From NCBI GenBank assembly GCA_022376925.1, contig JAIOJX010000024.1:168299608-168363607 (forward strand): a stretch of 64,000 bases of DNA, read 5' to 3'. The position numbers and the translations under genes were made by a program. This DNA comes from Tragulus kanchil (taxonomy: Eukaryota; Chordata; Mammalia; Artiodactyla; Tragulidae). Below are positions 1 to 64,000 of this stretch, piece by piece (position 1 is the first letter of the stretch; every line of letters begins with the position of its first letter). The notes beneath the pieces were generated by a model. That model ran no database searches. It had not been told where the DNA came from and saw only the letters and a program-made list of their open reading frames with translations.

Positions 1-329
1 AGCCATACAAACAACAAAGTACGTATTTTTACAAACACCATTCCCTAAATTTTAGGGAGCTAGTAACCTAAGAACGGAGTCTGTTTATTCTACGAGTAAC
101 TAGGCTCATTGGCGAGTTGACGAAATAAAAGAAAACGTGTTGGAAAAGTCAAGTGAAAAGCAATATGTTACCCAAACAAATCAACTGTCTTTAAACAAAA
201 CACGTTTTTCTTTCCTTTGCAATCAAGAGAAGTATGTCAGCAATAAAAGCGCACGTAATTAACATCAATCTCATCTCTTATGCCATGGTCAAAAATAGTC
301 TCTGCACTCCTGCCTGTATGGTAACCAGT

Positions 330-560
330 GAACTGCAGAACTTGCTGTGAGGCGCGCTCAGTGAAGCACCCAACTCCGCTCGTGGCAGATGGAAATGAGG
401 TTTATTTAGGCTGGCGCCTGCGACCACCCGCAAGGAACTAAGTTTCCTGCGAGGGCCCCACTGGAGGTAAAGGGCGGTTTTTAAAGGCTGAACCAAGCAA
501 TGGCGCAAGACGCTCCCCTTTGATTGGGATTGGCTACACATGCGCATTCCCTCTTAACCA
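330..560 (-). mobile_element. ERV LTR fragment (probable)
   Basis: On the minus strand: TTTAAAAA box-like element, then AATAAA within CCTAAATAAACCTC, followed by a GC-rich stretch ending CTTCACTGAGCGCGCC. This order resembles U3/R/U5 of a ruminant endogenous retroviral LTR. No coding retroviral genes are present. Confidence 0.45.
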
Positions 561-794
561 TCAGAATAGTCTAGGGGCCTCTTCGTAAATTGCAGTCAAT
601 GACGATTTAACAGAAAACAATGCTAACAGAGAGGAATCTTACAGATGTCACTAATCAGTAACCACCAGTAAACCATTTTGCATTCCCTTTTACAAACTCT
701 TAAGATTTCCTGAGAGTTTGGAAGAATTTCCGCATAAAGCCTCAAGAACGTTCTCTGAGCTATCACAGACACCTGCTGCCAGTGTGCTCCGACC

Positions 795-1460
795 GTGGCT
801 CCCAAAGTGGAAATGTCTGCATGCAAAAGCACTGGTGCCCAGGGCGCGGTAACGGGGCGAAGGCCGCCCCCGCAGGCCCCCCACCCCCCGACTGGGACAC
901 ATTCCCCTCCGCGGGGATTAGGGAGCTGGGAAAGTAAGGGGGAGCCGGGGGAACGACGCTTCTCACCCGCACCCACTCGGCCGCCGTCCTCCCTCCCGCG
1001 CCCCGCTGCACAGGGGACTTACAGCTCCGGTCTCGACAGGGCCAGCTTCTGAAGCGAGCTGATAACGGGGGGCAGCAGCCGCGGGCACGGCTCGAGCCAG
1101 TGGGGCCCCCTCTGCAGGACACCAGGCCGCGGCCCAGACTGCGGCAGCCTCTGAACTGCCCCAGAAGATTCGAAGAGAAGACGCGTTGGACGCCGCACGC
1201 CAGGTTCAGCCGGGAAAAACGCTGCCCGGACGCTAAATACAGGAGACTAGCTAATAAGGTTCAGGTGTTTCCGGACCCCACGCCCCGCCTCCAGGCAAGC
1301 CCCGCCCAGGCACGCGGGGGCGGGACTGCGACGTTACCAAGGAGAGGCGGTGCACTTCCCCGGAGCCTGCGTGCTGCCCGCGAGGAAGCAGAGGGCGCCA
1401 TCTTTGGTGCGGGCAAGAGAAAAAGTGGGCGGGGAACGGGGCTGCGGGTTTCGTTGAATC
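795..1460. promoter_or_regulatory. CpG island, putative promoter (copy A)
   Basis: Dense CpG and GC boxes (GGGGCGGGAC, GTGGGCGGGG), no TATA box, and GAGGGCGCCATCTTTGG, a YY1-type core, at about 1390-1407. On the minus strand a good splice donor (GAGCT|GTAAGT) lies near 1016-1026, so a minus-strand first exon is possible; in-frame sequence upstream of it lacks an ATG that I could find. No gene recognised. It lies about 10 kb past the end of DMXL2. Confidence 0.55.
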
Positions 1461-1705
1461 TCTTGTTGGTGTAGTTACTTCTCTTTGGCTAATCTGCGAC
1501 TGAATTGCTTCTTTTGAAGCCGGTCTCCGAGTTGCAGATAGATTCATTCCCTAGTTGGTCTGGTTTTTTCCCTACCTACTTCTGCTTCTGCCTTTATGTT
1601 CCTGAAAAGCTACTGTGTTCTTTCATGGAGTATCTGTTTTTCCCTCCAGTCTCTTTGTTGTCTATTTTTACCCTTAGGAGAATCAACAAAATCCTTATTG
1701 TCGGG

Positions 1706-1830
1706 GATTATGTATACCTGTAAACAAGAAAACTCTGTAAAACGTATAACAATAACCGCTGTACACCAAGCTAATGCAATGTTGTAAAACAAATATACCC
1801 CAATTAAAAAAATTTTTAAATCCTTGTTGT
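1706..1830 (+). mobile_element. L1 3' tail (three copies)
   Basis: ACCTGTAAACAAGAAAACTC ... GCTGTACACCAAGCTAATGC ... ATACCCCAATTAAAAAAA. Repeated at 2908-3035 and 3993-4120 by D1 and D2. Confidence 0.75.
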
Positions 1831-1994
1831 CCAGGGGGCCCTCAAGTTAGAAATTTCCCCAAAATGTTTTTTTAAAACAAAACCTTGCATTCCTTTTACA
1901 AACTCTTAAGATTTCCTGAGAGTTTGGAAGAATTTCCATAAAGCCTCAAGAACGTTCTCTGAGCTATCACAGACACCTGCTGCCAGTGTGCTCC

Positions 1995-2660
1995 GACCGT
2001 GGCTCCCAAAGTGGAAATGTCTGCATGCAAAAGCACTGGTGCCCAGGGCGCGTAACGGGGCGAAGGCCGCCCCCGCAGGCCCCCACCCCGACTGGGACAC
2101 ATTCCCCTCCGCGGGGATTAGGGAGCTGGGAAAGTAAGGGGGAGCCGGGGGGACGACGCTTCTCACCCGCACCCACTCGGCCGCCGTCCCCCCTCCCGCG
2201 CCCCGCTGCACAGGGGACTTACAGCTCCGGTCTCGACAGGGCCAGCTTCTGAAGCGAGCTGATAACGGGGGGCAGCAGCCGCGGGCACGGCTCGAGCCAG
2301 TGGGGCCCCCTCTGCAGGACACCAGGCCGCGGCCCAGACTGCGGCAGCCTCTGAACTGCCCCAGAAGATTCGAAGAGAAGACGCGTTGGACGCCGCACGC
2401 CAGGTTCAGCCGGGAAAAACGCTGCCCGGACGCTAAATACAGGAGACTAGCTAATAAGGTTCAGGTGTTTCCGGACCCCACGCCCCGCCTCCAGGCAAGC
2501 CCCGCCCAGGCACGCGGGGGCGGGACTGCGACGTTACCAAGGAGAGGCGGTGCACTTCCCCGGAGCCTGCGTGCTGCCCGCGAGGAAGCAGAGGGCGCCA
2601 TCTTTGGTGCGGGCAAGAGAAAAAGTGGGCGGGGAACGGGGCTGCGGGTTTCGTTGAATC
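1995..2660. promoter_or_regulatory. CpG island, copy B
   Basis: Repeat of 795-1460 within D1, with the same GC boxes and YY1-type core at offset 1200. Probably not an independent island. Confidence 0.5.
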
Positions 2661-2777
2661 TCTTGTTGGTGTAGTTACTTCTCTTTGGCTAATCTGCGAC
2701 TGAATTGCTTCTTTTGAAGCCGGTCTCCGAGTTGCAGATAGATTCATTCCCTAGTTGGTCTGGTTTTTTCCCTACCT

Positions 2778-4948
2778 ACTTCTGCTTCTGCCTTTATGTT
2801 CCTGAAAAGCTACTGTGTTCTTTCATGGAGTATCTGTTTTTCCCTCCAGTCTCTTTGTTGTCTATTTTTACCCTTAGGAGAATCAACAAAATCCTTATTG
2901 TCGGGGATTATGTATACCTGTAAACAAGAAAACTCTGTAAAAACGTATAACAATAACTTCGCTGTACACCCGAAGCTAATGCAATGTTGTAAAACAAATA
3001 TACCCCAATTAAAAAAAATTTTTTTTTTAAATCCTTGTTGTCCAGGTGTGTGGTTCAATCACCTCAAGTTAGAAATTTCCAACTTTGCCACATATGTGTG
3101 CATAAGTTTAACCATTTGTAAATTCTAAAAATGAACTGCAGTGTAAGGTAGTGAAGTGTAGCATTGGCTTTGGAGTTCTCCGTTAAAATAAGATATTTTT
3201 CTCTTGATGTACACAAACATAGACAACATAGCCCCTGGGAAGGGGCTGCTGAGGCTCTCGGCAGAAGGGCCCCCTAGAAAGAGAAAAGGGGAAACTCATC
3301 AATATCCTGCGAGCTGCGTCGAGAGAAAACACCGTCTAGAAAAGAAGCCTCGTGAGTGCAATTCCTGAGAGCAGCCGCCAAGCCGGGTGCACACTCCTCC
3401 CCTGTGTCGAGGTGAGAGGGTGGGGCCGGGGCTGCGCTCCCAGGACAGGGCCCCGTCTTCCCGCGCGCTCTTTCATGGGCTCCCAGGGCCGGAGGAGAGG
3501 CCCTCGGGCTGAGCACCTGCTCTTTCCACCTGCTCCTTCAAGAGCTGTTCACCGAAGACCGCGCATCTGGCGGTGGAGCCGGCTGCACGACCTTGAGGCG
3601 CCTACAGACTCCACTGTAGGCGGGGTTCAACTTCCTGTAGGGGTTCAACTTCCCCTCTGGTGGCACTGAGGAGCTGGGAGGGCGTGAGAGGTGGCCTTCT
3701 GCTACATCCGCCATTGCTTACAGTAAACAAGGGAACAGGAAAGAAAGCAGGATTGGCCCCAGGGGGCGAGGTGCAAATGAAAAGAAATGATTTCATAAAA
3801 CCCAGGTGCTTGCGTCTTCCCGTACATAGAAGGTCGCTAAATCTTTTCATGTGAGAGATTAAACTTCTGCTTCTGCCTTTATGTTCCTGAAAAGCTACTG
3901 TGTTCTTTCATGGAGTATCTGTTTTTCCCTCCAGTCTCTTTGTTGTCTATTTTTACCCTTAGGAGAATCAACAAAATCCTTATTGTCGGGGATTATGTAT
4001 ACCTGTAAACAAGAAAACTCTGTAAAAACGTATAACAATAACTTCGCTGTACACCCGAAGCTAATGCAATGTTGTAAAACAAATATACCCCAATTAAAAA
4101 AAATTTTTTTTTTAAATCCTTGTTGTCCAGGTGTGTGGTTCAATCACCTCAAGTTAGAAATTTCCAACTTTGCCACATATGTGTGCATAAGTTTAACCAT
4201 TTGTAAATTCTAAAAATGAACTGCAGTGTAAGGTAGTGAAGTGTAGCATTGGCTTTGGAGTTCTCCGTTAAAATAAGATATTTTTCTCTTGATGTACACA
4301 AACATAGACAACATAGCCCCTGGGAAGGGGCTGCTGAGGCTCTCGGCAGAAGGGCCCCCTAGAAAGAGAAAAGGGGAAACTCATCAATATCCTGCGAGCT
4401 GCGTCGAGAGAAAACACCGTCTAGAAAAGAAGCCTCGTGAGTGCAATTCCTGAGAGCAGCCGCCAAGCCGGGTGCACACTCCTCCCCTGTGTCGAGGTGA
4501 GAGGGTGGGGCCGGGGCTGCGCTCCCAGGACAGGGCCCCGTCTTCCCGCGCGCTCTTTCATGGGCTCCCAGGGCCGGAGGAGAGGCCCTCGGGCTGAGCA
4601 CCTGCTCTTTCCACCTGCTCCTTCAAGAGCTGTTCACCGAAGACCGCGCATCTGGCGGTGGAGCCGGCTGCACGACCTTGAGGCGCCTACAGACTCCACT
4701 GTAGGCGGGGTTCAACTTCCTGTAGGGGTTCAACTTCCCCTCTGGTGGCACTGAGGAGCTGGGAGGGCGTGAGAGGTGGCCTTCTGCTACATCCGCCATT
4801 GCTTACAGTAAACAAGGGAACAGGAAAGAAAGCAGGATTGGCCCCAGGGGGCGAGGTGCAAATGAAAAGAAATGATTTCATAAAACCCAGGTGCTTGCGT
4901 CTTCCCGTACATAGAAGGTCGCTAAATCTTTTCATGTGAGAGATTAAA
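2778..4948. repeat. Tandem duplication D2 (period 1085)
   Basis: Copy A 2778-3866, copy B 3863-4948. It overlaps copy B of D1, so 2781-3080 exists three times. Clean join sharing AACTT. Confidence 0.93.
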
Positions 4949-5271
4949 CTTTTTCTAATGTACAGTGAGCTTTGACTATTCAGCTTACTTGTCCCTTGCT
5001 GCAAAGCGTGTATAAAACCTGGTTCCTCGTCTGCCTCCTCGATGTGAGCTCTCTTGGGGTCACCTGAGATGCTGTCTTCTCTGCTCAGGCTACATTCCCA
5101 CACAATGAAGCCTAACGCTCACCTTTTAGGTTGCGCATGTTTTTTCCAGTCAACATGCACTATATTTACAGAAAGGAACTGCTCTGGCGGTGAGCGCAAA
5201 GCGCGATATAAGAGTTTGTTGTCACTGCTGCTGATCACCACCCAAGCAGTAAAAACAAACCGGAGGGCTTC

Positions 5272-5425
5272 GGCTTCCCTGGTGGCTCAGTGAGAAAGAA
5301 TCTGCCTGCCAGTGCGGAAGACACGGGTTCGATGCCTGATCCAGGAAGATCCCACGTGCCACAGAGCAACCAAGTCTCTAAGCCACAACTACGGAGCCCG
5401 TGCTCTAGAGCCCAGGAGCTGCATC
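5272..5425 (+). mobile_element. CHR-type SINE, truncated
   Basis: Starts GGCTTCCCTGGTGGCTCAG, B box GGGTTCGATGCC, then GGAAGATCCCACGTGCC; 3' part replaced by LTR sequence. Confidence 0.8.
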
Positions 5426-5429
5426 TGTG

Positions 5430-5635
5430 TCTGCTTGAGGGGGGCGGTCTTCTACCAGCCTATAGATCTTGCTGCCCACTCAATAGAGAACAGAGCAGAG
5501 CTTTCCTGCCTCCCCACTTGCACCGCTTACAAGTACCCTATCCTAATAAATCCTCTTCTTGCCTATCACTCTGCCTCTTGCTGAATTCCTTCTGCGTTGA
5601 GGCACGAAGAACCTGAGCCTCAGAGGGTCCAGACG
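5430..5635 (+). mobile_element. ERV LTR 3' part (R-U5)
   Basis: Contains CCTAATAAATCC (poly(A) signal) followed by GAATTCCTTCTGCGTTGAGG and GAAGAACCTGAGCC, typical of class I ruminant LTR ends. Truncated at its 5' side next to a SINE. No viral genes follow. Confidence 0.5.
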
Positions 5636-5639
5636 TTGG

Positions 5640-5960
5640 GTGAGTGCTGGATTAAGTCCTGGCCACGTGGGTGAGTGCTGGATTAAGTCCCGGCCACGTG
5701 GGTTCGAGACCCAGACAGGGTTTTGGCTGGAATTGAGTCCTGAGTACATGGGTTCAAGTCAAATGAGGGTTTTGGCTGAGGTGAAGCCTTAGCCACGTGG
5801 ATTCGAGTCCCAAACCAGGTTTCAGCTAGGTTGAAGCCCCAGCCGTGTGGGTTCAAGTCCCAAACAGGGTTTTGGCTGGAATTCAAGCTCCAGCCACGTG
5901 GGTTCAAGTCCCAAGCAGGGTTCGATCAGGTCTAGGCCCCGGGTTCAAGTCTCAAATCAA
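5640..5960 (+). repeat. Degenerate ~50-bp tandem array after LTR
   Basis: Five to six diverged units of about 50 bp, each with a core like GCCACGTGGGTTCAAGTCCC followed by CAGGGTTTTGGCT. The GGTTCRAGTCC core resembles a tRNA B box or retroviral leader sequence, and several units hold an E-box CACGTG (near 5663, 5695, 5795, 5897). Probably an expanded ERV leader. Confidence 0.65.
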
Positions 5961-6124
5961 GGGAAAACCCTTTCAGAAACAAATGTCAATAACACTGCCA
6001 AATTGCTTTAAGATATATCATAGGCCCCATTCAGAAGTCACTTTTTAAATCCTTGGAGGAACATTCCCCCATCGTGGCTTCGCAAGTACTTTTGGGGCTG
6101 GGGGGCAGGTTGGGGGGAGGGAGC

Positions 6125-6410
6125 GGGCGGGCCACTTCTATTGGTCTTTCATTTCTCTGTTTTCATCCATCTTTGTTCTCTGGCCCGTGTGGGCCTCCAT
6201 CGCGGTGGCCTCTGTCGTCGCTAACTCAAGGAAGAGCCATGTGCCACAGACGAGCAGCTCGACCAGTGTGTCTGACTATGAGCCAGCGCTCTGGAGTGCG
6301 CGTACCCAGAGTCAGTGCTCGGCAGTGAGAGGCCACTGAAATGGGAGGCCAACACAGGCCAAAAATAAAGACGGATGAAAATAAATGGATAAAGATTCAA
6401 TAAAAGAGGC
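6125..6410. mobile_element. CHR-like SINE inverted pair
   Basis: 6130-6215 is the 3' part of the SINE in minus orientation; 6280-6410 is the 3' part in plus orientation, ending ACGGATGAAAATAAATGG. The arms are largely complementary, so the locus can fold back. Confidence 0.7.
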
Positions 6411-6579
6411 CTAAATTTTTTTTAAAAAAGGTAAAAAAAAAAACCCAAGACCCAACACCTACTTTAAAACCACAGATTAAAAGTAAACGAATGAAGAAAG
6501 ATAAACTAGCCTAACACAAATAGAAAGAAAACTAAAGCAGCTATGTTAATCTCAGACAAAACAGACTTCATGACAAGTG

Positions 6580-7100
6580 AAACATATCCGCTTTTTCAGA
6601 TTGTTTTCCCATATAGGCCATTACAGAGCACCGGTGACCGCTGCCCGTCCTATGCAGTTGGTCCCCGTTGGTTCTGTATTCTATACACAGTAGTCTGTGT
6701 GGATCAGTCCCAATCTTCCAGTTTTTCCCTACTCTCCCTTACTCCCTGGTAACAGATGCAACTCTACTTCTGTTTCGTAAGAAGTTCATTTATACCCTTT
6801 TTGAGATTCCTCATGAAAGCACTATCATACGATATTTGTCTTTCTCTGACTTCACTCAGTATGACGATCTCTAGGTCCAGACATGTTCCTGCAAATGTGT
6901 TTTGATTTTTTTGGCTGAGTAATATTTCACTGTATATACCACGTCGTCTTCATCCATTCCTCTCTTGAAGAACATTTCAGTTGCTTCCATGTTCTGGATG
7001 CTGTGAAACAGTGCTGCAGTTCACACTGGGGTGCATGCATCCTTCTGAGTGATACTTTTCTCTGGATATATGTCCAGGAGTGGTATCACCTCCCACAGAT
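6580..7100 (-). mobile_element. L1 3' end, minus orientation
   Basis: Reads as the reverse complement of L1 3' UTR and ORF2 end (TTCCCATATAGGCCATTACA; GAGTAATATTTCACTG; GGTGCATGCATCCTTCTGA). Degraded, no open ORF2. Copy at 7704-8224. Confidence 0.8.
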
Positions 7101-7109
7101 CCAACGGCC

Positions 7110-7480
7110 ATCATCAAACGTGCTACAGAGGGCGTGGTGCAAAGGGAACCCTCCTACACTGCTGGGCCAGAATGGAAACTGGTGCAGACACTATGGAGAA
7201 GTATATGGAGATTCCTTAAAAAACTAAACACAGATTTAACACATATGATTCTGCAATCCCACTCCGGACATACATCCAGAAAGCTCTAGTTTGAAAAGAT
7301 ACATACACCCAGTATTCAGAGTAACAATGCTCACAACAGCCAAGATAAGGAAACAACCCTACGTGTCCATCGACAAATAATGGATAAAGAAGATACGGTT
7401 CATATACACAATGGACCACTACTCAGTCATGAAAAAGAATGAAATATTGCCATCTGCAGCAATACGGATGTGTCTCTTTC
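7110..7480 (+). mobile_element. L1 ORF2 3' end, plus orientation
   Basis: AAGGGAACCCTCCTACACTG through TGGTGCAGACACTATGGAGA to ACTCAGTCATGAAAAAGAAT, the end of ORF2, oppositely oriented to the adjacent L1 piece (5'-inversion or two insertions). Copies at 8234-8596 and 9443-9737. Confidence 0.8.
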
Positions 7481-8596
7481 GTGACCCCATGGACTGCACG
7501 GATGAAAATAAATGGATAAAGATTCAATAAAAGAGGCCAAAATTTACAAAAAAAGTAAAAAAAAAAACCCAAGACCCAACACCTACTTTAAAACCACAGA
7601 TTAAAAGTAAACGAATGAAGAAAGATAAACTAGCCTAACACAAATAGAAAGAAAACTAAAGCAGCTATGTTAATCTCAGACAAAACAGACTTCATGACAA
7701 GTGAAACATATCCGCTTTTTCAGATTGTTTTCCCATATAGGCCATTACAGAGCACCGGTGACCGCTGCCCGTCCTATGCAGTTGGTCCCCGTTGGTTCTG
7801 TATTCTATACACAGTAGTCTGTGTGGATCAGTCCCAATCTTCCAGTTTTTCCCTACTCTCCCTTACTCCCTGGTAACAGATGCAACTCTACTTCTGTTTC
7901 GTAAGAAGTTCATTTATACCCTTTTTGAGATTCCTCATGAAAGCACTATCATACGATATTTGTCTTTCTCTGACTTCACTCAGTATGACGATCTCTAGGT
8001 CCAGACATGTTCCTGCAAATGTGTTTTGATTTTTTTGGCTGAGTAATATTTCACTGTATATACCACGTCGTCTTCATCCATTCCTCTCTTGAAGAACATT
8101 TCAGTTGCTTCCATGTTCTGGATGCTGTGAAACAGTGCTGCAGTTCACACTGGGGTGCATGCATCCTTCTGAGTGATACTTTTCTCTGGATATATGTCCA
8201 GGAGTGGTATCACCTCCCACAGATCCAACGGCCATCATCAAACGTGCTACAGAGGGCGTGGTGCAAAGGGAACCCTCCTACACTGCTGGGCCAGAATGGA
8301 AACTGGTGCAGACACTATGGAGAAGTATATGGAGATTCCTTAAAAAACTAAACACAGATTTAACACATATGATTCTGCAATCCCACTCCGGACATACATC
8401 CAGAAAGCTCTAGTTTGAAAAGATACATACACCCAGTATTCAGAGTAACAATGCTCACAACAGCCAAGATAAGGAAACAACCCTACGTGTCCATCGACAA
8501 ATAATGGATAAAGAAGATACGGTTCATATACACAATGGACCACTACTCAGTCATGAAAAAGAATGAAATATTGCCATCTGCAGCAATACGGATGTG

Positions 8597-8788
8597 TCTC
8601 TTTCGTGACCCCATGGACTGCAGCCCAACAGGCTCCTCTGTCCAGAGGATTCTCCAGGCAAGAATACTGGGGAAACTTTTCCATTTCCTCCTCTAGGGGA
8701 CCTTCCCAACCCATGGATTGAATGCTTGTCTCCTGTGTCCCCCACACTGCAGATGAATTCTCTACCTGCTTAGCCATCGGGAAGGCCC
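8597..8788 (-). mobile_element. Bov-tA SINE (copy A)
   Basis: Antisense Bov-tA: CGTGACCCCATGGACTGCAG, TCCAGGCAAGAATACTGG, then AGCCATCGGGAAGGCC. Ruminant-specific family. Confidence 0.8.
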
Positions 8789-9737
8789 TGGTAAGTGCAC
8801 GTGCATGCTTACAATTTTGTCAAATTTGTGTTCCTATGCATTTAGGCATCCCCGCTCCTATTTTCTTCATCATTCCACATAAGCACCATCCCCAGCTCAG
8901 CGCCTTCACCAGCGTGGACACCAAAATCCACTCTCACTTCCGTCAACAAGAAAATACAGCACCCGTAGCTCTCACCCAGCTAAACCCCAAGACTCCACGC
9001 TTCTGTCACACTGCCTCTGTGTCCTGTTTCTGAGAATGGTTTATGATACAGAAGGCACTCGTAAATATTCGTAATTGAATGAGCCATCTAATATCTTAAA
9101 ACTTTGCTTAACTATTAGAAAATTCTTATTAAAGTTAAATGATCTCAACTGTTATGTTATCCAAAAAAGCCGTATCAAACTGAGGTAAAACTCTAACAAA
9201 TAACATTTATTTTTCTTTTACATATGTATTTCACAGCCCAAATATCACACTGCCTTCAGAGAAAGGTGCTTTTATGCCATTACATTTTACTATGTACCGC
9301 ACAGCCATGAAACATTCTCATTAACACGATGAGACGATTTGCTGGTAAACATTTAAACACACAGACATTGGTTTCAAAATTTCAAGAACATATTTGTTGG
9401 TCATAACCAAGAAGGACATCACAATGGGGACCCATGGGCAAAGCTGGTGCAGACACTATGGAGAAGTATATGGAGATTCCTTAAAAAACTAAACACAGAT
9501 TTAACACATATGATTCTGCAATCCCACTCCGGACATACATCCAGAAAGCTCTAGTTTGAAAAGATACATACACCCAGTATTCAGAGTAACAATGCTCACA
9601 ACAGCCAAGATAAGGAAACAACCCTACGTGTCCATCGACAAATAATGGATAAAGAAGATACGGTTCATATACACAATGGACCACTACTCAGTCATGAAAA
9701 AGAATGAAATATTGCCATCTGCAGCAATACGGATGTG

Positions 9738-9929
9738 TCTCTTTCGTGACCCCATGGACTGCAGCCCAACAGGCTCCTCTGTCCAGAGGATTCTCCAGGC
9801 AAGAATACTGGGGAAACTTTTCCATTTCCTCCTCTAGGGGACCTTCCCAACCCATGGATTGAATGCTTGTCTCCTGTGTCCCCCACACTGCAGATGAATT
9901 CTCTACCTGCTTAGCCATCGGGAAGGCCC
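9738..9929 (-). mobile_element. Bov-tA SINE (copy B)
   Basis: Same element as 8597-8788 through duplication D4, offset 1141. Confidence 0.8.
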
Positions 9930-10346
9930 TGGTAAGTGCACGTGCATGCTTACAATTTTGTCAAATTTGTGTTCCTATGCATTTAGGCATCCCCGCTCCT
10001 ATTTTCTTCATCATTCCACATAAGCACCATCCCCAGCTCAGCGCCTTCACCAGCGTGGACACCAAAATCCACTCTCACTTCCGTCAACAAGAAAATACAG
10101 CACCCGTAGCTCTCACCCAGCTAAACCCCAAGACTCCACGCTTCTGTCACACTGCCTCTGTGTCCTGTTTCTGAGAATGGTTTATGATACAGAAGGCACT
10201 CGTAAATATTCGTAATTGAATGAGCCATCTAATATCTTAAAACTTTGCTTAACTATTAGAAAATTCTTATTAAAGTTAAATGATCTCAACTGTTATGTTA
10301 TCCAAAAATGCCGTATCAAACTGAGGTAAAACTCTAACAAATAACA

Positions 10347-10352
10347 TTTATT
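10347..10352 (-). terminator. DMXL2: Candidate distal poly(A) signal AATAAA
   Basis: Reads AATAAA on the minus strand, followed downstream by TGTTATTTGTTAGAGTTTT, a U/GU-rich element. A duplicate of the same signal lies near 9206 because of the 8303-10556 tandem duplication. Confidence 0.5.
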
Positions 10353-11348
10353 TTTCTTTTACATATGTATTTCACAGCCCAAATATCACACTGCCTTCAG
10401 AGAAAGGTGCTTTTATGCCATTACATTTTACTATGTACCGCACAGCCATGAAACATTCTCATTAACACGATGAGACGATTTGCTGGTAAACATTTAAACA
10501 CACAGACATTGGTTTCAAAATTTCAAGAACATATTTGTTGGTCATAACCAAGAAGTACATCAAAATATGACAACATTGGCTACTATTTTTCAAGCAAATA
10601 ATATTTAACTCTGCATAGTTTATACAATAGGCTGTGGTAGTAAATAATATCACCAATCTCATCAACGAGTAACTGGCCACAAAAAGCCTAACATTCATTG
10701 TAGTTATGATACGAAATGCTCTACTGGTGTTGTTTCAACATATCCTTAAAATGCTGTGGGTGTGTAACTCCGAATACATGAAAAGAAAACGTACTAAACG
10801 GGACTAAAAAAAAGAAGTGCTGACTCCGCCTGTTTGGGGTAACTACAAATATGTCATGTCCACATATTACATTCCTAACATGAAGGCAAATATTTAAATA
10901 GAAAACCTCGCAGTCCAAAAACGGTGAATGTGCAAACTGTGAGGAAACAATGCATTTAAATTTGCACTCATTTGCAAATTACAGTACTAGCTCAGTATAA
11001 ACACTAACAGGAAAAAATATTCAGCAGGAAAGAACGGGAATGACCTCACAGCAGAGCACTCGTCACTGCGCACAGCTCCAGAGCTTAGCATGCTTCTGGT
11101 GACCGGGAGCTTCTAGCTCCTTAGGACTACCCTGCATTCGACACGGAGACCGCGGGCATGCTTCGATCAATGGTAAGAATAGGAAGAAAAACCCGAAACA
11201 GCAACATTTTCTTCCTTTATGTTGGGTAAAGGTCCTTCTCATTATAACAACTTAATTATAGGCGACCTTCTAACCTCAATTGTTTTCTGAATCAGGTTTG
11301 CTAAATGCTGTAAAGAAGAGCTACCCTTTATATAATACTAGGTTTTGC

Positions 11349-11354
11349 TTTATT
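11349..11354 (-). terminator. DMXL2: Candidate proximal poly(A) signal AATAAA
   Basis: Minus-strand AATAAA about 225 nt after the stop codon. The downstream sequence is not notably GU-rich, so this is the weaker candidate. Confidence 0.3.
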
Positions 11355-11578
11355 TAAGTATGTCAGCGTGGTGAAAGGTCACATGCAGTCACCCTACCAG
11401 CCCACGTCGGCAAAACTCAGCCTAACACTCAGCTCGGATCAGATTCAAATCCTACACAGAGATTCTCTGTACTGTTTTCAGTGGCTTAACAACTGCTTGG
11501 AAAGCAGAAATGCCTAAGAATTTCTGCAGGGTGTTTTGAACTGAAATGCTTATAAAAACAAAGCCCGAGCCTTTACGT

Positions 11579-11788
11579 CTACAGAATGTCCAGGATTCTG
11601 TGAGGGATGTTAAACGCGCTGGGCAGAACCCTCGTTTTCAGCGTCCCGTCCGCCCCGCAGGAGAAGAGACGGCTGCCCTGGGCGATGTCGATCTGCATGA
11701 CGCCGGCCCCCAGGTTTCTGAATATGGACTGCTTCGCGTGTTCATTTTTAAATGAATGAATCAGGCCATGGCCTGTCAATCTCCAAAC
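11579..11788 (-). CDS. DMXL2: DMXL2 terminal exon with stop codon
   Basis: 210 nt including TAG at 11579-11581: VWRLTGHGLIHSFKNEHAKQ, SIFRNLGAGVMQIDIAQGSR, LFSCGADGTLKTRVLPSAFN, IPHRILDIL. Acceptor ATACTAG. VWRL closes the preceding WD40 blade and the last blade includes LFSCGADGTLK. The C-terminal tail distinguishes DMXL2 from DMXL1. Present once. Confidence 0.96.
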   Translation of the reverse strand, partial: VWRLTGHGLIHSFKNEHAKQSIFRNLGAGVMQIDIAQGSRLFSCGADGTLKTRVLPSAFNIPHRILDIL

Positions 11789-12428
11789 CTAGTATAGAGA
11801 AAAAGTGAGAACAGAAAGTTTCAGACATTTAAGAAGGAGATGAAACACTTTTAAAGACATGGCCCTCACCTGTGTCCTCCCGACGCAGCTGACCTCACTG
11901 AAGCCCAGCCGCCCTGCACACCTGCTTCCCCGCAGCCTCTCTGACGGACACCGCAGCGCTCACAGGGCGCGCTCGCCGTCCTCACCCGTCCCTGCACCTG
12001 GTTTCAAACGGCTGCCTTCGCGCCCTCTTGTTTCACATTAACCATAGCTGACCTCACCTCTCGGTCAGTGAAGTGCCTTCCTGGCGCCTGGCACGGCCCC
12101 GGGGCCCCACCGAGGAGCAGGGCCGCCCCGCGTCCCCGGGGGCCCAGCCGAGCGGAGCGGGGAGAATTCCCCGAAACGCCATGCGTTCAAGTCACACACG
12201 TACGCACACGCAGAGCTTTAAACCTCTTTAGTGACCCGAGAGCATGCGGCGTGGCTCCGGTGTTCTCCATCCTAGCAAAAGCCACTCCGAAGGCAGGAAG
12301 CAAGCAAGAGGCAGTCGGGATGCACACCGAGGGCGCCAGCTCTCCGCTTTGGCTGCCCTCCCCAGCCAGTCTTGAAAGAAGACAAAGACAGCGATGCGCA
12401 CATCTGCCCGTCTCCGGCGCTGACTTGC

Positions 12429-12646
12429 CTTTATGTTCCCCTCCGCGGAGCCCGTGGTGAAGTACTCCTCACAGGGGTCCAGCGCCAGCGCCTTGATGGC
12501 CGAGTCGTGCGCCTGGAACGTGTGCATCAGCCGCCTCTGCCGGATGTCAAAAACGCAGACGCAGCCTTTCCTGCCTCCAGAGATGAGGAGCTGCTGCCTG
12601 GGCGCGTACTGCAGGACCGTGGCACCGTGATCATGGCACGTGAAAC
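12429..12646 (-). CDS. DMXL2: DMXL2 exon, two WD40 blades, GC splice donor
   Basis: 218 nt: 2 nt completing Gly, then FTCHDHGATVLQYAPRQQLL, ISGGRKGCVCVFDIRQRRLM, HTFQAHDSAIKALALDPCEE, YFTTGSAEGNIK. Acceptor TTCAG. The exon must end AAA-G for the join GNIK-VWRLTG, and the intron starts GCAAGT, a GC-AG intron with otherwise perfect consensus. Third codon positions are G/C-rich. Confidence 0.94.
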
Positions 12647-12926
12647 CTGAAGGAAGGGTCAAGAGCCTTTCCCCAACCAGGTCTACCCTGGCGCTCCTGG
12701 CAATATTTAAGTGCTCGTTTAAGTAACATAGCAATCACGGGCACATCTTCTCTTCTACTTCTATAGTCATGACCAAAGGTATTTAAAAAGATGGCAAACA
12801 ACGACAGGAGAAACTTCTTACTCTTCATTTTTAACCCATGAATAAACAAACACTGCATTTACCAGTTAAAATAAAACCAGGAGAGCGTTCTTTCATAGGA
12901 CAATGAAAATCAAAGACTTGACTCAC

Positions 12927-12979
12927 CATGAATGAGGCTGTTTCCAGGTGTTATCAAAGTATCCCAGAGGCATACATTT
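12927..12979 (-). CDS. DMXL2: DMXL2 53-nt exon, WD40 blade
   Basis: Encodes R-NVCLWDTLITPGNSLIH-G with split codons at both ends (A|AAT and CATG|GTGAGT), acceptor TTCTTAG. NVCLWDT is the terminal WD dipeptide strand of a blade. Too short for a conventional ORF scan but certain from phase and family sequence. Confidence 0.92.
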
Positions 12980-13763
12980 CTAAGAAACAAAAATGCATCA
13001 TAAACAAGTTGTTCTAAGTCATCATTGAGATAAACTGTCCTTGTTTTTTTTTTTTCTACACAAGAGATTTTTGCTGGTCATCCACTTCAACCATGGCGGT
13101 GTGTACATGGCTTTTCCAAAGTCCCCAAACATCCCCTTCCCCTTGGCAACCAGGTTTGTTTTCTAAGTGTGTGAGCCTCTTTCTTTTCACATCAAGTAGT
13201 TTTACTTACTGAATCTCATGGTTTGGGGCTCACTTAACACCTGTAAAGCAGTGATTCTCCCCAGGATGAGGGGAGAAGCTGGGACCGGGGCTCTCTCTCT
13301 TCCAAGACTTTATCCTTTTCAAACTGCAGGGTTCTGTCCCACCTGACTCATTTCCTAGCCCTATCTGCTTTCCATTCTCACTCCAGAGAAAATGAGCCAC
13401 GAACAGAAATGAACAGAAATGCCGCTTCTGCGTCCGCAAGAGCCAACGCCACAGGGCAGCGCGCGGGGTCGTGCACGGCCACGTGCAGCCAGCAAAAACC
13501 ACCTGAGGAACAGCGATGGTGCAGCGTCGCAAAAACCCGCCAGTATTTCACCGCAATTAAGAATCATCCACATGCTTATCAGATCACCTTAGGAGTCAGT
13601 TCACTCTCTTTCTGGTAAGAAAAACTACTCAAAGAATTACGTAACAAAGACTTTCTGTTTCTGAGGTAGAAAAGCCTCACTAAATAGAAACCCACACTTT
13701 CCGGCCAGAGGACCTGTCTGCCTGAGACACGCTCATTTCTGTTCTGCATCCTGGTCAACCCAC

Positions 13764-13855
13764 CTGTTGTCACTGGAATGTCCAGACGTGGCGACGAGAC
13801 TCGAAGAGGTGACAAAGGCGAAGTCGCTCGTGGCTTTCCCATGGCACTGCCAGCT
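13764..13855 (-). CDS. DMXL2: DMXL2 exon, WD40 blade (copy A)
   Basis: Identical to 14880-14971. The two copies differ only in the nearby intronic poly-G run and at the join near 14131. 92 nt, so double inclusion would shift the frame. Confidence 0.88.
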
Positions 13856-14879
13856 CTGTGGGGACAAAGCACAGGGGCCGTCACCGCCGGGGCCACAGTG
13901 CCGCGGGTCGCCCCCCAACGTGCAGGCGCCAAGAGCCCAGAACAGAGAGCAAGCGGGGGGGGGGGGGGGGGGGGGTCGCTGCCATCTGCACATGACTGGA
14001 CCAACGCCAAACAATTGTTTAAAACTGAAAGAAGCTGGGAAAAAGATGGAATTAAAGGTTATGCTCTTTAGATTATATAACAAAGGGACAAAACACCAAG
14101 TACATAAACTTAACCAACCATTTAAACCAAATTGTCATCATTGAGATAAACTGTCCTTGTTTTTTTTTTTTCTACACAAGAGATTTTTGCTGGTCATCCA
14201 CTTCAACCATGGCGGTGTGTACATGGCTTTTCCAAAGTCCCCAAACATCCCCTTCCCCTTGGCAACCAGGTTTGTTTTCTAAGTGTGTGAGCCTCTTTCT
14301 TTTCACATCAAGTAGTTTTACTTACTGAATCTCATGGTTTGGGGCTCACTTAACACCTGTAAAGCAGTGATTCTCCCCAGGATGAGGGGAGAAGCTGGGA
14401 CCGGGGCTCTCTCTCTTCCAAGACTTTATCCTTTTCAAACTGCAGGGTTCTGTCCCACCTGACTCATTTCCTAGCCCTATCTGCTTTCCATTCTCACTCC
14501 AGAGAAAATGAGCCACGAACAGAAATGAACAGAAATGCCGCTTCTGCGTCCGCAAGAGCCAACGCCACAGGGCAGCGCGCGGGGTCGTGCACGGCCACGT
14601 GCAGCCAGCAAAAACCACCTGAGGAACAGCGATGGTGCAGCGTCGCAAAAACCCGCCAGTATTTCACCGCAATTAAGAATCATCCACATGCTTATCAGAT
14701 CACCTTAGGAGTCAGTTCACTCTCTTTCTGGTAAGAAAAACTACTCAAAGAATTACGTAACAAAGACTTTCTGTTTCTGAGGTAGAAAAGCCTCACTAAA
14801 TAGAAACCCACACTTTCCGGCCAGAGGACCTGTCTGCCTGAGACACGCTCATTTCTGTTCTGCATCCTGGTCAACCCAC

Positions 14880-14971
14880 CTGTTGTCACTGGAATGTCCA
14901 GACGTGGCGACGAGACTCGAAGAGGTGACAAAGGCGAAGTCGCTCGTGGCTTTCCCATGGCACTGCCAGCT
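14880..14971 (-). CDS. DMXL2: DMXL2 exon, WD40 blade (copy B)
   Basis: 92 nt: SWQCHGKATSDFAFVTSSSL, VATSGHSSDN plus AG, donor GTGGGT, acceptor CCACAG. Matches 13764-13855 at offset 1116. H-G-K-A-T-S-D-F-A-F and A-T-S-G-H are WD40 strand signatures. Confidence 0.9.
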
Positions 14972-15801
14972 CTGTGGGGACAAAGCACAGGGGCCGTCAC
15001 CGCCGGGGCCACAGTGCCGCGGGTCGCCCCCCAACGTGCAGGCGCCAAGAGCCCAGAACAGAGAGCAAGCGACGGTGGGGGGGGGGGGGGTCGCTGCCAT
15101 CTGCACATGACTGGACCAACGCCAAACAATTGTTTAAAACTGAAAGAAGCTGGGAAAAAGATGGAATTAAAGGTTATGCTCTTTAGATTATATAACAAAG
15201 GGACAAAACACCAAGTACATAAACTTAACCAACCATTTAACCAAAGACCCAAGCAATTGTAATGCTTATCTCAAATACATTTAAGCAGCTTTAATAATAA
15301 TTAATCATAATACAGCACCCCCTCAGGAGAACAACTACTATTTGCCCATCTAGTCTTAGACCTGAGGACTGAACCCAAGTGAGCTTTGGAACCTTCATAC
15401 AAACAGTGGTGAGCCCTGCCTTCGCCACAAGGAAAGAGCAGTAAGAAAAGCGAAGTCAAAAAAGAATCCACAAAATTATCCTGCCAAAGGTAATCCTGCA
15501 AAATAACGTACAGGCTCAAGGTGGCCCAGGACAGCGCCTGAGGGCGTCCCAGGGCTGTAGCACACCACCTCCGGAGCCACGCGTGAGCCTCCTCACTGGC
15601 TCATCTGCGGATGCGCAGGACGTGGAGGGGCGGTGCCGGAGGAGGAGCCGGCGTTTAACATAACACAGACATCTTTCTGTTTGGAACTCTTGGTATATTA
15701 CAGAAATGACCAAAGGCCGGAGGACAGAATGAAGATCACTTCCATTCTGTAAAGACTTCACGACACAGCTTATAATGTATTTTGTTGGGGATGGAGAAGG
15801 G

Positions 15802-16064
15802 TGGGCAGGCCACTTCTATCGGTCTTTCATTTCTCTATTTTCATCCGTCTTTGCTCTTTGGCTCCTGTGGGCCTCCCATCGCGGTGGCGTCTGTCGTTGC
15901 AGAGCGCCGTCTCTGGGCGCATGCGCTCCAGAGCTCCGGCTCGGTAATTGGACACATGGGTCCAGCCGCTCCGCGGCACGTGGGATCTTCCCAGGCCAGG
16001 GCTCGAACCGGCGCCCCTTGCACTGCAAGGCGGTGTCCTACCCACTGGACCACCAGGGAAGCCC
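15802..16064 (-). mobile_element. CHR-like SINE
   Basis: Full antisense copy: CCACTTCTATCGGTCTTTCA to CTGGACCACCAGGGAAGCCC, B-box complement GGGCTCGAACCGGCGCC. Confidence 0.9.
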
Positions 16065-16547
16065 TGCTTCTAATGTATTAAGAGAAGCAGCTCCAGACCT
16101 GCTCATGTGCATCACCACATGACGTCATGGGATCTGGATTCATGGATGAAGTCGCCTATGGAGATTAGTTATTTTAAAATCTAGTCATATTCTGGAGTAA
16201 ATTGGCATATATGGAACTCATCTGGTTCTTAATACAATCCCTGAAATGAATCACTATAAAATTCCATCATTAAGAAGTTAGAGATTTCAAAATGGATAAA
16301 AGTGTAATGAAAACGTACCCTACCTAGAAGGCCAATTTTTCAAATATAACAGTCACCCTTCAAGCCGTGAAAAGCCACGACGTGGGTCATTTTGACCGAG
16401 AACAAGGGCAGTGACGCTGGACTTGGGCGCTGGACGGTGCTTCCTGGACAGAGCAGTCCCTTCCCGACAGAGCCACCACGGGGACTCGCTGTCCGCAACC
16501 AACACTTCGCCTCGGGACGCGCCCCGGGGACGCGGAGTGAGACTCAC

Positions 16548-16625
16548 CATGTAAGGCTTAGGATTCGATGCGGTTTGGTTTACTTGCCAGATACTCAGAA
16601 AACCCTCTCCATCCGCCACGCCACA
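16548..16625 (-). CDS. DMXL2: DMXL2 exon, WD40 blade
   Basis: 78 nt, 26 codons: CGVADGEGFLSIWQVNQTAS then NPKPYM, donor GTGAGT, acceptor CTTACAG. ADGEGFLSIWQV is a WD40 strand c/d motif. Present once. Confidence 0.93.
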
Positions 16626-17189
16626 CTGTAAGAATAGTGTGAATATTAAACACAGCTCCTGAGCGGCCGTATCAAAGCAAAATCGCCTCTGACAGGGGAG
16701 CTGCTTGGCCCCCCCGGGACCCACATTCTGCCCGCACTGTGTCTACGGCCCCGCCGCGAGCGCTCTCAGGAGGCCCGGGCGCTGTCCACACCCCGCCGCC
16801 GTCTAAACGCGCTCCCATGCCTACTTCACTGCCTTCCTCCAAACCTCTGTAGTGGAATTTAGTAAACAAAAACAAAAGCAAACAACAAAACAAACTGGTT
16901 TCCCTCGGGTACCTGACTCCACACAAAAGCAGCATCAACACACTCAACAGCAACAGAATGACTCTACCTTCACAACAGAATAGTCAGTATCTGTAAACGG
17001 AGGGTTAACCTGTCCACGTAAAACTCTGTGGACGTGTGCTTTCACTGGGAACCAAGAGGCAAGATAAACACTGTGCTCAGCTTAAATACAGAGTGACTGA
17101 ATTTGGTTTTAGACGCAGTTTTACCAGCCATTTGATTCATAAATACCCACCGTTATTTTCAGATGAATAAACAGTAATTCATGCACTAC

Positions 17190-17317
17190 CTTGTTGCCTT
17201 GTGAATTAAAGTACAGCCTGGTGACCCGCGCGTTGCCGGCCTGGCGGAAGCAGACGAGCTGCTGCGGCCGCGTCCACTCGAACATCCGGACGCTGCCGTC
17301 CTGGGCGCCCGTGAGAT
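17190..17317 (-). CDS. DMXL2: DMXL2 exon, WD40 blade
   Basis: 128 nt: LTGAQDGSVRMFEWTRPQQL, VCFRQAGNARVTRLYFNSQG, NK, donor GTAGTG, acceptor TCTCAG. Contains a classic WD40 D-G-S-V-R-x-F-E-W strand. Very GC-rich with G/C at nearly every third codon position, unlike the exons to the right. Confidence 0.93.
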
Positions 17318-17435
17318 CTGAGACGCAAGAGAAGCAGCAAACAACAAGAAATCAAGGCAAAGACAGGGTTCCAACATTTCCCATTCTAACAGCCACCTTC
17401 AAAGTGAGAGGCGGCACTCACAGTCCCGTTTCTGA

Positions 17436-17713
17436 TTTTTGGTCTTCGCTGCTGCGGGGCTGGTCTCTAGCCGGGAGGGCGGGGCTACTCGCCGGCCGCG
17501 GCTCGGGCTTCCCTTGCCGGGCGGCCTGGGCGCTGGGTGCGCGGGCTGCAGGCGCCCTGCACGCGGACCGGACCCGGGGGCACAGGCTCCACAGCTGTGG
17601 CGCACGGGCTTAGCTTCTCGGGGGCACGCGGGATCTTCCTGGGTCCGGGATCGAACCCGTGCCTCCTGCACTAGCAGGCAGACTCTCTGCCACTGAGCCA
17701 TCAGGGAAGTCCT
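17436..17713 (-). mobile_element. CHR-type SINE (older subfamily)
   Basis: Antisense, ends GATCGAACCCGTGCCTCCTG and GAGCCATCAGGGAAGTCC; lies about 30 bp from the 17748-17808 exon donor. Confidence 0.8.
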
Positions 17714-17747
17714 TCTCACCGTCCTTTATCAGCAACAAAATACTTAC

Positions 17748-17808
17748 AGTATTGATGGACTGGGTGTGACGTCATTCTCTTAACATTATGCAGATTTCTT
17801 TTCATAAG
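17748..17808 (-). CDS. DMXL2: DMXL2 61-nt exon, WD40 region
   Basis: 20 codons plus 1 nt: LMKRNLHNVKRMTSHPVHQY, donor T|GTAAGT, acceptor TTAAAG. It joins the next exon to give HQYYLTGAQDGS, the start of a canonical WD40 blade. A SINE lies about 30 bp downstream, ending at 17713. Confidence 0.92.
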
Positions 17809-18456
17809 CTTTAAAAGAAGATAAAAAATGACTTTCTGTTGTGCATCCCAGAAGAGAGAAGGAAGGGTATGCTTCAGGCCCACACCTAATTCTGCAATTC
17901 TGATGACATTTATTCTCTTACACTGGATTATTACTAGAGTAAGCCCTGTTGTGGATCTTCTGGCCCCCTAAACACAGACACTCGTCTGAGCAGGCGGGAA
18001 AGCACAGCCGCTAGGCGGGCGGCCCCGGCCCGGGCGCGGGGAGCGAGCTGAGCCGCTGCATCGAGCGCTGAAGGGAACGCCCCTCCCCGAGGACAAGCGG
18101 GAGGACCTCCAGCGTCTTCCAGCAGCAGAACGCGGCCCCTTTAACCACCACGGCGGACACTTTTCCAACCCTTCGAGTAGACACGCGTTCCTCCCCACCT
18201 CTGCTTTAGCACCGGGTGCCTCGGTGTGCTCAGGTACAACATGAAAACCACCCAGGCTGTTAGGATAGCAAGCATGCACCTGACACACCAGCCGGGCAGC
18301 TACCGTGGTTAGGGCGCACGGAGCCCGGTCAGCGCCTCTGCTCGTCACCACCATCCCTGCGTCCAAGTGACGGAAACCTCCTTTGAGCGAGTCCATATCC
18401 AGAACCACATCTACGGTTATCCGGCCCATAACCACACCCAGCAGTAAGTGACATAC

Positions 18457-18595
18457 CACACTCGCTCCGGTGCTGGTCTGTCCGCTGCCCAGCCAGGGCA
18501 GGGAGGAGGACGGGTGCACCTGGCTCGCGGAACAGGGCGCGGCGGCGGGCTGATAGAGAGTCGTGGTGGAGCCGCGATAGTCAACGTCGTCGGAG
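18457..18595 (-). CDS. DMXL2: DMXL2 exon (Ser/Pro-rich loop in WD40 region)
   Basis: 139 nt: SDDVDYRGSTTTLYQPAAAP, CSASQVHPSSSLPWLGSGQT, STGASV, then GTATGT. Acceptor CCCACAG. The segment is a variable loop: the AAAPCSA stretch looks divergent from what I recall of other mammals. Codon third positions are strongly G/C. Present once. Confidence 0.92.
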
Positions 18596-18822
18596 CTGTG
18601 GGAAACACGGGCGTGTTACTCGGAGAGTTCCACTTGCTCAACACAAACGCCAATTACAGACCTTTGTATCCATTCATTAAAAAAAAAAAAAAAGAATCAA
18701 TAGCCACGAGAAAAACTTAGGTACATGTTCTAATTATCGCCAGCTTGAGTACTGGTTACCGTTTTCCCTTCAGGAACAACAGAAGCTCACTCTAAGGCCT
18801 GGGGCAGTTTTGAGAGGGACAG

Positions 18823-18999
18823 TGTTAGTCACTCAGTCCTGTCCAGCTCTTTGCGGCCCGCCAGGCTCCTTTACCCACGGAGTTCTCCGAGCAAGAGTCC
18901 TGGCGCGGGGTGGCCAGTGCCTTCTCCAGGGGGCCTCCCCGGCCTCGGGACTGCACCCGATCTCCTGTGCTGCTACCGTCTCAGTCCCCAGGGCCATGC
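18823..18999 (-). mobile_element. Bov-tA SINE, degraded
   Basis: Starts GTTAGTCACTCAGTCCTGTC, the antisense Bov-tA end (AGTCGGACACGACTGAGYGAC-like on the other strand). Confidence 0.7.
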
Positions 19000-19898
19000 C
19001 TGCGGCACAGATTAGAGCAAATGCAGATTCTCTTTATATCCTGCACAGAAAGAGATCGCACGTTCTCCTCACGTACAGATATCCCATTTATGAAATGCAT
19101 GCATTTTAAAGACATCTGAGTTCAAAGTTTTCTTAGAGTGAGGCACTAACACATTAAAATGGGAACTTTTTCTTGTTATAGAACACAGTTCCATCTACTC
19201 TGAAGTATGACTGCAGCCTAGTTATATTCTATAAAAACAAGACAGACACAGGGAAATGGAAGAGGCTAGCCGGGCACCATTCCCGGCACACGAGTTTCCA
19301 GGGGTCTGGGGAAGAGGGAGGACAGACGTGGAGGAGAAACCCCCAGAGCAGGACCAGTCCCTGCAGCCCTGGTGCAGTGCCCAGAGTGCTACTGGAACGC
19401 AAGGTTGTGGACATTTTTATCTGAAAATAAGGGCATACTTACAAGGAGATTAGCAAGAAGAAACACTGAAAATTACTCAGTGAATATGACCAACTAAGAT
19501 ATTGGTGTACTCTTTTTATAGTAATTATCCAGATCAGCTACATTTATTGAATATTGTATACTTTCTGACATTTATTTGGGGTTAAATGTCAGTTATTTAG
19601 GCTGTGGGGAATTACTGTGACTCAAACACTAGGAATAGTCCAGGGTCTAATGAAAGAAGCAGGAGTAATCTGCACACTGATATAAGGAGAGCCTTTTATG
19701 GGCAGCTAAACCAATGATGTTTGTCTCCTCCCCAAATGAAGGAGAGACACACAGTTTTAAGACAATCTGAACCACAAGCATAACCATTTAATAGACTCTG
19801 TTTGAAGAAATCTACATTTAAAATTGACTACTATCCCCAAACCTGGGTGTTTTTGGTGTTAAAATTTTTTTTTAATTGACGACATAAGGTAAGCAAAC

Positions 19899-20020
19899 CT
19901 TTTGGATTCCCTGTCATATTCTTCTCCAATCCATATGTACGACTGACAGGCCAGCAGAGAAGTAATATCGAGCTCTTGTACATCATGCGTTGAAGCCAGA
20001 ACGATCTCATTACAGTTTGC
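19899..20020 (-). CDS. DMXL2: DMXL2 exon, WD40 region (copy A)
   Basis: 40 codons plus AG, joining to the next exon by a split Ser codon (AG|C). The acceptor is TTTACAG. The donor GTTTGC departs from GTRAGT, but the phase and the family sequence (EYDRESK-SSDD) require it. Confidence 0.9.
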
Positions 20021-20104
20021 CTGTAAACCAAAGGCAAAGTCACTCATTGAAGCAATTTCACTAAAGCAGAGTACAACGTTCTTTATACTGATGTAAGGGT
20101 TTAC

Positions 20105-20191
20105 CTTGTTAATGGAGAATGCCATGATCATGTCTGACTCCTTATGAATAATCTTTGCCTTTCCTCCAGGATAGCCCAGATCCGCTTCGAC
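20105..20191 (-). CDS. DMXL2: DMXL2 exon, start of C-terminal WD40 region (copy A)
   Basis: Same 29 codons as 21213-21299. In minus-strand order the assembly reads this exon, the next exon, then both again. The 209-nt set is not a multiple of three, so inclusion of both sets would break the frame. Confidence 0.88.
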
Positions 20192-21006
20192 CTGCGGGAG
20201 ACAGGGCAGCAGCTCGAGCGCCGCCAGCACGCTCTCTACAGACGCACGCGCACCCCGCAGGACTCAGCCGAGGAGAGAGCACAGCAGCAGCAAGAGACAG
20301 GCGCCAGTGACCGCAGCATGCTGACAGTTAGCTGCGGAATCACCTTAGACTCTCTGATGCCCTGTAATCACCCCAATTGCAACGATTTCCACCCTGATGA
20401 CAGGATACTGAGCAACAGTCACAAAAGGCAGCTAACATAATTTTCATTAGTGTTTATAACAGAAATGCACCCCCCTGGTGCAGTGCCCAGAGTGCTACTG
20501 GAACGCAAGGTTGTGGACATTTTTATCTGAAAATAAGGGCATACTTACAAGGAGATTAGCAAGAAGAAACACTGAAAATTACTCAGTGAATATGACCAAC
20601 TAAGATATTGGTGTACTCTTTTTATAGTAATTATCCAGATCAGCTACATTTATTGAATATTGTATACTTTCTGACATTTATTTGGGGTTAAATGTCAGTT
20701 ATTTAGGCTGTGGGGAATTACTGTGACTCAAACACTAGGAATAGTCCAGGGTCTAATGAAAGAAGCAGGAGTAATCTGCACACTGATATAAGGAGAGCCT
20801 TTTATGGGCAGCTAAACCAATTATGTTTGTCTCCTCCCCAAATGAAGGGAGAGACACACAGTTTTTAAGACAATCTGAACCACAAGCATAACCATTTAAT
20901 AGACTCTGTTTGAAGAAATCTACATTTAAAATTGACTACTATCCCCAAACCTGGGTGTTTTTGGTGTTAAAATTTTTTTTTAATTGACGACATAAGGTAA
21001 GCAAAC

Positions 21007-21128
21007 CTTTTGGATTCCCTGTCATATTCTTCTCCAATCCATATGTACGACTGACAGGCCAGCAGAGAAGTAATATCGAGCTCTTGTACATCATGCGTTG
21101 AAGCCAGAACGATCTCATTACAGTTTGC
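21007..21128 (-). CDS. DMXL2: DMXL2 exon, WD40 region (copy B)
   Basis: 122 nt: ANCNEIVLASTHDVQELDIT, SLLACQSYIWIGEEYDRESK plus 2 nt. Identical to 19899-20020. The donor is AAAAG|GTTTGC, weak at +3 to +6. Confidence 0.88.
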
Positions 21129-21212
21129 CTGTAAACCAAAGGCAAAGTCACTCATTGAAGCAATTTCACTAAAGCAGAGTACAACGTTCTTTATACTGAT
21201 GTAAGGGTTTAC

Positions 21213-21299
21213 CTTGTTAATGGAGAATGCCATGATCATGTCTGACTCCTTATGAATAATCTTTGCCTTTCCTCCAGGATAGCCCAGATCCGCTTCGAC
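21213..21299 (-). CDS. DMXL2: DMXL2 exon, start of C-terminal WD40 region (copy B)
   Basis: 87 nt, 29 codons, phase 0 on both sides: VEADLGYPGGKAKIIHKESD then MIMAFSINK, donor GTAAAC, acceptor CCGCAG. First blade of the C-terminal WD40 set (inference from position). Same as 20105-20191, offset 1108. Confidence 0.9.
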
Positions 21300-22338
21300 C
21301 TGCGGGAGACAGGGCAGCAGCTCGAGCGCCGCCAGCACGCTCTCTACAGACGCACGCGCACCCCGCAGGACTCAGCCGAGGAGAGAGCACAGCAGCAGCA
21401 AGAGACAGGCGCCAGTGACCGCAGCATGCTGACAGTTAGCTGCGGAATCACCTTAGACTCTCTGATGCCCTGTAATCACCCCAATTGCAACGATTTCCAC
21501 CCTGATGACAGGATACTGAGCAACAGTCACAAAAGGCAGCTAACATAATTTTCATTAGTGTTTATAACAGAAATGCACCCTTGTCTCTTCCAAAAGTGAG
21601 CAAAGACACAGCAGCCAGAATGTGAGGAAAAAAGACACACAAAGACAAAGGAGTCAGTAAGAAATGGAATATTGTTAAAAAAGGGCGATGAGACAGGAGT
21701 GAGAGATTGGAGAGAAGAGGACTTAGAAAGGAATGAAGGAGAGAGATCAAAGTGTAATGCTTACAGTCAAAGGTGACTGGAAGGAAACAAGACGCAGACT
21801 CAGGAAGGATGAAACCACCATGCTTCAGCACAGATATTAAAAAGGGACAGAAGAGAAGAAGGGACAGGCAGCAAGAAAGAGAAGAGGCAACAGCAAGAAA
21901 GGCCAGGCCAGACACAGTGAAACACCTCCGCCCTGAGCCCGGCGGCGGGGGCGCGCGCCGGGGGCAGCTCCCGGGACCTTACAGGACGGGCCGAGTCTGG
22001 GAGGCGGAACACTACCTTGATGTGGGAATCCTCTGCTACGCAGTTTTGTCTGACCTGCTCCACATGTTCTTCTACAGACTAAACACCACAACGTCACAAA
22101 CGCAAACACATGCAGGAAACCGAATTATAAAAAAAAAAAAAAAAAGAAAGAAAGAAAATCTTCAAACTGAAATGGTCGCTCTGTCACTTAAAGATGGTAA
22201 AAATGAAGTCACACGTTTTAATAATGAATTTACAAGCACAACATCAAGAAAACAAACCGAGCAAAATGTGACATCATCAGATACACACAAAACAGGCAAA
22301 ATGAATGTACCACCTATATAAAAGCAATTTCAAAATAA

Positions 22339-22405
22339 TTTACTATCCGTATTCTTAGGATACGGATAGTAAACCTAAGTTTACGGATAGTAAACGGATA
22401 GTAAA
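22339..22405. repeat. Hairpin plus 11-bp direct repeats
   Basis: Perfect 14-bp arms TTTACTATCCGTAT (22339-22352) and its complement (22360-22373) around a 7-nt loop; the 11-mer CGGATAGTAAA recurs at 22363, 22384 and 22395. Confidence 0.85.
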
Positions 22406-22429
22406 CCTACAAGTAAACGTTTGACGAGA

Positions 22430-23470
22430 GGAGGCGCGGGAGAGGAACCCCACGAATGGCGCGCTCCTGGCTGAGGGAGGGGCTGGCAGCGGCGGCCGTG
22501 CTCACCGGCTCCCCGCCCCGATGGTTCTGAGGTTTCCTGTCCAGCAGCCGGTTCCTCCTCGGGGACCCCGCACCCTCACTTTCCCAGGAGCCCAGACCCG
22601 ACCAGGTCCACTCACGCGCTCACACGAGACAGACCAACGAGCGGGTCCTTCGTGGCCGGGGGCTGCCCCGTGGTGCACGGGCCTCGGTGAGGGCTCCCCT
22701 GCCGTCCCCACCGCCTGTCCCTCTCTGTCTAGACCCCCGGAGCCCCGAGCCCTTGGTGTAGGGGTCCAAGGAAGGGGGGAGCCCTGCTGGGAGACAGAGC
22801 TCTGGAACTGATCAGTCTCTGCCTCCTTAGGGAACCCCCTTAGCCTCGGGGACCTCAGCTCCCTGGTCTCCAGGGCAATGGCAGCCCTCCAGCATTCTGG
22901 CCTGGAGGACCTCACGGGAGGACCTCACGGGCCGGCGGCCTTGCTGGTGACAGGACCTGGGGTCGCCCAGAGTCAGACGTGCCTGAGGGACCACAGGGCT
23001 TCCAGGTGGCACCAGTGGCCACGTGCCCGGCTGCCAGTGCAGGAGACGCAGAGACCAGAGCCGCGGGTCTGGCCGCTGGGTCGGGGAGAGCCCCCGGAGA
23101 CGGGCGTGGCCCCCGCCCCGCGTTCCGCCTCCCGCGGCCTCACTCGCCCGCGCAGAGCGCCCGGCAGCCCGCAGCCCGCGGGGTCGCCAGGACCCGGACA
23201 CGCGGAGCCGCTCAGCGGCAACGACGAAAGGAAGCAGCCTTTCTGCTCTGCTGCGGCAGCTCCGGAAGGTTCCACCGAGCAACCCATGCCTCCTCCCAGG
23301 GAAACCCCCTGAAGCGCCGGCCTCGCCTCCAGCCCGCAGGGCCGGCCCCGCGCCCTCGGGGACCGCGCCAGGGCGCAGCCCGCTGAGCCACGGCGCCCGC
23401 CCCGGGCCAGCGCTGGGCCAGCCCGCCGCGTGCTCTGCGGCGCCGTCTTCTCCAACGTGCACTCGGTGAG
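22430..23470. promoter_or_regulatory. Intronic GC/CpG-rich block
   Basis: About 1 kb of GC-rich, CpG-containing DNA inside the DMXL2 intron between exons at 21.2 and 24.8 kb, in otherwise AT-rich surroundings. It gives long overlapping open frames in several phases on both strands, the signature of GC-rich non-coding DNA rather than of a gene. Repeated at 23620-24575. It could be an intragenic CpG island; no motif decides this. Confidence 0.35.
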
Positions 23471-24718
23471 CAAGAGTGTCCTCTAGTGGCTCTAAAATGG
23501 CAGCATTTCTGGGAACTCTTTATTAAGTAATCAGCCAACAGTCTAGTAAACAGAAGGACCCGTAAAGGCTAGGCTGTGGCGCCTGGTGCACTGTTACCCG
23601 TGATGCATGAAACACCCCTCCGCCCGATGGTTCTGAGGTTTCCTGTCCAGCAGCCGGTTCCTCCTCGGGGACCCCGCACCCTCACTTTCCCAGGAGCCCA
23701 GACCCGACCAGGTCCACTCACGCGCTCACACGAGACAGACCAACGAGCGGGTCCTTCGTGGCCGGGGGCTGCCCCGTGGTGCACGGGCCTCGGTGAGGGC
23801 TCCCCTGCCGTCCCCACCGCCTGTCCCTCTCTGTCTAGACCCCCGGAGCCCCGAGCCCTTGGTGTAGGGGTCCAAGGAAGGGGGGAGCCCTGCTGGGAGA
23901 CAGAGCTCTGGAACTGATCAGTCTCTGCCTCCTTAGGGAACCCCCTTAGCCTCGGGGACCTCAGCTCCCTGGTCTCCAGGGCAATGGCAGCCCTCCAGCA
24001 TTCTGGCCTGGAGGACCTCACGGGAGGACCTCACGGGCCGGCGGCCTTGCTGGTGACAGGACCTGGGGTCGCCCAGAGTCAGACGTGCCTGAGGGACCAC
24101 AGGGCTTCCAGGTGGCACCAGTGGCCACGTGCCCGGCTGCCAGTGCAGGAGACGCAGAGACCAGAGCCGCGGGTCTGGCCGCTGGGTCGGGGAGACCCCG
24201 GAGACGGGCGTGGCCCCCGCCCCGCGTTCCGCCTCCCGCGGCCTCACTCGCCCGCGCAGAGCGCCCGGCAGCCCGCAGCCCGCGGGGTCGCCAGGACCCG
24301 GACACGCGGAGCCGCTCAGCGGCAACGACGAAAGGAAGCAGCCTTTCTGCTCTGCTGCGGCAGCTCCGGAAGGTTCCACCGAGCAACCCATGCCTCCTCC
24401 CAGGGAAACCCCCTGAAGCGCCGGCCTCGCCTCCAGCCCGCAGGGCCGGCCCCGCGCCCTCGGGGACCGCGCCAGGGCGCAGCCCGCTGAGCCACGGCGC
24501 CCGCCCCGGGCCAGCGCTGGGCCAGCCCGCCGCGTGCTCTGCGGCGCCGTCTTCTCCAACGTGCACTCGGTGAGCAAGAGTGTCCTCTAGTGGCTCTAAA
24601 ATGGCAGCATTTCTGGGAACTCTTTATTAAGTAATCAGCCAACAGTCTAGTAAACAGAAGGACCCGTAAAGGCTAGGCTGTGGCGCCTGGTGCACTGTTA
24701 CCCGTGATGCATGAAACA
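22513..24718. repeat. Tandem duplication D7 (period about 1104-1106)
   Basis: Copy A 22513-23613, copy B 23618-24718; very GC-rich intronic sequence. One 2-3-bp indel (GAGAGCCCCCGG versus GAGACCCCGG) near 23090 and 24193. Confidence 0.93.
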
Positions 24719-24821
24719 CACGGAAGTCAAGCCAAAGGTAGCTTCCAAGCAAGCACGTGCTTCCTTACAAATGTGAAGAAAACTGAACGAAAATTACAAG
24801 AGAGATTTTTTTCCAAAATAC

Positions 24822-24939
24822 CTCACTCTGCTTTCTTTTCTTAGTGAAAATATATCTGATAAACGTCTCTTGAAGTATCTCTTGTTTCACAAGGAAATGC
24901 CAGAGTCGTTTGACGGGAAGTGCAGAAGAATCCCGGGAT
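24822..24939 (-). CDS. DMXL2: DMXL2 exon (copy A)
   Basis: 1 nt plus 39 codons: SRDSSALPVKRLWHFLVKQE, ILQETFIRYIFTKKRKQSE, donor GAG|GTATTT, acceptor CTCTAG. This is a basic helical segment just before the WD40 region. 118 nt, so including both copies would shift the frame. Confidence 0.9.
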
Positions 24940-25935
24940 CTAGAGAAAACAAGAAAAAAAGTATCATGCTATTTTAGTATACAGAAAATATTTCATTATT
25001 TGCAGATAATGTTTTAATCTCTATTATTGCAAAGAAGATATAGCATCAAGCTCAACAAAATTTTATAATTTATTTCACTTTTAATTTTTAGTTCTATAAG
25101 TCATTCCTTTATCAAGCAATTCATTCTCTAATTACCAATTCTCTAAATGGACAGGTTGAGCTGAGAGACAAATGAATCCCTTAATACTCTTTTTAAATTA
25201 TACTTACGTTGAATCTGTTGGTTATAGCATATTATCAATGAATATAAAGTCCCACATTTAATTTTTCACAGCCTAACAAACTAAAACGCCTTGATCTTTC
25301 AAGCTTATGAGCATTACTCTAAGTTGTGGCCAGCTGCCTCAAAAAGAGGATGCTGCTTATCAGAAAGAGGCCAAGATGGACAGACAGAAGATCAAAACAT
25401 CAATAAAAACCTTACTGTGTCTAGCATTATATTATAGACACAACGTCAGTAGTACTTTATTTACACATGTAGACTGGTATCCCAAAACATTTCTGTAAGA
25501 GTTGTTAAAATAATGGCAAAAATAAAGGTTTTTTCCTGATTATAAAATCAACATACCTATTGAAATATAGGTAATATGGGGAAAATAATTTTCTATCCAG
25601 AATTTTTATATTTTTCTTGGCATATACTGCTAGAAATAGGATTGAAAATGCAAAGTTATGAATGCTTTGACTACTGGCATAATCTTTGCCAAAATGTCTT
25701 CCAGAAAGGGTACACAGAGCTAAGCGTCATAAGAGGAGTCTTACTTGAATGGTGTATTCGGGTTCTAGCAGCATTTCCCGTAAAGGCTAGGCTGTGGCGC
25801 CTGGTGCACTGTTACCCGTGATGCATGAAACACACGGAAGTCAAGCCAAAGGTAGCTTCCAAGCAAGCACGTGCTTCCTTACAAATGTGAAGAAAACTGA
25901 ACGAAAATTACAAGAGAGATTTTTTTCCAAAATAC

Positions 25936-26053
25936 CTCACTCTGCTTTCTTTTCTTAGTGAAAATATATCTGATAAACGTCTCTTGAAGTATCTCTTGTT
26001 TCACAAGGAAATGCCAGAGTCGTTTGACGGGAAGTGCAGAAGAATCCCGGGAT
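25936..26053 (-). CDS. DMXL2: DMXL2 exon (copy B)
   Basis: 118 nt, identical in protein to 24822-24939, offset 1114. The intron just left of the exon is also identical. The intron to its right carries a cluster of substitutions relative to copy A (see findings). Confidence 0.88.
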
Positions 26054-26871
26054 CTAGAGAAACAAGAAAAAAAGTATCATGCTATTTTAGTATACAGAAA
26101 ATATTTCATTATTTGCAGATAATGTTTTAATCTCTATTATTGCAAAGAAGATATAGCATCAAGCTCAACAAAATTTTATAATTTATTTCACTTTTAATTT
26201 TTAGTTCTATAAGTCATTCCTTTATCAAGCAATTCATTCTCTAATTACTAATTTTCTAAATTGACAGGTTGGGCTAAGAGACAGATTAATCTCATAATAC
26301 TCTTTTTGAATTATATTTACGTTGAATCTGTTGGTTATAGCATATTATCAATGAATATAAAGTCCCACATTTAATTTTTCACAGCCTAACAAACTAAAAC
26401 GCCTTGATCTTTCAAGCTTATGAGCATTACTCTAAGTTGTGGCCAGCTGCCTCAAAAAGAGGATGCTGCTTATCAGAAAGAGGCCAAGATGGACAGACAG
26501 AAGATCAAAACATCAATAAAAACCTTACTGTGTCTAGCATTATATTATAGACACAACGTCAGTAGTACTTTATTTACACATGTAGACTGGTATCCCAAAA
26601 CATTTCTGTAAGAGTTGTTAAAATAATGGCAAAAATAAAGGTTTTTTCCTGATTATAAAATCAACATACCTATTGAAATATAGGTAATATGGGGAAAATA
26701 ATTTTCTATCCAGAATTTTTATATTTTTCTTGGCATATACTGCTAGAAATAGGATTGAAAATGCAAAGTTATGAATGCTTTGACGGCTACTGGCATAATC
26801 TTTTGCCAAAATGTCTTCCAGAAAGGGTACACAGAGCTACTCCGTGGTTAGCGTCATAAGAGGAGTCTTAC

Positions 26872-27073
26872 TTGAATGGTGTATTTTCGGGTTCTAGCAT
26901 TGCTTTATTTCGAAGACTAGCAGGTCCAGCTCCTATGGAAAGGTCAGTTGGGTATGTGTTGATATAATTGGGGGGAGGGCCTTCAAAATGATCCATTTTT
27001 TCTTGTAAGATCTGCTCCCAGTTCTCCAAGTTTTTAATCACAGCCGTACCCAATGGTGATGTTACAGGCAACT
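26872..27073 (-). CDS. DMXL2: DMXL2 exon (in-frame copy A)
   Basis: 202 nt: LPVTSPLGTAVIKNLENWEQ, ILQEKMDHFEGPPPNYINTY, PTDLSIGAGPASLRNKAMLE, PENTPF with a split Lys codon before GTAAGA. The acceptor is ATTTTAG, completing Glu. The frame is intact. PPPNYINTYPTD is a conserved DMXL motif preceding the WD40 part. Confidence 0.93.
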
Positions 27074-27480
27074 CTAAAATGTAACAGGATTGATTTTATT
27101 TTGATTGAAGATGTTGACCATCCTCACATATTTATAAAATGCAAATTGTTAGAGGCAAAATGTCTGAAAATACAAATAAATCTGAGAACATTAATCTAAC
27201 ACCATTTGGATTCTTAATGCTTTGAACAAAAAACCAGCTTTGTAAAACGAGCTGAGAAAATGTTCCCCTTCTGCTGGCTGGTTTCCCACTTGGTCCTCCA
27301 GCCGTGATTCCTGCCATGTGGCCTGGAAACCACAGACTGGAACCCAAGACAAATAAGACCTCACATCATCTCCAGTGAAATATATATATATATATTTTTT
27401 TAAGTCTCAAATGTGCTTTCATACGGATCTTGTAAAAAGAAACTTGATGATAATCCATTAAATTAATAACGTTAACTTAC

Positions 27481-27559
27481 CAGAAAATTCCAGTCCAGCA
27501 ATGGGAAAGAAATTCCTGACATTGTGAAGTGCAAGCTTAACCATTGTCAAATGCAGAAG
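27481..27559 (-). CDS. DMXL2: DMXL2 exon fragment (copy A, acceptor lost)
   Basis: Repeats bases of the exon at 28536-28621 up to GCAGAAG, where the sequence switches to intronic DNA (GATCAAAACATC) that belongs about 1.06 kb to the left. The join shares the 7-mer CAGAAGA-like overlap of both source sites. There is no splice acceptor, so this copy cannot be a functional exon. Confidence 0.82.
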
Positions 27560-27927
27560 ATCAAAACATCAATAAAAACCTTACTGTGTCTAGCATTATA
27601 TTATAGACACAACGTCAGTAGTACTTTATTTACACATGTAGACTGGTATCCCAAAACATTTCTGTAAGAGTTGTTAAAATAATGGCAAAAATAAAGGTTT
27701 TTTCCTGATTATAAAATCAACATACCTATTGAAATATAGGTAATATGGGGAAAATAATTTTCTATCCAGAATTTTTATATTTTTCTTGGCATATACTGCT
27801 AGAAATAGGATTGAAAATGCAAAGTTATGAATGCTTTGACGGCTACTGGCATAATCTTTTGCCAAAATGTCTTCCAGAAAGGGTACACAGAGCTACTCCG
27901 TGGTTAGCGTCATAAGAGGAGTCTTAC

Positions 27928-28128
27928 TTGAATGGTGTATTTTCGGGTTCTAGCATTGCTTTATTTCGAAGACTAGCAGGTCCAGCTCCTATGGAAAGGT
28001 CAGTTGGGTATGTGTTGATATAATTGGGGGGAGGGCCTTCAAAATGATCCATTTTTTCTTGTAAGATCTGCTCCCAGTTCTCCAAGTTTTAATCACAGCC
28101 GTACCCAATGGTGATGTTACAGGCAACT
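27928..28128 (-). CDS. DMXL2: DMXL2 exon with 1-base deletion (copy B)
   Basis: Same exon as 26872-27073, but a T5 run on the plus strand (27031-27035) is T4 here (28087-28090), which shifts the reading frame after the first 15 codons or so. Everything else including splice sites matches. A homopolymer indel is the usual sequencing or consensus error, so this is not evidence of a real pseudo-exon. Confidence 0.85.
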
Positions 28129-28535
28129 CTAAAATGTAACAGGATTGATTTTATTTTGATTGAAGATGTTGACCATCCTCACATATTTATAAAATGCAAA
28201 TTGTTAGAGGCAAAATGTCTGAAAATACAAATAAATCTGAGAACATTAATCTAACACCATTTGGATTCTTAATGCTTTGAACAAAAAACCAGCTTTGTAA
28301 AACGAGCTGAGAAAATGTTCCCCTTCTGCTGGCTGGTTTCCCACTTGGTCCTCCAGCCGTGATTCCTGCCATGTGGCCTGGAAACCACAGACTGGAACCC
28401 AAGACAAATAAGACCTCACATCATCTCCAGTGAAATATATATATATATATTTTTTTAAGTCTCAAATGTGCTTTCATACGGATCTTGTAAAAAGAAACTT
28501 GATGATAATCCATTAAATTAATAACGTTAACTTAC

Positions 28536-28621
28536 CAGAAAATTCCAGTCCAGCAATGGGAAAGAAATTCCTGACATTGTGAAGTGCAAGCTTAACCATT
28601 GTCAAATGCAGAAGAGCCCAG
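28536..28621 (-). CDS. DMXL2: DMXL2 exon (intact copy)
   Basis: 86 nt: WALLHLTMVKLALHNVRNFF then PIAGLEFS, split Glu codon before GTAAGT; acceptor GAACAG. A truncated repeat of its downstream part lies at 27481-27559, missing the acceptor and about the first 6-7 bases, because the duplication join falls inside the exon. Confidence 0.92.
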
Positions 28622-29064
28622 CTGTTCAAAGGGGACCAAGAAAATCCTTGAGTGAAAAATAAAATCTTGGGGACTACAGCAACAACCCCTATCAATTACT
28701 TGGCTCAATCTCCCACCCAGAAAAGAAGCTGTCTTTTTCTAACCACTAGAAAATGTAACAATATATTACACTCACATTATCTGAAAATTACCTAAAGGAA
28801 AAGGCTTCATCACATGGCCATGTGGAATCCAACAGTATATATTTTTTTCCTCATCACAAATGTTTGTGCCAGCTATTCTTTGAAATTAGGTATGAAATAT
28901 TCTATTATCTAGCAATTTACCTCAAAGGTACAGAATTCCTAATCTGAAAATATAAGTCCATTCTTGAATAAATTCATGATATAATAGTAATGCTGCTCAA
29001 AACTAGTAATATCAGGAATGTCTACAAAAGAAAACGCAGAACGGAAAAGGCAGGCCTGGTTCAC

Positions 29065-29195
29065 CTGTACGAGTCAGGGTCCTGGTGCTCCTGGATCTGA
29101 GTGTCTGAAAAGAAAGCATCGTCTTCTTCCTCATCACTATGAATGCTTTCATCAGAATCATATATAACTCCACTCTCAGACAAAGGGAGAAATGG
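29065..29195 (-). CDS. DMXL2: DMXL2 exon (acidic)
   Basis: 131 nt: PFLPLSESGVIYDSDESIHS, DEEEDDAFFSDTQIQEHQDP, DSY plus a split Ser codon (AG|GTGAAC). Strongly acidic with many Ser residues, typical of CK2-type sites (inference). Acceptor ATTGCAG. Present once. Confidence 0.94.
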
Positions 29196-31079
29196 CTGCA
29201 ATAAAACGTGAAGTTATTTTTAAATGTGTAATTGGCTTATTTTTATATCCTAACTTCATACTGAACCTTTAAAGTGGTGTCCACCTAAATTAAAATTTTC
29301 TTTTGAAAATGATACTAGGCCTGGGAAAGTCAAGACAACTAAGCTAAAACTCTCAGATTCAATAAAATACTTGAGTAGCTAGATACAACACAAATTTTTT
29401 AAATTAAGTCCTTTCCTTACATAACAGCAATAATTAGTACAAAAAAGGTACATTAAGAAACAGAATACCAAAGGAAAACCTCATGAAAACTGTGAGAGAG
29501 CTACAGTAACAGAAATTATAAATCCCTGTAAACATTATGATTCTTGGATTTATGGGTTTTAGGTAATTGCAGTAAAAATCCCCATGGGGATTTCTTGTCC
29601 TTTTTTCAACCTTGATAATGACTATAAAGTTAATAGATAAGAAAAAATAGGTAAAATTAGCTGAGCAATCTTTCTCAAGTGAAAGATATGATTTCCTGGT
29701 GGATATTAAAATAAGTAAAACAAGTGTGGTCTAGCAAGTGATTGATGGAAAAATGTAGTCCAAGGAGAGTATATAAATAAAAACTAACATATGACAAAGG
29801 TAACATCTTAAGTCGCTGGGAGGGGAGGAAGGCCGAGTTGTAAGTGTAGGAATAGAGGGTGAGGAGGGCACGGAAGTTTGATCCTTGCTTCATTCTAGAC
29901 AGAAAGGAGAGCTCACAGTCAAAAAGAATGAGGAGGAGGAAGAGACGAGAGAACACAGCAGGAGAAGACAATAAAAATAAACATTTATTAGTGGAGAGGA
30001 CTTAAAAACAAGGTAACAAATTATTTTTTAAAAGTATGAATAAATATGACTAAATAAACTTTTAAAAACTTCTGGATGTTAAAAACACAGACTTAAAAGA
30101 AAAATAAATTGGAAAAGATATCAAAAGTAAAATAAATTGCTAATATCCTTAATAAATAGTTCACTAAAAGTAAGGAAAAACATTACAGTTCCAATAGATA
30201 GCTTAGTTAAGAACATGAAGGTCAAGTTCTCAAAATAGAAAACCTAATGACTGTAGGTTCATTAACATTTCTGATATCACAAATCAGGAAATAAAAATTA
30301 TTCAATCAAACTAACAAAAATGAAAAGGGAATACTTAACGAAGATAAAATCAAATGCATGCTCACTATTCCCAAGAGAGTATAAATCAGCAATCTAGAGA
30401 TATATATCAAAAGCCTTGGACCCTGTACTTCTTAGTAACATAATCAGAATGCAAACAAAGCTTATCTAAAAAGATTATTTATCTCCACTTTATTTATAAA
30501 AATGAAAAAGTAAATACAGCAAATACTTGATAGGCAAATGGTTATGTAAATTATAATACTCATCAAAACTGAATAGTTATTTCCCATGATTCACATTTTG
30601 AGATGGATTCTTTTCTTAATGCAATGCCTAATTTTTGATCATCTAAAAAAATCAACATTTGACCAGCTAAATCAAAATGCAGGTGATCCTTTAAAAGAAC
30701 TGTGCAGCAACAGCTCCAAAGTGTTTTGGGGAAGTTTGATACCTTTTATGTCTGAAGTAGCCTTAACCAGAAAAGTGAAAATCGGAAATTGACAGAACAG
30801 TATTTTTAAGACTTTAAAATGATAAATAATTTAAACGTGCAAGCAAATAAAAATAAAGATTAGTTTAACAACAAAAACTATTTATTAGAAGCTGTCTCTC
30901 TTCACCGGTGACCTTTTTCAATTTACTCTTCGTTGGAGGCTAACTGCCTTCCAGTGCCGCGCCGGCGGCGGCCGCGCCTCACCCTGCACCCGCCACGGGC
31001 ACTCCTCCGCCCCTCCCTCGCGGACCCCCTCCGCCCCACTCCACCCACCCCGCAGCTGTCACAGAGCCCGGTGTGAGCT
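29196..31079. other. Intronic AT-rich DNA, nothing recognised
   Basis: Start of the 6.1-kb intron between the exons at 29.2 and 35.3 kb. No repeat family or conserved element was recognised up to the GC-rich patch at about 30940-31080 that precedes the L1. Confidence 0.6.
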
Positions 31080-31742
31080 CCCTCGGCCACACAGCAGACG
31101 CCCCGGGCCATCTGTCTCACATGGTGATACACCGGCTTCCATGCTGCTCTCCCCATTCGCCCACCCTCTCCTTCCCACACTGTGTCCACAGCTCCATTCC
31201 CTATGTCTGTGTCTCCACCGCTGCCCTGCAAATAGGTCCATCAGTACCGTCTTTCTAGATTCCTTATATATTCGTTAATATGACATTTTTCTCTTTCTGA
31301 CTTATTTCACTCTTTATAATAGGCTCTGGGTTCACCCACCTCGTTCGAACTGACTCAAACGCATTCCTTTTTACGACTGAGTAATATTCCATTATGTATA
31401 CATACCACAGCTGCTTTATTCATTCATCTGTCGATGGACATCTAGGTTGCTTCCATGTCCTAGCTATTGCAAATAGTGCTGCAGTGAACTGAGCTACATG
31501 TGTCTTTTTCAGTCTATGGCTTTCTCAGGGTATATGCCTAGTATTGGGACTGTTGGGTCATAGGTAGTTTTATTCCTAAATTTTTAAGAACTCTCCATAC
31601 TGTTCACTTTAGTGGTTGTACCAATTTACAGTCCCACCAAAACTGTAGGAGGGTTCCCTTCTTTCCACACTTTCTCCAGCATTTATTGTTTGTAGATTTT
31701 TTTTGATGATGGTCAATTCTGACTAGTATGAGATGATACCTC
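31080..31742 (-). mobile_element. L1 3' region (copy A)
   Basis: Antisense L1: GTAATATTCCATTATGTATA, ATTCATCTGTCGATGGACAT, TTGCAAATAGTGCTGCAGTG. Partial copy B at 32379-32829. Confidence 0.85.
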
Positions 31743-31753
31743 ACTATAGTTTT

Positions 31754-32029
31754 TTTTTTGGGGGGGGGGGCACTTCTATTGGTCTTTCATTTCTCTATTT
31801 TCACCCGTCTTTGTTCTTTGGCCCGTGTGGGCCTCCCATCGCGGTGGCCTCTCTTGTCGCAGAGCACTGGCTCTGGGCGCATGCAGTCCAGAGCTCCAGC
31901 TCGGTAACTGGACACATCAGTCCAGCCGCTCCACAGCACGTGGGATCTTCCCAGGCCAGGGGTCGAACTGGCGCCCCTTGCACTGCAAGGCGGTGTTCTT
32001 GCCCACTGGACCACCAGGGAAGTTCTCTA
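31754..32029 (-). mobile_element. CHR-like SINE inserted in L1 (copy A)
   Basis: Flanked by an 11-bp target-site duplication ACTATAGTTTT at 31743-31753 and 32030-32040. Tail is a T/G run on the plus strand. Confidence 0.92.
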
Positions 32030-32840
32030 ACTATAGTTTTGATTTACATTACAAAACTTCCAGCAGATCTTTGCCTCAAGCCCTTGATATTTGAAATAGT
32101 TGGATACTTGATGAGGAAATTTATACTTGCTTTTAGAATTATAAAAATCTCAGTTGTATAAAATACATCTATTCACGAAGGTAATTTCTCTAATGAAGGA
32201 TCAAAATATAAAATTTTGCACTGGATTAAAATATTAAATACATAAAATACACTTAAATCCATAATATCATAACAAAACTAGGAACAAAATTCACTTGCTT
32301 CATCTGAAGGATGCTAGAAAAATCAACTCATCACTCTGAAAACTGGATAAAAAGCAAAGAATAAAGCATTCATTCTGGTCTTTCTGACTTATTTCACTCT
32401 TTATAATAGGCTCTGGGTTCACCCACCTCGTTCGAACTGACTCAAACGCATTCCTTTTTACGACTGAGTAATATTCCATTATGTATACATACCACAGCTG
32501 CTTTATTCATTCATCTGTCGATGGACATCTAGGTTGCTTCCATGTCCTAGCTATTGCAAATAGTGCTGCAGTGAACTGAGCTACATGTGTCTTTTTCAGT
32601 CTATGGCTTTCTCAGGGTATATGCCTAGTATTGGGACTGTTGGGTCATAGGTAGTTTTATTCCTAAATTTTTAAGAACTCTCCATACTGTTCACTTTAGT
32701 GGTTGTACCAATTTACAGTCCCACCAAAACTGTAGGAGGGTTCCCTTCTTTCCACACTTTCTCCAGCATTTATTGTTTGTAGATTTTTTTTGATGATGGT
32801 CAATTCTGACTAGTATGAGATGATACCTCACTATAGTTTT

Positions 32841-33116
32841 TTTTTTGGGGGGGGGGGCACTTCTATTGGTCTTTCATTTCTCTATTTTCACCCGTCTTTG
32901 TTCTTTGGCCCGTGTGGGCCTCCCATCGCGGTGGCCTCTCTTGTCGCAGAGCACTGGCTCTGGGCGCATGCAGTCCAGAGCTCCAGCTCGGTAACTGGAC
33001 ACATCAGTCCAGCCGCTCCACAGCACGTGGGATCTTCCCAGGCCAGGGGTCGAACTGGCGCCCCTTGCACTGCAAGGCGGTGTTCTTGCCCACTGGACCA
33101 CCAGGGAAGTTCTCTA
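32841..33116 (-). mobile_element. CHR-like SINE inserted in L1 (copy B)
   Basis: Exact repeat of 31754-32029 including its target-site duplication, offset 1087. Confidence 0.92.
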
Positions 33117-33879
33117 ACTATAGTTTTGATTTACATTACAAAACTTCCAGCAGATCTTTGCCTCAAGCCCTTGATATTTGAAATAGTTGGATACTTGATG
33201 AGGAAATTTATACTTGCTTTTAGAATTATAAAAATCTCAGTTGTATAAAATACATCTATTCACGAAGGTAATTTCTCTAATGAAGGATCAAAATATAAAA
33301 TTTTGCACTGGATTAAAATATTAAATACATAAAATACACTTAAATCCATAATATCATAACAAAACTAGGAACAAAATTCACTTGCTTCATCTGAAGGATG
33401 CTAGAAAAATCAACTCATCACTCTGAAAACTGGATAAAAAGCAAAGAATAAAGCATTCATTCTGGTCTTTCTCTTTTAAAATGTACTTCAAGTTAACCAA
33501 ACAGGATGATGAAGGAAAGTATTTCAGCAAATAAATGAAGACTAAATGAGAAGATACTCATCATAATTTAATAACTCCCTTAACTTACATTAATGGATTT
33601 AGGCAAAGATCATCAACTAATGTTTGTGGAAATACACAAAACGGCCTATGAAGGAGCCCTGTACTTCCTTTTCCCTATCTAATTAGAATGGAATCTGACA
33701 AAGCCTCTAAATTTAACTCTTACTTTACAGAGAAAACACGGGTCAGAGGAGCACGGTCAGAAGATCAAACATGGGGATGCCGTCAGCAAAAGCCACCGAG
33801 AAATTTTAAAGGACAAATTTGGAGGAAAAAAAAAAAAAAAAAAGGCAGGAAGGGGTTAGTTTAAAACTAAAAATAGTTT

Positions 33880-34515
33880 TAGTTTTATGACCCAGCAATC
33901 CCACTCTTAGGCTTATACCCTGACGAAATCAAAACTAAAAGAAGCACCTGTACCCCAATGTTCATTGCAGCTCTCTATACAATAGCTAGAACATGGAAGG
34001 AACCTAGATGCCCATCGACGAACGAATGGATCCAAAAGCCCTGGTACATATATACAACGGAATACTACACAGCTGTAAAGAGAAATGCAGAAGAATCAGC
34101 CCTAATGAGGTGGCTGGATCTAGAACGTATCCTAAAAAGTGAAGTCAGTCAGAAAGAGAAGGACAAATACAGTATATTAACACATATATATGGAATCTAG
34201 TAGGATGGTGATGATGGCACATGCAGTGAAGCGACAGAAAGACAGACATGGACAGTGGACACAGGGACATTGTGGGGAAGGAACAGAAGGTGGGAGGCGT
34301 AAAGGAAGTAGCATGAAGGCCTGTACTGTCATAAGTGAAGAAAATAGCTCTAGTCATTGCTCTGTGAGAAAAGGGGATCCTTCAGGGGTGCTGTGTGATG
34401 GTCAGGAGGGGAGGAAAGGGGGGGATATACATATGACTAATCTGAGAACATACATATCTGTAAACAACAAAACTCTGTAAAAGTTAAAAGTAAAATAAAG
34501 ATTTAAAAAAAAAAA
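33880..34515 (+). mobile_element. L1 ORF2 end and 3' UTR
   Basis: ATGACCCAGCAATCCCACTC, GCAGCTCTCTATACAATAGC, GGAATACTACACAGCTGTAA, ending with GTAAACAACAAAACTCTG and an A-rich tail. An 80-codon open remnant of the ORF2 C-terminus survives at 33958-34200; not functional. Confidence 0.88.
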
Positions 34516-35344
34516 ACAAAAACAAAGTGAGATGGAGACAGAAGCTCCACGTCAGCCAGTGGTAACGGGGGCATCTCATCTGGATCCTGACCTAACAAAC
34601 AAGCCACCCGGAAACACTTCAGGTGTCACGGGGGACTGTGCACACGCTGGACACCTGACGACATTAACAAACTGTGTGTCTACAAGTGTGAACATGCATG
34701 TGTACACTCGTGTGTGTGTGTGAGAGAGAGAGTGAGTGCTGGTGTGGTACTGGTTCAAAAACCTTTTATAAAATACACAGTGAAGTATTTATGAATGAAG
34801 TTTCACGGTGCTTGGATCTGCTTCCAAACCACCTGGGAAGTGGGAGGGCGTCCACATGAAACACAGGTGCAGAGGAAAACCTACCAAGAGAAGGTGACGT
34901 GCTCCAAACACCACGGGCAGAAAAGCCCACAGCCAGCAGCACACGTCAGGGGCCACGTCAGATCTGGTCTCCGCGAGCGCATCGGGCCCCCAGAGAAGCC
35001 CTCTCTGCTTTGGCACAACAGGTACGTCAGCGGGCTCCCGACCCCTAAGCATCCACCCACTGCCCCCTGCTCAGCTTCATGCTGACCGAGGAGCCGACGG
35101 ACCACCAGAAGCAGGGAAGCCGGATGGCAGACACGAGTACCACAGTCCCTAGAAAAGGATGATGCGGACTGTGTGCTCGAGGATCTGGTTGTTCCTGAAA
35201 TGTTACTCAGCCTCTGGAGCTGAGAGAGGAAATGGATAACCATGGTGACGCAACTCAGAAGCTGCCCCATCCTTCTTACGTGATGATGCCAACAGACAAG
35301 TTAAAACAGACAAACATCAAACTTGCATTCCTCAAGCACCTTAC

Positions 35345-35523
35345 CTTGGCAACAAAATAATCCCACATGCTCAGTTCAGGAGGAATAAACTTTTCTTTGT
35401 ACGATGGTCTTTCTGCAGGCACGGGTGGTGGGGTAGCATCCTTCACGGGTCTTCCAGGGACCAGCATCCTCATATTAAACCTCCTACGGTGTTTATCTAT
35501 ATCTTCAGAAGAAACAGGAGGTG
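35345..35523 (-). CDS. DMXL2: DMXL2 exon (basic Pro-rich segment)
   Basis: 179 nt, 2 nt plus 59 codons: PPVSSEDIDKHRRRFNMRML, then VPGRPVKDATPPPVPAERPS and YKEKFIPPELSMWDYFVAK, donor GTAAGG, acceptor TTCAG. Highly conserved within DMXL proteins. Present once; it sits between two large introns. Confidence 0.94.
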
Positions 35524-35989
35524 CTGAATTTAAAGACAGGGGAAAAAAAGCTTTATTTTCCATTATTAATTCAAAGAGTTGGCCTTTCTTTTCATCCTAC
35601 TCTCGCCATGTTTTAAGCTTAGACTAAATGACTTACATCTGTGCTTCTAAACTTTTCTAGTTAGGGCACTGGTTTTCCAGCAATCATGGCAGAGACGCAG
35701 AGGATAAAGTATAAAAGATTAACTTGCAACGAAGCCACCTGTGTGCTATTAAAATACAGAATAAGGAGCCAAGCAATTCTACATGCAATGCAGTAAGTAA
35801 ATGACATATTCAGCAAGTACTAAAGAGAGTGCCTGAGTGATTATTTCTGGCTATGCTGTTCAAGAAAGACTCACTGCATGAGTATGCAGGATGTAAGGCG
35901 TGCCTTAAAGGAAGAGCAGAAGTTCAACGTGAAAAGATGAAGCGGACACCAGAAACAAACGACCCATGGTTTGGCTACATGAGGAGCAA

Positions 35990-36610
35990 GCCTCTCTTGC
36001 TGGACAGGGGTCGGGAGGGGTAACAACCAGTCTGGGGTCCGGCAGGGGCAGCCTGCGCGGGGAGCTGGGGGCTCAGCCTGCGGGCAGTCCTCGCGGCAGC
36101 GGCCTGCAGTGAGCGCACAGCGGCGCGGGAGGCCTGAGCCAGCACGCGGGTGCCGGGGAGAGGAGGGGGTGCTGATGCCAGGAATGCCTGAAGCAACTAT
36201 GGAAAGCAGTCAGGACCACCTGGGTACGAGACAGCTGGAGCGAAGCCCGCCCATCCTCTGCTGCGGCTCCCGTCACAGGAAACGGCCGTTCTGTCTCAAG
36301 CTCTCGTTGATGAGCGCGGCCACTGTCACCCTGCCCATCGCCAAGGGAAAGCGCTTCCACCTTTTTTTAACTCAGGTGGAATCCACGCAATAGTAGCCAT
36401 GTGGGGGCGGCCTTGAGTGCCGTCCCTGTTGTGGAACCACCAGCGTTAGCTATGTGCAAACGTCCTCACCACCCCAGACGAAAACCCCACGCTCGTCAGG
36501 CCGGCGCTCCACTCCTTCCCGAGCCCCGGGTGACCCCCGTACGCTCCGGTCCCTACGGACTGACCGACTCCGAGGACTTCGTGGAAATGGGAGCACGCGC
36601 CCTGTGACCT
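35990..36610. promoter_or_regulatory. Second intronic GC-rich block
   Basis: GC- and CpG-rich intronic sequence (for example around 36040-36170) just upstream, in gene direction, of the 35345-35523 exon. Repeated at 37132-37720. No convincing coding potential. Confidence 0.3.
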
Positions 36611-38217
36611 TCTGTGTCTGGCTTCTTACACTGAGCGTAATATTTTTAAGGTCCATGCTGGTTGTAGCACGTGCTAATACGTAATTCTTTTTTACACTGA
36701 ACTACACTCCACTGTACTTATATACCACATTCGGTTTATCCATTCACTCTTGAAGGTAACCCACAATTATCTTTTTTGGGGAGAAGATTCTTTTTTATTT
36801 CAATTTTTTAATTTTTACAATGCTGTGTTGGTTTCTGCCATACAACAACGTAAACCAGCCATAATTACTACATGCCCCCTCCCTCCTCAGCCTTCCCACT
36901 CTCCCTCCCCACGGCCTCACGTCCATTCTCTACATCCGCGTCTCCATTCCTTTTCTGCAATAGGTTTATCAATATCATTTATCTAGAATCCATACATACG
37001 TATTAATAGAGTACATTTGTTTTTCTCCTTCTCTCTTACTTCACCCTGTGTAACTGGCTCTAGGCTCATCCACCTCACTAGAACTGACTCAAATTCTTCT
37101 TGGGGGCCCCCCTTTCAGGGCATTTTGCGCGGGGCAGGGTAACAACCAGTCTGGGGTCCGGCAGGGGCAGCCTGCGCGGGGAGCTGGGGGCTCAGCCTGC
37201 GGGCAGTCCTCGCGGCAGCGGCCTGCAGTGAGCGCACAGCGGCGCGGGAGGCCTGAGCCAGCACGCGGGTGCCGGGGAGAGGAGGGGGTGCTGATGCCAG
37301 GAATGCCTGAAGCAACTATGGAAAGCAGTCAGGACCACCTGGGTACGAGACAGCTGGAGCGAAGCCCGCCCATCCTCTGCTGCGGCTCCCGTCACAGGAA
37401 ACGGCCGTTCTGTCTCAAGCTCTCGTTGATGAGCGCGGCCACTGTCACCCTGCCCATCGCCAAGGGAAAGCGCTTCCACCTTTTTTTAACTCAGGTGGAA
37501 TCCACGCAATAGTAGCCATGTGGGGGCGGCCTTGAGTGCCGTCCCTGTTGTGGAACCACCAGCGTTAGCTATGTGCAAACGTCCTCACCACCCCGGGACG
37601 AAAACCCCACGCTCGTCAGGCCGGGCGCCCCACTCCTTCCCGAGCCCCGGGTGACCCCGTCACGCCCGGTCCCTACGGACTGACCGACTCCGAGGACTTC
37701 GTGGAAATGGGAGCACGCGCCTGTGACCTTCTGTGTCTGGCTTCTTACACTGAGCGTAATATTTTTAAGGTCCATGCTGGTTGTAGCACGTGCTAATACG
37801 TAATTCTTTTTTACACTGAACTACACTCCACTGTACTTATATACCACATTCGGTTTATCCATTCACTCTTGAAGGTAACCCACAATTATCTTTTTTGGGG
37901 AGAAGATTCTTTTTTATTTCAATTTTTTAATTTTTACAATGCTGTGTTGGTTTCTGCCATACAACAACGTAAACCAGCCATAATTACTACATGCCCCCTC
38001 CCTCCTCAGCCTTCCCACTCTCCCTCCCCACGGCCTCACGTCCATTCTCTACATCCGCGTCTCCATTCCTTTTCTGCAATAGGTTTATCAATATCATTTA
38101 TCTAGAATCCATACATACGTATTAATAGAGTACATTTGTTTTTCTCCTTCTCTCTTACTTCACCCTGTGTAACTGGCTCTAGGCTCATCCACCTCACTAG
38201 AACTGACTCAAATTCTT
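36014..38217. repeat. Tandem duplication D11 (period 1119)
   Basis: Copy A 36014-37099, then filler 37100-37131, copy B 37132-38217. Several indels around 36477-36600 versus 37596-37720. Confidence 0.92.
36620..37099 (-). mobile_element. L1 fragments (copy A)
   Basis: Antisense L1 ORF2 end (36620-36755), then a second L1 3' UTR (TGCTGTGTTGGTTTCTGCCA onward), apparently nested. Copy B at 37740-38217. Confidence 0.75.
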
Positions 38218-38330
38218 TCTTCCCAATTATCTTCTTTAACTGGGCTCTTCCCAGAGCCTCCCGCATGGGCTCACTACTTCTACTCTTTCATAGACACTGT
38301 TCTCCACACAGCACTTAGGGTGGGTCTTTT

Positions 38331-38657
38331 TTTTTTTTTTTAATATTTATTATTTATTTATTTGGCGGGGGCCGGGTTGGGGAGGGAGGGGAGCGGGCGG
38401 GCCACTTCTATTGGTCTTTCATTTCTCTATTTTCATCCATCCTTGTTCTCTGGCCCGTGTGGGCCTCCCATCGCGGTGGCCTCTGTTGTCGCAGAGCGCC
38501 GGCTCTGGGCGCATGCGCTCCAGAGCTCCGGCTCGGTAATTGGACACATGGGTCCAGCCGCTCCACGGCACGTGGGATCTTCCCAGGCCAGGGATCGAAC
38601 CGGAGCCCCTTGCACTGCAAGGTGGTGTCCTTACCCACTGGACCACCAGGGAAGCCC
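38331..38657 (-). mobile_element. Full-length CHR-like SINE
   Basis: Flanked by a perfect 15-bp target-site duplication TAGGGTGGGTCTTTT (38316-38330, 38658-38672), with an intact tail (TATTTATTATTTATTTATTT). One of the youngest-looking insertions here. Confidence 0.95.
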
Positions 38658-38672
38658 TAGGGTGGGTCTTTT

Positions 38673-39678
38673 GAAAATCTAAATTAGATTACATCATTCT
38701 TCTGCTTAAAACACCCTTATGCTTAAGTCATCTATCTTGCTTGAGAACAAGGGTGATAATGCCCACCTGCCTCATGAAACCCCACATGACCTTGCCCCCA
38801 GTCACGTATCTCTGACCACACTCCCCCGGCTCAGGACGGCATTCTGGCCCACACGGCAGTTCCTGGAAAAGGTCAAACTAGTCCTTCTCGTGACTCTGCA
38901 CTCACTGTTCCATCTGCCTGAAGCGCTCTGGCCCCAGATACCTGCAGGATCTAATTCCTGACTTCCCCAGGACTCTCTTCAGATGCCAACCATAGTGTGT
39001 CTTCTGACCACCCTCACTAAGCTCTTACCACCCCCTTGCTTCATCATTCTGTCTACTCACTGTTCTACTTTTATCATACTTACCTCACCTGAATACTACC
39101 ATTTGTTAATCGATTGTGTGTTTACCTCTAGCAGGTGCAAGGCTCATGAAGGAATGACATTCGTCAGTGTTGTCACCGTGCCCCCAAAGCCTGGCATACG
39201 GCAGGTGTAAGCGAAGCCAAACGTGAGTACAGGGCCCAGAGGTGTACACACGGTGAGGGCATTACCAAGAAGCAGCAACAGCCCACTCAGGAAGAGCAAT
39301 ACGTGACCTGGGAGGGACCCTTTTCACTTTACAGCGGATTACAACTGGTGGGAAGACAGACGATCCACACATGGAGTCATCCTCCTATAAAAGGGGTGGA
39401 GACAACCGGAGCCACACGATGGCCGCCCCTACTTCGACTCACACGGGAACCCATTCATTTGATTGGATCCTGGGCGCCCAGGACACAGGCTGGAACCTGT
39501 GCCATTCAGACTCTCCGGATTGCTAACTCTTCATCCATAACATGACCATTTCTCTGGATGAATTAAGACACAATTTCTGTGTTTCAGCACCAAGGTGGAA
39601 ATCTTTCCCACGTCATCAGTCAATAGCCTACCATCCTACCATCTTAAAAATTGGGCTAAATATCTATATCTATATCTT

Positions 39679-39723
<45 letters not shown>

Positions 39724-40234
39724 TCTTGTCCGTAAGAAGAAAACAGCACAGAAAATGAAATTCAAAAACCATGTGCATGACTCGAACAGTCTTCCTATGA
39801 CCATAAACTTAGTCTGAAGCCAACTACTGGTATACTCTGTAAGACCTATGACAATTTGTTTAAATCTTCTCTAATAAAAAGTACCCTTTTTAAACATTAA
39901 AAATTTAAGTGTGATATTTTAAAATAGAAGCTGAATATAAAATGTGGGTTTTAAAAAAATAATTCTCAAGTAATATTTCTACTTTTTAAACAAACATATT
40001 GCTAAAGAAAGTTCTAAAGAATATCAAGTAGGATATCAATAAACTTACTATTTCATAGTTAATAAATCTTTAATTTTTCAAATTATGTTACAGATAACAC
40101 CCTTCTTAATACTCTTAACTTACTTAAATTAATAATTCTTTTTTTTTTTCCCCATGACGAACTTCTACTTATCTTTGGGTTGATTGGGTTTTTAGTATCA
40201 GGTAATTAAAACATTTTTTTTTGTTTTATTTATT
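38673..40234. other. Intronic DNA, nothing recognised
   Basis: Apart from the microsatellite at 39674-39723 there is no gene or repeat that I can name here. Confidence 0.5.
39674..39723. repeat. (CT)n(TA)n microsatellite
   Basis: Run of CT dinucleotides followed by TA dinucleotides; a smaller TA run lies near 42483-42500 and another at 58376-58408. Confidence 0.9.
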
Positions 40235-40563
40235 TATTTCGGCTATTCTGGGTTTTCATGGCTGCCACAGGCTTTTCTCTAGTTGCAGGGAGTGGGAGCG
40301 CCTCTCTAGTGGAGGTGAGCAGGCTTCTTGCTGTGGTAACTTCTCTTGTTGTGGAACTCGGGCTCTAGGGCTCATGGGCTTCAGTAGTTGTGGCCCACGG
40401 GCTCAACAGCTGCAGCTCCGAGGCTCTAGAGCACAGGCTCCATACATGTGGCTCACAGGCTTAGCTGCTCTGCAGCATATGGGATCTTCCTGGATCAGGG
40501 ATCGAACCTGTGTCTCCTGCATTGGCAGGTGAACTCTTTATCACTAAGCCACCAGAGAAACCC
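40235..40563 (-). mobile_element. CHR-type SINE, older (copy A)
   Basis: Antisense: GCTCATGGGCTTCAGTAGTT, CATATGGGATCTTCCTGGAT, GAACTCTTTATCACTAAGCC. Copy B at 41336-41642. Confidence 0.85.
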
Positions 40564-41059
40564 TACTTAAACCAATAATTCTTAAACATTTGTCTTATGT
40601 ATGCCCATGTATCATGGCAATGAGTTCAGACAAATTTGTCTTTGTGTAGTAATAAGGAAAGTACACAAATTGTAGCCCATTTATAATGACCAAAACTTAT
40701 TAATAAAGTTTTTATAAACACAAAATCACCATGCCAAAATATATATATACATACATTTTTAAAAAAACCCACCCTTTCTCCATCACCTTATTCCCTAACA
40801 CTGTCTCCTCACTTACCTTTACCTTTCCTTTTTTCTCTCCTCAAATTTTTTTTTATCAAAAATTTTTAAACTGAAACTGTATTTTTATGAGAATATTAGA
40901 ATATATGAATTTAGTTATCTATTATCCTAAGAGTTATTATACATTAAACATCACTGATCTTCAAAATAAAAATTCTTAAAACATTAAAAAAAAATCTTTA
41001 ACTTTCACACTGGAAACTACTTATACTTACATACATGACTGGTATCAAATTCACCTTAC

Positions 41060-41308
41060 CTGAAATATTTTCGGATTGTCTTTGAGGCTTCACAACAAGT
41101 TTCACACCTCCTCCAAAAACAGCAGCCCACATTCGGTTGTTTAATGGGTGGGCTGCAAGTCGAAACAATTCACTGGAGGAATTTGTGGCAAGAGCATGTA
41201 TCAGTAAACTTAAGTACACTGCGACAACAGCTTCACACAGCAAAATGTTCAGTTTTGGCTGGTCTTCATCTTGGGCTGAACTCAAGAGATTAATAAGTGA
41301 ACTCACAC
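41060..41308 (-). CDS. DMXL2: DMXL2 exon (copy A)
   Basis: Same 249-nt exon as 42139-42387. Its upstream intron runs only about 25 bp before the sequence jumps back to SINE-containing DNA (join near 41333), so this copy lacks a normal upstream intron. Its downstream side continues to 35.5 kb. Confidence 0.88.
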
Positions 41309-41335
41309 CTGTAAGGGCATATAATATAAAAATTT

Positions 41336-41642
41336 GTTTTCATGGCTGCACAGGCTTTTCTCTAGTTGCAGGGAGTGGGAGCCTCTAGTGGAGGTGAGCA
41401 GGCTTCTTGCTGTGGTAACTTCTCTTGTTGTGGAACTCGGGCTCTAGGGCTCATGGGCTTCAGTAGTTGTGGCCCACGGGCTCAACAGCTGCAGCTCCGA
41501 GGCTCTAGAGCACAGGCTCCATACATGTGGCTCACAGGCTTAGCTGCTCTGCAGCATATGGGATCTTCCTGGATCAGGGATCGAACCTGTGTCTCCTGCA
41601 TTGGCAGGTGAACTCTTTATCACTAAGCCACCAGAGAAACCC
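41336..41642 (-). mobile_element. CHR-type SINE, older (copy B)
   Basis: Repeat of 40252-40563 with missing bases at its left end, from duplication D12. Confidence 0.85.
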
Positions 41643-42138
41643 TACTTAAACCAATAATTCTTAAACATTTGTCTTATGTATGCCCATGTATCATGGCAAT
41701 GAGTTCAGACAAATTTGTCTTTGTGTAGTAATAAGGAAAGTACACAAATTGTAGCCCATTTATAATGACCAAAACTTATTAATAAAGTTTTTATAAACAC
41801 AAAATCACCATGCCAAAATATATATATACATACATTTTTAAAAAAACCCACCCTTTCTCCATCACCTTATTCCCTAACACTGTCTCCTCACTTACCTTTA
41901 CCTTTCCTTTTTTCTCTCCTCAAATTTTTTTTTATCAAAAATTGTTAAACTGAAACTGTATTTTTATGAGAATATTAGAATATATGAATTTAGTTATCTA
42001 TTATCCTAAGAGTTATTATACATTAAACATCACTGATCTTCAAAATAAAAATTCTTAAAACATTAAAAAAAAATCTTTAACTTTCACACTGGAAACTACT
42101 TATACTTACATACATGACTGGTATCAAATTCACCTTAC

Positions 42139-42387
42139 CTGAAATATTTTCGGATTGTCTTTGAGGCTTCACAACAAGTTTCACACCTCCTCCAAAAACA
42201 GCAGCCCACATTCGGTTGTTTAATGGGTGGGCTGCAAGTCGAAACAATTCACTGGAGGAATTTGTGGCAAGAGCATGTATCAGTAAACTTAAGTACACTG
42301 CGACAACAGCTTCACACAGCAAAATGTTCAGTTTTGGCTGGTCTTCATCTTGGGCTGAACTCAAGAGATTAATAAGTGAACTCACAC
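42139..42387 (-). CDS. DMXL2: DMXL2 exon (copy B)
   Basis: 249 nt encoding VSSLINLLSSAQDEDQPKLN then ILLCEAVVAVYLSLLIHALA (a hydrophobic helical segment) and ending VVKPQRQSENIS, donor G|GTAAGG. It starts by completing a split Gly (G|GT). Same as 41060-41308, offset 1079. The intron upstream of this copy continues normally to 45.7 kb, so B is probably the correctly joined copy at its upstream side. Confidence 0.9.
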
Positions 42388-42839
42388 CTGTAAGGGCATA
42401 TAATATAAAAAGTACATCAGCGTAATGTTCCAGAAGGGGAAAAACAACCATATTTGCAATTAAACCAAAGCTATGTATCTGTATTATATTATATATATAT
42501 ATACACAGTGTGGATAGACACACATGAATATATACATATATATATATATATAGCCATTGTTTGAACAACAAAATAAATAATCGAAGTGGTTTATAACCCA
42601 TGTAATAAAACAAGGATCCATTCATCCATACTGAAATAATAAATGAGTCAATAAATAAAACGAAGAGAAAGCTCTTCCTTAGAGTACAATTTCAACTAAT
42701 AATTAGACAGAAGGACAGAATTAGAAAATAACCATCTAGTAACCTCTACAGTTATATCTGATCAGGCAAGAGTCATCACTGAATGCTATAATTAATGAGC
42801 AAAACAAAGACACGTTACACAACCTCAAACACTCTATTT

Positions 42840-42943
42840 TAAAGATATGTATTAGAGGGCCAAAGGTAGGCCTGTGGTGGATTTGGGATTATATAGAGCT
42901 GTAAACAACAAAACTCTGTAAAAATCAAAAAAAAAAAAAAAAG
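42840..42943 (+). mobile_element. L1 3' tail
   Basis: CTGTAAACAACAAAACTCTG followed by poly-A, the same L1 3' end as at 34456. Confidence 0.6.
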
Positions 42944-43311
42944 ATACGCACTAATTGCCAAGGAAAGGAGCTGAGCTCCAGCAAGGAGACACCTGGCAGA
43001 GAGCAGCACACAGGGTGATCAGAGCCACTGGCACCAGTGACGGGACCAAAGCGGCACCATAAGCCCTTGCTGTTTTGCACTGAGAAGGGGACAACCTCTC
43101 CTCATAGCCTGAATCTGATATTAACAAGACGTCAGAAAAACCCCAAAAAAAAACATTCTCAAAAAATAACTGCCTAGCACTCTTTGGAAGTGTCAAAGTC
43201 ATGAGAAACAAAGAAAGCAGGAGGACTGCATATTGGAGGAGGTTCATGAGACATACAACTAAATGTTACATGGAAGTTCACTGAGATGACAGGTAAAACT
43301 GTCAAAAAAAG

Positions 43312-43589
43312 GGGCTTCCCTGGTGGTCCAGTGGGTAAGGACACCGCCTCGCAGTGCAAGGGACGCCGGTTCGATCCCTGGCCTGGGAAGATCCCACGTG
43401 CTGCGGAGCGGCTGGACTGATGTGTCCAACTACCGAGCCGGAGCTCTGGAGCGCGTGTGCCCAAAGCCGGTGCTCTGCGACAATAGAGGCCACCGCGATG
43501 GGAGGCCCACACAGGCCAAAGAATAAAGATGGATGAAAACGAACATACGAAAGACTAACAGAAGTGGCCAAAAAAAAAAAAAAAAAAAC
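43312..43589 (+). mobile_element. CHR-like SINE (copy A)
   Basis: GGGCTTCCCTGGTGGTCCAG, B box GGTTCGATCCC, poly-A tail; target-site duplication CTGTCAAAAAAA at 43299-43310 and 43592-43603. Confidence 0.93.
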
Positions 43590-44414
43590 ACCTGTCAAAA
43601 AAAAGTAGAGATTAGAGAACAGTATTATATCAATATTAAGATGCTGAATTTGATAACAGACCTTGAATTTTGATAACAGTGCTATGTTTAGTAGGAGAAT
43701 GTCTATTTTGGGGGAAAGACAGACTGATACATGTCAAGGAGCATCGTATCTACAACTTGCCCTCAAATATTTCAGAAAAAGGCACACATCCATCCACACA
43801 GACAACCCGTACGGGAGTAAGACGGTAGGAATGAATGACAAGGCAAGTATGGTAACACTGACGTTTGGGAAATCTGGGAAAAGGTTATACAAAAACTCTT
43901 TGTACCATTTTTGAAACTTTTATAAGTTTAAAATTACTTCAATAAAAAGTCAAACCAATAATGTTCTGAGAAACTTACGCCTAAATGGATTTTAAATACA
44001 CATTTTGTGTCTGTCACTTCCTCTACTACCACTCTTTACAAGGATCATTAACATGTGACCACAGTGTTCTAAACTAAGAGTAGAAATCTATAAAACGGAG
44101 ACGAGCAGAAACAGGGGGTGATCAGAGCCACTGGCACCAGTGACGGGACCAAAGCGGCACCATAAGCCCTTGCTGTTTTGCACTGAGAAGGGGACAACCT
44201 CTCCTCATAGCCTGAATCTGATATTAACAAGACGTCAGAAAAACCCCAAAAAAAAACATTCTCAAAAAATAACTGCCTAGCACTCTTTGGAAGTGTCAAA
44301 GTCATGAGAAACAAAGAAAGCAGGAGGACTGCATATTGGAGGAGGTTCATGAGACATACAACTAAATGTTACATGGAAGTTCACTGAGATGACAGGTAAA
44401 ACTGTCAAAAAAAG

Positions 44415-44690
44415 GGGCTTCCCTGGTGGTCCAGTGGGTAAGGACACCGCCTCGCAGTGCAAGGGACGCCGGTTCGATCCCTGGCCTGGGAAGATCCCAC
44501 GTGCTGCGGAGCGGCTGGACTGATGTGTCCAACTACCGAGCCGGAGCTCTGGAGCGCGTGTGCCCAAAGCCGGTGCTCTGCGACAATAGAGGCCACCGCG
44601 ATGGGAGGCCCACACAGGCCAAAGAATAAAGATGGATGAAAACGAACATACGAAAGACTAACAGAAGTGGCCAAAAAAAAAAAAAAAAAC
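44415..44690 (+). mobile_element. CHR-like SINE (copy B)
   Basis: Same insertion as 43312-43589 via D13; the tail is two A shorter. Confidence 0.93.
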
Positions 44691-45761
44691 ACCTGTCAAA
44701 AAAAAGTAGAGATTAGAGAACAGTATTATATCAATATTAAGATGCTGAATTTGATAACAGACCTTGAATTTTGATAACAGTGCTATGTTTAGTAGGAGAA
44801 TGTCTATTTTGGGGGAAAGACAGACTGATACATGTCAAGGAGCATCGTATCTACAACTTGCCCTCAAATATTTCAGAAAAAGGCACACATCCATCCACAC
44901 AGACAACCCGTACGGGAGTAAGACGGTAGGAATGAATGACAAGGCAAGTATGGTAACACTGACGTTTGGGAAATCTGGGAAAAGGTTATACAAAAACTCT
45001 TTGTACCATTTTTGAAACTTTTATAAGTTTAAAATTACTTCAATAAAAAGTCAAACCAATAATGTTCTGAGAAACTTACGCCTAAATGGATTTTAAATAC
45101 ACATTTTGTGTCTGTCACTTCCTCTACTACCACTCTTTACAAGGATCATTAACATGTGACCACAGTGTTCTAAACTAAGAGTAGAAATCTATAAAACTAG
45201 AGTAAAAAGTACATGACACTGCAGACGAGGAAATGATGTTAAGAGAATAGAGGTAGGAAATAACTGATAGAAGGAGTGAGAAAGAGCTAGCCAGAGGAAG
45301 AGGACTGGCAGATGCCATGATCGTCACAGGACGGTCACTCCTGTCCTACATATACGCTCCAACACTCCTGAGAATAACCGTATTCTGATACAGCTGTGGG
45401 AAAAAAAAAAAACCAAACAAACCACTTCTGTGATACTGGCTCTCTAAAACTCTAACTTAGAATGTCTAAGGGTAAGAAACACGACGTGCTCACCCTTGAG
45501 AAGCATATTAATCCTTGTTATTTTTACACTGGTCAGCACAGCTGGCTTTTGAAGCCTTAACTTTCTGAGTCTTCAGGCACCATTGCAATACTTAAGATTT
45601 CCTAATCCTTTGCAGAAAACATGATCAAAAATAAACAAACATAAAACGATTCACCAAATCCACAAACAACAACAATCAGAAAACCTGTTCGTAATTTGTA
45701 AAAAGGAATTGCCAATAGAAAATGAAAACAAACCAAACAAAAATACCACTGGGGTTCTTAC

Positions 45762-45889
45762 CAGGCCACTGAGCGGGGGAGGAATTTGGTGTTGCATGTT
45801 CTTCAATGCTTTCTGTCCTTAGTCTTCGACGATCACTTAAAAGAAGCCCCTGATAAGCCATTCCTGTGAACTGGTTTCCTTCTGTCTGA
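45762..45889 (-). CDS. DMXL2: DMXL2 exon with tandem (NAGNAG) acceptor
   Basis: 128 nt: QTEGNQFTGMAYQGLLLSDR followed by RRLRTESIEEHATPNSSPAQ and WP, then a split Gly codon before GTAAGA. The acceptor region reads TTCAGCAG|TCAGAC, two AGs three bases apart. The distal AG gives the family-like SQTEG join; the proximal one would insert one Ser without shifting the frame. RTESIEE resembles a phosphorylatable Ser/Thr segment, but that is inference. Present once. Confidence 0.93.
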
Positions 45890-46014
45890 CTGCTGAAGCA
45901 AATAAGGTTCAGTTATTGATCGTCCACAGAGGCAACAAGTAATTATACCTTAAATGTATTTTTTTTAGATAACTGTAGCAAAACCAAAACTCTTAAAACT
46001 GAGTTCACTGTTCT

Positions 46015-46345
46015 TTTTTTTTTTTAAAAAAGATTTATTTATTTATTTTGGGCGGGGGTTGGTTTGGGGAAGGAGGGGAGCGGGCGGGCCACTTCTATTG
46101 GTCTTTCATTTCTCTATTTTCATCCATCTTTGTTCTTTGGCCCGAGTGGGCCTCCCATCGCGGTGGCCTCTGTTGTTGTAGAGCGCCGGCTCTGGGCCAA
46201 TGCGCTCTAGAGCTCTGGCTTGGTGACTGGACACATCAGTCCAGCCGCTCCACGGCACATGGGATCTTCCCAGGCCAGGGATCGAACCAGCGCCCCTTGC
46301 ACTGCAAGGCGGTGTCCTTACCCACTGGACCACCAGGGGAAGCCC
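46015..46345 (-). mobile_element. CHR-like SINE
   Basis: Target-site duplication TCACTGTTCT at 46005-46014 and 46346-46355; full length with T-rich tail. Confidence 0.93.
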
Positions 46346-47750
46346 TCACTGTTCTAATATTAACTTATTTCAGAAAGTTCTTTAAATTAGTTACAAATAG
46401 TTATTGACAGTTTTTAAAAATAAAATACCAAAAGTATCTTGTTTAAAACAAAATACCAAATGTGTCTAAATGGTTAGATGCCATTTAGTCTTTAAAATCT
46501 TTTCCAAACATCACTTAATACTTAAAAATCCTTTCTGTATTCACTTATTTGTATTTTCAAAGGTCTGCCGTAAGGAGACTATTGATGGTACCAGGATGTA
46601 TCAGCAATGCTCATGGTGCTATTCTGGTGCATTTCTTAGTTCTGTAAAGTTGTGCAAGCTCAATTCTGAATTAAAATATCAACTAAAATCTGAGGAGTCT
46701 CCTATTTTAGAAATACCTAATCCTAAAGTCAAATGTGCCCAAACATTTACTTTTCTCATCTGTATGGAGTGGGGGAAATACAAAAGAAGAAAATACATCT
46801 GACTCCTTGGATAATCAATCAAAGCCTAAGAACTAGAAAATATATATTTAAACAAAATTTATTTGGATTCTCATCTGGCACCATTTTAAGCAGTGACTGA
46901 TATGAAACAAGTTGTCTCTGATCATTAAGATGACCACCATCAACTAAATAAACTTTTTTCTTTACACTTCCAAGTTTCAGGAGTTTCTTAGACACGGTCT
47001 TACTAGGCTAACATCAGAATTAGGTCATTTTCAGAGACTAATTCCTTATCCAATAAGATCTTCCTAAAAGAGGTGGCTGAAATTACAAGAAAAAAATCTA
47101 GACATGTTTAATATAAATTTAATGCAATTCTATTAGTATTACAAACTTTTCATTTATTAATATACTTTATTTATATATAGGTCATCTTTCCAAGTGATTC
47201 AATCTCTTACTACTTATACTGCCATGGTCATTAAAATACAAAGCCTATGCTGATGAAGGCAATTGGACATTTAACAAAAATTCACACCATCACATCTGTT
47301 GATATCACTTTAAAAGATTTATACAGAAACGCGTAAAATTGATCTTAATAATCCAATGCTAGGAATGTATTTTTTCAATTTTCAAGTTTTTCCTCTTTTG
47401 ACTAAAAAGCAAACAAACAGAAACTAATCTAATGCTAAAAGGAATAGTTCCTACAGGGGGAAAAAGTTAGAAAACTTCGTATTATTACTTTGGATAATGC
47501 CCAATTTTCTTGAAAACAAAACGATGGTGATGATAATCTTCCTTTACTATTCATCATTTTCTATATGTCTCTGTGGTTATTAGGTGATTGCTAAACTAGA
47601 CAAATAATTATTTTATTTCTCATTCTCATCTATTGACGTAAACGAGGTGATCTTACTCAGGGACTGCTCAGTGCCTTGGACGCAGAGCCTTAATCTAACT
47701 GTCACAGAGTTTAGTGGCTCCACGGTGTAAACACTAACTGGGTGGCTGAC

Positions 47751-47827
47751 CTGCAGCTGTGGCTGTCACACAGGGCTTGGTAAATTGATGCAGAAAGCGA
47801 TGCCGCTAGGGAATGAAGCGTGTGCAC
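47751..47827 (-). CDS. DMXL2: DMXL2 77-nt exon, copy 1 of 3
   Basis: First (left-most) copy of the VHTLHSLAASL exon. The Ser codon is split AG|T with the next exon at 45762-45889, giving DSHSC-S-QTEGN. The flanking intron is identical to the other copies except near the duplication joins. Confidence 0.88.
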
Positions 47828-48867
47828 CTAAAACCAAAAGAGCCACAGTCACATTTTGTACTAACATTTCTACAAACAGTAGTATGTTAAAGGTCAGAAA
47901 ACATCCAGGAAACTAGCAATATCACAAGACTGGATCCTCCATGAGTCACATTTTGTATATATATTTAAACAAAATTTATTTGGATTCTCATCTGGCACCA
48001 TTTTAAGCAGTGACTGACATTTAACAAGTTGTCTCTGATCATTAAGATGACCACCATCAACTAAATAAACTTTTTTCTTTACACTTCCAAGTTTCAGGAG
48101 TTTCTTAGACACGGTCTTACTAGGCTAACATCAGAATTAGGTCATTTTCAGAGACTAATTCCTTATCCAATAAGATCTTCCTAAAAGAGGTGGCTGAAAT
48201 TACAAGAAAAAAATCTAGACATGTTTAATATAAATTTAATGCAATTCTATTAGTATTACAAACTTTTCATTTATTAATATACTTTATTTATATATAGGTC
48301 ATCTTTCCAAGTGATTCAATCTCTTACTACTTATACTGCCATGGTCATTAAAATACAAAGCCTATGCTGATGAAGGCAATTGGACATTTAACAAAAATTC
48401 ACACCATCACATCTGTTGATATCACTTTAAAAGATTTATACAGAAACGCGTAAAATTGATCTTAATAATCCAATGCTAGGAATGTATTTTTTCAATTTTC
48501 AAGTTTTTCCTCTTTTGACTAAAAAGCAAACAAACAGAAACTAATCTAATGCTAAAAGGAATAGTTCCTACAGGGGGAAAAAGTTAGAAAACTTCGTATT
48601 ATTACTTTGGATAATGCCCAATTTTCTTGAAAACAAAACGATGGTGATGATAATCTTCCTTTACTATTCATCATTTTCTATATGTCTCTGTGGTTATTAG
48701 GTGATTGCTAAACTAGACAAATAATTATTTTATTTCTCATTCTCATCTATTGACGTAAACGAGGTGATCTTACTCAGGGACTGCTCAGTGCCTTGGACGC
48801 AGAGCCTTAATCTAACTGTCACAGAGTTTAGTGGCTCCACGGTGTAAACACTAACTGGGTGGCTGAC

Positions 48868-48944
48868 CTGCAGCTGTGGCTGTCACACAGGGCTTGGTAA
48901 ATTGATGCAGAAAGCGATGCCGCTAGGGAATGAAGCGTGTGCAC
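48868..48944 (-). CDS. DMXL2: DMXL2 77-nt exon, copy 2 of 3
   Basis: Identical 25 codons plus 2 nt, with the same TTTAG acceptor and AG|GTCAGC donor as the copies at 47751 and 50007. Because 77 is not a multiple of 3, splicing in more than one copy shifts the frame, so only one copy is credible biologically. Confidence 0.85.
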
Positions 48945-50006
48945 CTAAAACCAAAAGAGCCACAGTCACATTTTGTACTAACATTTCTACAAACAGTAGT
49001 ATGTTAAAGGTCAGAAAACATCCAGGAAACTAGCAATATCACAAGACTGGATCCTCCATGAGACTACTACTAACTCTACCTTAAAGCTTCTCAGGTACCA
49101 CTCACCCAACTTAATATGCAAGCTCACAACCAAGCTAACCGAGTTACACACACATCGTTTGTTACTATGAGCCTGCCACTTAGCAGGTCCTGAGCAAAGA
49201 ACCCACTGTCTTAGACTACTAATAAATCGCTTAAATAGTCACACTCAAAGCAAGTAGAACCAAAATAAGCAGACAGATTTCAGAGCTTTTATTTAAACTT
49301 GTCCTATGAAATTTCCCTTGATGAAACTAGAGAATTCACCTTATCAATAAGAATAATTAAACATTTAGAAAATGTATCAATCACTGTGTGAATTGGTTAG
49401 TTTTCCAGAAAGCAAGTAATCCACGTGTAACTAATGCAGTTTTAGAATTTGACATGTTGATAGGTCAAAAATTATCAATATACTATAAAAACCATATCCT
49501 CCGATGCCACACTGAATCAGCACTTTGACTCCTACAATCTTAAAACCTGAAGGAATCATACAGTTTCATGCTTTTTCAAAGTTTATCCAAATGTTCCAGG
49601 AACTAAAAACGTTAATTCAGAGCAGCACTGAACGCATTTTCCACTTTTCCACAGTCACTTACCAAATAGCTGAATCTCTGATATTTTTCAATTAATCTCT
49701 GCTAAAATACTGATAGATTAATTCACACTATGGATCGGAGTCTCCAAATAGATAAGGGTCTTCAGAAGCAATACTACCAGGGTTTGATGATAATCTTCCT
49801 TTACTATTCATCATTTTCTATATGTCTCTGTGGTTATTAGGTGATTGCTAAACTAGACAATAATTATTTTATTTCTCATTCTCATCTATTGACGTAAACG
49901 AGGGGATCTTCCTCAGGGACTGCTCAGTGCCTTGGACGCAGAGCCTTAATCTAACTGTCACAGAGTTTAGTGGCTCCACGGTGTAAACACTAACTGGGTG
50001 GCTGAC

Positions 50007-50083
50007 CTGCAGCTGTGGCTGTCACACAGGGCTTGGTAAATTGATGCAGAAAGCGATGCCGCTAGGGAATGAAGCGTGTGCAC
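50007..50083 (-). CDS. DMXL2: DMXL2 77-nt exon, copy 3 of 3
   Basis: Encodes VHTLHSLAASLSASIYQALC then DSHSC, ending TGC AG|GTCAGC. Third identical copy of the exon, produced by two overlapping tandem duplications (periods about 1117 and 1140 bp). It lies in the copy nearest the upstream exon at 52.5 kb, so it is as good a candidate for the true locus as the others. Confidence 0.88.
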
Positions 50084-51321
50084 CTAAAACCAAAAGAGCC
50101 ACAGTCACATTTTGTACTAACATTTCTACAAACAGTAGTATGTTAAAGGTCAGAAAACATCCAGGAAACTAGCAATATCACAAGACTGGATCCTCCATGA
50201 GACTACTACTAACTCTACCTTAAAGCTTCTCAGGTACCACTCACCCAACTTAATATGCAAGCTCACAACCAAGCTAACCGAGTTACACACACATCGTTTG
50301 TTACTATGAGCCTGCCACTTAGCAGGTCCTGAGCAAAGAACCCACTGTCTTAGACTACTAATAAATCGCTTAAATAGTCACACTCAAAGCAAGTAGAACC
50401 AAAATAAGCAGACAGATTTCAGAGCTTTTATTTAAACTTGTCCTATGAAATTTCCCTTGATGAAACTAGAGAATTCACCTTATCAATAAGAATAATTAAA
50501 CATTTAGAAAATGTATCAATCACTGTGTGAATTGGTTAGTTTTCCAGAAAGCAAGTAATCCACGTGTAACTAATGCAGTTTTAGAATTTGACATGTTGAT
50601 AGGTCAAAAATTATCAATATACTATAAAAACCATATCCTCCGATGCCACACTGAATCAGCACTTTGACTCCTACAATCTTAAAACCTGAAGGAATCATAC
50701 AGTTTCATGCTTTTTCAAAGTTTATCCAAATGTTCCAGGAACTAAAAACGTTAATTCAGAGCAGCACTGAACGCATTTTCCACTTTTCCACAGTCACTTA
50801 CCAAATAGCTGAATCTCTGATATTTTTCAATTAATCTCTGCTAAAATACTGATAGATTAATTCACACTATGGATCGGAGTCTCCAATAGGATGATATGAC
50901 CTGTAAACCTTGGGTTCTTCAGAAGCATATACTACCAGGGTTTGAATGTGCATTTTAAACCAAAAAATTCAGGAGAAAAATGATGGGGACCTGAAATAAT
51001 ACCAGTCACTGGAACTGGAAAAAGCACAGGACAAAGAGACTTAGGCTAACACAGTGGATATGTGATCAGCTCTCCAGATCCTGCCATACTCTCTGGAGTT
51101 TCTTAGAAGAGACCCTCTTTTACGCTTTCAACCTAGGAGTCTTCATAGCAGAGTCTTAATTTGGGGCAGTAACTCTGCCCAAACTCTCATTGCCCCAAAC
51201 ACAATCCTCAGGAAGATAGCAATGAGGGTACTCTCTCTGCAACTACTTCTAATCAATCACGGTTTTCTCTAAGATACATCCCAAATTTACATTCTCATAA
51301 TATCCTAGCATGCAAGCATCC

Positions 51322-51540
51322 GTGTGTGCTAAGTTGCTTCAGTCATGTTCGACTCCGTGCCAACTTATGGACTACAACCTGCCAGGCCCCTCTGTCCATG
51401 GGATTCTCCAGGCAAGAGTACCGGAGTGGTTGTCATGCCCTCCCTCTGGGGATCTTCCTGATCCAAGGACTGAACCTGTGTCTCTTACATCTATTTGCAT
51501 TAAGAAGAGGCAGGTTCGTTACCACTAGTGCTACCTGAGA
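51322..51540 (-). mobile_element. Bov-tA SINE
   Basis: Antisense: GTGCTAAGTTGCTTCAGTCA, CCATGGGATTCTCCAGGCAA, ends CTACCTGAGAAGC. Confidence 0.8.
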
Positions 51541-51810
51541 AGCAAAGAGTTATAAATATTTCTACATAATGATTCATTTAAAGGAGATGGAGAATCCATC
51601 AGAACGCTTGGAAAGAATACTGTCTAGAAAACAAATTTTTTTTTTTGTTTTTTTACCAAGAAAGTGTCTGTCTTAAAGGAAGACAAAACCTTTTCTGTAA
51701 GTAAGAAGAATCTATGATTCTAGTTTCAGGTGTACGCACAGTGGTTCAATATTTTTTATAGATTATCCTAAATATTTTCCTGTGCTATACAATATATCCT
51801 TATCTATTTT

Positions 51811-52076
51811 TTTTGGCCACTTCTATTGGTCTTTCATTTCTCTATTTTCATCCGTCTTTGTTCCTTGGCTCCTGTGGGCCTCCCATCGCGGTGGCCTCTG
51901 TTGTCGCAGAACGCCGGCTCTGGGCGCATGCGCTCCAGAGCTCCGGCTCGGTGATTGGACACATCGGTCCAGCCGCTCCGCGGCACATGGGATCTTCCCA
52001 GGCCAGGGATGGAACCAGGGCTCCTTGCACTGCAAGGCGATGTCCTTACCCACTGGACCACCAGGGAAGCCCAGCT
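51811..52076 (-). mobile_element. CHR-like SINE
   Basis: Target-site duplication TTATCTATTTT at 51800-51810 and 52077-52087. Confidence 0.93.
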
Positions 52077-52463
52077 TTATCTATTTTATACTAAGTATTT
52101 TACACTTAGTTGTATCTCTTAAATCCCTACCCTTAACAAGCTTTCCACTATACACTTTGTTAACCACTAGCTTGTTTTCTATGTCTGAGTCCCTTTCCAT
52201 TTGTTACACAGTAGTCATTTGTTTTAATTTTTTGATTCCACGTATAAGTGATAACATACAGTATTTGGCTTTCATGACGTGACAAACGGTAGAATGTTTA
52301 CTTTCAAATTACATTCACTGGACAAACAGTGTTGAGCTGATCAGACTGAGAAGGCAGCGGAGAGTGCTCTAAGTATATCTCCTACGTTCAAACTGGAAGA
52401 GAAGTGTAACTTATTTACCTTCTCAGCGTGTACAATACCAAATGATCATAAACTGTGCATTAC

Positions 52464-52655
52464 CTTCACGTCGTCAATACTGGGATGAGGTGGTGTTTTC
52501 ATCTGAACAATAGTATACAGTATATCGTGGATGTGATTATTTAAGTACAGTACAGGGTTGGCTATGACGGTCTTCGTTGACGCAATGCTTGCTGAAAGCA
52601 GAGGCAGGGTGGTCGGCAGCGGCAGTGGAGACTGGAGCTGCTTCACTGTCGTTTC
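52464..52655 (-). CDS. DMXL2: DMXL2 exon (linker)
   Basis: 192 nt, 64 codons, phase 0 at both ends. It starts ETTVKQLQSPLPLPTTLPLL, includes NPVLYLNNHIHDILYTIVQM and ends PPHPSIDDVK before GTAATG. Acceptor CTCACAG. Rich in Pro/Ser at the start, then a hydrophobic helix. Present once. Confidence 0.93.
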
Positions 52656-53004
52656 CTGTGAGGGACGGCAGATTGTTGTTTTGCAAAGTGGTTAAAATGA
52701 AGGAGGAAAAAAAACAATTAATAGGCATATGATAAAAATACTGGCAGTGAACGTATGCACACTGGCCTAACAGGCGCTGTGCTCAGGGCAGAGGGTGAGT
52801 GTGCCACAGCTGTGCGCTCAGGCTTTCAGGCTTCTCCTGTTCATCAAAACGCCTGTCTAAACAGACCGGAGCAGAGTGCAAACATCTTCCTCCTACGAAG
52901 AGAGGAGCTGATCGCATTAAGATTAACTGGTAAAAAGAGCTTTACAACTACCAAGGAAGGAGTTACCGGAATTAATACAATAACCAAGACTGAAACCCAG
53001 TGGA

Positions 53005-53321
53005 GGGCTTCCCTGGTGGTCCAGTGGGTAAGGACACCGCCTTGCACTGCAAGGGGCGCCGGTTCGATCCCTGGCCTGGGAAGATCCCACGTGCCGCGGA
53101 GCGGCTGGACCCATGTGTCCAATTGCTGAGCCGGAGCTCTGGAGCGCATGCGCCCAGAGCAGGAGCTTTGCAACGACAGACGCCACCGCGATGGGAGACC
53201 CACACGGGCCAAAGAACAAAGACGGATGAAAATAGAGAAATGAAGGACCAATAGAAGTGGCCCGCCCACTCCCCTCCCGCCCCAACCCGCTCCCCCCCAA
53301 TAAATAAATAAATAAATAAAA
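53005..53321 (+). mobile_element. CHR-like SINE next to a splice donor (copy A)
   Basis: Target-site duplication GAAACCCAG(T/C)GGA at 52992-53004 and 53322-53334. The insertion lies 10-24 nt inside the intron from the donor at 53344. Tail AATAAATAAATAAATAAATA. Confidence 0.93.
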
Positions 53322-53344
53322 GAAACCCAGCGGAAAGTCCGTAC

Positions 53345-53884
53345 CTGCTGTGACTCTTGGAGCAGAAACTTGAGCTCCATCCTGACAGAGGCCAGCCCGC
53401 CGCCCTGGGCCCCGTGGAGGCTGCAGTAGCTCAGGAAGACTCGCAGGAGGTCCTGGTTCTTCTGCAGCCAGAGCTTCCGCCGTTCCGCGCGCTCCCGCTT
53501 CGCCTGCAGCCTCCGCCTCTCTATCTGGTGCCGCTCGTAGGAGCCAATGTCCGGTTTGTCCATCATTTCTTCCTGATCCAGAAGCTCACGATCTGCTTTG
53601 GAATACGTTTTACCAGCATATTCTTTCATCGCTGATTCGTGGTTACATATCTCATGCAAGGCAGCGATTTCCTTTTCAAGCCAGTTGTAGAGCTGAAATC
53701 GGAGTTTTCCTCCATCGACTTCATAACCGGTAGCCAATGTTCTTAGTTCAGTCATCAGGATCTTTAAACAAGCTCGGAACTTTAGTTGCTCAGCAATCAC
53801 ATCAACTTCAGTATCATCTTCAAGATAATCCTCCTCCTGAGGAGGTGATAACACGTGAGGGTCTGGGGCTTGCTGATCTTCTTG
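53345..53884 (-). CDS. DMXL2: DMXL2 large exon, truncated duplicate (copy A)
   Basis: The downstream half of the 1082-nt exon repeated at offset 1095, cut off at 53884 where the sequence jumps back to intronic DNA (CTTCTTG|CAGAGG). It has the same donor (ESQQ|GTACGG) but no acceptor and no upstream half. An open frame from 54013 to 52844 fuses about 43 residues of intronic sequence to this fragment and is a chimera created by the junction. Confidence 0.85.
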
Positions 53885-54100
53885 CAGAGGGTGAGTGTGC
53901 CACAGCTGTGCGCTCAGGCTTTCAGGCTTCTCCTGTTCATCAAAACGCCTGTCTAAACAGACCGGAGCAGAGTGCAAACATCTTCCTCCTACGAAGAGAG
54001 GAGCTGATCGCATTAAGATTAACTGGTAAAAAGAGCTTTACAACTACCAAGGAAGGAGTTACCGGAATTAATACAATAACCAAGACTGAAACCCAGTGGA

Positions 54101-54416
54101 GGGCTTCCCTGGTGGTCCAGTGGGTAAGGACACCGCCTTGCACTGCAAGGGGCGCCGGTTCGATCCCTGGCCTGGGAAGATCCCACGTGCCGCGGAGCGG
54201 CTGGACCCATGTGTCCAATTGCTGAGCCGGAGCTCTGGAGCGCATGCGCCCAGAGCAGGAGCTTTGCAACGACAGACGCCACCGCGATGGGAGACCCACA
54301 CGGGCCAAAGAACAAAGACGGATGAAAATAGAGAAATGAAGGACCAATAGAAGTGGCCCGCCCACTCTCCTCCCTCCCCAACCCGACCCCTGCCCAAAAT
54401 AAATAAATAAATAAAA
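54101..54416 (+). mobile_element. CHR-like SINE next to a splice donor (copy B)
   Basis: Same insertion as 53005-53321 via D16, with a different 3' C-rich tail (ACTCTCCTCCCTCC versus ACTCCCCTCCCGCC). Confidence 0.93.
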
Positions 54417-54439
54417 GAAACCCAGCGGAAAGTCCGTAC

Positions 54440-55521
54440 CTGCTGTGACTCTTGGAGCAGAAACTTGAGCTCCATCCTGACAGAGGCCAGCCCGCCGCCC
54501 TGGGCCCCGTGGAGGCTGCAGTAGCTCAGGAAGACTCGCAGGAGGTCCTGGTTCTTCTGCAGCCAGAGCTTCCGCCGTTCCGCGCGCTCCCGCTTCGCCT
54601 GCAGCCTCCGCCTCTCTATCTGGTGCCGCTCGTAGGAGCCAATGTCCGGTTTGTCCATCATTTCTTCCTGATCCAGAAGCTCACGATCTGCTTTGGAATA
54701 CGTTTTACCAGCATATTCTTTCATCGCTGATTCGTGGTTACATATCTCATGCAAGGCAGCGATTTCCTTTTCAAGCCAGTTGTAGAGCTGAAATCGGAGT
54801 TTTCCTCCATCGACTTCATAACCGGTAGCCAATGTTCTTAGTTCAGTCATCAGGATCTTTAAACAAGCTCGGAACTTTAGTTGCTCAGCAATCACATCAA
54901 CTTCAGTATCATCTTCAAGATAATCCTCCTCCTGAGGAGGTGATAACACGTGAGGGTCTGGGGCTTGCTGATCTTCTTGTCCACCTTTCCCCCCGACATC
55001 TGGGCTTTTCATCACTAAGCCAGCGGCATCTTCTTCCGCTTCGCCTGAGGCGCTATTGCGCTCTTCACCCCAGTCGAGAGTCAGAGGCTCCTCGTCCAGT
55101 CTGACCACTGGCTGACTCCAGTCGAGCTGCGATGAAGTGACACCTGACCAGTCGACGCCAGCAATTCCGTCACCATCACTCAGAGCTTTCGATTCTGAAG
55201 ACATGTGATCCATCTTTTCAGAAATGAAGTCAGGCTGATCATGTTTTGAGGGGAAGGCAGACACTTTAGTAACTTTAGGAATTTTTGAGAGTACCTCCAA
55301 GGCCAAAACAGGGCATCCAACTTTAAAGTGAGCATTGGCTGTAGTAAAGAATAATTTCCTTTCTATGAGGTTAATTTTATCAACAAAGTTCTTCTCAGTT
55401 TTGAGACCTACAGTTGCCAAAGCTCCTTCAGGGGAGGCAAGGTTTCTTCGAATAAGCAAAGGATGAGTTCGAAGGTAGTTGTAGAAACTAAACACCACTG
55501 GGTTACAAGATTTGATGATAG
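54440..55521 (-). CDS. DMXL2: DMXL2 large 1082-nt exon (acidic linker)
   Basis: The longest exon in the window, 2 nt plus 360 codons. It starts IIKSCNPVVFSFYNYLRTHP, passes through a low-complexity acidic region (SGVTSSQLDWSQP, then EERNSASGEAEEDAAGLVMK), then DTEVDVIAEQLKFRACLKIL and a Lys/Arg-rich helical stretch (SYERHQIERRRLQAKRERAE), and ends LKFLLQESQQ before GTACGG. This is the linker between the Rav1-like core and the WD40 C-terminus. The open frame reads on past the donor into an intronic SINE, so a simple ORF of 488 codons here overstates the exon. The 3' part of the exon is repeated at 53345-53884. Confidence 0.94.
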
Positions 55522-55679
55522 CTATAGAAACCAAACAGAAACAATTGTGAGGTATGATGTTAATTTGTAATTATATTAGATAAGAATAAAATGTGTCAGC
55601 ATTTCCTCAGAGTAAAAAATACTTAAATACTGACCTAGGATTAACTAAACCTAGACAGCATATTACAAAGCAGAGACAT

Positions 55680-56090
55680 CACTTTGTCAACAGAAGTCAG
55701 GATAGTCAAAGCTATGGTTTTCCCAGTAGTCATGCGTGGATGGGAGAGCTGGGCCATAAAGAAGGCTGAGTGCCAAAGCATGGATGCCTCTGCACCGGCG
55801 TATTGGAGAAGACTCTTGAGAGTCCCCGGCACAGCAAGGAGTTCAAACCAGTCAGTCCTAAAGGAAGTCAACCCTGAATATTCATTGGAAGGACTGATAT
55901 TAAAGCTGAATCTCTAATACTTAAACCAGCTGACATGAAGAGATGACTCACTGGAAAAGACCCTGATGCTGGGAAAAACAGAAGGCAGAAGAAGGGGACG
56001 AGAAGGCTGGATGGCATCACTGAGCCAATGGATACTACTGGCATTCAGAATAATAGAACCACCGCCAAGGGAGACGATACTCTAGAGAAG
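55680..56090 (+). mobile_element. BovB (RTE) LINE fragment
   Basis: AGTCAAAGCTATGGTTTTCC, GGAGAAGACTCTTGAGAGTC, CATTGGAAGGACTGATATTA, GACCCTGATGCTGGGAAAA: the 3' end of the BovB reverse transcriptase. A 77-codon open remnant (VFPVVMRGWESWAIKKAECQ) remains; not functional. Diagnostic of ruminants among mammals of this type. Confidence 0.9.
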
Positions 56091-56984
56091 CATTCCAGCT
56101 CAGAAAGGAAGGATAAAATGACATATTTAGAATATTACCATTTGACAAACACTAATGAAATAAGGGATGTAGACAGTATTCATTGATAGCTATTTATTCC
56201 ATAAAAGCAAAATAAACTGACACCATGAATTCCCTGGGGAAATACTACACCCAACTATAAAGTAGTTCTGCCCCTCCCCCCCAAAAAAGCTAGCTAAAAG
56301 GCACTGCCAACTTACAGGAAACCCAAAGAACATAGGGGAGAAAAAAAAATTAAATGAAACAACAGCGACACAACCAGCAAAATCCAAAATCCACGGAACA
56401 ACAAGACAAACTGTGACTTCTTCAGCAAGTGAGCTGGAGGGTGGGGCAGTAGGAACTAAACAGGCATCAAAACCAACTTGAGAGGCACCTCATCCAGTCA
56501 CATGCCACAGGCCTCATCTGGATCTTCAGTCAAAGGATCAACCATGTAAGATCTCATGAGACAACGAGGGAAATCTGAACACGGAGTATTACACTATTTG
56601 AAGCGTCTTTATTTTTTAGAGAAGCATTTGCAGTGTTCACAGATGACTCGGTCTGCTGGGCTTGCTTCACAATAAACCTACACAGTAAGCTTCCTACACA
56701 CAAACCTTCCAACTGTAAACTTCCAAAGATGGGAACAGGCACGTCTAGTCCCATACATTAGTTCACATGTTTGGTGTCCTTTTTCAAAGTATGTAAGATT
56801 AAAAATGTTTTATTTCCTGTGTTTTTTTGTGTGAAAAATATGATAAACCTATTACAGTACTGTATCATATAGCTGATTTTGTTAGTTATCACTCCTTTAT
56901 GTAAACATAAACCATTTCCCTAATAACACCTCTTAGAAGTTAACCTGGAAAACATTAATAAAGAAATAGGATCTTTCTTCTGTA

Positions 56985-57105
56985 AGGGACACCCTGTAAC
57001 AGCTGGCAAAGAATCTGCCTGAAAGGCAGAAGACTCCAGCTTGATTCCTGGGTCAGGAAGCTCCCCTGGAGACGGGACAGGGTACCCACTCCAGTATTCT
57101 TGGAC
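56985..57105 (+). mobile_element. Bov-tA-type SINE, partial
   Basis: AGCTGGCAAAGAATCTGCCT to ACCCACTCCAGTATTCTTGG; followed directly by a second unit. Confidence 0.7.
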
Positions 57106-57545
57106 TTCCCTGGTGGCTGAGTTGGTAAAGAATCCACCCACAATGCCGGAGACCTGGGTTCAATCCTCAGGTTGGGAAGATCCCGAGATGGGAAAGGCTA
57201 CCCACTCCAGTACTCTTTTTTCTTTTTTTAATTTTGGCCTCTTTTATTTGTCTTTCATTTCTTCGGCCTGTGTGGGCCGCCCATCGCAGTGGCCTCTCTT
57301 GTTGCAGAGCTCTGGCTCAGGGTGCACGTGCTCCAGAGCGCTGGCTCCTAACTGGACACACCGGTCCAGCCGCTCCATGGCATATGGGATCCTCCCAGGC
57401 CAGGGATCGAACCGGTGCCCCTTGCATTGCAAGGCAGACTCTCTACCCACTGGACCATCAGGAAAGCCCCCACTCCAGTATTCTTGTGTGGAGAATTCCA
57501 TGGCCTGTCCATGAGTCACAAGTTGGACAATACGACTGAGTGATT
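57106..57545 (+). mobile_element. Bov-tA SINE interrupted by a CHR-like SINE
   Basis: The Bov-tA runs 57106-57216, is interrupted by an antisense CHR-like SINE at 57217-57468, and resumes to 57545 (GGAGAATTCCATGGCCTGTC). Target-site duplication CCCACTCCAGTA(C/T)TCT flanks the insert (57201-57216, 57469-57484). It dates the CHR-like family as younger than this Bov-tA. Confidence 0.9.
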
Positions 57546-59015
57546 TCCTCTATAAAAGTGTGTACCCTTATTATTAATAAAATTACTTGAGTAGTTCAGT
57601 AATTTATTTTTCTTCTAAAGGTTTTACTTCCTTTCCTTAAAAAAAAAGTTAAAAATATTCACAGTAGTCCTCCCTTGCCTGCAGTTCTGCTTTCTGTGGT
57701 TTCAATTACTTGAGGTCAAATGAGGTCCAAAAATATTACACGTACAGTTTCAGGAACAAACAACTCGTAAGTTTTAAATTACGAGCTGTTCTGAGTAACA
57801 CAATGAACTCTCACACCAGCCTGTTGCTCCCCCAAGACAGGAATCACCCTCTGCCCAGAGTCTGCCCCCAGCCCCTCAGCAGCCAAGGGACGATGACAGC
57901 CCTGTCAGCACCACAGCGTCTGCGTTCCAGTCACCTTCAGGATTCTCAACAACAACCGCACAGGTCAAAGTGGTGATGCTGGCGATCCACCTTTGGCAAA
58001 GAGAGGCCACGAGTCCTTCCTTTATGCGAAAATTTGAAAGTGTTCTATTTAATGATGAAAGCAAAGAACTCGTCAGCCAAGAGTACTAAGATCTAGAGTG
58101 AAAATGAATCTTCTCTCCACAAAATCATGAAGAAGCAAAAAATCAATTCATGCTTGTTTTTCTGTCACATCTCAAACGCGAACATTATGAGCACAATGCA
58201 CGGCATGTGCTTAGTTAAGATGAAAAAGGCATTAAAACTGCATGATAAAATTCTGAGTGAGAGAAACCCATAGTCATATCTTTCATTACACTATATTGCT
58301 ATAAATGTTCTATTTTATTATTAGTCACTGCTGTTAATCCCTTACTGTGCCTAATTTATATTGTAAATTTTACCATATATATATGTATATATATAATATA
58401 TATATATGAGAAAACATAGTTTGTATAAGATGTGGTACTATCCAGTTTCAGAAATCCACTGGGGTTCTGGAACATAATCCCTGTGGACAAAGGGGGATCA
58501 TTACCATATTAAAATATTACATTCCTATTTTGTAAAGAAGTAAGTAAAAACTGAGCCTGACTCTCTTTATTCATGGAAGCTCTTTTAGTATTTAAAGAGG
58601 CTAGAAAATTGCTACTATGGGAAATACAAAATGAAAAGTCAAAGTTTGTATCTCTCCACTCCTATTTTCTAAAGGTAACCAGTTAATAGCACACTGTTCC
58701 TATAGTATGGGTATTTTATAATTTATTTTACCTATTCTATTGATGAATACTTAAACTATTCCATTTTTTAAATTATTGCAACCAATGCTTCTAGGAACCT
58801 AAATTATTTGGGCTAAACTAAGAGTAAAAAAAAGGTTATCACGCAAGAAAAATTTTTTTTAGTAACAGCTAAAATTTACACTTTTTTTTAGAAAACTGGC
58901 TATTAAAATATATGGAGAGAGCTACGTAATGTGGGAACATTCTCTCTCCTTCACTTTAAGATATATGAAATTAGAAGCGTATGGTAATCTTAGATACCCT
59001 GACACATAGCTATGA
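57546..59015. other. Intronic DNA, nothing recognised
   Basis: AT-rich with a TA run at 58376-58408; the piece at 57660-58490 looks like an old degraded DNA transposon or retroelement, but I cannot assign it. Confidence 0.4.
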
Positions 59016-59415
59016 GGCTTCCCTGGTGGCTCGGATGGTAAAGAACCTGCCTGCCCTGCGGGAGCCTCGGGCTCAGTCCCTGGGTCGGGAAGGCCCCCTG
59101 GAGCAGGGAATGGTCACCCACTCCATGGGACCTGCAGAACCCCACGGACAGAGGCGGCTGACGGGCGCCAGTCAACAGGGCTGCAAAGAGTTGGGCACAA
59201 CTAAGCACTAACACTCTGGGCTTCCCGTGTGGCTCAGTTGGTAAACAATCCACTTGCAACGTAGGAGACCCTGGTTCAATCCTTGGGTGAGTTAGACCCC
59301 CGGGAGTAGGAAATGGAAATCCACTCCAGTATTCTTCCTTGGAAAATCTCACGGAGCCTGGAGGGCTACAGTCCATGGGGTCACAAAGAGGTGGACACGA
59401 CTTAACAGCTAAACC
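59016..59415 (+). mobile_element. Two tandem Bov-tA SINEs
   Basis: First copy 59016-59215 (GGCTTCCCTGGTGGCTCGGA ... GGGCACAACTAAGCACTAAC), second 59218-59415 (GGGCTTCCCGTGTGGCTCAG ... GGACACGACTTAACAGC). Confidence 0.88.
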
Positions 59416-59679
59416 CAACCATGGATATGAGAGTAAAAATAGGTATGCCGTCTCCTTAGCACTACTCAAATCATGACAACAATACGCTAGGTTCAGTTAC
59501 TGGTAGCAAGTGACTGAACCTTTAACCACAGAAGAAATTTTCATACTGATTTCTCAAAGCTGAAAAGTAACTCTGGTAATGACTGGTTGGCTGTGTGTGT
59601 CCGTGTGTACTGTCTAAGCGAACATTGGTTCGGACACCATCTTTGAAAAAAGAAAAGAGAAACCCACAAAATGTCCTAC

Positions 59680-59944
59680 CTTGATGCTCATCCTCCTCCT
59701 TCGGTGTTTGTTCCAGTAATGTATCCAGGGCTCGGGTGTAATCTTTCATCACCCAGTAAGCAAGACTACGGAGGAAAGGGTCAGGATGCAGCCTTTCGCA
59801 AGCGAATCCTGCACCGTCCTTCCGGTAACCCAGAATCTTCTGACTTAGGATGGAGAGGTAAGTGGATGAAGTCTCAAACTCAGATTCGTACAAACGGGCA
59901 ACTACCATGGCGAGCTGGATATCTTCCATTTTTTCAAGACATAC
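59680..59944 (-). CDS. DMXL2: DMXL2 exon, end of Rav1-like core
   Basis: 265 nt, beginning VCLEKMEDIQLAMVVARLYE and ending LLEQTPKEEDEHQ, with donor G|GTAGGA. It includes the conserved segment RLHPDPFLRSLAYWVMKDYT. The acceptor is TTGTAG. Phase matches the 61.3-kb exon upstream (ends after AIE) and the large exon downstream (split Ala codon G|CT). Present once. Confidence 0.93.
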
Positions 59945-61312
59945 CTACAAATGTAAATATTAAGAAATATTCTCCAATTATAATTATTTACAGATATGAA
60001 ACATCGCACTGATCTCCTGAAATTATCCACTATTTATATTCTTGGAGTAGAGGGAAGAGGTCCAGAGCTTGAGAGAGTTAAGCACTTGCTGGACAGGAGA
60101 TTAAGAAAGAGCAAGAAGTTTAAGAAATTAAAACTCAGTAGCTTCCAACCTAGAAAGACTATTTATAAAATAAGCATAAAAGAAAGTATATCAATACCAT
60201 CTCAGACTTAGAATTTAAATAAGGTTCACTTTTAAATTAAGTAACACCTATGACATTTGAATTTATCAAATTCAAAATGATCCATTTCTTTTAACTTACA
60301 AATATATTTCCATATAATATATAATTAGTATATATTTATATTAATATATAATTATCCATATAAATATAATTATTACTATTTTAAAAGAATCTTCTACTTA
60401 CATAACAAACAGCTTAACAAATAAAGCCACATACTCTATTCTTACTCTGAGTTTATAACCTAAAGCAACCACTCATTTAAGAATGTGAGGTCCTTCAGGC
60501 AATATGAGCATCTCTCACTCAATCAGTGTTTCTCTTCTTTGCCTGAGTATCTTCTAGGCTAAATTTCCCATTTCAAAATTATAAATATTATAAATATTTT
60601 AAAAATTATACACCTGAGATAATTTTGAAAATATTATAATTCTATACATAAAGTACTTCCACTTTATTGGATATTTCTGATTTTTTTGTGATGTATTATT
60701 CCAATTGTATTTTTCCTTCACCTGTTTGATTTATTCATTCATAACTGGTATTCTAATTTGTATTCTAAGAGGAATCTGTCATAAACAGAAATATTTGGAA
60801 TTATTCCCCCAATCATCTACCAAAATCCTATACCCCAAAATGCAAACTTTTACCTTAATCATCCCATTCACCTTCCAATATCTAAGACAACTACATTACA
60901 AAACAGTATAGACTGTGATCTCAGTATCTTGTCTATGAATTTCAGTTAGAAGAAAAAGAATATGTTAAAATATCTGCCTGTCTCTACCAGGTAAGGGGAC
61001 TGAACTACGCATACTTTAAATAGTTCACAATCACAAGATGGCCAGGAAGAAGATATTCATGAAAGATTTTTTCCACACATTTGTAACTGAAATGCATGTA
61101 CTTAACTTGAAAAGCAATATTTTCTCTACAAAGCGTTCCATTTGTGCTTCTCACTTGCATCGTCTCTAAGTCCATTTAAGTTAGCAGCCTCTGTGCTTAT
61201 CCTCTACCCTCTGTCCTTGCAAATACGTGACTAAACACTGCCATCACTTCTATGACCCTTCCAGGTTTTCTAGCTCTTACAGGCATTTCACAGCATGTTT
61301 TCTCAGTTATAC
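59945..61312. other. Intronic DNA, nothing recognised
   Basis: Intron between two Rav1-core exons. AT-rich, no SINE or LINE recognised. Confidence 0.5.
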
Positions 61313-61478
61313 CTCAATGGCATCTTTCAACGAACCAGCTAACAAGAAAAAAGCAGCAGACTGTTCAAAGCGTTGTTTTCCAAGTAAAGAGAAAGCATTT
61401 TTCAAAGCAGCTTTACGCCATCTATCTTCATTAAAGTTGTGGCTGAAAAATGTCGTCATTTTCTCATCATGCTGTGAC
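61313..61478 (-). CDS. DMXL2: DMXL2 exon, Rav1-like core
   Basis: 166 nt. After CCCAG, the first base completes the Arg codon of the upstream exon, giving FR-SQHDEKMTTFF; the exon continues with NFNEDRWRKAALKNAFSLLG and ends in SLKDAIE before GTATAA. This is the best conserved stretch of the Rav1/DMX family in the window. A second AG lies 7 nt downstream (CACAG), but using it would break the frame, so the upstream AG was chosen. Confidence 0.93.
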
Positions 61479-61640
61479 CTGGGAGCCAGAGTACAGACAT
61501 CAGTGATTAAGCCAAATTTAAAATATTTAATCCTTTACAGAATATATTTTGAAAGTATAGTTTCAATGAAAACATGAAATGAAAACGTAAAACATCCATC
61601 TAAAAGAACATCCATCTGAAAGAACATCCCCCCTAAATGT

Positions 61641-61816
61641 GGCTGAGTCATGTCCGACTCTTTGTGACCCACGGGCGAGCCACGGAACCCTCCGTTCAAG
61701 AACACGGAGTGGGTGGCCTTTCCCTCCTCCAGGGAGTGCTTCCAACCCAGGGACGGAACCCAGGTCTCCAGCAATGCAAGCAGACTGCTTTACCATCTGA
61801 GCCATGAAGAAAGCCC
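61641..61816 (-). mobile_element. Bov-tA SINE (copy A)
   Basis: GGCTGAGTCATGTCCGACTC to CCATCTGAGCCATGAAGAAA. Copy B at 62737-62912. Confidence 0.85.
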
Positions 61817-61976
61817 AAAAGAAGAACAGTGACAATTCTAGTGATACGTATTTGTTATCAAACTATCACACGATTTCTTCTCTTAAACAAGGAGAAAACT
61901 CACAACGGTTTGTGTATCCATAAGCAGGAAGCAAGAGTACTCTTAACTTTCCAAAGTGCTTTCAGTAACATTTTTT

Positions 61977-62297
61977 TCTTTAAAGATTTATTTATTTATT
62001 TATTTTGGTCGGGGGTCCAGTTGGGGAGGGAGGAGAGCAGGCGGGCCACTTCTATTGGTCTTTCTCTATTTTCATCCGTCTTTGTTCTTTGGCTCCTGTG
62101 GGCCTCCCATCGCGGTGGCCTCTGTGGTCACAGAGCAACGGCTCTGGGCGCATGCGCTCCAGAGCTCCGGCTCGGTCATTGGACACATCAGTCCAGCCGC
62201 TCTGTGGTACGTGGGATCTTCCCAGGCCAGGGCTCGAACCGGCACCCCTTGCGCTGCAAAGCAGTGTCCTCACCCACTGGACCACCAGGGGAAGCCC
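61977..62297 (-). mobile_element. CHR-like SINE (copy A)
   Basis: Short target-site duplication CAGTAAC at 61963-61969 and 62298-62304. Lacks CATT in CTTTCATTTCTC. Copy B at 63073-63393. Confidence 0.9.
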
Positions 62298-62490
62298 CAG
62301 TAACTTATTTTTAATAACATCCCACTGTTTAGGTTAAGCTCAAATGATATGGTGCTTATTTTTTGCAAATAAAGGAACCAAGGCACAAAAAAGGAAACTG
62401 ATTCATCCAAGTATTTTGAGAAGTATCACATCTCTAATTCAGAGCACACTCTTCATTCCATTATACCATATTAAGTGTTAGGCAATTTAC

Positions 62491-62588
62491 CTAAACAAGC
62501 CCCACACTACTGCTTTCTTCTTCATTGAAAGGTAGAATAACGCAGCATCCAAGGCATCATTGTTCCGTTGAAAAGAAGCTTTGGCAAC
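62491..62588 (-). CDS. DMXL2: DMXL2 exon, Rav1-like core (copy A, false duplicate)
   Basis: Identical to the exon at 63587-63684, offset 1096 bp, with the same acceptor and donor. Using both copies in one transcript would repeat 32 residues plus a 2-nt phase remainder and break the frame (98 nt is not a multiple of 3). That supports an assembly duplicate rather than a genuine exon repeat. Confidence 0.85.
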
Positions 62589-63586
62589 CTAAATGGTCAA
62601 TAAATAATTAAACTGAATTAACTATGATAAAAGAATTACAATCAATGCTTCCTTACTGTTTCATGGCTGATCAAAATATGAAGATGGGAAGAGCTGAATC
62701 TATTTCACGATCTCAAGTAGCTTGTAATACATGTTTGGCTGAGTCATGTCCGACTCTTTGTGACCCACGGGCGAGCCACGGAACCCTCCGTTCAAGAACA
62801 CGGAGTGGGTGGCCTTTCCCTCCTCCAGGGAGTGCTTCCAACCCAGGGACGGAACCCAGGTCTCCAGCAATGCAAGCAGACTGCTTTACCATCTGAGCCA
62901 TGAAGAAAGCCCAAAAGAAGAACAGTGACAATTCTAGTGATACGTATTTGTTATCAAACTATCACACGATTTCTTCTCTTAAACAAGGAGAAAACTCACA
63001 ACGGTTTGTGTATCCATAAGCAGGAAGCAAGAGTACTCTTAACTTTCCAAAGTGCTTTCAGTAACATTTTTTTCTTTAAAGATTTATTTATTTATTTATT
63101 TTGGTCGGGGGTCCAGTTGGGGAGGGAGGAGAGCAGGCGGGCCACTTCTATTGGTCTTTCTCTATTTTCATCCGTCTTTGTTCTTTGGCTCCTGTGGGCC
63201 TCCCATCGCGGTGGCCTCTGTGGTCACAGAGCAACGGCTCTGGGCGCATGCGCTCCAGAGCTCCGGCTCGGTCATTGGACACATCAGTCCAGCCGCTCTG
63301 TGGTACGTGGGATCTTCCCAGGCCAGGGCTCGAACCGGCACCCCTTGCGCTGCAAAGCAGTGTCCTCACCCACTGGACCACCAGGGGAAGCCCCAGTAAC
63401 TTATTTTTAATAACATCCCACTGTTTAGGTTAAGCTCAAATGATATGGTGCTTATTTTTTGCAAATAAAGGAACCAAGGCACAAAAAAGGAAACTGATTC
63501 ATCCAAGTATTTTGAGAAGTATCACATCTCTAATTCAGAGCACACTCTTCATTCCATTATACCATATTAAGTGTTAGGCAATTTAC

Positions 63587-63684
63587 CTAAACAAGCCCCA
63601 CACTACTGCTTTCTTCTTCATTGAAAGGTAGAATAACGCAGCATCCAAGGCATCATTGTTCCGTTGAAAAGAAGCTTTGGCAAC
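63587..63684 (-). CDS. DMXL2: DMXL2 exon, Rav1-like core (first exon in window, copy B)
   Basis: Encodes VAKASFQRNNDALDAALFY followed by a Lys-rich stretch and VVWGLF. It is 98 nt, starts in phase 0 after TTTAG and ends with a split Arg codon (AG) before GTAAAT. This is part of the conserved Rav1-like helical core that precedes the linker. The same exon lies identically at 62491-62588 as part of the duplication at 61.6-63.8 kb; only one copy can be real. Confidence 0.9.
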
Positions 63685-64000
63685 CTAAATGGTCAATAAA
63701 TAATTAAACTGAATTAACTATGATAAAAGAATTACAATCAATGCTTCCTTACTGTTTCATGGCTGATCAAAATATGAAGATGGGAAGAGCTGAATCTATT
63801 TCACGATCTCAAGTAGCTTGTAATACATGCTTCTATTGACAGCCCTTTGCATACCTGTAGTTGCAATAAAAGTAACAGCAACTAGTATTTACTGACTGCT
63901 TACCATGTTCCAGGCACCTTTTATTTATCTTACTGAATCACCACGGATCCAGACGTACTATTAATATCCCCATTTTATGCACAAGGCAAGGGAGACAGGG

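Follow-up and report, generated by a model that had tools for sequence, protein, structure and literature searches.

False duplications in genome assemblies are divided, in the sections of the study drawn on here, into heterotype duplications, which arise from allelic divergence, and homotype duplications, which arise from read errors (PMC9516828). According to the same sections, false duplication takes up 4-16% of the older assemblies studied, and where two copies share a scaffold, a gap between them counts as a characteristic sign (PMC9516828). The duplications described here, which are found throughout the sampled parts of assembly GCA_022376925.1, are like the cases in those sections of PMC9516828 in that they appear to be extra copies made by assembly, some of them adjacent on one scaffold, that can create false gene gains. 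They are unlike those cases in that the unit is near-constant in size, the copies abut without N bases, and the share of the sampled sequence is about 30%. Among the matches listed in a search of the open-licence literature, no title or abstract start described this exact fault, which is weak evidence of its absence. Very probably, the duplications are overlaps between consecutive consensus blocks that were never merged.

The window, the whole stretch of 64,000 nucleotides that was analysed (C5:168299608-168363607), belongs to an assembly of 3,167,203,957 bases in 32 sequences. The total length, the chromosome scale of the sequences, and the presence of APC and BRCA2 coding sequence are consistent with a mammal. 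A sequence-only reading had claimed that it contains seventeen tandem duplications of about 1.1 kb, and self-BLAST of the window indeed returns 17 direct head-to-tail pairs with identities of 97.1-100%. Matches of this length (over 1 kb) and closeness (97-100% identical) are not due to chance. Start-to-start distances range from 1056 to 1207 bp (mean 1112, sd 32) and agree within 7 bp with the 17 periods given earlier. Together the 17 duplications add 18,899 bp, which is 29.5% of the window; a sum of about 18.9 kb had been claimed. The window contains no N bases. Instead, the copies of the 17 aligned pairs abut, are separated by up to 38 filler bases, or overlap by 15 bases at most. A 5-kb piece within the window showed no pair at a 400-bp threshold, because it takes in duplications 4 and 5 only in part.

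The duplications, none of which is assigned a strand, are numbered here along the window, with the start-to-start offset given as the unit. Duplication 1 (678..3080) joins copies 678-1858 and 1885-3080, with a unit of 1207 bp, a 26-bp filler, and 97.1% identity; bases are missing near the start of its copy 2 and near the end of its copy 1. Duplication 2 (2778..4951; copies 2778-3866 and 3863-4951) has a unit of 1085 bp and is 100% identical. It is followed by duplication 3 (6371..8622; 6371-7498 and 7498-8622; unit 1127 bp, 99.4%) and by duplication 4 (8300..10566; 8300-9425 and 9441-10566), whose 1141-bp unit includes a 15-bp filler (99.6%). Duplications 5 (13018..15245; 13018-14131 and 14134-15245; 1116 bp, 99.6%) and 6 (19367..21580; 19367-20472 and 20473-21580; 1106 bp, 99.7%) come next. 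Duplication 7 (22517..24719; 22517-23615 and 23623-24719) again has a unit of 1106 bp, with a 7-bp filler and 99.8% identity, and duplications 8 (24663..26899; 24663-25770 and 25777-26899; 1114 bp, 97.5%) and 9 (26498..28615; 26498-27560 and 27554-28615; 1056 bp, 99.9%) come directly after it. The copies of duplication 10 (31284..33472; 31284-32385 and 32371-33472; 1087 bp, 99.7%) overlap by 15 bases at the join, and those of duplication 11 (36018..38217; 36018-37098 and 37137-38217; 1119 bp, 99.2%) are separated by a 38-bp filler.

Further along the window are duplication 12 (40252..42411; 40252-41332 and 41336-42411; 1084 bp, 99.4%), duplication 13 (43001..45197; 43001-44096 and 44103-45197; 1102 bp, 99.5%), duplication 14 (46840..49062; 46840-47945 and 47957-49062; 1117 bp, 11-bp filler, 99.7%), duplication 15 (48645..50945; 48645-49787 and 49785-50945; 1140 bp, 98.0%), and duplication 16 (52788..54979; 52788-53884 and 53884-54979; 1096 bp, 99.3%). 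Duplication 17 (61640..63832; 61640-62736 and 62736-63832), with a unit of 1096 bp and 99.9% identity, carries one tRNA-Cys-like call per copy, at 61738-61812 and at 62834-62908.

At five places in the window, the second copy of one duplication overlaps the first copy of the next: duplications 1/2 (1885-3080 and 2778-3866), 3/4, 7/8, 8/9, and 14/15. One of these overlaps, that of duplications 7 and 8, is only 57 bp; at four of the five, sequence present in three copies is visible in the self-BLAST. Neighbouring duplications that overlap in this manner have the arrangement of a tiling path.

The units recur outside the window. All ten of the 10-kb stretches flanking it contain units of about 1.1 kb, as do all 11 of the distant 10-kb stretches, which hold 1 to 4 units each and 32 in total, counting units truncated where a stretch ends. 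These 11 places in 3.17 Gb (C1 to C8 at 20 Mb, where C5 is the window's own sequence, and C15, C23 and C27 at 100 Mb) were picked by round coordinates rather than by content. Within them the excess makes up 32% of the bases (bootstrap 27-36%), or about 3 units per 10 kb. At a uniform density the assembly as a whole would carry about 0.92 million duplications, with false sequence amounting to about 1 Gb, and the underlying genome would be near 2.15 Gb (2.04-2.30). The latter value seems low for a mammal, and thus the units may be unevenly spread, or collapsed repeats may also contribute.

Measurements were pooled over a 244-kb sample composed of the window, 100 kb of flank, and eight distant 10-kb stretches. 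Across its 69 units, the offset has a median of 1105 (sd 35, range 1024-1219), and the overlap has a median of 1093. When near-abutting tandem pairs are defined as at least 150 bp long, at least 95% identical, and no more than 60 bases apart, 65 of 65 in this sample fall at an offset of 1000-1230 bp. The joins themselves share no motif: none of the four boundaries shows a base preference above that of random positions. Over the 164-kb region that includes the window, the spacing of joins is 1.8-8.9 kb, with a mean of 3.6 kb and a coefficient of variation of 0.48 (n=45). The distances between successive block starts, after subtraction of the minimum of 609, have a mean of 1664 and an sd of 1574 (n=60), which is near exponential.

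The differences between copies are not symmetrical. Within the first 20% of the unit, copy 2 lacks bases relative to copy 1 in 24 pairs, the reverse holds in 6, and 38 pairs are tied (p = 0.0014, sign test); within the last 20%, 23 pairs have a shorter copy 1 and 5 a shorter copy 2, with 40 ties (p = 0.0009, sign test); these counts cover 68 of the 69 pairs, one cut by the end of its stretch being left out. Taken by halves, the imbalance is 28 to 8 in the first half (p = 0.001) and weaker, 25 to 13, in the second (p = 0.07). Within the middle 60% of the unit, copy 2 is shorter in 16 pairs and copy 1 in 7, which is not significant (p = 0.09). A held-out set of only 7 complete pairs, too small to carry weight, leaned the expected way by 2 versus 1 at either end, with 4 ties each. 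If a block L stops at the join and a block R starts there, L should be least reliable where copy 1 ends and R where copy 2 begins, and the errors at the edges thus indicate block ends.

In kind, the differences comprise 175 indel events versus 105 substitutions, with 59 transversions versus 46 transitions, and 10 of the 68 pairs show no difference at all. Being rich in indels and transversions and biased to the edges, they are more like consensus error than mutation. The sequence-only reading had described near-identical copies with noise at the joins. The differences are indeed concentrated at the edges, but some are internal, as in the pair at 24663 (duplication 8), which has 11 clustered substitutions at copy positions 474-541.

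Two genes illustrate the effect on coding sequence. They were named from Pfam matches and, for APC, also from matches to solved APC fragments, which lie in its first open frame. On C3, the Pfam family APC_basic gives three successive matches (positions 2-342, 52-342, and 302-342) within a 10-kb stretch read on the minus strand, which contains duplications at offsets of 1080, 1111, 1111-1114, and 1116-1117, the one at 1080 being truncated at the edge of the stretch. The APC coding sequence is split over open frames of 1117, 820, 470, and 315 aa. The changes from the first frame to the second and from the second to the third coincide with joins, and the third frame stops at a one-base difference between copies, before the last join; the 1080-bp unit preserves the reading frame. 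Part of EB1_binding (1-43 of 174) is found in the third frame, and the whole of it in the fourth.

On C32, BRCA2 repeats give 11 matches, among them four echoes of equal score at +1163, +1120, +1126, and +1126, and the matches are spread over frames of 492, 1224, 661, and 477 aa. The +1126 unit aligns over 895-1069 bp at 99.7-100% identity; for the +1120 unit, the alignments cover truncated pieces of 95 and 174 bp, which are 100% identical; the +1163 unit was placed from the match positions alone. Thus, in APC and BRCA2, conserved genes that are expected to be intact and single-copy, the coding sequence is fragmented by tandem copies. Mammalian development is known to depend on both, and on general knowledge a mammal bearing APC and BRCA2 so fragmented is not credible.

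A process that would produce this pattern can be outlined. The sequence would have been built as a chain of consensus blocks, each opening with the stretch of about 1.1 kb that closes the previous block. This shared overlap would have been due to be aligned and used once; instead, the blocks would have been concatenated end to end, so that two copies of the shared stretch remain in the sequence and the seam between them is ragged and prone to error. A fixed overlap combined with a variable block length would follow if blocks ran between shared nodes and the shared node was left unmerged. We infer that the joined pieces are consensus blocks made by the assembler itself, with all or most of the joins between them having failed. 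On balance, but by a narrow margin of confidence, we regard this as a class of false duplication distinct from heterotype and homotype, in which nearly every internal block join is unmerged, giving about 0.9 million copies of fixed length and about 1 Gb of false sequence.

The leading candidate for the responsible program is wtdbg2 with wtpoa-cns, run on nanopore reads, to which we give about an even chance. We take wtdbg2/wtpoa-cns to compute consensus on such blocks, with a default layout node of 1024 read bases. A layout of this type, with a fixed overlap near one node length and variable block length, fits the units, whose overlap is near-constant at about one such node (median 1093, offset sd 35, n=69). 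If nanopore reads lose about 6% of their bases net to deletion, 1024 read bases would stand for about 1.09 kb of the true sequence, close to that median. A lattice of 256-base bins, which a wtdbg2-type layout might leave in the block starts, was not detected: the best periodicity score was 0.225, versus a 95% point of 0.334 for the null (n=60). That block starts should fall on a read-bin lattice is our own expectation and not a published criterion.

The sequence-only reading had placed the fault in a gap-closing or contig-joining step. Its core, an overlap that failed to merge, stands; the place in the pipeline probably does not, since a mean join spacing of 3.6 kb makes successive consensus blocks within the assembler more likely than contigs at a gap-closing step. 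Overlapping contig ends left unmerged by contig-level gap closing or scaffolding would look alike in overlap, identity, and seam noise. However, joins at that spacing over 164 kb, together with units in all of the distant stretches, would imply contigs of only a few kb, and ordinary contig overlaps are unlikely to hold near 1.1 kb with an offset sd of 35, so that we consider a contig-level origin improbable. Still less probable is a heterotype duplication, with two alleles side by side. In the sections of PMC9516828 drawn on here, heterotype duplications are described as the chief source of the false copies in the assemblies studied, but allele divergence is not expected to yield a near-constant unit, and it sits poorly with the 10 of 68 pairs that lack any difference and with differences that are polarised and concentrated at the edges.

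Genuine tandem duplications in the animal, made by some process whose unit is fixed at about 1.1 kb, have as their sole support the presence of the copies in the file, and their likelihood is close to nil. Such a process would have to leave about 3 duplications per 10 kb wherever the genome is sampled, joins without a motif, missing bases that are polarised, and broken coding sequence in APC and BRCA2. These observations, including units in all of the sampled stretches, uphold the earlier claim of a systematic assembly artefact. The duplications are almost certainly absent from the animal and not a biological feature; as stated above, unmerged overlaps between consensus blocks are the preferred explanation.

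Should the density of the samples hold elsewhere, roughly 30% of the assembly would be false sequence, and gene models, exon counts, maps of segmental duplication, variant calls, and gene-family expansions derived from it would be wrong. APC and BRCA2 are examples of the resulting annotation damage. If this reading is true, seams without N bases would make the fault invisible to gap statistics, and a screen by self-alignment for near-abutting repeats of a single size class would reveal other affected assemblies. The value of the finding lies in its warning about GCA_022376925.1.

One exception to the size class lies outside the set of 65 pairs. It is a 383-bp repeat on C26, at an offset of 873 and cut where its stretch ends, and it adjoins a second APC_basic locus, which is probably APC2.

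The window also contains a dispersed repeat, probably a tRNA-derived SINE, whose copies are about 260-336 bp long and are found in either orientation, on both strands (15784-16065, 31763-32022, 38327-38658, 46011-46346, 51815-52077, and 53004-53318). In the self-comparison of the window, the pairs listed at the 90% identity cut-off are 90.8-93.4% identical, and tRNA-like calls fall with the repeat at 38579-38653 and 51994-52068. Two extra copies, 32850-33109 and 54100-54415, are doublets of the copies starting at 31763 and 53004, arising through tandem duplications 10 and 16, respectively. At 5637-5922, in sequence not covered by any 1.1-kb unit, lies a short minisatellite whose periods are 31 and about 50 bp.

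Within duplication 8 (24663-26899), 11 substitutions are packed into about 70 bp in the middle of the unit. These clustered differences are possibly allelic, or may represent a mixed-copy consensus within one block. On C26, the sampled stretch L026 carries, next to a second APC_basic locus, a direct repeat (positions 2697-3079 and 3570-3951 of L026) whose copies are 99.5% identical. Its offset, 873 bp, is smaller than that of all remaining units observed, and the repeat is truncated where the sampled stretch stops.

Sixteen of the 32 sequences in the whole assembly are 73-297 Mb long, one is 10.7 Mb, and the other 15 are <1.6 Mb, suggesting that the source animal has about 16 chromosome pairs.
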